Below are positions 1 to 64,000 of a DNA stretch of 64,000 nt, piece by piece. This stretch comes from Chamaelirium japonicum (Eukaryota; Streptophyta; Magnoliopsida; Liliales; Melanthiaceae). Position numbers and translations under genes: made by a program. Each line of letters begins with the position of its first letter. Within the stretch, counting starts at the first letter, position 1. The stretch lies in assembly GCA_947650365.1 (NCBI GenBank), contig OX393549.1, forward strand, positions 28,425,209-28,489,208. Reading direction: 5' to 3'. Below the pieces are notes generated by a model that saw only the letters and a list, made by a program, of their open reading frames with translations, made no database searches and was not told the origin of the DNA.

Positions 1-848
1 GAATTAGAATGGATCGTACGAAGGAATTAGAATGGATCGTACGAATGAATTAGAATGGATCGTACAATTGAATTAGAATGGATCATACGAATGAGTAAGA
101 ATGGATCGTATGAATGAATTAAATTGGATCGTACGATACATTCTAATTCATTAGCATGGATCGTGCTAATGAATTAGAATGGAATATACAAATGAATTAG
201 TATGGATCGTAGAATGGATCGTACGAATGAATTAGAATGAATTAGAATGGATCGTACGAATGAATTAGAATAGATCATAGGAATGAATTAGAATGGATCG
301 TGCAAATGAATTAGAATGGATACATTCGTGCGAATGAATTAGAATGGATCGTGCGAATGAATTAGAATGGATCGTACGAATGAATTAGAATGGATATATT
401 TGAACGAATAAATTAGAATGGATCATACGAATGAATTAGAATGGATCGTACGAATGAATTAGAATGGATAGTGCGAATGAATTAGAATCGATCATACGAA
501 TGAATTAGAATGGATCGTACGAATGAATTAGAATGGATCATACGAATGAGTAAGAATGGATCGTACGAATGAATTAGAATGGATCGTACGAATGAATTAG
601 AATGGATCGTACGAATAAATTAGAATGGATACATTCGTTCGAATGAATTAGAATGGATCATACGAATGAGTAAGAATGGATCGTACGAATGAAATAGAAT
701 AGATTGTTCGAATGAATTAGAATGGATCCTACGAATGAATTAGAATGGATCGTGTGAAAGAATTAGAATGGATTGTATGAATGAATTAGAATAGATCATA
801 TGAATGAATTAGAATGGATCATGCGAATGAATTTGAATGGATCGTACG
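1..848 (+). repeat. Satellite block 1 (+)
   Basis: Head-to-tail + monomers, entering from outside the window. It includes one inverted monomer at 131-163 and a truncated monomer near 225. The segment at about 605-710 carries the conserved module of variants (AATAAATTAG, a 28-mer, GAGTAAG, GAAATAG) seen across the array. It ends in a GTACGAATTCATTC switch. Confidence 0.93.
139..181. repeat. One-monomer inversion with 18-bp perfect inverted arms
   Basis: CATTCTAATTCATTAGCA at 139-156 is the exact reverse complement of TGCTAATGAATTAGAATG at 164-181, with the 7-base loop TGGATCG. Single monomers inverted inside an otherwise + run are rare in the window. The TTAGCA/TGCTAA variant marks a subfamily that recurs near 940, 6020, 8485, 15600, 19240, 20800, 26345, 27120 and 30065. 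Confidence 0.9.
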
Positions 849-3069
849 AATTCATTCTAATTCATTCATACAATCCATTCTAATTCTTTCACACGATCCA
901 TTCTAATTCATTCGTACGTTCCATTCTAATTCATTAGCACGATCCATGCTAATTCATTCGTTCGATCAATTCTAATTCATTAGCACGATCCATTCTAATT
1001 CATTCGTACGATCCATTCTAATTCATTCGCACGATCCATTCTAATTCATTCATAGGATCCATTCTAATTCATTCATACGATCTATTCTAATTCTTTTGCA
1101 CGAATGTATCCATTCTAATTCATTCGCACGAATGTATCCATTCAAATTCATTTGTACGATCCATTCTAATTCATTCGTACGATCCATTCTAATTCATTCG
1201 TACGATCCATTCTAATTCATTCATACTTTCTATTCTAATTCATTCATACAATCCTTTCTAATTCTTTCACACGATCCATTCTAATTCATTCGTACGATCC
1301 ATTCTAATTCATTCGCACAATCCATTCTATTTCATTCGTACGATCCATTCTTACTCATTGGTACGATCCATTCTAAATCATTCGCACGAATGTATCCATT
1401 CTAATTCATTCGTACGAATCCATTCTAATTCATTCGTACAATCTATTCTATTTCATTCGTACGATCCATTCTTACTCATTCGTATGATCCATTCTAATTC
1501 ATTCGCACGAATGTATCCATTCTAAATCATTCGTACGATCCATTCTAATTCATTCGTACGATCCATTCTAAATCATTCGTACAATCCATTCTATTTCATT
1601 CGTACGATCAATTCTAATTCATTAGCATGATCCATTCTAATTCATTCGTACGATCCATTCAAATTCATTCGCACGATCCATTCTAATTCATTCGTACAAT
1701 CCATTCTATTTCATTCGTACTATCCATTCTTACTCATTCATATGATCCATTCTAATTCATTCGCACGAATGTATCCATTCTAATCCATTCGTACGATCCA
1801 TTCTAATCCATTCGTACGATCCATTCTAATTCATTCGCATGAATGTAACCATTCTAATTCATTCATTTGATCCATTCTAATTCATTCGTCCGATCCATTC
1901 TAATTCATTCGCACGAATGTATCCATTCTAAACCATTCATACGATCCATTCTAATTTATTCGTACGATCCATTCTAATTCATTCGTAAGATCCATTCTAA
2001 TTCATTCGTACGATCCATTCTAATTCATTCGTACGATCCATTCTAATTCATTCGTAAGATCCATTCTAATTCATTCGTACGATCTATTCTAATTCATTCG
2101 TACGATCCATTCTAATTCATTCGCACGAATGTATCCATTCTAGTTCATTCGTACGATCCATTCTAATTCATTCGTACGATCCATTCTAATTTATTCGCAC
2201 GATCCATTCTAATTCATTTGTACGATCCATTCTAATTCATTCATACGATCCATTCTAATTCATTCGTACGATCCATTCTAATTCATTCGCACAAATGTAT
2301 CCATTCTAATTCATTCGTACGATCCATTCTAATTCATTCGCACGATTCATTCTAATTCATTCGTACGATTCATTCTAATTCTTTCACACGATCCATTCTA
2401 ATTCATTCGTACGATCCATTCTAATTCATTCGCACGATCCATTCTAATTCATTCATACGATCCATTCTAATTCATTCGTACGATCCATTCTAATTCATTC
2501 GCACAAATGTATCCATTCTAATTCATTCGTACGATCCATTCTAATTTATTCGCACGATCCATTCTAATTCATTCGTACGATCCATTCAAATTCATTCGCA
2601 CGATCTGTTCTTATTCATTCGCACAATCCATTCTAATTCATTCGCACGAATGTATCCATTCTAATTCATTCGTACGATCCATTCTAATTCATTCGTACGA
2701 TCCATTCTAATTCATTCGTATGATCCATTCTAATTAATTCATATGATCCATTCTAATTCATTCGTACGATCCATTTTAATTCATTCATACAATCCATTTT
2801 AATTCATTCGTACGATCCATTCTAATTCACTCATACGATCCATTCTAATAAATTCATACGATCCATTCTAATTCATTTGCACGAATATATCCATTCTAAT
2901 TCATTCGTACGATCCATTCTAATTCTTTCGTACGATCCATTCTAATTCATTCGTACGATCTATTCTAATTCATTCGTACGATCCATTCTAATTCCTTCGT
3001 ACGATCCATTCTAATTCCTTCGTACGATCCATTCTAATTCATTCGTACAATCTATTCTAATTCATTCGT
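849..3069 (-). repeat. Satellite block 2 (-)
   Basis: About 2.2 kb in the CCATTC-reading orientation, rich in 28-bp variants (GCACGAATGTATCC). Its first about 290 bp are duplicated at 8395-8690 at an offset of 7,546 bp, including the entry switch. It contains the CACTCATAC, AATAAATTC and TTTGCACGAATATATCC variant series near 2825-2895 and ends at the GT|AC switch. Confidence 0.93.
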
Positions 3070-3451
3070 ACTAATGGATACATTCGTGTGAATGAATTAG
3101 AATGGATCGTACGAATGAGTAAGAATGGATCGTACGAATGAAATAGAATGGATTGCACGAATGAATTAGAATGGATCGTACGAATGAATTAGAATGGATC
3201 GTGTGAAAGAATTAGAATGGATTGTATGAATGAATTAGAATGGATCATACGAATGAATTAGAATGGATCGTACGAAGGAATTAGAATGGATCGTACGAAT
3301 GAATTAGAATGGATCGTACGAATGAATTAGAATAGATCGTACGAATGAATTAGAATGGATCGTACGAAGGAATTAGAATGGATCGTATGAATGAATTAGA
3401 ATGGATCGTACGAATGAATTAGAATAGATCGTACGAATGAATTAGAATGGA
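3070..3451 (+). repeat. Satellite block 3 (+)
   Basis: Begins with GGATACATTCGTGTGAATG, then GAGTAAG and GAAATAG variants. This is the same start signature as the short + arm of D-type HORs at 43148 and onward, so a fragment of that HOR lies here. It ends in a 14-bp perfect palindrome, GAATGGATCCATTC, at 3445-3458. Confidence 0.9.
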
Positions 3452-3488
3452 TCCATTCTAATTCATTCACACGAATGTATCCATTCGT
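3452..3488 (-). repeat. Satellite block 4 (-), about 37 bp
   Basis: The shortest full orientation block: little more than one 28-bp variant, CATTCACACGAATGTATCC, between a GGATCC-centred switch and a CATTCGTACGAATG switch. The exit side matches the R-type HOR start seen at 31385, 34614 and 38373. Confidence 0.88.
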
Positions 3489-4028
3489 ACGAATGAAATA
3501 GAATAGATTGTACGAATGAATTAGAATGGATCGTACGAATAAATTAGAATGGATCGTATGAAGGAATTAGAATGGATCGTACGAATGAATTAGAATGGAT
3601 CGTACGAATGAATTAGAATAGATCGTACGAATGAATTAGAATGGATCGTACGAAGGAATTAGAATCGATCGTACGAATGAATTAGAATGGATATATTCGT
3701 GCAAATGAATTAGAATGGATCGTATGAATATATTAGAATGGATCGTATGAGTGAATTAGAATGGATCGTACGAATGAATTAGAATGGATTGTATGAATGA
3801 ATTAGAATGGATCGTACGAATGAATTAGAATGGATCATATGAATTAATTAGAATGGATCATACGAATGAATTGTAATGGATCGTATGAATGAATTAGAAT
3901 GGATCGTACGAATGAACTAGAATGGACCGTACGAATGAACTAGAATGGATCGTACGAATGAACTAGAATGGATACATTCGTGCGAATGAATTAGAATGGA
4001 TCGTACGAATGAATTAGAATGGATCGTA
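3489..4028 (+). repeat. Satellite block 5 (+)
   Basis: Starts like an R-type long arm (GAAATAG, GATTGTACG, then GAAGGAATTAG units and GATATATTCGTGC followed by TATTAG and GAGTGAATTAG variants at about 3690-3755). It diverges into GAACTAG units and switches at GTACGATTCATTC. Confidence 0.92.
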
Positions 4029-6235
4029 CGATTCATTCTAATTCATTTGTACGATCCATTCTAATACATTCGTACGATTCATGCTAATTCATTCGCACGA
4101 TCCATTCTAATTCATTCGTACGATCCATTCTTATTCATTCATACGATCCATTCTAATTCATTCGCACAATCCATTCTAATTCATTCGTACAATCCATTCT
4201 AATTCATTCGTATGATCCATTCTAACTCATTCGGTGGATCCATTCTAGTTCATTCATACGATCCATTCTAATTCATTCCCACGATTCATTCTAATTTATT
4301 CGTACGATCCATTCTAATTCATTCGTACGATCTATTCTAATTCATTCGCACGAATGTAACCATTCTAATTCATTCATACGATTCATTCTAATTCATTCGT
4401 ATGAGCTATTCTAATTCATTCGTACGATCCATTCTAATTCATTCGTACGATCCATTGTAATTCATTTATACAATCCATTTATATTCATTCGCACAAATGT
4501 ATCCATTCAAATTCATTCGTATGATCCAGTCTAATTCATTCGTACGATCCATTCTAATTCATTCGCACGAATATATCCATTCTAATTCTTTCGTACGATG
4601 CATTCTAATTCATTCGTACGATCCATTCTAATTCATTCATTTGATCCATTCTAATTCATTCATACGATCCATTCTAATTCCTTCGTACGATCTATTCTAA
4701 TTCATTCGTACGATCTATTATAATTCATTCGTACGATCTATTTTAATTCCTTCGTACGATCCATTCTAATTCCTTCGTACGATCCATTCTATTTCATTCA
4801 TATGATCCATTCTAATTCCTTCGTACGATCCATTCTAATTCCTTCTTATCCATTCTAATTCACTCATACGATCCATTCTAATTCATTCGTATGATCCATT
4901 CTAATTCATTCATACAATCCATTCTAATTCATTCGCACGAATGTATCCATTCTAATCCATTCGTACGATCCATTCTAATCCATTCGTACGATCCATTCTA
5001 ATTCATTCGCATGAATGTAACCATTCTAATTCATTCATTTGATCCATTCTAATTCATTCGTACGATCCATTCTAATTCATTCGTCCGATCCATTCTAATT
5101 CATTCGCACGAATGTATCCATTCTAATTCATTCGTACGATCCATTCTAATCCGTTCTAATTCTTTCACACGATCCATTCTAATTCATTCGTAGGATCCAT
5201 TCTAATTCATTCGTACAATCTATTCTATTTCATTCATACGATCCATTCTTACTCATTCGTATGATCCATTCTAATTCATTCGGACAAATGTATCCATTCT
5301 AATTCATTCGTACGATCCATTCTAATTCATTCGTACGATCCATTCTTACTCATTCGTACGATCCATTCTAATTCATTCGTACGATCCATTCTAATTCATT
5401 CGTACGATCCATTCTAATTCATTCATACGATCCATTCTAATTCATCGATACGATCCATTCTAATTCATTGATACAATGCATTCTAATTCTTTCACACGAT
5501 CCATTCTAATTCATTCGTACGATCCATTCTAATTCATTCGTACAATCCATTCGATTTCATTTGTACGATCCATTCTTACTCATTTGTATGATCCATTCTA
5601 ATTCATTTGTACGATCCATTCTAACTCATTCGTACGATCCATTCTAATTCATTCGTACAATCCATTCTATTTCATTCGTACGATCCATTCTTACTCATTC
5701 GTATGATCCATTCTAATTGATTCGCACGAATGTATCCATTCTAATTCATTCATACAATCCATTCTAATTCATTCCGTACGATCCATTCTAATTCATTCGT
5801 ACGATCCATTCTAATTCCTTCGTACGATCCATTCGAATTCATTTGTACGATCTTCGTACGATCCAATCTAATTCAATCGTACGATCCATTCTAATTCCTT
5901 CGTACGATCCATTCTAATTCATTCGTACGATCCATTCTAATTCATTCATACAATCCATTCTAATTCTTTCAGACGATCCATTCTAATTCATTCGTACGAT
6001 CCATTCTAATTCATTAGCACGATCCATGCTAATTCATTCGTTCGATCAATTCTAATTCATTAGCACGATCCATTCTAATTCATTCGTACGATCCATTCTA
6101 ATTCATTCGCACGATCCATTCTGATTCATTAATAGGATCCATTCTAATTCATTCATACGATCTATTCTAATTCTTTCGCACGAATGTATCCATTCTAATT
6201 CATTCGCACGAATGTATCCATTCTAATTCATTCGT
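4029..6235 (-). repeat. Satellite block 6 (-)
   Basis: About 2.2 kb. It holds D-type long-arm markers: CACTCATACG near 4860, ATGAATGTAACC at 5011 and CATTTGATCC near 5035. The part around 4800-5140 is paralogous to about 9660-9980 in block 14, at an offset of 4,854 bp on one side and 4,831 bp on the other, a difference of exactly one monomer. It ends at CATTCGTACGAATG. Confidence 0.93.
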
Positions 6236-6728
6236 ACGAATGAATTAGAATGGATCGTACGAATGAATTAGAATAGATCGTATGAATGAATTAGAATGGA
6301 TCGTATGAAGGAATTAGAATGGATCGTACGAACGAATTAGAATGGATATATTCGTGCAAATGAATTAGAATGGATCGTATGAATGTATTAGAATGGATCG
6401 TATGAGTGAATTAGAATGGATCGTACGAATGAATTACAATGGATTGTATGAATGAATTAGAATGGATCGTACAAATGAATTAGAATTGATCGTACGAATT
6501 AATTAGAATGGATCGTACGAATGAATTAGAATGGATCGTACGAATGAATTAGAATGGATCGTACGAATGAATTAGAATGGATACATTCGTTCGAATGAAT
6601 TAGAATGGATACATTCGTGCGAAAGAATTAGAATAGATCGTATGAATGAATTAGAATGGATCCTATGAATGAATTAGAATGGATCGTGCGAATGAATTAG
6701 AATGGATCGTACGAATGAATTAGAATGC
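6236..6728 (+). repeat. Satellite block 7 (+)
   Basis: Contains GATATATTCGTGCAAATG followed by TATTAG and GAGTGAATTAG variants (about 6345-6420), the R long-arm series. It switches through GAATGCATTCG near 6726. Confidence 0.92.
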
Positions 6729-7166
6729 ATTCGTACGATCCATTCTAATTCATTCGCACGAATCTATCCATTCTAGTTCATTCGTACGATCTATTCTAAT
6801 TCATTCGCATGGATCGTGCATTCGTACGATCCATTCTAATTCATTCGTAAGATCCATTCTAATTCATTCGTACGATCCATTCTAATTCATTCGTACGATC
6901 CATTCTAATTCATTCGGACGAATGTATCCATTCTAGTTCATACGTACGATCCATTCTAATTCATTCGTACGATCCATTCTAATTCATTTATACGATCTAT
7001 TCTAATTCATTCATACAATCTATTCTAATTCTTTCACACGATCCATTCTAATTCATTCGTACGATCCATTCTAATTCATTCGCACAATCCATTCTATTTC
7101 ATTCGTACGATCCATTCTTACTCATTCGTATGATCCATTCTTATTCATTCGCACGAATGTATCCAT
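6729..7166 (-). repeat. Satellite block 8 (-)
   Basis: Includes a tiny flipped piece, ATGGATCGTGCATTCG, near 6809-6824, less than one monomer long. It leaves this orientation at ATCCAT|AATGG (7166), a switch that does not use GTAC; the same form recurs at 8973. Confidence 0.9.
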
Positions 7167-7604
7167 AATGGATCATACGAATGAGTAAGAATGGATCGTA
7201 CGAATGAAATAGAATGGATTGTGCGAATGAATTAGAATGGACCGTACGAGTGAATTAGAATGGATACATTCGTGCGAATGAATTAGAATGGATCGGACGA
7301 ATGAATTAGAATGGATCATACGAATGAATTAGAATGGATCGTACGAATGAATTAGAATGGATAGTATGAATAAATTAGAATGGATACATTCGTCCGAATG
7401 AATTAGAATAGATCATACAAATGAGTAAGAATGGATCGTACGAAAGAAATAGAATAGATTGTACGAATGAATTAGAATGGATCCTACGAATGAATTAGAA
7501 TGGATAGTGTGAAAGAATTAGAATGGATTGTATGAATGAATTAGAATAGATCGTATGAATGAATTAGAATGGATCGTGCGAATGAATTCGAATGGATCGT
7601 ACGA
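7167..7604 (+). repeat. Satellite block 9 (+)
   Basis: Its 28-mer with CGTCCG at 7391 and the following GAGTAAG, GAAATAG and GTGTGAAAG units are repeated 702 bp downstream in block 11. It ends in the inverted junction GAATGAATTCG / CGAATTCATTC. Confidence 0.92.
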
Positions 7605-7670
7605 ATTCATTCTAATTCATTCAAACAATCCATTCTAATTCTTTCACACGATCCATTCTAATTCATTCGT
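7605..7670 (-). repeat. Satellite block 10 (-), about 66 bp
   Basis: Three monomers, including one CTTTCACACGATCC variant. It exits through ATTCATTCGTATGAATTAG, where part of the next monomer is missing. Confidence 0.88.
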
Positions 7671-8394
7671 ATGAATTAGAATGGATCGTACGAATAAATT
7701 AGAATGGATCGTATGAATGAATTAGAATGGATCGTACGAATGAATTAGAATGGATCGTGCGAATGAATTAGAATGGATCGTACGAATGAATTAGAATGGA
7801 TCGTACGAATGAACTAGAATGGATACATTCGTGCGAATGAATTAGAATGGATCGTACGAATGAATTAGAATGGATCGTACGAATGAGTTAGAATGGATCT
7901 TACGAATGAATTAGAATGGATCGTACGAATGAATTAGAATGGATCGTACGAATGAATTAGAATGGATAAATTCGTGCGAATGAATTAGAATGGATCGGAC
8001 GAATGAATTAGAATGGATCGTACGAATGAATTAGAATTGATTGTACGAATGAATTAGAATGGATCATACGAATAAATTAGAATGGATACATTCGTCCGAA
8101 TGAATTAGAATGGATCGTACAAATGAGTAAGAATGGATCGTACGAATGAAATAGAATAGATTGTACGAATGAATTAGAATGGATCCTACGAATGAATTAG
8201 AATGGATCGTGTGAAAGAATTAAAATAAATTGTATGAATGAATTAGAATGGATTAGAATGAATTAGAATGGATCGTATGAATGAATTAGAATGGATCGTG
8301 TGAAAGAATTAGAATGGATTGTATGAATGAATTAGAATGGATCGTATGAATGAATTAGAATGGATCGTGCGAATGAATTCGAATGGATCGTACG
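7671..8394 (+). repeat. Satellite block 11 (+)
   Basis: Includes the second copy of the 702-bp-spaced segment (CGTCCG at 8093) and an 11-bp half-monomer insertion near 8250 (GGATTAGAATGAATTAG). Its last about 80 bp match the end of block 1. Confidence 0.92.
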
Positions 8395-8973
8395 AATTCA
8401 TTCTAATTCATTCATACAATCCATTCTAACTCTTTCACACGATCCATTCTAATTCATTCGTACGTTCCATTCTAAGTCATTAGCACGATCCATGCTAATT
8501 CATTCGTTCGATCAATTCTAATTCATTAGCACGATCCATTCTAATTCATTCGTACGATCCATTCTAATTCATTCGCACGATCCATTCTAATTCATTCATA
8601 GGATCCATTCTAATTCATTCATACGATCTATTCTAATTCTTTCGCACGAATGTATCCATTCTAATTCATTCGCACGAATGTATCCATTCTAATTCATTCG
8701 CACGAATGTATCCATTCTAATTCATTCGTATGATCCATTCTAATTCATTCGTACGATCCATTCAAATTCATTCGTACGATCCATTCTAATTCATTTGTAC
8801 GATCTATTCTAATTCATTCATACAATCCATTCTAATTCTTTCACACGATCCATTCTAATTCATTCGTACGATCCATTCTAATTTATTCGCACAATCCATT
8901 CTATTTCATTCGTACGATCCATTCTTTCTTATTCGTATGATCCATTCTAATTCATTCGCACGAATGTATCCAT
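8395..8973 (-). repeat. Satellite block 12 (-)
   Basis: The entry switch and first about 290 bp copy 849-1140. Shared variants include CGTACGTTCC, TAGCACGATCCATGC and CGTTCGATCAATTC in the same order, followed by an extra 28-mer. Confidence 0.92.
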
Positions 8974-9143
8974 AATGGATCATACGAATGAGTAAGAATG
9001 GATCGTACAAATGAAATAGAATGGATTGTGCGAATGAATTAGAATGGACCGTACGAATGAATTAGACGTACGAATGAATTAGAATGGATACATTCGTGCG
9101 AATAAATTAGAATGGATCATACGAATGAGTAAGAATGGATCGT
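8974..9143 (+). repeat. Satellite block 13 (+), 170 bp
   Basis: Starts AATGGATCATACGAATGAG like block 9 at 7167. It contains a truncated unit, GAATTAGACGTACG (about 9059), and ends abruptly at GGATCGT|CATTC without a palindrome. Confidence 0.88.
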
Positions 9144-10244
9144 CATTCTAATTCATTCGTATGATCCATTCTAATTCATTTGTATCCATTCTATTTCATT
9201 CGCACGATCCATTCTAATTCATTCGCGCAATCTATTCTAATTCATTCGTACGATCCATTGTAATTCATTCGTACGATCCATTCTAATTCATTCATACAAT
9301 CCATTCTAATTTATTCGCACGAATGTATCCATTCTAATTCATTCGTTCGATCCAGTCTAATTCATTCGCACAATCTATTCTAATTCATTCATACGATCCA
9401 TTCTAATTCATTCGCACGAATGTATCCATTCTAATTCATTCATACGATCCATTCTACTTCATTCGTACTATCCGTTCTAATTCACTCATATGATCCATTC
9501 TAATTCATTCATACGATCCATTCTAATTCATTTGCACGAATATATCCATTCTAATTCATTCGTACGATCCATTCTAATTCATTCGTACGATCTATTCTAA
9601 TTCCTTCGTACGATCCATTCTAATTCCTTCGTACGATCCATTCTATTTCATTCGTATGATCCATTCTAATTCCTTCGTACGATCCATTCTAATTCCATCG
9701 TATCCATTCTAATTCACTCATACGATCCATTCTAATTCATTCATACGATCCATTCTAATTCATTCATACAATCCATTCTAATTCATTCGCACGAATGTAT
9801 CCATTCTAATCCATTCGTGCGATCCATTCTAATTCATTCGCATGAATGTAACCATTCTAATTCATTCATTAGATCCATTCTAATTCATTCGTACGATCCA
9901 TTCTAATTCATTCGTCCGATCCATTCTAATTCATTCGCACGAATGTGTCCATTCTAATTCATTCGTACGATCCATTTTAATTCATTCGTATGATCCATTC
10001 TAATTCATTCATAAGATCCATTCTAATTCATTCGTACGATCCATTCTAATTCATTCGTACGATCCATTCTAATTCATTCGCACGAATGTATCCATTCTAG
10101 TTCATTCGTACGATCCATTCTAGTTCATTCGTACGATCCATTCTAATTCATTCGTACGATCCATTCTAATTCATTCGTATGATCCATTCTAATTAATTCG
10201 TATGATCCATTCTAATTCATTCGCACAATCAATTCTATTTCATT
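9144..10244 (-). repeat. Satellite block 14 (-)
   Basis: Carries the second copy of the segment at 4.8-5.1 kb (ATGAATGTAACC at 9842, CACTCATACG at 9715) and the TTTGCACGAATATATCC marker near 9531. It exits at CATTGCGAATC, an imperfect version of the usual switch. Confidence 0.92.
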
Positions 10245-12340
10245 GCGAATCAATTAGACTGGATCGTGCGAATGAATAAGAATAGATCATACGAATGAAT
10301 TAGAATAGATCGTACGAATTAATTAGAATGGATACATTCGTGCGAATGAATTAGAATAGATTGTATGAATGAATTAGAATGGATCGTACGAATGAATTAG
10401 AATGGATCATACGAATTAATTAGAATGGATCATACGAATGAATTAGAATGGATCGTACGAATGAATTAGAATGGATCGTGCGAATGAATTAGAATGGATC
10501 GTACGAATGATTTAGAATGGATACATTTGTGCGAATGAATTAGAATGGATCGTACGAATGAATTAGAATGGATCGTATGAATGAATTAGACTGGATCGTA
10601 CGAATGAATTAGAATGGATCGTGCGAATGAATTTGAATGGATCGTACGAATGAATTAGAATGGATCGTGTGAAAGAATTAGAATGGATCGTACGAATGAA
10701 TTAGAATGGATCGTGCGAATGAATTAGAATGGATCGTACGAATGAATTAGAATGGATACATTTGTGCGAATGAATTAGAATGGATCGTACGAATGAATTA
10801 GAATGGATCGTATGAATGAATTAGAATGGATACATTCGTGCGAATGAATTAGAATGGATCGGACGAATGAATTAGAATGGATCGTACGAATGAATTAGAA
10901 TGGATCAAATGAATGAATTAGAATGGTTAAATTCATGCGAATGAATTAGAATGGATCGTGCGAATGAATTAGAATGGATCGTATGAATGGATTAGAATGG
11001 ATCCTACGAATGGATTAGAATGGATACCTTTGTGCATATGAATTAGAATGGATCGTACGAATGAATTAGAATGGATCGTACGAATGAATTAGAATGGATC
11101 GTATGAATGAATTAGAATGGATCGTGCGAATGAATTAGAATGGATCGTATGAAAGAATTAGAATGGATCGTACGAATGAATTAGAATGGATCGTACGAAT
11201 GAATTAGAATGGATCTTACAAATGAATTAGAATGGATCGTACGAATGAATTAGAATGGATCGTACGAATGAATTAGAATGGATCGTATGAATGAATTAGA
11301 ATGGATACATTCGTGCGAATGAATTAGAATGGATCGTGCACGAATGTATCCATTCTAATTCATTCGTACGATCCATTCTAATTCATATGCACAAAGGTAT
11401 CTATTCTAATCTATTCGTAGGATCCATTCTAATCCATTCGTACGATCCATTCTAATTCATTCGTACGATCCATTCTAATTCATTCGCTCGAATGTATCCA
11501 TTCTAATCCATTCGTACGATCCATTCTAATTCATTCGCATGAATGTAACCATTCTAATTCATTCATTTGATCCATTCTAATTCATTCGTACGATCCATTC
11601 TAATTCAATCGTCCGATCCATTCTAATTCATTCGCACGAATGTATCCATTCTAATTCATTCATACGATCCATTCAAATTCATTCGTACGATCCATTCTAC
11701 TTCATTCGCACAAATGTATCCATTCTAATTCATTCGTACGATCCATTCTAATTCATTCGCACGATCCATTCTAATTCATTCGTACGATCCATTCTAATTC
11801 TTTCACACGATCCATTCTAATTCATTCGTACGATCCATTCTAATTCATTCGCACGATCCATTCTAATTCATTCGTACGATCCATTCTAATTCATTCGCAC
11901 AAATGTATCCATTCTAATTCATTCGTACGATCCATTCTAATTCATTCGCATGATCCATTCTAATTCATTCGTACGATCCATTCTAATTCATTCGCACGAT
12001 CTGTTCTTATTCATTCGCACAATCCATTCTAATTCATTCGCACGAATGTATCCATTATAATTCATTCGTACGATCCATTCTAATTCATTCGTACGATCCA
12101 TTCTAATTCATTCGTATGATCCATTCTAATTAATTCGTATGATCCATTCTAATTCATTCGTACGATCTATTCTAATTCATTCATACAATCCATTCTAATT
12201 CTTTCACACGATCCATTCTAATTCATTCGTACGATCCATTCTAATTCATTCGTGCAATCCATTCTATTTCATTCGTACGATCCATTCTTACTCATTCGTA
12301 CGATCCATTCTAATTCATTCACACGAATGTATCCATTCGT
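10245..12340. repeat. Composite inverted unit, copy 1 (+ 10245-11338, - 11339-12340)
   Basis: A + arm of about 1.09 kb followed by a - arm of about 1.0 kb. The series GATCAAATG, GGTTAAATTCATGC, GATACCTTTGTGCATATG lies in the + arm. Its reverse complements (ATATGCACAAAGG, ATGAATGTAACC, CATTTGATCC) follow in mirror order in the - arm, so the unit is a long inverted repeat. The + to - switch runs through GGATCGTGCACGAATG. Confidence 0.85.
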
Positions 12341-14408
12341 ACGAATGAATTAGAATAGATTGTACGAATGAATTAGAATGGATCTTACGAAGGAATTAGA
12401 ATGGATCGTACGAATGAATTAGAATGGATCGTACGAATGAATTAGAATGGATCGTATGAATGAATTAGAATGGATCGTACGAATGAATTAGAATGGATCG
12501 TGCGAATGAATTAGAATGGATCGTACGAATGAATTAGAATGGATCGTGTGAAAGAATTCGAATGGATCGTACGAATGAATTAGAATGGATCGTGCGAATG
12601 AATTAGAATGGATCGTACGAATGAATTAGAATGGATACATTTGTGCGAATGAATTAGAATGGATCGGACGAATGAATTAGAATGGATCGTACGAATGAAT
12701 TAGAATGGATCAAATGAATGAATTAGAATGGTTACATTCATGCGAATGAATTAGAATGGATCGTACGAATGGATTAGACTGGATCGTATGAATGGATTAG
12801 AATGGATCGTATGAATGAATTAGAATGGATACATTCGTGCGAATGAATTAGAATGGATCGGACGAATGAATTAGAATGGATCGTACGAATGAATTAGAAT
12901 GGATCAAATGAATGAATTAGAATGGTTAAATTCATGCGAATGAATTAGAATGGATCGTGCGAATGAATTAGAATGGATCGTATGAATGGATTAGAATGGA
13001 TCCTATGAATGGATTAGAATGGATACCTTTGTGCATATGAATTAGAATGGATCGTACGAATGAATTAGAATGGATCGTACGAATGAATTAGAATGGATCA
13101 TTTGAATGAATTAGAATGGATCGTGCGAATGAATTAGAATGGATCGTATGAAAGAATTAGAATGGATCGTACGAATGAATTAGAATGGATCGTACGAATG
13201 AATTAGACTGGATCTTACAAATGAATTAGAATGGATCGTACGAATGAATTAGAATGGATCGTACGAATGAATTAGAATGGATACATTCGTGCGAATGAAT
13301 TAGAATGGATCGTGCACGAATGTATCCATTCTAATTCATTCGTACGATCCATTCTAATTCATTAATATGATCCATTCTAATTCATTCGTACGATCCATTC
13401 TAATTCATATGCACAAAGGTATCCATTCTAATCCATTCGTAGGATCCATTCTAATCCATTCGTACGATCCATTCTAATTCATTCGTACGATCCATTCTAA
13501 TTCATTCGCTCGAATGTATCCATTCTAATCCATTCGTACGATCCATTCTAATTCATTCGCATGAATGTAACCATTCTAATTCATTCATTTGATCCATTCT
13601 AATTCATTCGTACGATCCATTCTAATTCATTCGTTCGATCGATTCTAATTCATTCGCACGAATGTATCCATTCAAATTCATTCATACGATCCATTCTAAT
13701 TCATTCGTACGATCCATTCTAATTCATTCGCACAAATGTATCCATTCTAATTCATTCGTACGATCCATTCTAATTCATTCGCACGATCCATTCTAATTCA
13801 TTCGTACGATCCATTCTAATTCTTTCACACGATCCATTCTAATTCATTCGTACGATCCATTCTAATTCATTCGCACGATCCATTCTAATTCATTCGTACG
13901 ATCCATTCTAATTCATTCATACGATCCATTCTAATTCATTCGTACGATCCATTCTAATTCATTCGCACAAATGTATCCATTCTAATTCATTCGTATTATC
14001 CATTCTAATTCATTCGCACGATCCATTCTAATTCATTCGTACGATCCATTCTAATTCATTCGCACGATCTGTTCTTATTCATTCGCACAATCCATTCTAA
14101 TTCATTCGCACGAATGTATCCATTATAATTCATTCGTACGATCCATTCTAATTCATTCGTACGATCCATTCTAATTCATTCGTATGATCCATTCTAATTA
14201 ATTCGTATGATCCATTCTAATTCATTCGTACGATCCATTCTAATTCATTCATACAATCCATTCTAATTCTTTAACACGATCCATTCTAATTTATTCGTAC
14301 GATCCATTCTAATTCATTCGTGCAATCCATTCTATTTCATTCGTACGATCCATTCTTACTCATTCGTACGATCCATTCTAATTCATTCACACGAATGTAT
14401 CCATTCGT
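12341..14408. repeat. Composite inverted unit, copy 2 (+ 12341-13314, - 13315-14408)
   Basis: A direct copy of the preceding unit. GGTTAAATTC lies at 10925 and 12924 and GATACCTTTG at 11023 and 13022 (both 1,999 bp apart). CTGTTCTTAT at 12001 and 14069, and the exit switches at 12340 and 14408, are 2,068 bp apart. The 69-bp difference equals three monomers. Arms are close to equal (974 and 1,094 bp). Confidence 0.88.
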
Positions 14409-15731
14409 ACGAATGAATTAGAATAGATTGTACGAATGAATTAGAATGGATCGTACGAATGAATTAGAATGGATCGTACGAAGGAATTAGAATGGATCGT
14501 ACGAATGAATTAGAATGGATCGTACGAATGAATTAGAATGGATCGTATGAATGAATTAGAATGGATCGTACGAATGAATTAGAATGGATCGTGCGAATGA
14601 ATAGAATGGATCGTACGAATGAATTAGAATGGATCGTGTGAAAGAACTCAAATGGATCGTACGAATGAATTAGAATGGATCGTGCGAATGAATTAGAATG
14701 GATCGTACGAATGAATTAGAATGAATACATTTGTGCGAATGAATTAGAATGGATCGGACGAATGAATCAGAATGGATCGTACGAATGAATTAAAATGGAT
14801 CAAATGAATGAATTAGAATGGTTACGTTCATGCGAATGAATTAGAATGGATCGTACGAATGGATTAGACTGGATCGTACGTATGGATTAGAATGGATACA
14901 TTCGAGCGAATGAATTAGAATGGATCGTACGAATGAATTAGAATGGATCGTACGAATGGATTAGAATGGATCCTACGAATGGATTAGAATGGATACCTGT
15001 GTGCATATGAATTAGAATGGATCGTACGAATGAATTAGAATGGATCATATTAATGAATTAGAATGGTTCGTACGAATGAATTAGAATGGATACATTCGTG
15101 CGAATGAATTAGAATGGATCGTGTGAATCCATTAGACTGGATCGTGCGAATGAATAAGAATGGATCATACGAATGAATTAGAATGGATCGTACGAATTAA
15201 TTAGAATGGATACATTCGTGCGAATGAATTAGAATGGATTGTATGAATGAATTAGAATGGATTGTACGAATGAATTAGAATGGATCATACGAATTAATTA
15301 GAATGGATCATACGAATGAATTAGAATGGATCGTACGAATGAATTAGAATGGATCATACGAATGAATTAGAATGGATCTTACGAATGAATTAGAATGGAT
15401 CGTACGAATGAATTAGAATAGATACATTCGTGCGAATGAATTAAATTGGATCGGACGAATGAATTAGAATGGATCGTACGAATGAATTAGAATGGATCAA
15501 ATGAATGAATTAGAATGGTTACATTCATGCGAATGAATTAGAATGGATCGTACGAATAAATTATAATGCATCGTACGAATGAATTAAAATGGATCGTGCT
15601 AATGAATTAGAATTGATCGAACGAATGAATTAGCATGGATCATGCTAATGAATTAGAATGGAACGTATGAATGAATTAGAATGGATCGTGCGAAAGAATT
15701 AGAATGGATGGTATGAATGAATTAGAATGAA
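14409..15731 (+). repeat. Satellite block 19 (+), partial third copy then divergence
   Basis: The first about 450 bp follow the + arm of the 2.07-kb unit (GAAGGAATTAG, GTGTGAAAG, GATCGGACG, GATCAAATG, GGTTACGTTC). Later it has GATACATTCGAGCG, a 28-mer subtype also near 18270, 19025, 26545 and 56325, and GATACCTGTGTGCATATG near 14992. It ends at GAATGAATTCGTACGATCC. Confidence 0.9.
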
Positions 15732-16090
15732 TTCGTACGATCCATTCGAATTCATTCGCACGATCCATTCTAATTCATTCATACGAACCATTCTAATTCA
15801 TTCATACAATCCATTCTAATTCTTTCACACGATCCATTCTAATTCATTCGTACAATCTATTCTATTTTATTCGTACGATCCATTCTTACTCATTCGTATG
15901 ATCCAGTCTAATTCATTCGGACGAATGTATCCATTCTAATTTATTCGTACGATCCATTCTAATTCATTCGTACGATCCATTCTAATTCATTCGTACGATC
16001 CATTCTTACTCATTCGTATGATCCATTCTAATTCATTCGTACGATCCATTCTAATTCATTCGTACGATCCATTCTAATTCATTCGTACGA
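15732..16090 (-). repeat. Satellite block 20 (-)
   Basis: Contains a minus copy of the conserved module (about 15845-15955, with CGGACGAATGTATCC and ATTTATTCG). It exits at the perfect 12-bp palindrome GTACGATCGTAC, 16085-16096. Confidence 0.9.
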
Positions 16091-16825
16091 TCGTACGAAT
16101 GAATTAGAATGGATCGTACGGAATGAATTAGAATGGATTGTATGAATGAATTAGAATGGATACATTCGTGCGAATGAATTAGAATGGATCATACGAATGA
16201 GTAAGAATGGATCGTACGAATGAAATAGAATGGATTGTACGAATGAATTAGAATGTATCGTACAATTGAATTAGAATGGATCGTACGAATGAATTAGAAT
16301 GGATCATACGAATGAGTAAGAATGGATCGTACAAATGAAATAGAATGGATTGTACGAATGAATTAGAATGGATCGTACGAATGAATTAGAATGGATCGTG
16401 TGAAAGAATTAGAATGCATTGTATGAATGAATTAGAATGGATCGTATGAATGAATTAGAATGGATCGTGCGAATGAATTCGAAAGGATCGCATGATCCAT
16501 TCGAATAGAATGGATCGTATGAATGAATTAGAATGGATCGGGCGAATGAATTAGAATGGATTGTAGGAATGAATTAGAATGGATCGTATGAATGAATTAG
16601 AATGGATCGTATGAATGAATTAGAATGGATCGTGCGAATAAATTAGAATGGATCGTACGAATGAATTAGAATAAATCGTACGAATGAATTAGAAAGGATC
16701 ATACAATTGAGTAAGAATGGATCGTACGAATAAAATAGAATGGATTGTACGAATGAATTAGAATGGATACATTCATGCGAATGAATTAGAATGGATCGGA
16801 CGATTGAATTAGAATGGATCGTACG
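16091..16825 (+). repeat. Satellite block 21 (+) with micro-inversion
   Basis: Mostly + monomers. A fragment shorter than one monomer, CATGATCCATTCGAAT, is inverted at about 16491-16506. It ends at GTACGATTCATTC, the same switch form as 4028. Confidence 0.9.
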
Positions 16826-17810
16826 ATTCATTCTAATTCATTCGTACGATCCATTCTAATACATTCGTACGATTCATTCTAATTCATTCATACAATCCAT
16901 TCTAATTCATTCGCACGAATGTATCCATTCTAATTAATTCGTACGATCCATTCTAATTCATTCGTATGATCTATTCTTTTTCATTCGCACGATCCAGTCT
17001 AATTGATTCGCACGATCCATTCTAATTCATTCGCATGAATGTATCCATTCTAATTCATTCGTACGATCCATTCTAATTCATTAATATGATCCATTCTAAT
17101 TCATTCGTACGATCCATTCTAATTCATATGCATAAAGGTATCCATTCTAATCCATTCGTAGGATCCATTCTAATCCATTCGTACGATCCATTCTAATTCA
17201 TTCGTACGATCCATTCTAATTCATTCGCTCGAATGTATCCATTCTAATCCATTCGTACGATCCATTCTAATCCATTTGTACGATCCATTCTAATTCATTC
17301 GCAAGAATGTAACCATTCTAATTCATTCATTTGATCCATTCTAATTCATTCGTACGATCCATTCTAATTCATTCATCTGATCCATTCTTATTCATTCGCA
17401 CGAATGTATCCATTCTAATTCATTCGTACGATCCATTCTAATTCATTCGTAAGATCCATTCTAATTCATTCGTACGATCCATTCTAATTCATTCGTACGA
17501 TCCATTCTAATTCATTCGCACGAATGTATCCATTTAAGTTCATTCGTACGATCCATTCTAATTCATTCGTACGATCCATTCTAATTCATTCGCACGAATG
17601 TATCCATTCTAGTTCATTCGTACGATCCATTCTAATTCATTCGTACGATCCATTCTAATTCATTCGCACGAATGTATCCATTCTAATTCATTCGTACGAT
17701 CCATTCTAATTCATTAATATGATCCATTCTAATTCATTCGTACGCACCATTCTAATTCATATGCACAAAGGTATCCATTCTAATTCATTCTTGCGATCCA
17801 TTCTAATTCA
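16826..17810 (-). repeat. Satellite block 22 (-)
   Basis: Holds the ATATGCATAAAGG marker (about 17127) followed by GTAGGATCC, GCTCGAATGTATCC and CATTTGATCC variants, the same order as the - arm of the 2.07-kb unit. It exits at TTCAGCATCG. Confidence 0.92.
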
Positions 17811-18421
17811 GCATCGTACGAATGAATTAGAATGGATACATTCGTGCGAATGAATTAGAATTGATCGTACGAATGATTTAGAATGGATCGTGCGAATGAA
17901 TTAGAATGGATCGTACGAATGAATTAGAATGGATCGTACGAATGAACTAAAATGGATACATTCGTGCGAATGAATTAGAATGGATCGTACGAATGAATTA
18001 GAATGGATCCTACGAATGAATTAGAATGGATCTTACGAATGAATTAGAATGAATTGTACGAATGAATTAGAATGGATCGTACGAATGAATTAGAATGGAT
18101 ACATTCGTGCGAATGAATTAGAATGGATCAGATGAATGAATTAGAATGGATCGTACGAATGAATTAGAATGGATCAAATGAATGAATTAGAATGGTTACA
18201 TTCATGCGAATGAATTAGAATGGATCGTACCAATGGATTAGAATGGATCGTACGAATGGATTAGAATGGATACATTCGAGCGAATGAATTAGAATGTATC
18301 GTACGAATGAATTAGAATGGATCGTACGAATGGATTAGAATGGATCCTACGAATGGATTAGAATGGATACCTTTGTGCATAATGGATCGTACGAATGAAT
18401 TAGAATGGATACATTCGTGCA
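17811..18421 (+). repeat. Satellite block 23 (+)
   Basis: Mirror of the preceding block in variant content: GATCAGATG, GGTTACATTCATGC, GATACATTCGAGCG, then GATACCTTTGTGCAT directly followed by AATGG (partial monomer, about 18368-18382). Blocks 22 and 23 therefore form another long inverted repeat. Confidence 0.9.
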
Positions 18422-18586
18422 CGATCCATTCTAATTCATTCGCACGAATGTATCCATTCTAATTCATTCGGTCGATCCATTGTAATTCATTAATATGATC
18501 CATTCTAATTCATTCGTACGATCCATTCTAATTCATATGCACAAAGGTATCCATTCTAATTCATTCGTACGATCCATTCTAATTCA
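18422..18586 (-). repeat. Satellite block 24 (-), 165 bp
   Basis: Seven or so monomers with TTAATATGATCC and ATATGCACAAAGG, the same series as 17695-17775. It exits at TTCAGGATCG, close to the 17810 form, so the switch itself appears duplicated. Confidence 0.9.
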
Positions 18587-20313
18587 GGATCGTACGAATG
18601 AATTAGAATGGATACATTCGTGCGAATGAAGTAGAATTGATCGTACAAATGAATTAAAATGGATCGTGCGAATGAATTAGAATGGATCGTAAGAATGAAT
18701 TAGAATGGATCGTACGAATGAACTAGAATGGATACATTCGTGCGAATGAATTAGAATGGATCGTACGAATGAATTAGAATGGATCGTACGAATGAATTAG
18801 AATGGATCTTACGAATGAATTAGAATGGATCGTACGAATGAATTAGAATGGATCGTATGAATGAATTAGAATGGATACATTCGTGCGAATGAATTAGAAT
18901 GGATCGGACGAATAAATTAGAATGGATCGTACGAATGAATTAGAATGGATCAAATGAATGAATTAGAATGGTTACATTCATGCGAATAAATTAGAATGGA
19001 TCGTACGAATGGATTAGAATGGATACATTCGAGCGAATGAATTAGAATGGATCGTACAAATGAATTAGAATGGATCGTACGAATGGATTAGAATGGATCC
19101 TACGAATGGATTAGAATGGATACCTTTGTGCATATGAATTAGAATAGATCGTACGAATGAATTAGAATGGATCATATTAATGAATTAGAATGGATCGTAC
19201 GAATGAATTAGAATGGTTCGTGCGAATGAATTAGAATGGATCGTGCTAATGAATTAGAATTGATCGAACGAATGAATTAGCATGGATCGTGCTAATGAAT
19301 TAGAATGGAATATATGAATTAATTAGAATAGATCATACGAATGAATTAGAATGGATCGTACGAATTATTTAGAATGGATACATTCGTGCGAATGAATTAG
19401 AATGGATTGTACGAATGAATTAGAATGGATCGTACGAATGAATTATAATGGATCATACGAATTAATTAGAATGGATCATACGAATGAATTAGAATGGATC
19501 GTACGAATGAATTAGAATGTATACATTCGTGCGAATGAATTAGAATGGATTGTGCGAATGAATAAGAACAGATCGTGCGAATGAATTAGAATGGATCTTA
19601 CGAATGAATTAGAATGGATCGTGCGAATGAGTTAGAATGGATCGTAAGAATGAATTAGAATGGATACATTTGTGCGAATGAATTAGAATGGATCGTACGA
19701 ATGAATTAGAATGGATCGTATGAATGAATTAGAATGGATCGTACGAATGAATTAGAATGGATCGAGCGAATGAATTAGAATGGATCGTACGAATGAATTA
19801 GAATGGATCGTACGAATGAACTAGAATGGATACATTCGTGCGAATGAATTAGAATGGATCGTACGAATGAATTAGAATGGATCGTACGAATAAATTAGAA
19901 TGGATCTTACGAATGAATTAGAATGGATCATACGAATGAATTAGAATGGATCGTACGAATGAATTAGAATGGATACATTCGTGTGAATGAATTAGAATGG
20001 ATCGGACGAATGAATTAGAATGGATCGTACGAATGAATTAGAATGGATCGTACGAATGAATTAGAATGGATCGTACGAATAAATTAGAATGGATACATTC
20101 GTCCGAATGAATTAGAATGGATCATACGAATGAGTAAGAATGGATCGTACGAATAAAATAGAATAGATTGTACGAATGAATTAGAATGGATCCTACGAAT
20201 GAATTAGAATGGATCGTGTGAAAGAATTAGAATGGATTGTATGAATGAATTAGAATGGATCGTATGAATGAATTAGAATGGACCGTGTGAATGAATTCGA
20301 ATGGATCGTACGA
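18587..20313 (+). repeat. Satellite block 25 (+)
   Basis: Repeats the series of block 23 (GATCTTACG, GATCGGACG, GATCAAATG, CGAGCG, ATACCTTTGTGC near 19120), continues with the TGCTAATG subfamily near 19230-19310, and carries a + copy of the conserved module at about 20070-20170. Confidence 0.92.
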
Positions 20314-20509
20314 ATTCATTCTAATTCATTCATATAATCCATTCTAATTCTTTCACACGACCTATTCTAATTCATTCGTAGGATCCATTCTAATTCATTC
20401 GCACGAATGTATCCATTCTAATTCATTCGTACGGTCCATTCTAATTCATTCGCACAATCCATTCTATTTCATTCGTACGATCCATTCTTACTCATTCGTA
20501 TGATCCATT
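20314..20509 (-). repeat. Satellite block 26 (-)
   Basis: Entered through GTACGAATTCATTC. It leaves at TGATCCATTATGG, where the two orientations overlap by a few bases. Confidence 0.9.
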
Positions 20510-20788
20510 ATGGATACATTCGTGCGAATGAATTAGAATGGATCGTACGAATGAATTAGAATGGATCGTGTGAAAGAATTAGAATGGATCGTACGAATGA
20601 ATTAGAATGGTTCGTATGAATGAATTAGAATGGATCGAACGAATGAATTAGAATGGATCGTACGAATGAACTAGAATGGATACATTCGTGTGAATGAATT
20701 AGAATGGATCGTACGAATGAATTAGAATGGATCGTACGAATGAATTAGAATGGATCTTACGAATGAATTAGAATGGATCGTACGAATG
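20510..20788 (+). repeat. Satellite block 27 (+)
   Basis: About twelve monomers starting with a 28-mer. It ends at GAATGCACGATCC, and the next block begins in the TAGCACGATCCATGC subfamily. Confidence 0.9.
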
Positions 20789-21106
20789 CACGATCCATGC
20801 TAATTCATTCGTTCGATCAATTCTAATTCATTAGCACGATCCATTCTAATTCATTCGTACGATCCATTCTAATTCATTCGTACGATCCATTCTAATTCAT
20901 TCGTACGATCCATTCTAATTCCTTCGTACGATCCATTCTAATTCATTCATACAATCCATTCTAATTCTTTCACACGATCCATTCTAATTCATTCGTACGA
21001 TCCATTCTAATTCATTCGTGCAATCCATTCTCTTTCATTCGTACGATCCATTCTTACTCATTCGTACGATCCATTCTAATTCATTCACACGAATGTATCC
21101 ATTCGT
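20789..21106 (-). repeat. Satellite block 28 (-)
   Basis: Ends with the signature CACACGAATGTATCC then CATTCGTACGAATG, the start signature of R-type HORs. Confidence 0.9.
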
Positions 21107-21875
21107 ACGAATGAATTAGAATAGATTGTACGATTGAATTAGAATGGATCGTACGAATGAATTAGAATGGATCGTACGAAGGAATTTGAATGGATCGTAC
21201 GAATGAATTAGAATAGATCGTACGAATGAATTAGAATGGATCGTACGAAGGAATTATAATGGTTCGTACGAATGAATTAGAATGGATATATTCGTGCAAA
21301 TGAATTAGAATGGATCGTATGAATGTATTAGAATGGATCGTATGACTTAATTAGAATGGATCGTACGAATGAATTAGAATGGATTGTATGAATGAATTAG
21401 AATGGATCGTACGAATGAATTAGAATGGATCGTATGAATGAATTAGAATGGATCGTACGAATGAATTTGAATGGATCGTGCGAATGAATTAGAATGGATC
21501 GTACGAATGAATTAGAATGGATCGTACGAATAAATTAGAATGGACACATTCGTCCGAATGAATTAGAATGGATCATACGAATGAGTAAGAATTAGAATGG
21601 ATCGTACGAATGAATTAGAATGGATACATTCGTGCGAATGAATTAGAATGGATTGTGTGAATGAATAAGAACAGATCGTGCGAATGAATTAGAATGGATC
21701 GTGCAAATGAATTAGAATGGATCGTCCGAATGAATTAGAATGGATCGTACGAATGAATTAGAATGGATACATTTGTGCGAATGAATTAGAATGGATCGTA
21801 CGAATGAATTAGAATGGATCGTATGAATGAATTAGAATGGATCGTACGAATGAATTAGAATGGATACATTCGTGC
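21107..21875 (+). repeat. Satellite block 29 (+)
   Basis: Opens like an R long arm (AGATTGTACG, GAAGGAATT, GATATATTCGTGC, TATTAG), then shows a scrambled unit near 21590 (GAGTAAGAATTAGAATGG). Confidence 0.9.
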
Positions 21876-22105
21876 ACGATCCATTCTAATTCATTCGCAC
21901 GAATGTATCCATTCTAATTCATTCGTACGATCCATTCTAATTCATTCATACAATCCATTCTAATTCTTTCACACGATCCATTCTAATTCATTCGTACGAT
22001 CCATTCTAATTCATTCATGCAATCCATTCTATTTCATTCGTACGATCCATTCTTACTCATTCGTACGATCCATTCTAATTCATTCACACGAATGTATCCA
22101 TTCGT
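21876..22105 (-). repeat. Satellite block 30 (-)
   Basis: About 230 bp closely matching the tail of block 28, with the same exit signature about 1.0 kb downstream. Blocks 28-29 and 30-31 therefore start as a direct duplication. Confidence 0.9.
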
Positions 22106-25100
22106 ACGAATGAATTAGAATAGATTGTACGAATGAATTAGAATGGATCGTACGAATGAATTAGAATGGATCGTACGAAGGAATTAGAATGGATCGTACG
22201 AATGAATTAGAATGGATCGTACGAAGGAATTAGAATGGATCGTACGAATGAATTAGAATGGATATATTCGTGCAAATGAATTAGAATGGATCGTATGAAT
22301 GTATTAGAATGGATCGTATGAGTGAATTAGAATGGATCATACGAATTAATTAGAATGGATCATACGAATGAATTAGAATGGATCGTACGAATGAATTAGA
22401 ATGGATTGTACGAATGAATTAGAATGGATACATTCGTGCGAATGAATTAGAATGGATTGTGCGAATGAATAAGAACAGATCGTGCGAATGAATTAGAATG
22501 GATCGTACGAATGAATTAGAATGGATCGTGTGAATGAATTAGAATGGATCGTACGAATGAATTAGAATGGATACATTTGTGCGAATGAATTAGAATGGAT
22601 CGTACGAATGAATTAGAATGGATCGTATGAATGAATTAGAATGGATCGTACGAATGAATTAGAATGGATCGTACGAATGAACTAGAATGGATACATTCGT
22701 GCGAATGAATTAGAATGGATCGTACGAATGAATTAGAATGGATCGTACGAATGAATTAGAATGGATCTTACGAATGAATTAGAGTGGATCGTGCGAATGA
22801 ATTTGAATGGATCGTACGAATGAATTAGAATGGATACATTTGTGCGAATGAATTAGAATGGATCGTACGAATGAATTAGAATGGATCGTATGAATGAATT
22901 AGAATGGATCGTACGAATGAATTAGAATGGATCGTGCAAATGAATTAGAATGGATCGTACGAATGAATTAGAATGAATCGTACGAATGAACTAGAATGGA
23001 TACATTCGTGCGAATGAATTAGAATGGATCGTACGAATGAATTAGAATGGATCGTACGAATGAATTAGAATGGATCTTACGAATGAATTAGAATGGATCG
23101 TACGAATGAATTAGAATGGATCGTATGAATGAATTAGAATGGATACATTTGTGCGAATGAATTAGAATGGATCGTACGAATGAATTAGAATGGATCGTAT
23201 GAATGAATTAGAATGGATCGTACGAATGAATTAGAATAGATCATACGAATGAATTAGAATGGATCGTACGAATAAATTAGAATGGATACATTCGTCCGAA
23301 TGAATTAGAATGGATCATATGAATGAGTAAGAATGGATCGTACGAATGAATTAGAATGGATCATACGAATGAATTAGAATGGATACATTCGTGCGAATGA
23401 ATTAGAATGGATCGTGCGAATCAATTAGACTGGATCGTGCGAATGAATAAGAATAGCTCAAACGAATGAATTAGAATGGATCGTACGAATTAATCAGAAT
23501 GGATACATTCGTGCGAATGAATTAGAATGGATTGTATGAATGAATTAGAATAGATCGTACGAATGAATTAGAATGGATCATACGAATTAATTAGAATGGA
23601 TCATACGAATGAATTAGAATGGATCGTATGAATGAATTAGAATAGATCGTACGAATAAATTAGAATGGATACATTCGTGCGAATGAATTAGAATGGATTG
23701 TGCGAATGAATAAGAACAGATCGTGCGAATGAATTAGAATGGCTCGTGCGAATGAATTAGAATGGATCGTACGAATGAGTAAGAATGGATCGTACGAATG
23801 AAATAGAATAGATCGTACGAATGAATTAGAATGGATCGTACGAAGGAATTAGAATGGATCGTACGAATGAATTTGAATGGATATATTCGTGCAAATGAAT
23901 TAGAATCGATCGTATGAATGTATTAGAATGGATCGTATGAGTGAATTAGAATGGATCGTATGAATGAATTAGAATGGATCGTATGAATGAATTAGAATGG
24001 ATACATTCGTGTGAATGAATTAGAATGGATCGTATGAATGAATTAGAATGGATCGTGCGAATGAATTAGAATGGATCGTAGGAATGAATTAGAATGGATA
24101 CATTTGTGCGAATGAATTAGAATGGATCGTACGAATGAATTAGAATGGATCGTCTGAATGAATTAGAATGGATCGTACGAATGAATTAGAATAGATCGTG
24201 CGAATGAATTAGAATGGATCGTACGAATGAATTAGAATGGATCGTACGAATGAACTAGAATGGATACATTCGTGCGAATGAATTAGAATGGATCGTACGA
24301 ATGAATTAGAATGGATCGTACGAATGAATTAGAATGGATCTTACGAATGAATTAGAATGGATCGTACGAATGAATTAGAATGGATCATACGAATGAATTA
24401 GAATGGATCGTACGAATAAATTAGAATGGATCGTATGAATGGTTTAGAATGGATACATTTGTGTGAATGAATTAGAATAGATCGGAGAATGAATTAGAAT
24501 GGATCGTACGAATGAATTAGAATGGATCAAATGAATGAATTAGAATGGTTACATTCATGCGAATGAATTAGAATGGATCGTACGAATGGATTAGAATGGA
24601 TCGTACGAATGGATTAGAATGGATATATTCGTGCGAATGAATTAGAATGGATCATACGAATGAGTAAGAATGGATCGTACGAATGAAATAGAATGGATTG
24701 TACGAATGAATTAGAATGGATCGTGCGAATGAATTTGAATGGATCGTACGAATGAATTAGAGTGGATCGTGCTAATGAATTAGAATTGATCGTACGAATG
24801 AAATAGAATGGGTTGTACGAATGATTTAGAATGGATCATACGAATGAATTAGAATAGATCGTACGAATGATTTAGAATGGATACATTCGTGCGAATGAAT
24901 TAGAATGGATCATACGAATTAGTAAGAATGGATCGTACGAATGAAATAGAATGGATTGTACGAATGAATTAGAATGGATTCGTACGAATGAATTAGAATG
25001 GATACATTCGTGCGAATGAATTAGAATGGATCGTACCAATGAGTAAGAATGGATCGTACGAATGAAATAGAATGGATTGTGCGAATGAATTAGAATGGAT

Positions 25101-25412
25101 CATACAAATGAATTAGAATGGATCGTACGAATGAATTAGAATGGATCGTACGAATGAATTAGAATGGATCATACGAATGAATTAGAATGGATCGTACGAA
25201 TGAATTAGAATGGATCGTACGAATGAATTAGAATGGATCGTACGAATGAATTAGAATGGATCGTACGAATGAATTAGAATGGATACATTTGTGCGAATGA
25301 ATTAGAATGGATCGTAAGAATGGATTAGAATGGATCGTACGAATGGATTAGAATGGATACATTCGTGCGAATGAATTAGAATGGATTGTATGAATGAATT
25401 AGAATGGATCGT
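22106..25412 (+). repeat. Satellite block 31 (+), longest single-orientation run (3.3 kb)
   Basis: The longest run without a switch. It contains a local tandem duplication: GAACTAG units followed by a 28-mer recur at 22682 and 22991, 309 bp apart, equal to eleven 23-mers plus two 28-mers, and again near 24255. It ends in a 22-bp perfect palindrome at 25402-25423 (GAATGGATCGT and its complement). Confidence 0.92.
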
Positions 25413-25423
25413 ACGATCCATTC
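25402..25423. repeat. 22-bp perfect palindrome at a + to - switch
   Basis: GAATGGATCGT is followed directly by its reverse complement with no spacer. This is what results if inversion occurs exactly at the GTAC centre of a consensus monomer. Confidence 0.92.
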
Positions 25424-25548
25424 GAATTCATTCGCACGATCCATTCTAATTCATTCGTACGATCCATTCTAATTCATTCATACGATCCATTCTAATTCAT
25501 TCGTACGATCCATTCTAATTCATTCGCAATCTATTCTAATTCTTTCGT
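25413..25548 (-). repeat. Satellite block 32 (-)
   Basis: Six monomers, one truncated (CATTCGCAATCTATTC, about 25521). It exits at CTTTCGTACGAATGG, the D-type HOR start signature with one substitution. Confidence 0.9.
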
Positions 25549-25830
25549 ACGAATGGATACATTCGTGTGAATGAATTAGAATGGATCGTGTGAAAGAATT
25601 AGAATGGATCGTACGAATGAATTAGAATGGATCGTACGAATGAATTAGAATGGTTACATTCATGCGAATGAATTAGAATAGATCGTGCGAATGAATTAGA
25701 ATGGATTCGTACGAATGAATTAGATTGGATACATTCGTGCGAATGAATTAGAATGGATCGTACCAATGAGTAAGAATGGATCGTACGAATAAAATAGAAT
25801 GGATTGTGCGAATGAATTAGAATGGATTGC
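25549..25830 (+). repeat. Satellite block 33 (+)
   Basis: Carries the end of the D short arm (GGATTCGTACG, GTACCAATGAGTAAG, GAAATAG). It switches at GGATTGCACGAATGTATCC, the same short-to-long-arm junction found in D4 and D5. Confidence 0.9.
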
Positions 25831-26185
25831 ACGAATGTATCCATTCTAATTCATTCATACGATCCATTCTAATTGATTCGTACGATCCATTTTAATTCAT
25901 TCGTATGATCCATTCTAATTAATTCGTATGATCCATTCTAATTCATTCGTACGATCCATTCTAATTCATTCATACAATCCAGTCTAATTCATTCGTACGA
26001 TCCATTCTAATTCACTCATACGATCCATTCTAATACATTCATACGATCCATTCTAATTCATTTGCACGAATATATCCATTCTAATTCATTCGTACGATCC
26101 ATTCTAATTCCTTCGTACGATCCATTCTAATTCATTCGTACGATCTATTCTAATTCATTCGTCCGATCCATTCTAATTCATTCGT
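25831..26185 (-). repeat. Satellite block 34 (-)
   Basis: Includes CACTCATACG, AATACATTC and TTTGCACGAATATATCC in the order typical of the D long arm end. Confidence 0.9.
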
Positions 26186-27251
26186 ACGAATGAATTAGAA
26201 TGGATACATTCGTGCGAATGAATTAGAATGGATACATTCGTGCGAAAGAATTAGAATAGATCTTATGAATGAATTAGAATGGATCCTATGAATGAATTAG
26301 AATGGATCGTGCGAATGAATTAGAATGGATCGTACGAATGAATTAGAATGGATCGTGCTAATGAATTAGAATTGATCGAACGAATGAATTAGCATGGATC
26401 GTGCTAATGAATTAGAATGGATCGTACGAATGAATTAGAATGGATCAAATGAATGAATTAGAATGGTTACATTCATGCGAATAAATTAGAATGGATCGTA
26501 CGAATGGATTAGAATGGATCGTACGAATGGATTAGAATGGATACATTCGAGCGAATGAATTAGAATGGATCGTACGAATGAATTAGACTGGATCATACGA
26601 ATGAGTAAGAATGGACGTACGAATGAAATAGAATAGATTGTACGAATGAATTAGAATAGATTCGTACGAATGAATTAGAATGGATCGTACGAATGAATTA
26701 GAATGGATCATACGAATTAATTAGAATGGATCGTACGAATGAATTAGAATGGATCGTACGAATGAATTAGAATGGATACATTCGTGCGAATGAATTAGAA
26801 TGGATCGGACGAATGAATTAGAATAGATCGTACGAATGAATTAGAATGGATCGTACGAATGGATTAGAATGGATACACTTGTGCGAATGAATTAGAATGG
26901 ATTGTATGAATGAATTACAATGGATCGTACGAATGAATTAGAATGGATCGTACGAATGAATTGGAATGGATTGTACGAATGGATTAGAATGGATTGTACG
27001 AATGAATTAGAATGGATCCTACGAATGAATTAGAATGGATCGTGTGAAAGAATAAGAATGAATTGTATGAATGAATTAGAATGGATCGTATGAATGAATT
27101 AGAATGGATCCTGCGAATGAATTAGAATTGATCGAACGAATGAATTAGCATGGATCGTGCTAATGAATTAGAATGGAACGTACGAATGAATTAGAATGGA
27201 TCGGGCGAAAGAATTAGAATGGATTGTATGAATGAATTAGAATGAATTGGT
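26186..27251 (+). repeat. Satellite block 35 (+)
   Basis: About 1.07 kb mixing the TGCTAATG subfamily (26345-26400 and 27115-27175), GATCAAATG / GGTTACATTC (about 26445) and CGAGCG 28-mer (26547). It ends at GAATGAATTGGTACAATCC, a mutated form of the GAATTCG switch. Confidence 0.9.
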
Positions 27252-28281
27252 ACAATCCATTCGAATTCATTCGCACGATCCATTCTAATTCATTCATACG
27301 ATCCATTCTAATTCATTCATACAATCCATTCTAATTCTTTCACACGATCCATTCTAATTCATTCGTAGGATCCATTCTAATTCATTCGTACAATCCATTC
27401 TAATCCATTCGTACGATCCATTCTAATTCATTCATACGATCCATTCTAATTCATTCATACAATCCATTCTAATTCAGTCGCATGAATGTATCCATTTTAA
27501 TCCATTCATACGATCCATTCTAATTCATTCGTAAGATCCATTCTAATTCATTCGTACGATCCATTCTAATTTATTCATACGATCCATTCTAATTCATTCG
27601 TCCGATCCATTCTAATTCATTCGCACGAATGTATCCATTCTAATTCATTCGTACAATCCATTCTATTTCATTCGTACGATCCATTCTTACTCATTCGTAT
27701 GATCCATTCTAATTCATTCGTATGATCCATTCTAATTCATTCGTACGATCCATTCTAATTCATTCATACGATCCATTCTAATTCATTCGCACGATCCATT
27801 CTAATTCATTCATACGATCCATTCTAATTCATTCATACGATCCATTCTAATTCATTCCTACAATCCATTCTAATTCAGTCGCCCGATCCATTCTAATTCA
27901 TTCATATGATCCATTCTATTCGAATGGATCATGCGATCCATTCGAATTCATTCGCACGATCCATTCTAATTCATTCATACGATCCATTCTAATTCATTCA
28001 TACAATGCATTCTAATTCTTTCACACGATCCATTCTTATTCATTCGTACGATCCATTCTAATTCATTCGTACAATCCATTCTATTTCATTTGTACGATCC
28101 ATTCTTACTCATTCGTATGATCCATTCAAATTCATTCGTACGATCCATTCTAATTCATTTGTACGATCCATTCTAATTCTTTCACACGATCCATTCTAAT
28201 TCATTCGTAGGATCCATTCTAATTCATACATACAATCTATTCTAATTCATTCGTACGATCCATTCTAATTCATTCGTACGA
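27252..28281 (-). repeat. Satellite block 36 (-) with micro-inversion
   Basis: At about 27918-27945 TTCGAATGGATC faces GATCCATTCGAA around ATGC, a small palindromic flip. The block exits at the 12-bp palindrome GTACGATCGTAC (28276-28287), the same form as 16085, followed by a similar run (GGAATGAATTAG), so this switch is duplicated 12.2 kb apart. Confidence 0.9.
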
Positions 28282-29374
28282 TCGTACGAATGAATTAGAA
28301 TGGATCATACGGAATGAATTAGAATGGATTGTATGAATGAATTAGAATGGATCGTACGAATGAATTAGAATGGATCATACGAATGAGTAAGAATGGATCG
28401 TACGAATGAAATAGAATGGATTGTACGAATGAATTAGAATGGATCGTACAAATGAATTAGAATGGATCGTACGAATGAATTAGAATGGATCATACGAATG
28501 AATTAGAATGGATCGTGTGAAAGTATTAGAATGGATTGTATGAATGAATTAGAATAGATCGTATGAATGAATTAGAATGGATCGTACGAATGAATTAGAA
28601 TGGATCGTACGAATGAACTAGAATGGATACATTCGTGCGAATGAATTAGAATGGATCGTACGAAGGAATTAGAATGGATCGTACGAATGAATTAGAATGG
28701 ATCGTACGAATGAATTAGAATAGATCGTACGAATGAATTAGAATGGATCGTACGAAGGAATTAGAATGGATCGTACGAATGAATTAGAATGGATATATTC
28801 GTGCAAATGAATTAGAATGGATCGTATGAATGTATTAGAATGGATCGTATGAATGAATTAGAATGGATTCGTACGAATGAATTAGAATGGATACATTCGT
28901 GCGAATGAATTAGAATGGATCGTACCAATGAGTAAGAATGGATCGTACGAATGAATAGAATGGATCGTATGAATGAATTAGAATGGATACATTCGTGTGA
29001 ATGAATTAGAATGGATCGTATGAATGAATTAGAATAGATTTTGTGAATGAATTAGAACTGATCGTACGAATGAATTAGAATGGATACATTCGTGCGAATG
29101 AATTAGAATGGATTGTATGAATGAATTAGAATGGATCCTATGAATGAATTAGAATGGATCGTACGAATGAATTAGAATGGATCGTACGAATGAATTAGAA
29201 TGGATCTTACGAATGAAATAGAATAAATTGTACGAATGAACTAGAATGGATTCGTACGAATGAATTAGAATGGATACATTCGTGCGAATGAATTAGAATG
29301 GATCGTACCAATGAGTAAGAATGGATTGTACGAATGAAATAGAATGGATTGTGCGAATGAATTAGAATGGATCG
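28282..29374 (+). repeat. Satellite block 37 (+)
   Basis: Includes R long-arm variants (GATATATTCGTGC, TATTAG, about 28790-28840), then D short-arm terminal variants. It ends at GGATCGCACGAATGTATCC like D1 and D3. Confidence 0.9.
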
Positions 29375-29822
29375 CACGAATGTATCCATTCTAATTCATT
29401 CGTACGATCCATTCTAATTCAATCGTACGATCCATTCTAATTCATTCGTATGATCCATTCTAATTAATTCGTATGATCCATTCTAATTCATTTGTACGAT
29501 CCATTCTAATTCATTCTTACAATCCATTCTAATTCATTCGTACGATCCATTCTAATTCACTCATACGATCCATTCTAATACATTCATACGATCCATTCTA
29601 ATTCATTTGCACGAATATATCCATTCTAATTCATTCGTACGATCCATTCTAATTCCTTCGTACGATCCATTCTAATTCATTCGTACAATCTATTCTAATT
29701 CATTCGTACGATCCATTCTAATTCATTCGTACGATCCATTCTAATTCTTTCGTACGATCCATTTTAATTCATTCGTACGATCCATTCTAATTCATTCGTA
29801 CAATCTATTCTAATTCATTCGT
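29375..29822 (-). repeat. Satellite block 38 (-)
   Basis: D long-arm end series (CACTCATACG, AATACATTC, TTTGCACGAATATATCC at about 29600) and the D start signature at its exit. Blocks 33-34 and 37-38 are paralogous. Confidence 0.9.
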
Positions 29823-30207
29823 ACGAATGGATACATTCGTGTGAATGAATTAAAATGGATCGTACGAATAAGTAAGAATGGATCATACGAATGAAATAGA
29901 ATGGATTGCATGAATGAATTAGAATGGATCGTACGAATGAATTAGAATGGATCGTACGAATGAATTAGAATGGATCGTACGAATGAATTAGAATAGATCG
30001 TACGAATGAATTAGAATGGATCGTACGAAGGAATTAGAATGGATAGTACGAATGAATTAGAATGGATCGTGCTAATGAATTAGAATTGATCGAACGAATG
30101 GATTAGCATGGATCGTGCTAATGAATTAGATTGGAACGTACGAATGAATTAGAATGGATCGTGTGAAAGAATTAGAATGGATTGTATGAATGAATTAGAA
30201 TGAATTC
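29823..30207 (+). repeat. Satellite block 39 (+)
   Basis: Starts with GGATACATTCGTGTG and AAGTAAG, GAAATAG (D start), then joins the TGCTAATG subfamily at 30065 and ends in GAATGAATTCGTACGATCC. Confidence 0.9.
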
Positions 30208-31007
30208 GTACGATCCATTCGAATTCATTCTCACGATCCATTCTAATTCATTCATATGATCCATTCTAATTCATTCATACAAACCATTCTAATTCTTTCA
30301 CACGATCGATTTTAATTCATTCGTAGGATCCATTCTAATTCATTCGTACAATCTATTCTATTTCATTCGTATGATCCATTCTTAATCATTCGTATGATCC
30401 ATTCTAATTCATTCGGACGAATGTATCCATTCTAATTTATTCGTACGATCTATTCTAATTCATTCGTACGATCCATTCAAATTCATTCGTATGATCTATT
30501 CTAATTCATTCGTACGATCCATTCTAATTTCATTCGTACGATCCATTCTAATTCATTCGCTCGAATGTATCCATTCTAATCCATTCGTACGATCCATTCT
30601 AATCCATTCGTACGATCCATTCTAATTCATTCGCATGAATGTAACCATTCTAATTCATTCATTTGATCCATTCTAATTCATTCGTACGATCCATTCTAAT
30701 TCATTCGTCCGATCCATTCTAATTAATTCGCACGAATGTATCCATTCTAATTCATTCGTACGATCCATTCTAATTCATTCGTACGATCCATTCTAATTCA
30801 TTCGTAAGATCCATTCTAATTCATTCGTACGATCCATTCTAATTCATTCATATAATCCATTCTAATTCTTTCACACGATCCATTCTAATTCATTCGTACG
30901 ATCCATTCTAATTCATTCGTGCAATCCATTCTATTTCATTCGTACGATCCATTCTTACTCATTCGTACGATCCATTCTAATTCATTCACACGAATGTATC
31001 CATTCGT
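30208..31007 (-). repeat. Satellite block 40 (-)
   Basis: Carries a minus copy of the conserved module at about 30350-30450 and, near 30645, ATGAATGTAACC with CATTTGATCC. Its end resembles R short arms. Confidence 0.9.
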
Positions 31008-31180
31008 ACGAATGAATTAGAATAGATTGTACGAATGAATTAGAATGGATCATACGAATGAATTAGAATGGATCGTACGAATGAATTAGAATGGATCGTA
31101 CGAATGAATTAGAATAGATCGTACGAATGAATTAGAATGGATCGTACGAAGGAATTAGAATGGATCGTACGAATGAATTA
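31008..31180 (+). repeat. Satellite block 41 (+), start of an aborted R unit
   Basis: Begins like R1 but stops after about seven monomers at GAATTAGTACGATCC. The preceding about 170 bp and this switch are repeated 377 bp downstream, where the full R1 unit begins. Confidence 0.9.
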
Positions 31181-31384
31181 GTACGATCCATTCTAATTCC
31201 TTCGTACGATCCATTCTAATTCATTTATACAATCCATTCTAATTCTTTCACACGATCCATTCTAATTCATTCGTACGATCCATTCTAATTCATTCGTGCA
31301 ATCCATTCTATTTCATTCGTACGATCCATTCTTACTCATTCGTACGATCCATTCTAATTCATTCACACGAATGTATCCATTCGT
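31181..31384 (-). repeat. Satellite block 42 (-)
   Basis: Second copy of the short-arm end (CTTTCACACGATCC, CGTGCAATCC, TTACTC, CACACGAATGTATCC). It leads into R1 through CATTCGTACGAATG at 31378-31391. Confidence 0.9.
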
Positions 31385-34300
31385 ACGAATGAATTAGAAT
31401 AGATTGTACGAATGAATTAGAATGGATCGTACGAATGAATTAGAATGGATCGTACGAAGGAATTAGAATGGATCGTACGAATGAATTAGAATGGATCGTA
31501 CGAATGAATTAGAATAGATCGTACGAATGAATTAGAATGGATCGTACGAAGGAATTAGAATGGATCGTACGAATGAATTAGAATGGATATATTCGTGCAA
31601 ATGAATTAGATTGGATCGTATGAATGTATTAGAATGGATCGTATGAGTGAATTAGAATGGATCGTACGAATGAATTAGAATGGATTGTATGAATGAATTA
31701 TAATGGATCGTACGAATGAATTAGAATGGATCGTGTGAATGAATTAGAATGGATCGGACGAATGAATTAGAATGGATCGTACGAATGAATTAGAATGGAT
31801 CGTACGAATGAATTAGAATGGATCGTACGAATAAATTAGAATGGATACATTCGTCCGAATGAATTAGAATGGATCATACGAATGAGTAAAAATGGATCGT
31901 ACGAATGAAATAGAATAGATTGTACGAATGAATTAGAATGGATCGTACGAATGAATTAGAATGGATCGTACGAATGAATTAGAATGGATCGTGCGAATGA
32001 ATTCGAATGGATCGTACGAATGAATTAGAATGGATACCTTTGTGCAAATGAATTATAATGGATCGTATGAATGAATTAGAATGGATCGTATGAGTGAATT
32101 AGAACGGATAGTACGAATGAAGTAGAATGGATCGTATGAATGAATTAGAATGGATACATTCGTGCGAATGAATTAGAATGGATCGTATGAATGAAATAGA
32201 ATAGATTGTGCGAATGAATTAGAATGGATCGTACGAATGAATTTGAATGGATACATTCGTGCAAATAAATTAGAATGGATCGTACGAATGAATTAGAATG
32301 TATCGTACGAATGGATTAGAATGGATCCTACGAATGGATTATAATGGATACCTTTGTGCATATGAATTAGAATGGATCGTATGAATGAATTAGAATGGAT
32401 CGTAGAATGGATCGTACGAATGAATTAGAATGAATTAGAATGGATAGTACGAATGAATTAGAATAGATCATAGGAATGAATTAAAATGGATCGTGCAAAT
32501 GAATTAGAATGGATACATTCGTGCGAATGAACTAGAATGGATCGAACGAATGAATTAGAATGGATCGTACAAATGAGTAAGAATGAATCGTACGAATGAA
32601 ATAGAATAGATCGTACGAATGAATTAGAATGGATCGTACGAAGGAATTAGAATGGATCGTACGAATGAATTAGAATGGATATATTCGTGCAAATGAATTA
32701 GAATGGATCGTATGAATGTATTAGAATAGATCGTATGAGTGAATTAGAATGGATCGTACGAATGAATTAGAATGGATCGTATAAATGAATTAGAATGGAT
32801 ACATTCGTGTGAATGAATTAGAATGGATTGTATGAATGAATTAGAATAGATTTTGTGAATGAATTAGAACTGATCGTACGAATGAATTAGAATGGATACA
32901 TTCGTGCGAATGAATTAGAATGAATTAGAATGGATCGGACGAATGAATTAGAATGGATCGTACGAATGAATTAGAATGGATCAAATGAATGAATTAGAAT
33001 GGTTACATTCATGCGAATGAATTAGAATGGATCGTACGAGTGGATTAGAATGGATCGTACGAATGGATTAGAATGGATATATTCGTGCGAATGAATTAGA
33101 ATGGATCATGCGAATGAGTAAGAATGGATCGTACGAATGAAATAGAATGGATTATACGAATGAATTAGAATGGATCGTGCGAATGAATTTGAATGGATCG
33201 TACGAATGAATTAGAATAAATCGTGCTAATGAATTTGAATTGATCATACGAATGAAATAGAATGGATTGTACGAATGATTTAGAATGGATCGTACGAATG
33301 AATTAGAATGGATTGTACGAATGATTTAGAATGGATACATTCGTGCGAATGAATTAGAATGGATCATACGAATGAGTAAGAATGGATTGTACGAATGAAA
33401 TAGAATGGATTGTACGAATGAATTAGAATGGATTCGTACGAATGAATTAGAATGGATATATTCGTGCGATCCATTCTAATTCATTCATACGATCTATTCT
33501 AATTCATTCATACAATCCATTCTAATTCTTTCACACGATCCATTCTAATTCATTCGTACGATCCATTCTAATTCATTCGCACAATCCATTCTATTTCATT
33601 CGTACGATCCATTCTTACTCATTAGTACCATCCATTCTAATTCATTCGCACGAATGTATCCATTCTAATTCATTCGTACGAATCCATTCTAATTCATTCG
33701 TACAATCTATTCTATTTCATTCGTACGATCCATTCTTACTCATTCGTATGATCTATTCTAATTCATTCAGACGAATGTATCCATTCTAATTTATTGGTAC
33801 GATCCATTCTAATTCATTCGTACGATCCATTCTAATTCATTCGTACGATCTATTCTAATTCATTCGTCCGATCCATTCTAATTCATTCGCACGAATGTAT
33901 CTATTCTAATTCATTCGTACGATCCATTCTAATTCATTCGTACGATCCATTCTAATTCATTCGTAAGATCCATTCTAATTCATTCGTACGATCCATTCTA
34001 GTTCATTCGTACGATCCATTCTAATTCCTTCGTACGATCCATTCTAGTTCATTCGTACGATCCATTCTAATTCATTCGTACGATCCATTCTAATTCCTTC
34101 GTACGATCCATTCTAATTCATTCGTACAATCCATTCTAATTCATTTGCGCAATCTATTCTAAATCATTCGTACGATCCATTCTAATTCATTCGTACGATC
34201 CATTCTAATTCATTCGCACGATCCATTCTAATTCATTCGCGCAATCTATTCTATTTCATTCGCACGATCCACTCTAATTCATTCGTATGATCCATTCTAA

Positions 34301-34613
34301 TTCTTTCACATGATCCATTCTAATTCATTCGTATGATCCATTCTAATTCATTCGTACGATCTATTCTAATTCATTCGTACGATCCATTCTAATTCATTCG
34401 TACGATCCATTCTAATTCCTTCGTACGATCCATTCTAATTCATTTATACAATCCATTCTAATTCTTTCACACGATCCATTCTAATTCATTCGTACGATCC
34501 ATTCTAATTCATTCGTGCAATCCATTCTATTTCATTCGTATGATCCATTCTTACTCATTCGTACGATCCATTCTAATCCATTCACACGAATGTATCCATT
34601 CGTACGAATGAAT
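31385..34613. repeat. Higher-order repeat R1 (long arm + 31385-33465, short arm - 33466-34613)
   Basis: The 3,229-bp reference copy of the R orientation. Marker order in the long arm: GATATATTCGTGC (31585), CGTCCG (31852), GATACCTTTGTGCAAATG (32033), GAACGGATAG (32102), GATACCTTTGTGCATATG (32347), truncated monomer (32405), GATTTTGTGAATG (32848), GATCAAATG / GGTTACATTC (32970-33010). The arms meet at GGATATATTCGTGCGATCC. Neighbour R2 repeats this order. Confidence 0.88.
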
Positions 34614-37600
34614 TAGAATAGATTGTACGAATGAATTAGAATGGATCGTACGAATGAATTAGAATGGATCGTACGAAGGAATTAGAATGGATCGTACGAA
34701 TGAATTAGAATGGATCGTACGAATGAATTAGAATAGATTGTACGAATGAATTAGAATGGATCGTACAAAGGAATTAGAATGGATCGTACGAATGAATTAG
34801 AATGGATATATTCGTGCAAATGAATTAGAATGGATCGTATGAATGTATTAGAATGGATCGTATGAGTGAATTAGAATGGATCGTACGAATGAATTAGAAT
34901 GGATTGTATGAATGAATTATAATGGATCGTACGAATGAATTAGAATGGATCGTGTGAATGAATTAGAATGGATCGGACGAATGAATTAGAATGGATCGTA
35001 CGAATGAATTAGAATGGATCGTACGAATGAATTAGAATGGATCGTACGAATAAATTAGAATGGATACATTCGTCCGAATGAATTAGAATGGATCATACGA
35101 ATGAGTAAGAATGGATCGTACGAATGAAATAGAATAGATTGTACGAATGAATTAGAATGGATCGTACGAATGAATTAGAATGGATCGTACGAATGAATTA
35201 GAATGGATCGTGCGAATGAATTCGAATGGATCGTACGAATGAATTAGAATGGATACCTTTGTGCAAATGAATTATAATGGATCGTATGAATGAATTAGAA
35301 TGGATCGTATGAGTGAATTAGAACGGATAGTACGAATGAAGTAGAATGGATCGTATGAATGAATTAGAATTGATATATTCGTGCGAATGAATTAGAATGG
35401 ATCGTATGAATGAATTAGAATAGATTGTGCGAATAAATTAGAATGGATCGTACGAATAAATTAGAATGGATACATTCGTGCGAATAAATTAGAATGGATC
35501 GTACGAATGAATTAGAATGTATCGTACGAAGGGATTAGAATGGATCCTACGAATGGATTAGAATGGATACCTTTGTGCATATGAATTAGAATGGATCGTA
35601 TGAATGAATTAGAATGGATCGTAGAATGGATCGTACGAATGAATTAGAATGAATTAGAATGGATAGTACGAATGAATTAGAATAGATCATAGGAATGAAT
35701 TAAAATGGATCGTGCAAATGAATTAGAATGGATACATTCGTGCGAATGAATTAGAATGGATCGGACGAATGAATTAGAATGGATCGTACGAATGAGTAAG
35801 AATGAATCGTACGAATGAAATAGAATAGATCGTACGAATGAATTAGAATGGATCATACGAAGGAATTAGAATGGATCGTACGAATGAATTAGAATGGCTA
35901 TATTCGTGCAAATGAATTAGAATGGATCGTATGAATGTATTAGAATAGATCGTATGAGTGAATTAGAATGGATCGTACGAATGAATTAGAATGGATCGTA
36001 TGAATGAATTAGAATGGATACATTCGTGTGAATGAATTAGAATGGATCGTATGAATGAATTAGAATAGATTTTGTGAATGAATTAGAACTGATCGTACGA
36101 ATGAATTAGAATGGATACATTCGTGCGAATGAATTAGAATGTATCGGATGAATGAATTAGAATGGATCGTACGAATGAATTAGAATGGATCAAATGAATG
36201 AATTAGAATGGTTACATTCATGCGAATGAATTAGAATGGATCGTACGAATGGATTAGAATGGATCGTACGAATGGATTAGAATGGATACATTCGTGCGAA
36301 TGAATTAGAATGGATCATACGAATGAGTAAGAATGGATCGTACGAATGAAATAGAATGGATTGTACGAATGAATTAGAATGGATCGTGCGAATGAATTTG
36401 AATGGATCGTACGAATGAATTAGAATGGATCGTGCTAATGAATTAGAATTGATCATACGAATGAAATAGAATGGATTGTACGAATGATTTAGAATGGATC
36501 GTACGAATGAATTAGAATGGATCGTACGAATGATTTAGAATGGATACATTCGTGCGAATGAATTAGAATGGATCATACGAATGAGTAAGAATGGATCGTA
36601 CGAATGAAATAGAATAGATTGTACGAATGAATTAGAATGGATTCGTACGAATGAATTAGAATGGATATATTCGTGCGATCCATTCTAATTCATTCATACG
36701 ATCTATTCTAATTCATTCACACAATCCATTTTAATTCTTTCACACGATCCATTCTAATTCATTCGTACGATCCATTCTAATTCATTCGCACAATCCATTC
36801 TATTTCATTCGTATGATCCATTCTTACTCATTGGTACCATCCATTCTAATTCATTCGCACGAATGTATCCATTCTAATTCATTCGTACGAATCCATTCTA
36901 ATTCATTCGTACAATCTATTCTATTTCATTCGTACGATCCATTCTTACTCATTCGTACGATCCATTCTATGATCCATTCAAATTCATTCATACGATCCAT
37001 TATAATTCATATGCATAAAGGTATCCATTCTAATCCATTCGTAGGATTCATTCTAATCCATTCGTACGATACATTCTAATTCATTCGTACGATCCATTCT
37101 AATTTATTCGTACGAATGTATCCATTCTAATTCATTCGTACGATCCATTCTAATTCATTCGCACAATCTATTCTAATTCATTCATACGATCCATTCTAAT
37201 TCATTCGCACGAATGTATCCATTCTAATTCATTCATACGATCCATTCTACTTCATTCGTACTATCCGTTCTAATTCACTCATACGATCCATTCTAATTCA
37301 TTAACACGATCCATTCTAATTCATTTGCACAAAGGTATCCATTCTAATTCATTTGTACGATCCATTCGAATTCATTCGCACGATCCATTCTAATTCATTC
37401 GTACGATCCATTCTAATTCATTCGTACGATCCATTCTAATTCATTCGCACGATCCATTCTAATTCATTCGTACAATCTATTCTATTTCATTCGTACGATC
37501 CATTCTTACTCATTCGTATGATCCATTCTAATTCATTCGGACGAATGTATCCATTCTAATTTATTCGTACGATCCATTCTAATTCATTCGTACGATCCAT

Positions 37601-38372
37601 TCTAATTCATTCGTACGAACCATTCTAATTCATTCGTCCGATCCATTCTAATTCATTCGCCTGAATGTATCCATTCTAATTCATTCGTACGATCCATTCT
37701 AATTCATTCGTACGATCCATTCTAATTCATTCGTAAGATCCATTCTAATTCATTCGTACGATCCATTCTAGTTTATTCGTACGATCTATTCTAATTCCTT
37801 CGTACGATCCATTCTAGTTCATTCGTACGATCCATTCCAATTCATTCGTACGATCCATTCTAATTCCTTCGTACGATCCATTCTAATTCATTCGTACAAT
37901 CCATTCTAATTCATTCGCGCAATCTATTCTAATTCATTCGTACGATCCATTCTAATTCATTCGTACGATCCATTCTAATTCATTCGCACGATCCATTCTA
38001 ATTCATTTGCGCAATCTATTCTAATTCATTCGCACGATCCACTCTAATTCATTCGTACGATCCATTCTAATTCTTTCACACGATCCATTCTAATTCATTC
38101 GTATGATCCATTCTAATTCATTCGTACATCTATTCTAATTCATTCGTACGATCCATTCTAATTCATTCGTACGATCCATTCTAATTCCTTCGTACGCTCC
38201 ATTCTAATTCATTCATACAATCCATTCTAATTCTTTCACACGATCCATTCTAATTCATTCGTACGATCCATTCTTATTCATTCGTGCAATCCATTCTATT
38301 TCATTCGTACGATCCATTCTTACTCATTCGTACGATCCATTCTAATTCATTCACACGAATGTATCCATTCGT
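34614..38372. repeat. Higher-order repeat R2 (long arm + 34614-36675, short arm - 36676-38372) with D-like insertion
   Basis: The long arm matches R1 monomer for monomer with scattered substitutions. The short arm is about 550 bp longer than in R1 because a segment of D long-arm type lies between two TTACTCATTC units at about 36941 and 37502 (561 bp apart). Confidence 0.87.
36950..37510 (-). repeat. About 561-bp D-type long-arm fragment inside the R2 short arm
   Basis: Contains CATTCTATGATCC, ATATGCATAAAGG, GTAGGATTC, CTTCATTCGTACTATCCG and TTTGCACAAAGG in D long-arm order. The unusual CCATTATAATTCATATGC just inside it is shared with D1 near 46096, which makes a D1-like source likely. Confidence 0.75.
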
Positions 38373-38489
38373 ACGAATGAATTAGAATAGATTGTACGAA
38401 TGAATTAGAATGGATCGTACGAATGAATTAGAATGGATCGTACGAAGGAATTAGAATGGATCGTACGAATGAATTAGAATGGATCGTAC

Positions 38490-39145
38490 GAATGAATTAG
38501 AATAGATCGTACGAATGAATTAGAATGGATCGTACGAAGGAATTAGAATGGATCGTACAAATGAATTAGAATGGATATATTCGTGCAAATGAAATAGAAT
38601 GGATCATATGAATGTATTAGAATGGATCGTATGAGTGAATTAGAATGGATCGTACGAATGAATTAGAATGGATTGTATGAATGAATTAGAATGGATCGTA
38701 CGAATGAACTAGAATGGATCGTGTGAATGAATTAGAATGGATCGGACGAATGAATTAGAATTGATCGTACAAATGAATTAGAATGGATCGTACGAATGAA
38801 TTAGAATGGATCGTACGAATGAATTAGAATAGATCGTACGAATGAATTAGAATGGATCGTACGAAGGAATTAGAATGGATCGTACAAATGAATTAGAATG
38901 GATATATTCGTGCAAATGAAATAGAATGGATCGTATGAATGTATTAGAATGGATCGTATGAGTGAATTAGAATGGATCGTACGAATGAATTAGAATGGAT
39001 TGTATGAATGAATTAGAATGGATCGTATGAATGAACTAGAATGGATCGTGTGAATGAATTAGAATGGATCGTACGAATGAATTAGAATGGATCGTACGAA
39101 TGAATTAGAATGGATCGTACGAATAAATTAGAATGGATACATTCG
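38490..39145 (+). repeat. Tandem duplication of 327 bp within R3
   Basis: GATATATTCGTGC followed by AAATGAAATAG occurs at 38574 and 38901. The offset is 327 bp = thirteen 23-mers plus one 28-mer, so monomer phase is kept. Both copies share GTACAAATG and GAAATAG, variants not seen together in R1 or R2. The block limits are approximate. Confidence 0.85.
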
Positions 39146-39563
39146 TCCGAATGAATTAGAATGGATCATACGAATGAGTAAGAATGGATCGTACGAATGA
39201 AATAGAATAGATCGTGCGAATGAATTAGAATGGATCGTGCGAATGAATTAGAATGGATCGTACGAATGAATTAGAATGGATCGTACGAATGAATTAGAAT
39301 GGATCGTGCAAATGAATTCGAATGGATCGTACGAATGAATTAGAATGGATACCTTTGTGCAAATGAATTAGAATGGATCGTATGAATGAATGAGAATGGA
39401 TCGTATGAGTGAATTAGAACGGATAGTACGAATGAAGTAGAATGGATCGTATGAATGAATTAGAATGGATACATTCGTGCGAATGAATTAGAATGGATGT
39501 ATGAATGAATTAGAATAGATTGTGCGAATGAATTAGAATGGATCGTATGAATGAATTAGAATG

Positions 39564-40373
39564 GATACATTCGTACGAATAAATTAGAATGGATCGTACG
39601 AATGAATTAGAATGTATCGTACGAATGGATTAGAATGGATCCTATGAATGGATTAGAATGGATACCTTTGTGCATATGAATTATAATGGATCGTATGAAT
39701 GAATTTCAATGGATCGTAGAATGGATCGTACGAATGAATTAGAATGAATTAGAATGGATCGTACGAATGAATTAGTATAGATCACAGGAATGAATTAGAA
39801 TGGATCGTGCAAATGAATTAGAATGGATACATTCGTGCGAATGAATTAGAATGGATCGGACGAATGAATTAGAATGGATCGTACGAATGAGTAAGAATGG
39901 ATCGTACGAATGAAATAGAATAGATCGTACGAATGAATTAGAATGGATCGTATGAATTAATTAGAATGGATACATTCGTACGAATAAATTAGAATGGATC
40001 GTACGAATGAATTAGAATGTATCGTACGAATGGATTAGAATGGATCCTACGAATGGATTAGAATGGATACCTTTGTGCATATGAATTATAATGGATCGTA
40101 TGAATGAATTTGAATGGATCGTAGAATGGATCGTACGAATGAATTAGAATGAATTAGAATGGATCGTACGAATGAATTAGAATAGATCATAGGAATGAAT
40201 TAGAATGGATCGTGCAAATGAATTAGAATGGATACATTCGTGCGAATGAATTAGAATGGAGCGGACGAATGAATTAGAATTCATCGTACGAATGAGTAAG
40301 AATGGATCGTACGAATGAAATAGAATAGATCGTACGAATGAATTAGAATGGATCGTACGAAGGAATTAGAATG
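39564..40373 (+). repeat. Tandem duplication of 405 bp within R3
   Basis: GATACATTCGTACGAATAAATTAG is found at 39564 and 39969. Both copies then run through TGTATCG, GATACCTTTGTGCATATG, the truncated monomer and the 11-bp half-monomer insertion in identical order. The C/G difference in GAATTTCAATGG versus GAATTTGAATGG separates the copies. Confidence 0.85.
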
Positions 40374-41260
40374 GATCGTACGAATGAATTAGAATGGATA
40401 TATTCGTGCAAATGAATTAGAATGGATCGTATGAATGTATTAGAATGGATCGTATGAGTGAATTAGAATGGATCGTACGAATGAATTAGAATGGATCGTA
40501 TGAATGAATTAGAATGGATACATTCGTGTGAATGAATTAAAATGGATCATATGAATGAATTAGAATAGATTTTGTGAATGAATTAGAACTGATCGTACGA
40601 ATGAATTAGAATAGATACATTCGTGCGAATGAATTAGAATGAATTAGAATGGATCGGGCGAATGAATTAGAATGGATCGTACGAATGAATTAGACTGGAT
40701 CAAATGAATGAATTAGAATGGTTACATTCATGCGAATGAATTAGAATGGATCGTACGAATGGATTAAAATGGATACATTCGTGCGAATGAATTAGAATGG
40801 ATCATACGAATGAGTAAGAATGGATTGTACGAATGAAATAGAATGGATTGTACGAATGAATTAGAATGGATCGTGTGAATGAATTTGAATGGATCGTACG
40901 AATGAATTAGAATGGATCGTGCTAATAAATTAGAATTGATCGTACGAATGAAATAGAATGGATTGTACGAATGATTTAGAATGGATCGTACGAATGAATT
41001 AGAATGGATCGTACGAATGATTTAGAATGGATACATTTGTGCGAATGAATTAGATTGGATCATACGAATGAGTAAGAATGGATCGTACGAATGAAATAGA
41101 ATGGATTGTACGAATTAATTAGAATGGATTCGTACGAATGAATTAGAATGGATACCTTCGTGCGATCCATTCTAATTCATTCATACGATCTATTCTAATT
41201 CATTCATACAATCCATTCTAATTCTTTCACACGATCCATTTTAATTCATTCGTACGATCC

Positions 41261-43147
41261 ATTCTAAATCATTCATACAATCCATTCTATTTCATTTGTA
41301 CGATCAATTCTAATTCATTAGCACGATCCATTCTAATTCATTCGTACGATCCATTCAAATTCATTTGCACGATCCATTCTAATTCATTCGTACAATCCAT
41401 TCTATTTCATTCGTACGATCCATTCTTACACATTCGTATGATCCATTCTAATTCATTCGCACGAATGTATCCATTCTAATCCATTCGTACGATCCATTCT
41501 AATCCATTCGTACGATCCATTCTAATTCATTCGCATGAATGTAACCATTCTAATTCATTCATTTGATCCAGTCTAATTCATTCGTACGATCCATTCTAAT
41601 TCATTCGCCCGATCCATTCTAATTCATTATAATTCATTTGCATGAATGTATCCATTCTAATTCATTCGTACGATCAGTTCTAATTCATTCACAAAATCTA
41701 TTCTAATTCTTTCATACGATCCATTCTAATTCTTTCACACGAATGTATCCATTCTAATTCATTCATACGATCCATTCTAATTCATTCGTACGATCCATTC
41801 TAATTCACTCATACGATCCATTCTAATACATTCATACGATCCATTCTAATTCATTTGCACGAATATATCCATTCTAATTCATTCGTACGATCCATTCTAA
41901 TTCCTTCGTACGATCCATTCTAATTCATTCGTACGATCTATTCTATTTCATTCGTACGATCCATTCTTACTCATTCGTACGATCCATTCTAATTCATTTG
42001 TCCGATCCATTCTAATTCATTCGCACGAATGTATCCATTCTAATTCATTTGCACGATCCATTCTAATTCATTCCTATGATCTATTCTAATTCATTCGTAC
42101 GATCCATTCTAATTCATTCGTACGATCCATTCTACGATCCATTCTAATTCATTCATACTATCCATTCTAATTCATATGCACAAAGGTATCCGTTCTAATC
42201 CATTCGTAGGATCCATTCTAATCCATTCGTACGATACATTCTAATTCATTCGTACGATCCATTCTAATTTATTCGCACGAATGTATCCATTCTAATTCAT
42301 TCGTACGATCCATTCTAATTCATTCGCACAATCTATTCTAATTCATTCATACGATCCATTCTAATTCATTCGCATGAATGTATCCATTCTAATTCATTCA
42401 TACGATCCATTCTACTTCATTCGTACTATCCATTCTAATTCACTCATACGATCCATTCTAATTCATTCATACGATCCATTCTAATTCATTCGTATGATCC
42501 ATTCTAATTCATTCGCACGATCCATTCTAATTCATTCGTACGATCCATTCTAATTCATTCGTACGATCCATTCTAATTCATTCGCACGATCCATTCTAAT
42601 TCATTCGTACAATCTATTCTATTTCATTCGTACGATCCATTCTTACTCATTCGTATGATCCATTCTAATTTATTTGGACGAATGTATCCATTCTAATTTA
42701 TTCGTACGATCCATTTTAATTCATTCGTACGATCCATTCTAATTCATTCGTACGATCCATTCTAATTCATTCGTCCGATCCATTGTAATTCATTCACACG
42801 ATCCATTCTAATTCATTCGTACGATCCATTCTAATTCATTCATACAATCCATTCTAATTTATTTGTACGATCCATTCTAATTCACTCATATGATCCATTC
42901 TAATACATTCATACGATCCATTCTAATTCATTTGCACGAATATATCCATTCTAATTCATTCGTACGATCCATTCTAATTCCTTCGTACGATCCTTTCTAA
43001 TTCATTAGTACGATCTATTCTAATTCATTCGTACGATCCATTCTAATTCATTCGTACGATCCATTCTAATTCCTTCGTACGATCCATTTTAATTCATTCG
43101 TACGATCCATTCTAATTCATTCGTACAATCTATTCTAATTTATTCGT
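41261..43147 (-). repeat. D0: truncated D-type long arm
   Basis: Runs from CATTCTAAATCATTC and GATCAATTC / TTAGCACG (about 41305) through CATTTGATCC (41565), CAGTTC / CACAAAATC (41675-41700), ATATGCACAAAGG (42175), GTACTATCC (42423) and TTTGCACGAATATATCC (42935) to the D start signature. About 200 bp of the arm's beginning is missing relative to D2. Confidence 0.82.
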
Positions 43148-46100
43148 ACAAATGGATACATTCGTGTGAATGAATTAGAATCGATCGTACGAATGAGTAA
43201 GAATGGATCGTACGAATGAAATAGAATGGATTGCACGAATGAATTAGAATGGATTACACGAATGAATTAGAATGGATCGTACGAAAGAATTAGAATGGAT
43301 TGTATGAATGAATTAGAATGGATCGTACGAAGGAATTAGAATGGATCGTACGAATGAATTAGAATGGATCGTACAAATGAATTAGAATAGATCGTACGAA
43401 TGAATTAGAATGGATCGTACGAATGCATTAGAATGGATCGTGTGAAAGAATTAGAATGGATCGTACGAATGAATTAGAATGGATCGTGCGAATGAATTAG
43501 AATAGATTGCGCGAATGAATTAGAATGGATCGTGCGAATGAATTAGAATGGATCGTACGAATGAATTAGAATAGATTGCGCGAATGAATTAGAATGGATC
43601 GTACGAATGAATTATAATGGATCGTACGAATGAATTAGAATGGATCGTACGAATGAATTAGAATGGATCGTACGAAGGAATTAGAATGGATCATACGAAT
43701 GAATTAGAATGGATCGTACGAATGAATTAGAATGGATCTTACGAATGAATTAGAATGGATCGTACGAATGAATTAGAATGGATACATTCGTGCGAATGAA
43801 TTAGAATGGATCGGACGAATGAATTAGAATGGATCGTACGAATGAATTAGAATGGATCGTATGAATGAATTAGAATGGATCGTACGAATAAATTAAAATG
43901 GATACATTCGTCCGAATGAATTAGAATGGATCATACGAATGAGTAAGAATGGATCGTAGGAATGAAATAGAATAGATTGTACGAATGAATTAGAATGGAT
44001 TCGTACGAATGAATTAGAATGGATACATTCGTGCGAATGAATTAGAATGGATCGTACCAATGAGTAAGAATGGATTGTACGAATGAAATAGAATGGATTG
44101 TGCGAATGAATTAGAATGGATCGTACGAATGAATTAGAATGGATCGTGTGAAAGAATTAGAATGGATTGTATGAATGAATTAGAATAGATCGTATGAATG
44201 AATTAGAATGGATCGCACGAATGTATCCATTCTAATTCATTCGTACGAATCCATTCTAATTCATTCGTACAATCCATTCTATTTCATTCGTACGATCCAT
44301 TCTTACTCATTCGTATGATCCATTCTAATTCATTCGCATGAATGTATCCATTCTAAATCATTCGTATGATCCATTCTAATTCATTCGTACGATCCATTCT
44401 AAATCATTCGTACAATCCTTTCTATTTCATTCGTACGATCAATTCTAATTCATTAGCATGATCCATTCTAATTTATTCGTACGATCCATTCAAATTCATT
44501 CGCACGATCCATTCTAATTCATTCGTACAATCCATTCTATTTCATTCGTACGATCCATTCTTACTCATTCGTATGATCCATTCTAATTCATTCGCACGAA
44601 TGTATCCATTCTAATCCATTCGTACGATCCATTCTAATCCATTCGTACGAATGAATTAGAATGGATACATTTGTGCGAATGAATTAGAATGGATCGTACG
44701 AATGAATTAGAATGGATCTTACGAATGAATTAGAATGGATCGTACGAATGAATTAGAATGGATACATTCGTGCGAATGAATTAGAATGGATCGTACGAAT
44801 GAATTAGAATGGATCGTGTGAAAGAATTAGAATGGATCGTACGAATGAATTAGAATGGATCGTGCGAATGAATTAGAATGGATCGTACGAATGAATTAGA
44901 ATGGATACATTTGTGCGAATGAATTAGAATGGACCGTACGAATGAATTAGAATGGATCATACGAATGAATTAGAATGGATCTTACGAATGAATTAGAATG
45001 GATCGTACGAATGAATTAGAATGGATACATTCGTGCGAATGAATTAGAATGGATCGGACGAATGAATTTGAATGGATCGTACGAATGAATTAGAATGGAT
45101 CGTACGAATGAATTAGAATGGATCGTACGAATAAATTAGAATGGATACATTCGTCCGAATGAATTAGAATGGATCATACGAATGAGTAACAATGGATCGT
45201 ACGAATGAAATAGAATAGATTGTACGAATGAATTAGAATGGATCCTACGAATGAATTAGAATGGATCGTGTGAAAGAATTAGAATGGATTGTATGAATGA
45301 ATTAGAATGGATCGTATGAAAGAATTAGAATGGATCGCACGAATGAATTAGAATGGATCGTACGAATAAATTAGAATGGATACATTCGTCCGAATGAATT
45401 AGAATGGATCATATGAATGAGTAAGAATGGATCGTACGAATGAAATAGAATAGATTGTACGAATGAATTAAAATGGATCATACGAATGAGTAAGAATGGA
45501 TCGTACGAATGAAATAGAATAGATTGTACGAATGAATTAGAATGGATCCTACGAATGAAATAGAATAGATCGTGTGAAAGAATTAGAATGGATTGTATGA
45601 ATGAATTAGAATGAATTCGTACGATCCATTCGAATTCATTCGCACGATCCATTCTAATTCATTCATACGATCCATTCTAATTCATTCATACAATCCATTC
45701 TAATTCTTTCACACGATCCATTCTAATTCATTCGTAGGATCCATTTTAATTTATTCATACAATCTATTCTATTTCATTCGTATGATCCATTCTTACTCAT
45801 TCGTATGATCCATTCTAATTCATTCGGACGAATGTATCCATTCTAATTTATTCGTACGATCCATTCTAATTCATTCGTACGATCCATTCTAATTTATTCG
45901 TACGATCCATTCTAATTCATTCGTCCGATCCATTCTAATTCATTCGCACGAATGTATCCATTCTAATTCATTTGCAAGATCCGTTCTAATTCATTCCTAT
46001 GATCTATTCTAATTCATTCGTACGATCCATTCTAATTCATTCTAATTCATTCGTACGATCCATTCTACGATCCATTCTAATTCATTCATACGATCCATTA

Positions 46101-47108
46101 TAATTCATATGCACAAAGGTATCCATTCTAATCCATTCGTAGGATCCATTCTAATCCATTCGTACGATACATTCTAATTCATTCGTACGATCCATTCTAA
46201 TTTATTCGTACGAATGTATCCATTCTAATTCATTCGTATGATCCATTCTAATTCATTCGCACAATCTATTCTAATTCATTCATACGATCCATTCTAATTC
46301 ATTCGCACGAATGTATCCATTCTAATTCATTCATACGATCCATTCTACTTCATTCGTACTATCCGTTCTAATTCACTCATACGATCCACTATAATTCATT
46401 CATACGATCCATTCTAATTCATTTGCATAAAGGTATCCATTCTAATTCATTCGTACGATCCATTCGAATTCATTCGCATGATCCATTCTAATTCATTCGT
46501 ACGATCCATTCTAATTCATTCGTACGATCCATTCTAATTCATTCGCACAATCCATTCTAATTCATTCGTACAATCTATTCTATTTCATTCGTACGATCCA
46601 TTCTTACTCATTCGTATGATCCATTCTAATTCATTCGGACGAATGTATCCATTCTAATTTATTCGTACGACCCATTCTAATTCATTCGTACGATCCATTC
46701 TAATTCATTCGTACGATCCATTCTAATTCATTCGTCCGATCCATTCTAATTCATTCACACGAACCATTCTAGTTCATTCGTACGATCCATTCTAATTCAT
46801 TCATACAATCCATTCTAATTCATTCGTACGATCCATTCTAATTCACTCATATGATCCATTCTAATACATTCATACGATCCATTGTAATTCATTTGCACGA
46901 ATATATCCATTCTAATTCATTCGTACGATCCATTCTAATTCCTTCGTACGATCCATTCTAATTCATTCGTACGATCTATTCTAATTCATTCGTACGATCC
47001 ATTCTAATTCATTCGTACGATCCATTCTAATTCCTTCGTACGATCCATTCTAATTCATTCGTACGATCCATTCTAATTCATTCGTACAATCTATTCTAAT
47101 TCATTCGT
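43148..47108. repeat. Higher-order repeat D1 (3,961 bp) with extra + block
   Basis: Short + arm 43148-44215; - 44216-44646; an added + block 44647-45617; - 45618-47108. The added block carries GATACATTTGTGCG, GTGTGAAAG and GATCTTACG variants of Zone I type and two tandem copies of the conserved module (about 45125-45220 and 45360-45445). It interrupts and partly replaces the long arm. Confidence 0.83.
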
Positions 47109-50100
47109 ACGAATGGATACATTCGTGTGAATGAATTAGAATGGATCGTACGAATGAGTAAGAATGGATCGTACGAATGAAATAGAATGGATTGCACGAA
47201 TGAATTAGAATGGATCGTACGACTGAATTAGAATGGATCGTGTGAATGAATTAGAATGGATCGTACGAATGAATTAGAATGGATTGTACGAATGAATTAG
47301 AATGGATCGTACGAATGAATTAGAATAGATCGTACGAATGAATTTGAATGGATCATACGAATGAATTAGAATGGATCGTGTGAAAGAATTAGAATGGATT
47401 GTACGAATGAATTAGAGTGGATCGTGTGAATGAATTAGAATAGATTGCGCGAATGAATTAGAATGGATCATGCGAATGAATTAGAATGGATCGTACGAAT
47501 GAATTAGAATGGATCGTATGAATAAATTAGAATAGATTGCGCGAATGAATTAGAATGGATTGCACGAATGAATTAGAATGGATCGTACGAAGGAATTAGA
47601 TTGGATCGTACGAATGAATTAGAATGGATCGTACGAATGAACTAGAATGGATCGTACGAAGGAATTAGAATGGATCGTACGAATGAACTAGAATGGATCG
47701 TACGAATGAATTAGAATGGATCTTACGAATGAATTAGAATGGATCGTACGAATGAATTAGAATGGATCGTACGAATGAATTAGAATGGATACATTCGTGC
47801 GAATGAATTAGAATGGATCGGACGAATGAATTAGAATGGATCGTACGAATGAATTAGAATGGATCATACGAATGAATTAGAATGGATCGTACGAATAAAT
47901 TAGAATGGATATATTCGTCTGAATGAATTAGAATGGATCATACGAATGAGTAAGAATGGATCGTACGAATGAAATAGAATAGATTGTACGAATGAATTAG
48001 AATGGATTCGTACGAATGAATTAGAATGGATACATTCGTGCGAATGAATTAGAATGGATGGTACCAATGAGTAAGAATGGATCGTACGAATGAAATAGAA
48101 TGGATTGTGCGAATGAATTAGAATGGATCGTACGAATGAATTAGAATGGATCGTGTGAAAGAATTAGAATGGATTGTATGAATGAATTAGAATAGATCGT
48201 ATGAATGAATTAGAATGGATCGCACGAATATATCCATTCTAATTCATTCGTACGAATCCATTCTAATTCATTCGTACAATCCATTCTATTTCATTCGTAC
48301 GATCCATTCTTACTCATTCGTATGATCCATTCTAATTCATTCGCACGAATGTATCCATTCTAAATCATTCGTACGATCCATTCTAATTCATTCGTATGAT
48401 CCATTCTAAATCATTCGTACAATCCATTCTATTTCATTCGTATGATCAATTCTAATTCATTAGCACGATCTATTCTAATTCATTCGTACGATCCATTCAA
48501 ATTCATTCGCACGATCCATTCTAATTCATTCGTACAATCCATTCTATTTCATTCGTACGATCCATTCTTACTCATTCGTATGATCCATTCTAATTCATTC
48601 GCACGAATGTATCCATTCTAATCCATTCGTACGATCCATTCTAATCCATTCGTACGATCCATTCTAATTCATTCGCATGAATGTAACCATTCTAATTCAT
48701 TCATTTGATCCATTCTAATTCATTCGTACGATCCATTCTAATTCATTCGTCCGATCCATTCTAATTCATTCTAATTCATTCGCACGAATGTGTCCATTCT
48801 AATTCATTTGTACGATCAGTTCTAATTCATTCACAAAATCTATTCTAATTCATTCATACGATCCATTCTAATTCATTCACACGAATGTATCCATTCTAAT
48901 TCATTCATACGATCCATTCTAATTCATTCGTACGATCTATTCTAATTCACTCATACGATCTATTCTAATACATTCATACGATCCATTCTAATTCATTTGC
49001 ACGAATATATCCATTCTAATTCATTCGTACGATCCATTCTAATTCCTTCGTACGATCCATTCTAATTCATTCGTACGATCTATTCTATTTCATTCGTACG
49101 ATTCATTCTTACTCATTCGTACGATCCTTTCTAATTCATTCGCACGAATGTATCCATTCTAATTCATTTGCACGATCCATTCTAATTCATTCCTATGATC
49201 TATTCGTATTCATTCGTACGATCCATTCTAATTCATTCCTATGATCTATTCGTATTCATTCGTACGATCCATTCTAATTCATTCTAATTCATTCGTACGA
49301 TCCATTCTACGATCCATTCTAATTCATTCATACGATCCATTCTAATTCATATGCACAAAGGTATCCATTCTAATCCATTCGTAGGATCCATTCTAATCCA
49401 TTTGTTCGATACATTCTAATTCATTCGTACGATCCATTCTAATTTATTCGCACGAATGTATCCATTCTAATTCATTCGTACGATCCATTCTAATTCATTC
49501 GCACAATCTATTCTAATTCATTCATACGATCCATTCTAATTCATTCGCACGAATGTATCCATTCTAATTCATTCATACGATCCATTCTACTTCATTCGTA
49601 CTATCCGTTCTAATTCACTCATACGATCCATTCTAATTCATTCATACGATCCATTATAATTCATTTGCACAAAGGTATCCATTCTAATTCATTCGTACGA
49701 TCCATTCGAATTCATTCGCACGATCCATTCTAATTCATTCGTACGATCCATTCTAATTCATTCGTACGATCCATTCTAATTCATTCATACAATCTATTCT
49801 ATTTCATTCGTACGATCCATTCTTACTCATTCGTATGATCCATTCTAATTCATTCGGACGAATGTATCCATTCTAATTTATTCGTACGATCCATTCTAAT
49901 TCATTCGTACGATCCATTCTAATTCATTCGTATGATCCATTCTAATTCATTCGTCCGATCCATTCTAATTCATTCACACGATCCATTCTAATTCATTCGT
50001 ACGATCCATTCTAATTCATTCATACAATCCATTCTAATTCATTCGTACGATCCATTCTAATTCACTCATACGATCCATTCTAATACATTCATACGATCCA

Positions 50101-50327
50101 TTCTAATTCATTTGCACGAATATATCCATTCTAATTCATTCGTACGATCCATTCTAATTCCTTCGTACGATCCATTCTAATTCATTCGTACGATCTATTC
50201 TAATTCATTCGTACGATCCATTCTAATTCATTCGTACGATACATTCTAATTCTTTCATACGATCCATTCTAATTCATTCGTGCGATCCATTCTAATTCAT
50301 TCGTACAATCTATTCTAATTCATTTGT
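47109..50327. repeat. Higher-order repeat D2 (3,219 bp; + to about 48224, - to 50327)
   Basis: A good reference copy of the D orientation. Short arm 1.12 kb, long arm 2.10 kb. The long arm holds two copies of the TTACTC...GTATGATCC...28-mer segment at 48310 and 48568 (258 bp apart), which D4 has collapsed to one. The arm junction GGATCGCACGAATATATCC is the exact reverse complement of the R1 arm junction. Confidence 0.88.
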
Positions 50328-53300
50328 ACGAATGGATACATTCGTGTGAATGAATTAGAATGGAACGTACGAATGAGTAAGAATGGATCGTACGAAGGAA
50401 ATAGAATGGATTGCACGAATGAATTAGAATGGATCGTACTAATGAATTAGAATGGATCATGTGAAAGAATTAGAATGGATTGTATGAATGAATTAGAATG
50501 GATCGTACGAAGGAATTAGAATGGATCGTACGAATGAATTAGAATGGATCGTACGAATGAATTAGAATAGATCATACGAATGAATTAGAATGGATCGTAC
50601 GAATGAATTAGAATGGATCGTGTGAAAGAATTAGAATGGATCGTACGAATGAATTAGAATGGATCGTGCGAATGAATTAGAATAGATTGCGCGAATGAAT
50701 TAGAATGGATCGTGCGAATGAATTAGAATGGATCGTACGAATGAATTAGAATGGATCGTACGAATAAATAAGAATAGATTGCGCGAATGAATTAGAATGG
50801 ATCGTTCGAATGAATTAGAATGAATCGTACGAAGGAATTAGAATGGATCCTATGAATGAATTAGAATGGATCGTACGAATGAATTAGAATGGATCGTACG
50901 AAGGAATTAGAATGGATCGTACGAATGAATTAGAATGGATCGTACGAATGAATTAGAATGGATCTTACGAATGAATTAGAATGGATCGTACGAATGAATT
51001 AGAATGGATTGTACGAATAAATTAGAATGGATACATTCGTGCGAATGAATTAGAATGGATCGGACGAATGAATTAGAATGGATCGTTCGAATGAATTAGA
51101 ATGGATCGTACGAATGAATTAGAATGGATCGTACGAATCAATTAGAATGGATACATTCGTCCGAATGAATTAGTATGGATCATACGAATGAGTAAGAATG
51201 AATCGTACGAATGAAATAGAATAGATTGTATGAATGAATTAGAATGGATTCGAACGAATCAATTAGAATGGATACATTCGTGCGAATGAATTAGAATGGA
51301 TCGTACCAATGGGTAAGAATAAATCGTACGAATGAAATAGAATGGATTGTGCGAATTAATTAGAATGGATCGTACGAATGAATTAGAATGGATCGTGTGA
51401 AAGAATTAGAATGGATTGTATGAATGAATTAGAATAGATCGTATGAATGAATTAGAATGGATCGCACGAATGTATCCATTCTAATTCATTCGTACGAATC
51501 CATTCTAATTCATTCGTACAATCCATTATATTTCATTCGTACGATCTATTCTTACTCATTCGTACGATCCATTCTAATTCATTCGCACGAATGTATCCAT
51601 TCTAAATCATTCGTACGATCCATTCTAATTCATTCGTACGATCCATTCTAAATCATTTGTACAATCCATTCTATTTCATTCGTACGATCAATTCTAATTC
51701 ATTAGCACGATCCATTCTAATTCATTCGTACGATCCATTCAAATTCATTAGCACGATCCATTCTAATTCATTCGTACAATCCATTCTATTTCATTCGTAC
51801 GATCCATTCTTACTCATTCGTATGATCCATTCTAATTCATTCGCACGAATGTATCCATTCTAATCCATTCGTACGATCCATTCTAATCCATTCGTACAAT
51901 CCATTCTAATTCATTCGCATGAATATAACCATTCTAATTCATTCATTTGATCCATTCTAATTCATTCGTACGATCCATTCTAATTCATTCATCTGATCTA
52001 TTCTAATTCATTCTAATTCATTCGCACGAATGTATCCATTCTAATTCATTCGTACGATCAGTTCTAATTCATTCACAAAATCTATTCTAATTCATTCATA
52101 CGATCTATTCTAATTCATTCACACGAATGTATCCATTCTAATTCATTCATACGATCCATTCTAATTCATTTGTATGATCCATTCTAATTCACTCATACGA
52201 TCCATTCTAATACATTCATACGATCCATTCTAATTCATTTGCATGAATATATCCATTCTATTTCATTCGTACGATCCATTCTAATTCCTTCGTACGATCC
52301 ATTCTAATTCATTCGTACGATTTATTCTATTTCATTCGTACGATTCATTCTTACTCATTCGTACGATCCATTCTAATTCATTCGTCCGATCCATTCTAAT
52401 TCATTCGCACGAATGTATCCATTCTAATTCATTTGCACGATCCATTCTAATTCATTCCTATGATCTATTCTAATTCATTCGTACGATTCATTCGTACGAT
52501 CCATTCTACGATCCATTCTAATTCATTCATACTATCCATTCTAATTCATATGCACAAAGGTATCCATTCTAATCCATTCGTAGGATCCATTCTAATCCAT
52601 TCGTACGATACATTCTAATTCATTCGTACGATCCATTCTAATTTATTCGCACGAATGTATCCATTCTAATTCATTCGTACGATCCATTCTAATTCATTCG
52701 CACAATCTATTTTAATTCATTCATACGATCCATTCTAATTCATTCGCACGAATGTATCCATTCTAATTCATTCATACGATCCATTCTAATTCATTCGCAC
52801 GAATGTATCCATTCTAATTCATTCATACGATCCATTCTACTTCATTCGTACTATCCGTTCTAATTCACTCATACGATCCATTCTAATTCATTTGCACAAA
52901 GGTATCCATTCTAATTCATTCGTACGATCCATTCGAATTCATTCGCACGATCCATTCTAATTCATTCGTACGATCCATTCTAATTTATTCGTACGATCCT
53001 TTCTAATTCATTCGCACGATCCATTCTAATTCATTCGTACAATCTATTCTATTTCATTCGTACGATCCATTCTTACTCATTCATATGATCCATTCTAATT
53101 CATTCGGATGAATGTATCCATTCTAATTTATTCGTACGATCCATTATAATTCATTCGTACGATCCATTCTAATTCATTCGTACGATCCATTCTAATTCAT
53201 TCGTACGATCCAGTCTAATTCATTCATACAATCCATTCTAATTCATTCGTACGATCCATTCTAATTCACTCATACGATCCATTCTAATACATTCATACGA

Positions 53301-53531
53301 TCCATTCTAATTCATTTGCACGAATATATCCATTCTAATTCATTCGTACGATCCATTCTAATTCCTTCGTACGAACCATTCTAATTCATTCGTACGATCT
53401 ATTCTAATTCATTCGTACGATCAATTCTAATTCATTCGTACGATCCATTCTAATTCCTTCGTACGATCCATTCTAATTCATTCGTACGATCCATTCTAAT
53501 TCATTCGTACAATCTATTTTAATTCATTCGT
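50328..53531. repeat. Higher-order repeat D3 (3,204 bp; + to about 51465, - to 53531)
   Basis: Full set of D markers. The 28-mer GCACGAATGTATCC with CATTCATACG is duplicated near 52745-52825, adding about 51 bp, and about one monomer series before TTTGCACAAAGG is missing (52890). Confidence 0.87.
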
Positions 53532-56165
53532 ACGAATGGATACATTCGTGTGAATGAATTAGAATGGATCGTACGAATGAGTAAGAATGGATCGTACGAA
53601 TGAAATAGAATGGATTGCACGAATGAATTAGAATGGATCGTACGAATGAATTAGAATGGATCGTGTGAAGGAATTAGAATGGATTGTATGAATGAATTAG
53701 AATGGATCATACGAAGGAATTAGAATGGATCGTACGAATGAATTAGAATGGATCGTACGAATGAATTAGAATAGATCGTACGAATGAATTAGAATGGATC
53801 GTACGAATGAATTAGAATGGATCGTGTGAAAGAATTAGAATGGATCATACAAATGAATTAGAATGGATCGTGCGAATGAATTAGAATAGATTGCGCGAAT
53901 GAATTAGAATGGATCGTGCGAATGAATTAGAATGGATCGTACGAATGAATTAGAATAGATTGCGTGAATGAATTAGAATGGATCGTACGAATAAATTAGA
54001 ATGGATCGTACGAATAAATTAGAATAGATACATTCGTCCGAATGAATTAGAATGGATCAAACGAATGAGTAAGAATGGATCGTACGAATGAAATAGAATA
54101 GATTGTACGAATGAATTAGAATGGATTCGTACGAATGAATTAGAATGGATACATTCGTGCGAATGAATTAGAATGGATCGTACCAATGAGTAAGAATGGA
54201 TCGTACGAATGAATTAGAATGGATTGTGCGAATGAATTAGAATGGATCGTACGAATGAATTAGAATGGATCGTGTGAAAGAATTAGAATGGATTGTATGA
54301 ATGAATTAGAATAAATCGTATGAATGAATTAGAATGGATTGCACGAATGTATCCATTCTAATTCATTCGTACGAATCCATTCTAATTCATTCGTACAATC
54401 CATTCTATTTCATTCGTACGATCCATTCTAACTCATTCGTATGATCCATTCTAATTCATTCGCACGAATGTATCCATTCTAATCCATTCGTACGATCCAT
54501 TCTAATCCATTCGTACGATCCATTCTAATTCATTCGCATGAATGTAACCATTCTAATTCATTCATTTGATCCATTCTAATTCATTCGTACGATCCATTCT
54601 AATTCATTCGTCTGATCCATTCTAATTCATTCTAATTCATTCGCACGAATGTATCCATTCTAATTCATTCGTACGATCAGTTCTAATTCATTCACAAAAT
54701 CTATTCTAATTCATTCATACGATCCATTCTAATTCATTCACACGAATGTATCCATTCTAATTCATTCATATGATCCATTCTAATTCATTCATACGATCCA
54801 TTCTAATTCACTCATACGTTCCATTCTAATACATTCATGCGATCTATTCTAATTCATTTGCACGAATATATCCATTCTAATTCATTCGTACGATCCATTC
54901 TAATTCCTTCGTACGATCCATTCTAATTCATTCGTACGATCTATTCTATTTCATTCGTACGATCCATTCTTACTCATTCGTACGATCCATTCTATTTCAT
55001 TCGTCCGATCTATTCTAATTCATTCGCACGAATGTATCCATTCTTATTCATTTGCACGATCCATTCTAATTCATTCCTATTATCTATTCTAATTCATTCG
55101 TACGATCCATTCTAATTCATTCTAATTCATTCGTACGATCCATTCTACGATCCATTCTAATTCATGCATACGATCCATTCTAATTCAAATGCACAAAGGT
55201 ATCCATTCTAATCCATTCGTAGGATCCATTCTAATCCATTCGTACGATACATTCTAATTCATTCGTACGATCCATTCTAATTTATTCGCACGAATTTATC
55301 CATTCTAATTCATTCGTATGATCCATTCTAATTCATTCGCACAATCTATTCTAATTCATTCATACGATCCATTCTAATTCATTCGCACGAATGTATCCAT
55401 TCTAATTCATTCATACGATCCATTCTACTTCATTCGTACTATCCGTTCTAATTCACTCATACGATCCATTCTAATTCACTCATACGATCCATTCTAATTC
55501 ATTTGCACAAAGGTATCCATTCTAATTCATTTGTACGATCCATTCAAATTCATTCGCACGATCCATTCTAATTCATTCGTATGATCCATTCTAATTCATT
55601 CGTACGATCCATTCTAATTCATTCACACGATCCATTCTAATTCATTCGTACAATCTATTCTATTTCATTCGTACGATCCATTCTTACTCATTCGTATGAT
55701 CCATTCTAATTCATTCGGACGAATGTATCCATTCTAATTTATTCGTACGATCCATTCTAATTCATTCGTACGATCCATTCTAATTCATTCGTACGATCCA
55801 TTCTAATTCATTCGTCCGATCCATTCTAATTCATTCACACGATCCATTCTAATTCATTCGTACGATCCATTCTAATTCATTCATACAATCCATTCTAATT
55901 CATTCGTACGATCCATTCTAATTCACTCATACGATCCATTCTAATACATTCATACGATCCATTCTAATTCATTTGCACGAATATATCCATAATAATTCAT
56001 TCGTACGATCCATTCTAATTCATTCGTACGATCTATTCTAATTCATTCGGACGATCCATTCTAATTCATTCTTATGACCCATTCTAATTCCTTCTTACGA
56101 TCCATTCTAATTCATTCGTACGATCCATTCTAATTCATTCGTACAATCTATTCTAATTCATTCGT
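53532..56165. repeat. Higher-order repeat D4, internally deleted (2,634 bp; + to about 54342, - to 56165)
   Basis: Both arms are shorter than in D2 and D3. The short arm is about 810 bp instead of about 1.12 kb: the stretch with GAAGGAATTAG, GATCTTACG and GATCGGACG between the GATTGCG and CGTCCG monomers is gone. In the long arm the segment between two TTACTC repeats is gone, leaving AACTCATTCG at about 54430. Both deletions preserve monomer phase. Confidence 0.85.
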
Positions 56166-59100
56166 ACGAATGGATACATTCGTGTGAATGAATTAGAATG
56201 GATCGTACAAATGAGTAAGAATGAATCGTACGAATGAAATAGAATGGATTGCACGAATGAATTAGAATGGATCGTACGAATGGATTAGAATGGATCGTAC
56301 GAATGGATTAGAATGGATACATTCGAGCGAATGAATTAGAATGGATCGTACGAATGAATTAGAATGGATCGTACGAATGGATTAGAATGGATCGAACGAA
56401 TGAACTAGAATGGATAAATTCGTCCGAATGAATTAGAATGGATCGTACGAATGAATTAGAATGGATCGTACGAATGAATTAGAATAGATCGTACGAATGA
56501 ATTAGAATGGATCGTACGAATGAATTAGAATGGATCGTGTGAAAGAATTAGAATGGATCGTACGAATGAATTAGAATGGATCGTGCGAATGAATTAGAAT
56601 AGATTGCACGAATGAATTAGAATGGATCGTGCGAATGAATTAGAATAGATCGTACGATTGAATTAGAATGGAGCGTATGAATGAATTAGAATAGATTGCG
56701 CGAATGAATTAGAATGGATCGTACGAATGAATTAGAATGGATTGTACGAATGAATTAGAATGGATCGTACGAAGGAATTAGAATGGATCGTACGAATGAA
56801 TTAGAATGGATCGTACGAATGAATTAGAATGGATCTTACGAATGAATTAGAATGGATCGTATGAATGAATTAGAATGGATCGTACGAATGAATTAGAATG
56901 GATACATTCGTGCGAATGAATTAGAAAGGATCGGACGAATGAATTAGAATGGATCGTAAGAATGAATTAGAATGGATCGTACGAATGAATTAGAATGGAT
57001 CGTACGAATAAATTAGAATAGATACATTCGTCCGAATAAATTAGAATGGATCATACGAATGAGTAAGAATGGATCGTACGAATGAAATAGAATAGATTGT
57101 ACGAATGAATTAAAATGGATTCGTACGAATGAATTAGAATAGATACATTCGTGCGAATGAATTAGAATGGATCGTACCAATGAGTAAGAATGGATCGTAC
57201 GAATGAAATAGAATGGATTGTGCGAATGAATTAGAATGGATCGTACGAATGAATTAGAATGGATCGTGTGAAAGAATTAGAATGGATTGTATGAATGAAT
57301 TAGAATAGATCGTATGAATGAATTAGAATGGATTGCACGAATGTATCCATTCTAATTCATTCGTACGAATCCATTCTAATTCATTCGTACAATCCATTCT
57401 ATTTCATTCGTACGATCCATTCTTACTCATTCGTATGATCCATTCTAATTCATTCGCACGAATGTATCCACTCTAAATCATTCGTACGATCCATTCTAAT
57501 TCATTCGTACGATCCATTTTAAATCATTCGTACAATCCATTCTATTTCATTCGTACGATCAATTCTATATCATTAGCATGATCCATTTTAATTCAATCGT
57601 ACGATCCATTCAAATTCATTCGCACGATCCATTCTAATTCATTCGTACAATACATTCTATTTCATTCGTACAATCCATTCTTACTCATTCGTATGATCCA
57701 TTCTAATTCATTAGCACGAATGTATCCATTCTAATCCATTCGTACTATCCATTCTAATTCATTCGCATGAATGTAACCATTCTAATTCATTCATCTGATC
57801 CATTCTAATTCATTCGTACGATCCATTCTAATTCATTCGTCCGATCGATTCTAATTCATTCTAATTCATTCGCACAAATGTATCCATTCTAATTCATTCG
57901 TACGATCAGTTCTAATTCATTCACAAAATCTATTCTAATTCATTCATACGATCCATTCTAATTCATTCACACGAATGTATCCATTCTAATTCATTCATAC
58001 GATCCATTCTAATTCATTCATACGATCCATTCTAATTCACTCATACGATCCATTCTAATACATTCATACGATCCATTCTAATTCATTTGCACGAATATAT
58101 CCATTCTAATTCATTCGTACGATCCATTCTAATTCCTTCGTACGATCCATTCTAATTCATTCGTACGATCTATTCTATTTCATTCGTATGATCCATTCTT
58201 ACACATTCGTACGATCCATTCTAATTCATTCGTCCGATCCATTCTAATTCATTCGCACGAATGTATCCATTCTAATTCATTTGCACGATCCATTCTAATT
58301 CATTCCTATGATCTATTCTAATTCATTCGTACGATCCATTCTAATTCATTCTAATTCATTCGTACGATCCATTCTATGATCCATTCTAATTCATTGATAC
58401 GATCCATTCTAATACATATGCACAAAGGTATCCATTCTAATCCATTCGTAGGATCCATTCTAATCCATTCGTACAATACATTCTAATTCATTCGTACGAT
58501 CCATTCTAATTTATTCGCACGAATGTATTCATTCTAATTCATTCGTACGATCCATTCTAATTCATTCGCACAATCTATTTTAATTCATTCATACGATCCA
58601 TTCTAATTCATTCGCACAAATGTATCCATTCTAATTCACTCATACGATCCATTCTAATTCACTCATACGATCCATTCTAATTCATTCATACGATCCATTC
58701 TAATTCATTTGCACAAAGGTATCCATTCTAATTCATTCGTACGATCCATTCGAATTCATTCGCACGATCCATTCTAATTCATTCGTATGATCCATTCTAA
58801 TTCATTCGTACGATCCATTCTAATTCATTCGCACGATCCATTCTAATTCATTCGTACAATCTATTCTATTTCATTCGTACGATACATTCTTTCTCATTCG
58901 TATGATCCATTCTAATTCATTCGGACGAATGTATCCATTCTAATTTATTCGTACGATCCATTCTAATTTATTCGTACGATCCATTCTAATTCATTCGTAC
59001 GATCCATTCTAATTCATTCGTCCGATCCATTCTAATTCATTCACACGATCCATTCTAATTCATTCGTACGATCCATTCTAATTCATTCATACAATGCATT

Positions 59101-59394
59101 CTAATTCATTCGTACGATCCATTCTAATTCACTCATACGATCCATTCTAATACATTCATACGATACATTCTAATTCATTTGCACGAATATATCCATTCTA
59201 ATTCATTCGTACGATCCATTCTAATTCCTTCGTACGATCCATTCTAATTCATTCGTACGATCTATTCTAATTCATTCGTACGATCCATTCTAATTCATTC
59301 GTACGATCCATTCTAATTCCTTCGTACGATCCATTCGAATTCATTCGTACGATCCATTCAAATTCATTCGTACAATCTATTCTAATTCATTCGT
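56166..59394. repeat. Higher-order repeat D5 (3,229 bp; + to about 57335, - to 59394)
   Basis: The short arm has a patch at about 56280-56425 (GAATGGATTAG twice, CGAGCG 28-mer, GAACTAG, GATAAATTCGTCCG) in place of the usual GTGTGAAAG / GAAGGAATTAG series. The patch variants are those of Zone I (18240-18300, 26515-26550). In the long arm one CTTCATTCGTACTATCCG monomer is missing near 58640. Confidence 0.86.
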
Positions 59395-62300
59395 ACGAAC
59401 GGATACATTCGTGTGAATAAATTAGAATGGATCGTACGAATGAGTAAGAATGGATCGTACGAATGAAATAGAATGGATTGCACGAATGAATTAGAATGGA
59501 TCGTACGAATGAATTAGAATGAATCGTGTGAAAGAATTAGAATGGATTGTATGAATGAATTAGAATGGATCGTACGAAGGAATTAGAATGGATCGTACGA
59601 ATGAATTAGAATGGATCGTACGAATGAATTAGAATAGATCGTACGAATGAATTAGAATGGATCGTACGAATGAATTAGAATGGATCGTGTGAAAGAATTA
59701 GAATGGATCGTACGAATGAATTAGAATGGATCCTGCGAATGAATTAGAATAGATTGCGCGAATGAATTAGAATGGATCGTGCGAATGAATTAGAATGGAT
59801 CGTACGAATGAATTAGAATGGATCGTACGAATGAATTTGAATAGATTGCGCGAATGAATTAGAATGGATCGTACGAATGAATTAGAATGGATCGTACGAA
59901 TGAATTAGAATGGATCGTACGAATAAATTAGAATGGATCGTACGAAGGAATTAGAATGGATCGTACGAATGAATTAGAATGGATCGTACGAATGAATTAG
60001 AATGGATCTTACGAATGAATTAGAATTGATCTACAAATGAATTAGAATGTTTCGTACGAATGAATTAGAATGGATACATTCGTGCGAATGAATTAGAATG
60101 GATCGGACGAATGAATTAGAATGGATCGTACGAATGAATTAGAATGGATCGTACGAATGAATTAGAATGGATCGTACGAATAAATTAGAATGGACACATT
60201 CGTCCGAATGAATTAGAATGGATCATACGAATGAGTAAGAATGGATCGTACGAATGAAATCGAATAGATTGTAAGAATGAATTAGAATGAATTCGTACGA
60301 ATGAATTAGAATGGATACATTCGTGCGAATGAATTAGAATGGATCATACCAATGAGTAAGAATAGATCGTACGAATGAAATAGAATGGATTGTGCGAATG
60401 AATTAGAATGCATCGTACGAATGAATTAGAATGGATCGTGTGAAAGAATTAGAATGGATTGTATGAATGAATTAGAATAGATCGTATGAATGAATTAGAA
60501 TGGATCGCACGAATGTATCCATTCTAATTCATTCGTACGAATCCATTCTAATTCATTCGTACAATCCATTCTATTTCATTCGTACGATCCATTCTTACTC
60601 ATTCGTATTATCCATTCTAATTCATTCGCACGAATGTTTCCATTCTAAATCATTCGTACGATCCATTCTAATTCATTCGTACGATCCATTCTAAATCATT
60701 CGTACAATCCATTCTATTTCATTCGTAAGATCAATTCTAATTCATTAGCACGATCCATTCTAATTCATTCGTACGATCCATTCAAATTCATTCGCACGAT
60801 CCATTCTAATTCATTCGTACAATCCATTCTATTTCATTCGTACGATCCATTCTTACTCATTCGTATGATCCATTCTAATTCATTCGCACGAATGTATCCA
60901 TTCTAATACATTCGTACGATCCATTCAAATCCATTCATACGATCCATTCTATTTCATTCACATGAATGTAACCATTCTAATTCATTCATTTGATCCATTC
61001 TAATTCATTCGTACGATCAATTCTAATTCATTCGTCCGATCCATTCTAATTCATTCTAATTCATTCGCACGAATGTATCCATTCTAATTCGTTCGTACGA
61101 TCAGTTCTAATTCATTCACAAAATCTATTCTAATTCATTCATACGATCCATTCTAATTCATTCACACGAATGTATCCATTCTAATTCATTCATACGATCC
61201 ATTCCAATTCATTCGTACGATCCATTCTAATTCACTCATACGATCCATTCTAATACATTCATATGATCCATGCTAATTCATTTGTATGAATATATCCATT
61301 CTAATTCATTCGTACGATCCATTCTAATTCCTTCGTATGATCCATTCTAATTCATTCGTACGATCTATTCTATTTCATTCGTACGATCCATTCTTACTCA
61401 TTCGTACGATCCATTCTAATTCATTCGTCCGATCCATTCTAATTCATTCGCACGAATGTATCCATTCTATTTCATTTGCACGATCCATTCTAATTCATTC
61501 CTATGATCTATTCTAATTCATTCGTACGGTCCATTCTAATTCATTCTAATTCATTCGTACGATCCATTCTATGATCCATTCTAATTCATTCATACGATCC
61601 ATTCTAATTCATATGCACAAAGGTATCCATTCTAATCCATTCGTAGGATCCATTCTAATCCATTCGTACGATACATTCTAATTCATTCATACGATCCATT
61701 CTAATTTATTCGCACGAATGTATCCATTCTAATTCATTCGTATGATTCATTCTAATTCATTCGCACAATCTATTCTAATTCATTCATACGATCCATTCTA
61801 AATCATTCGCATGAATGTATCCATTCTAATTCATTCATACGATCCATTCTACTTCATTCGTACTATCCGTTCTAATTCACTCATACGATCCATTCTAATT
61901 CATTCATACGATCCATTCTAATTCATTTGCACAAAGGTATCCATTCTAATTCATTTGTATGATCTATTCGAATTCATTCGCACGATCCATTCTAATTCAT
62001 TCGTACGATCCATTCTAATTTATTCGTACGATCCATTCTAATTCGTTCGCACGATCCATTCTAATTCATTCGTACAATCTATTCTATTTCATTCGTACGA
62101 TCCATTCTTACTCATTCGTATGATCCATTCTAATTCATTCGGACGAATCTATCCATTCTAATTTATTCGTACGATCCATTCTAATTCATTCGTACGATCC
62201 ATTCTAACTCATTCGTACGATCCATTCTAATTCATTCGTCCGATCCATTCTAATTCATTCACACGATCCATTCTAATTCATTCGTACGATCCATTCTAAC

Positions 62301-62612
62301 TCCTTTATACAATCCATTCTAATTCATTCGTAAGATCCATTCTAATTCACTCAGACGATCCATTCTAATACATTCATACTATCCATTCTAATTCATTTGC
62401 ACGAATATATCCATTCTAATTCATTCGTACGATCCATTCTAATTCCTTCGTACGATCCATTCTAATTCATTCGTACGATCTATTCTAATTCATTCGTATG
62501 ATCCATTCCAATTCATTCGTACGATCCATTCTAATTCCTTCGTACGATCCATTCTAATTCTTTCGTACGATCCATTCTAATTCATTCGTACAATCTATTC
62601 TAATTTATTCGT
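59395..62612. repeat. Higher-order repeat D6 (3,218 bp; + to about 60507, - to 62612)
   Basis: Full D marker order. Short-arm oddity: a shortened monomer, GATCTACAAATG, near 60030. The conserved module is present in + near 60175-60275 and in - near 62070-62175, giving an inverted pair within the unit. Confidence 0.87.
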
Positions 62613-63813
62613 ACGAATGGATACATTCGTGTGAATGAATTAGAATGGATCGTACGAATGAGTAAGAATGGATCGTACGAATGAAATAGAATGGATTGCA
62701 CGAATGAATTAGAATGGATCGTACGAATGAATTAGAATGGATCGTGTGAAAGAATTAGAATGGATTGTTTGAATGAATTAGAATGGATCGTACGAAGGAA
62801 TTAGAATGGATCGTACGAATGAATTAGAATGGATCGTACGAATGAATTAGAATAGATCGTACGAGTGAATTAGAATAGATCGTAAAAATGAATTAGAATG
62901 GATCGTGTGAAAGAATTAGAATGGATCGTACGAATGAATTAGAATGGATCGTGCGAATGAATTAGAATAGATTGCGCGAATGAATTAGAATGAATCGTAT
63001 GAATGAATTAGAATGGATCGTACGAATGAATTAGAATAGATTGAGCGAATGAATTAGAATGGATCGTACGAATGAATTAGAATGGATCGTACGAATGAAT
63101 TAGAATGGATCGTACGAATGAATTGTAATGGATCGTACGAATGAATTAGAATGGATCTTACGAATGAATTAGAATGGATCGTACGAATGAATTAGAATGG
63201 ATCGTATGAATGAATTAGAATGGATACATTCGTGCCAATGAATTATAATGGATCGGACGAATGAATTAGAATGGATCGTATGAATGAATTAGAATGGATC
63301 GTACGAATGAATTAGAATGGATCGTACGAATAAATTAGAATGGATCGTACCCATGAGTAAGAATGGATCGTACGAATGAAATAGAATGGATCGTGTGAAA
63401 GAATTAGAATAGATCGTATGAATGAATTAGAATGAATCCTATGAATGAATTAGAATTGATCGTACGAATGAAATAGAATGGATTGCACGAATGATTTAGA
63501 TTGGATCGTACGAATGAATTAGAATGGAATGTGTGAAAGAATTAGAATGCATTGTATGAATGAATTAGAATGGATCGTACGAATGAATTAGAATGGATCG
63601 TACGAAGGAATTAGAATGGATCGTACGAATGTATTAGAATGGATCGTACGAATGAATTAGAATGGATCATACGAATGAATTAGAATGGGTACATTTGTGC
63701 GAATGAATTAGAATGGATCGTACGAATGGATTAGAATGGATCGTACGAATGGATTAGAATGGATACATTCGTGCGAATGAATTAGAATGGATCATACGAA
63801 TGAGTAAGAATGG
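62613..63813 (+). repeat. D7: short arm of a further D unit, diverging at its end
   Basis: Follows the D short arm for about 730 bp, then, after AATAAATTAG (about 63333), jumps to GTACCCATGAGTAAG and on to Zone I-like variants (GATTTAG, GAATGGATTAG). It ends at AATGG|TCTAATTC without a palindrome. Confidence 0.82.
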
Positions 63814-63864
63814 TCTAATTCATTCGTACGATCCATTCTAATTCATTCGTATATTCCATTCTAA
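63814..63864 (-). repeat. Satellite block 64 (-), about 51 bp
   Basis: Two monomers in reverse orientation, one with CGTATATTCC. It leaves through CATTCTAAGATCCTACG, joined inside a monomer. Confidence 0.88.
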
Positions 63865-64000
63865 GATCCTACGAATGAATTAGAATGGATCGTACGAATG
63901 AATTAGAATGGATCGTACGAATGAATTAGAATGGATCGTGCGAATGAATTAGAATGGATACATTCGTGTGAATGAATGAGAATTGATCGTACGAATGAAT
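63865..64000 (+). repeat. Satellite block 65 (+), runs off the window
   Basis: About six monomers, with a GTGTG 28-mer near 63955. The array continues beyond the right edge. Confidence 0.92.

Follow-up and report, generated by a model that had tools for sequence, protein, structure and literature searches.

What keeps a plant centromeric satellite switching strand about once every kilobase: inversions that continue to be made, or older ones copied again and again with the DNA around them? We addressed this question in a window of 64 kb, the whole stretch of DNA analysed here, which consists of a single short satellite with monomers of 23 bp and 28 bp:

Positions 1..64000, no strand assigned: unbroken Chio satellite array with 68 strand switches, from the monomer consensus and HMM decoding.

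The 23-bp, Chio1-like consensus is GAATTAGAATGGATCGTACGAAT, and the 28-bp, Chio2-like variant is the same monomer with 5 bp inserted (ACATT) and one A replaced by G; the 28-bp path was taken by 473 of the 3,550 monomers decoded in 84 kb, made up of the window and 10 kb to either side. The monomer carries an 8-bp dyad, TCGTACGA, which is its own reverse complement, and the published motif TTCGTACGA is present, the reverse complement of the monomer reading ATTCGTACGATCCATTCTAATTC. In print, Chio1 lacks the 5 bp of Chio2 and differs from it by a further 1 bp (Kuo et al. 2023, PMC10264360). As the genome, the monomer lengths, the motif and the mixture of forward and reverse orientation are all the same, the satellite of the window is the Chio1/Chio2 system itself, the holocentromere satellite of Chionographis japonica. 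Its extrapolated share of the genome is 16.35%, against the 16.11% published for CL1 (PMC10264360). Chio1/Chio2 is bound by CENH3, is enriched in CENH3 ChIP and serves holocentromere function (PMC10264360), and the published CENH3-bound units of C. japonica are megabase-scale arrays whose neighbours lie about 10 Mb apart. The junction matches listed for C1, the contig that holds the window, group at about 1.4-3.2, 10.3-10.6, 17.1-18.4 and 27.4-31.1 Mb, which would be compatible with such units. The mixed, "frequently alternating" orientation of Chio is likewise in print (Kuo 2023, PMC10264360; Kuo 2025, PMC12722358). Hence, the strand-reversing array, as first put forward in the sequence-only reading, is not new: to call it unusual for a satellite was fair, though the case had already been published. 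What we add to these descriptions of orientation mixture and dyads is a catalogue of junctions with their lineages and copy counts, none of which figures in the passages on the mixture and the dyads in the two papers, supplements aside.

A two-strand HMM with Chio1-like and Chio2-like paths divided the window into 69 blocks with 68 switches. When blocks below 23 bp were removed, the 65 blocks and 64 switches counted by eye from the letters were reproduced exactly; removal of blocks below 46 bp left 63 blocks, and a simpler HMM gave 72 switches. Over the 84 kb, 93.5% of the bases matched the model, with 9 mismatches in the worst 40-bp stretch, and an HMM with a background state found no non-satellite sequence in the window or the 10 kb on either side, which bears out, for the window, the claim that the switches are free of any other sequence. 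An earlier HMM called 16 bp of background in piece L009, outside the window. Simulated one-strand arrays of 64 kb yielded no switches in any of ten runs, half of them with 6.5% and half with 10% substitutions. Exact 8-mer strand scoring returned 143 runs, an overcount that arises because TCGTACGA within the monomer is its own reverse complement, and the HMMs were used instead. At least four flips of one monomer or less had also been claimed; the simpler HMM finds five of 13-31 bp and the later one three below 50 bp (13, 32 and 10 bp), such that short flips are present while the smallest depend on the model. Those called by the simpler HMM are:

Positions 136..149, minus strand: sub-monomer flip.
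Positions 3454-3484, 6807-6819, 16491-16505 and 27918-27933, part on the other strand: further sub-monomer flips.

The switch density is similar in the other stretches decoded: four stretches on two chromosomes, which together hold 156.3 kb of satellite, contain 163 switches, or 1.04 per kb, with a mean block length of 0.7-1.4 kb by stretch.

Many of the switches lie in higher-order repeats (HORs), two tracts of which were seen in the window:

Positions 31381..41154, plus strand: HOR of about 3.2 kb in forward orientation, each with about 2.07 kb on the plus strand followed by about 1.14 kb on the minus strand; the last copy is irregular.
Positions 41155..63813, minus strand: the same 3.2-kb HOR reversed, typically about 1.1 kb plus and then about 2.1 kb minus; irregular at 44.2-47.1 kb.

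Junctions of class A (tail-to-tail) and class B (head-to-head) mark the limits of the forward copies, which are spaced at 3,209-3,219 bp and share 98-99% ungapped identity across 808-971 bp. The reversed copies match them in inverted orientation over up to 942 bp at 98%, the entire module changing orientation at about 41.15 kb. Among the other stretches, the order and spacing of switches define an eight-switch unit of 11.1-11.5 kb, present in nearly two copies (stretch D), and a unit of 2.4 kb (stretch B). The spacing of junction matches further points to a module of about 170 kb. These multi-monomer units are thus more alike (98-99% in the window) than the monomers that compose them. Module orientation was followed on larger scales as well: of 100 class C/E junctions listed, the first 44 are mixed and the last 56 are all consecutively "+" over C1:1,688,539-2,996,576, and for class V 68 of 73 pairs of neighbours on one contig have the same orientation.

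We then classified the junctions themselves in a sample comprising the window, pieces L009, L010, L016, L022 and L025 and six further pieces; the part-satellite pieces L011, L012, L013 and L015 were left out, as was L045, and 13,052 bp of stretch B and 4,656 bp of stretch D were excluded as non-satellite. Blocks below 46 bp were removed beforehand, so that the window contributes 62 switches and not 68. The 163 switches fall into 31 classes, or 25 after merging at up to 2 mismatches in 32-mers, which is a choice. Clustering of 70-mers by single linkage had strung unrelated junctions together; phase-based classes, merged where their 32-mers were near-identical, took its place. Ten classes account for 146 switches and are common to at least two of the four stretches; five (94 switches) occur in all four and six (109 switches) on both C1 and C2. 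Thirteen of the 25 are single in the sample, three of which were counted genome-wide. Window copies of the classes discussed below are:

Positions 12320..12361, plus strand: class A, tail-to-tail, with linked variants; one of several window copies, 29 of 163 in the sample, its 42-mer 7,639 times in the genome.
Positions 6220..6251 (C1:28431428-28431459), no strand assigned: class J, tail-to-tail fold on TCGTACGA, a 32-bp perfect palindrome; 3,382 exact genome loci.
Positions 26170..26201 (C1:28451378-28451409), no strand assigned: second window copy of class J, an exact match.
Positions 25405..25430, no strand assigned: class F, head-to-head fold on TCGTACGA, of many lineages; 22-mer core at 5,655 loci.
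Positions 10229..10260 (C1:28435437-28435468), minus strand: class T, single in the sample; 4 exact genome matches, 82 at up to 1 mismatch.
Positions 31166..31197 (C1:28456374-28456405), minus strand: class U, single in the sample; 30 exact genome matches, 292 at up to 1 mismatch.
Positions 63798..63829 (C1:28489006-28489037), plus strand: class V, single in the sample; 153 genome matches at up to 1 mismatch, 100 of 100 among the matches listed being exact.

All seven junctions that were counted recur genome-wide, including the C/E 25-mer with 15,249 exact occurrences and each of the three sample singletons examined (T, U and V); an arbitrary junction not observed in the sample had no exact match and 37 at one mismatch. 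Such exact counts cover the exact core only, the class A 42-mer catching 19 sample sites against 29 class members. Scaling of the sample to the genome predicts more copies than were found (30,186 vs 7,639 for the A 42-mer; 28,597 vs 15,249 for C/E; 6,355 vs 3,382 for J), which implies that the sampled stretches over-represent the common classes and that the genome-wide set of junctions exceeds 25; the Chao1 richness of 51 is itself probably an underestimate. Together, the counts of the four common junctions come to 31,925, or about 12% of an extrapolated 259,000 switches, a lower bound as the counts require exact matches.

The sequences around the junctions point to descent. In classes A, C, D, E and G (29, 14, 13, 13 and 11 members, respectively), mean flank identity is 0.929-0.963 against a phase-matched null of 0.850-0.858; hence, their members appear to be copies by descent. 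For classes H, I, J and K the excess over the null is only moderate (0.886-0.914 vs 0.851-0.865). At a threshold of 0.925 with single linkage, both being choices and the latter capable of chaining, A, D, E and G form one lineage each and C three (12, 1 and 1), and across the 13 of 31 unmerged classes that entered this computation 127 of 143 switches lie within lineages of two or more. Neighbouring switches also travel together: for 45 of 158 adjacent pairs the same two classes are met again at the same distance (500 shuffles gave a mean of 13.9 and a maximum of 33), 19 of them between stretches (mean 5.3, maximum 16 in shuffles), and within the window alone 12 of 61 recur. A further line of evidence comes from the two arms of each junction, which are no more mirror-similar to each other than to unrelated arms among the 161 of 163 junctions with full 600-bp arms: the medians are 225 and 217, respectively, and 5 of the 161 reach the top 5% of cross comparisons. 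The notion that every switch is a recent fold-back whose arms mirror each other is thus unsupported by this comparison. The dyad-centred classes (F, H and J with M and Q) are no more mirror-alike in their arms than the rest (n=32 vs 129, p=0.37). As adjacent same-strand 600-bp segments themselves resemble each other slightly more than distant segments do (277 vs 256.5), caution is needed with weak mirror similarity.

Taken together, the few classes, the flank identity, the fixed spacing, the recurrence of singletons and the unmirrored arms suggest that higher-order duplication of existing switches, rather than continuing inversion, mainly accounts for the switch density. We accordingly consider it probable that a limited set of founding junctions arose in the Chio satellite and was then multiplied together with the surrounding modules. 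Under this proposal, the window would lie within a single CENH3-bound centromere unit, megabases in scale, of the holocentric C. japonica, and the strand switches would go back to a restricted number of founding inversion junctions, some of them plausibly fold-backs or inversions at TCGTACGA. Multi-block modules, junctions included, would then have been copied by tandem duplication and exchange, and modules of about 2.4, 3.2 and 11.1-11.5 kb, and presumably that of about 170 kb, would have spread within units, between units and between chromosomes, the route being conceivably unequal exchange, conversion or break-induced copying. Events at the dyad may still recur at a low rate.

The sequence-only reading had instead held that so many reversals imply a mechanism that inverts repeatedly, such as template switching between hairpin arms or cruciform-mediated exchange. 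On such an account, new switches would keep being made everywhere, by template switching or by the folding back of hairpins or cruciforms at the dyads. As a general explanation we find this unlikely: most of the switches examined belong to classes that look copied, and the arms of the junctions, dyad-centred or otherwise, are not mirror-similar. The part that possibly stands concerns class F, whose 12 copies comprise 9 lineages with a flank identity of 0.861 against a null of 0.849, so that descent alone does not explain it; this class may be of multiple origin through recurrent formation at TCGTACGA. The presence of the 8-bp dyad within the monomer favours such formation, and F (head-to-head) and J (tail-to-tail) would be the two joins predicted by fold-back or inversion at it. 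Microhomology or dyad overlap of at least 4 occurs in 6 of the 31 unmerged classes vs 3.6% of random Chio1 breakpoints, a comparison that is indicative only, as Chio2 positions are involved in some of the six. Larger inversions do occur, as in the C7 macro inverted repeat and the module flip at 41.15 kb, and the best mirror pair, at a class H junction at -2058 outside the window, reaches 94.5% identity over about 572 bp. Conversely, Chama, the macro-monocentromere satellite of Chamaelirium luteum in the sister genus, shares with Chio the binding of CENH3 and the 9-bp TTCGTACGA, but differs in its 60-bp monomer, its consistent orientation, its HORs kept over hundreds of kb and its freedom from internal retrotransposons, as described in PMC12722358; hence, the dyad alone is insufficient. 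An isolated inversion between two dyads would leave F and J on either side of the block that it inverts; neighbours of this kind were seen once, in stretch C. A related proposal, that TCGTACGA is an active flip site at which F junctions keep forming by fold-back or dyad-to-dyad inversion, and that switch-bearing modules spread between units at the origin of the holocentromere, appears to us equally doubtful; were it true, orientation switching would be tied to holocentric spread.

Even less probable is that selection keeps the junctions because folded structures of the inverted monomers aid CENH3 loading, as suggested for the macro-dyads of the beetle Tribolium madens. In TmSat1/TmSat2 of that species, inversion sites are conserved in 2,044, 3,486 and 6,428 copies and the authors suggest a functional role (PMC13081366); Chio resembles this system in its orientation-switching arrays, with junction classes that have conserved flanks, and in junction sequences conserved across thousands of copies. 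Nevertheless, as they are described, the two are set apart: the beetle element is of about 110 bp in predominantly two subarrays of several kb, unlike the 23-bp monomer and 69 blocks of our 64 kb, and Chio switches about every kilobase, through many classes, in a CENH3-bound plant holocentromere. The window is thus no Tribolium-type macro-dyad, having neither two subarrays nor a 110-bp element. Moreover, the sister species builds CENH3 centromeres on consistently oriented arrays (PMC12722358). In the large classes, conservation extends across all the flank examined, 80 bp to either side, as copied modules predict, and such flank-wide conservation does not demonstrate a junction-specific constraint.

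HiFi reads are usually far longer than the mean block lengths of 0.7-1.4 kb, so most switches are expected within single reads. That the switches are misjoined repeats of a faulty assembly is hence most improbable, for although the sequence is highly repetitive and, at 1,519 Mb, the assembly exceeds the flow-cytometric 1C value (1,368 Mb; PMC10264360), the same junctions with linked variants are found thousands of times, and the published account is HiFi-based and reaches a Chio1/2 higher-order repeat by an assembly-independent route, the CL73 cluster (PMC10264360).

On the reading that we prefer, inheritance of founding junctions within copied modules, the switch junctions are heritable markers, and since the large classes carry linked variants they are usable to trace unit-to-unit copying across chromosomes. 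With them, flips that were inherited (A, D, E and G) can also be told apart from those that may be recurrent (F at the dyad), and the hairpin mechanism thereby becomes testable with existing reads.

In the window (C1:28,425,209-28,489,208), the satellite monomer is 23 bp long and has a 28-bp variant that differs by an insertion of 5 bp and a single substitution, matching the published Chio1 and Chio2 of Chionographis japonica, which PMC10264360 describes with 23- and 28-bp monomers, and it carries the TTCGTACGA motif likewise in print for both. Exact monomer counts across the whole assembly of 1,518,659,071 bp (1,147,794 forward, 1,162,229 reverse), extrapolated with the density in our decoded stretches, give ~248 Mb of satellite, or 16.35% of the assembly; the same paper gives 16.11% for the repeat cluster. 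The strand switching of the Chio array is an already known feature: in a later paper (PMC12722358) it is termed "frequently alternating orientation", in contrast to the consistently oriented satellite of the sister species, Chamaelirium luteum.

Strand-aware decoding resolves the window into 69 blocks and 68 switches; with blocks shorter than 23 bp dropped, these become 65 and 64, the very counts of the sequence-only reading, whose statement that no other sequence lies at the switches also holds, the window being satellite throughout. Ten simulated one-strand arrays yielded zero switches each. The four decoded stretches, lettered separately from the junction classes below, hold 156.3 kb of satellite:

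Stretch A, 84 kb at the window: 1.05 switches per kb
Stretch B, 30 kb at C1:1.50 Mb: 0.94 switches per kb
Stretch C, 30 kb at C1:50.00 Mb: 1.40 switches per kb
Stretch D, 30 kb at C2:20.00 Mb: 0.67 switches per kb

GC-rich, LTR-retrotransposon-like DNA, apparently Ty3/gypsy-like as judged by eye, adjoins satellite in pieces of C1 (L011 1-8250, L012 1-7150, L013 and L015), some ~90-100 kb away from the window and others in different parts of the chromosome; 2.4 kb are common to L011 and L012, in opposite orientation, at ~88% identity.

With blocks under 46 bp set aside, the stretches have 163 switches, which sort into 31 phase-defined junction classes, or 25 after merging near-identical joins. 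Ten merged classes account for 146 of the 163; ten classes are shared by at least two stretches, and six are found on both C1 and C2, the two chromosomes sampled. Lineages, i.e. copies of a class joined at a threshold of 0.925 flank identity, were drawn for 13 classes covering 143 switches, 127 of which lie in lineages of at least two members.

Mean flank identity and lineages (sizes) by class; phase-matched nulls, 0.841-0.865
A: 0.949; one
B: 0.925; three (9, 7, 1)
C: 0.929; three (12, 1, 1)
D: 0.963; one
E: 0.948; one
F: 0.861; nine among 12 copies
G: 0.948; one
H: 0.904; two (9, 1)
I: 0.886; two (5, 2)
J: 0.902; three (4, 1, 1)
K: 0.914; two (4, 1)

Judged by these sequence comparisons, the large classes look like copies, and class F, which looks to be of multiple origin, stands apart.

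The same junctions recur genome-wide: the class A 42-mer has 7,639 exact occurrences, the C/E core 15,249, the class F core 5,655 loci and class J 3,382 loci, and an arbitrary control junction that the sample lacks matches nowhere exactly and at 37 places with one mismatch. All three sample singletons checked, each from the window and taken from thirteen, are multi-copy: T (4 exact, 82 at up to one mismatch), U (30 and 292) and V (at least 100 exact, 153 at up to one mismatch). By the scaling of counts, common classes are over-represented in the decoded stretches relative to the genome, and hence the genome-wide set probably exceeds the Chao1 estimate of 51. The assembly, at 1,519 Mb, exceeds the 1C value of 1,368 Mb given in PMC10264360, so that haplotype duplicates may be present among the satellite contigs, which may inflate these genome-wide counts.

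Class T matches at C7:21,098,535-21,247,607 are oriented -,+,+,+,-,-,-, the last six with mirrored spacings (11,007 and 31,876 versus 31,777 and 10,984 bp), forming a macro inverted repeat that extends ~63 kb from its centre. In its central 10 kb (L045) the centre lies near the predicted place, with 1,916 shared 60-mers versus 243 for the next, and arms ~93% alike flank a non-symmetrical spacer of ~3 kb.

Junctions also recur in combination. Of 158 adjacent switch pairs, 45 share both their two classes and their spacing with another pair (shuffle mean 13.9, maximum 33, 500 shuffles), and 19 do so between stretches (mean 5.3, maximum 16); the window alone has 12 of 61. The module J-348-B-285-A-144-F occurs in the same orientation in stretch A, just outside the window (L010), and in stretch C, with an oppositely oriented near-copy at window positions 25,416-26,185 (spacings 134, 287, 348). 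Stretch D holds an 11.1-11.5 kb unit of eight switches nearly twice, stretch B a 2.4-kb unit, and the window a 3.2-kb unit with a whole-module flip at ~41.15 kb. Exact copies of T, U and V recur ~2.57 Mb downstream (C1:31.007-31.086 Mb) in the window's order and orientation (T-U 26.2 kb there versus 20.9 kb in the window; U-V 31.7 versus 32.6 kb), which suggests copying, within the centromere unit, of a segment 53 kb long or more.

Given the copied classes, genome-wide recurrence and repeated modules, most of the switch density looks inherited, founding junctions having presumably multiplied together with their modules. Such inheritance of Chio switches was not found in print within the literature passages and searches covered. 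The sequence-only reading had instead proposed a mechanism that inverts repeatedly; for most of the density this is not supported, and it may be right in part for class F, which has a multi-origin look. We posit that some founding junctions arose by fold-back or inversion at TCGTACGA, of which head-to-head F and tail-to-tail J are the two expected joins, but mirrored arms in F and J are not above background. According to PMC12722358, the sister species shares the 9-bp motif with Chio, yet is without frequent switches.

Among the C1 matches listed, C/E spacings of 622 and 6,497 bp are found twice, offset by exactly 169,800 bp (C1:2,492,616-2,669,535), and a 1,519-bp pair is seen five times at 2.57-2.81 Mb; these are large duplications, arranged head to tail, within a single centromere unit. 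Also among the matches listed, all 56 C/E junctions over C1:1,688,539-2,996,576 share one direction, the 44 preceding this run are mixed, and 68 of the 73 neighbouring class V pairs have both members in one orientation. Thus, monomers flip every kilobase, yet the modules that they build may go head to tail over a megabase.
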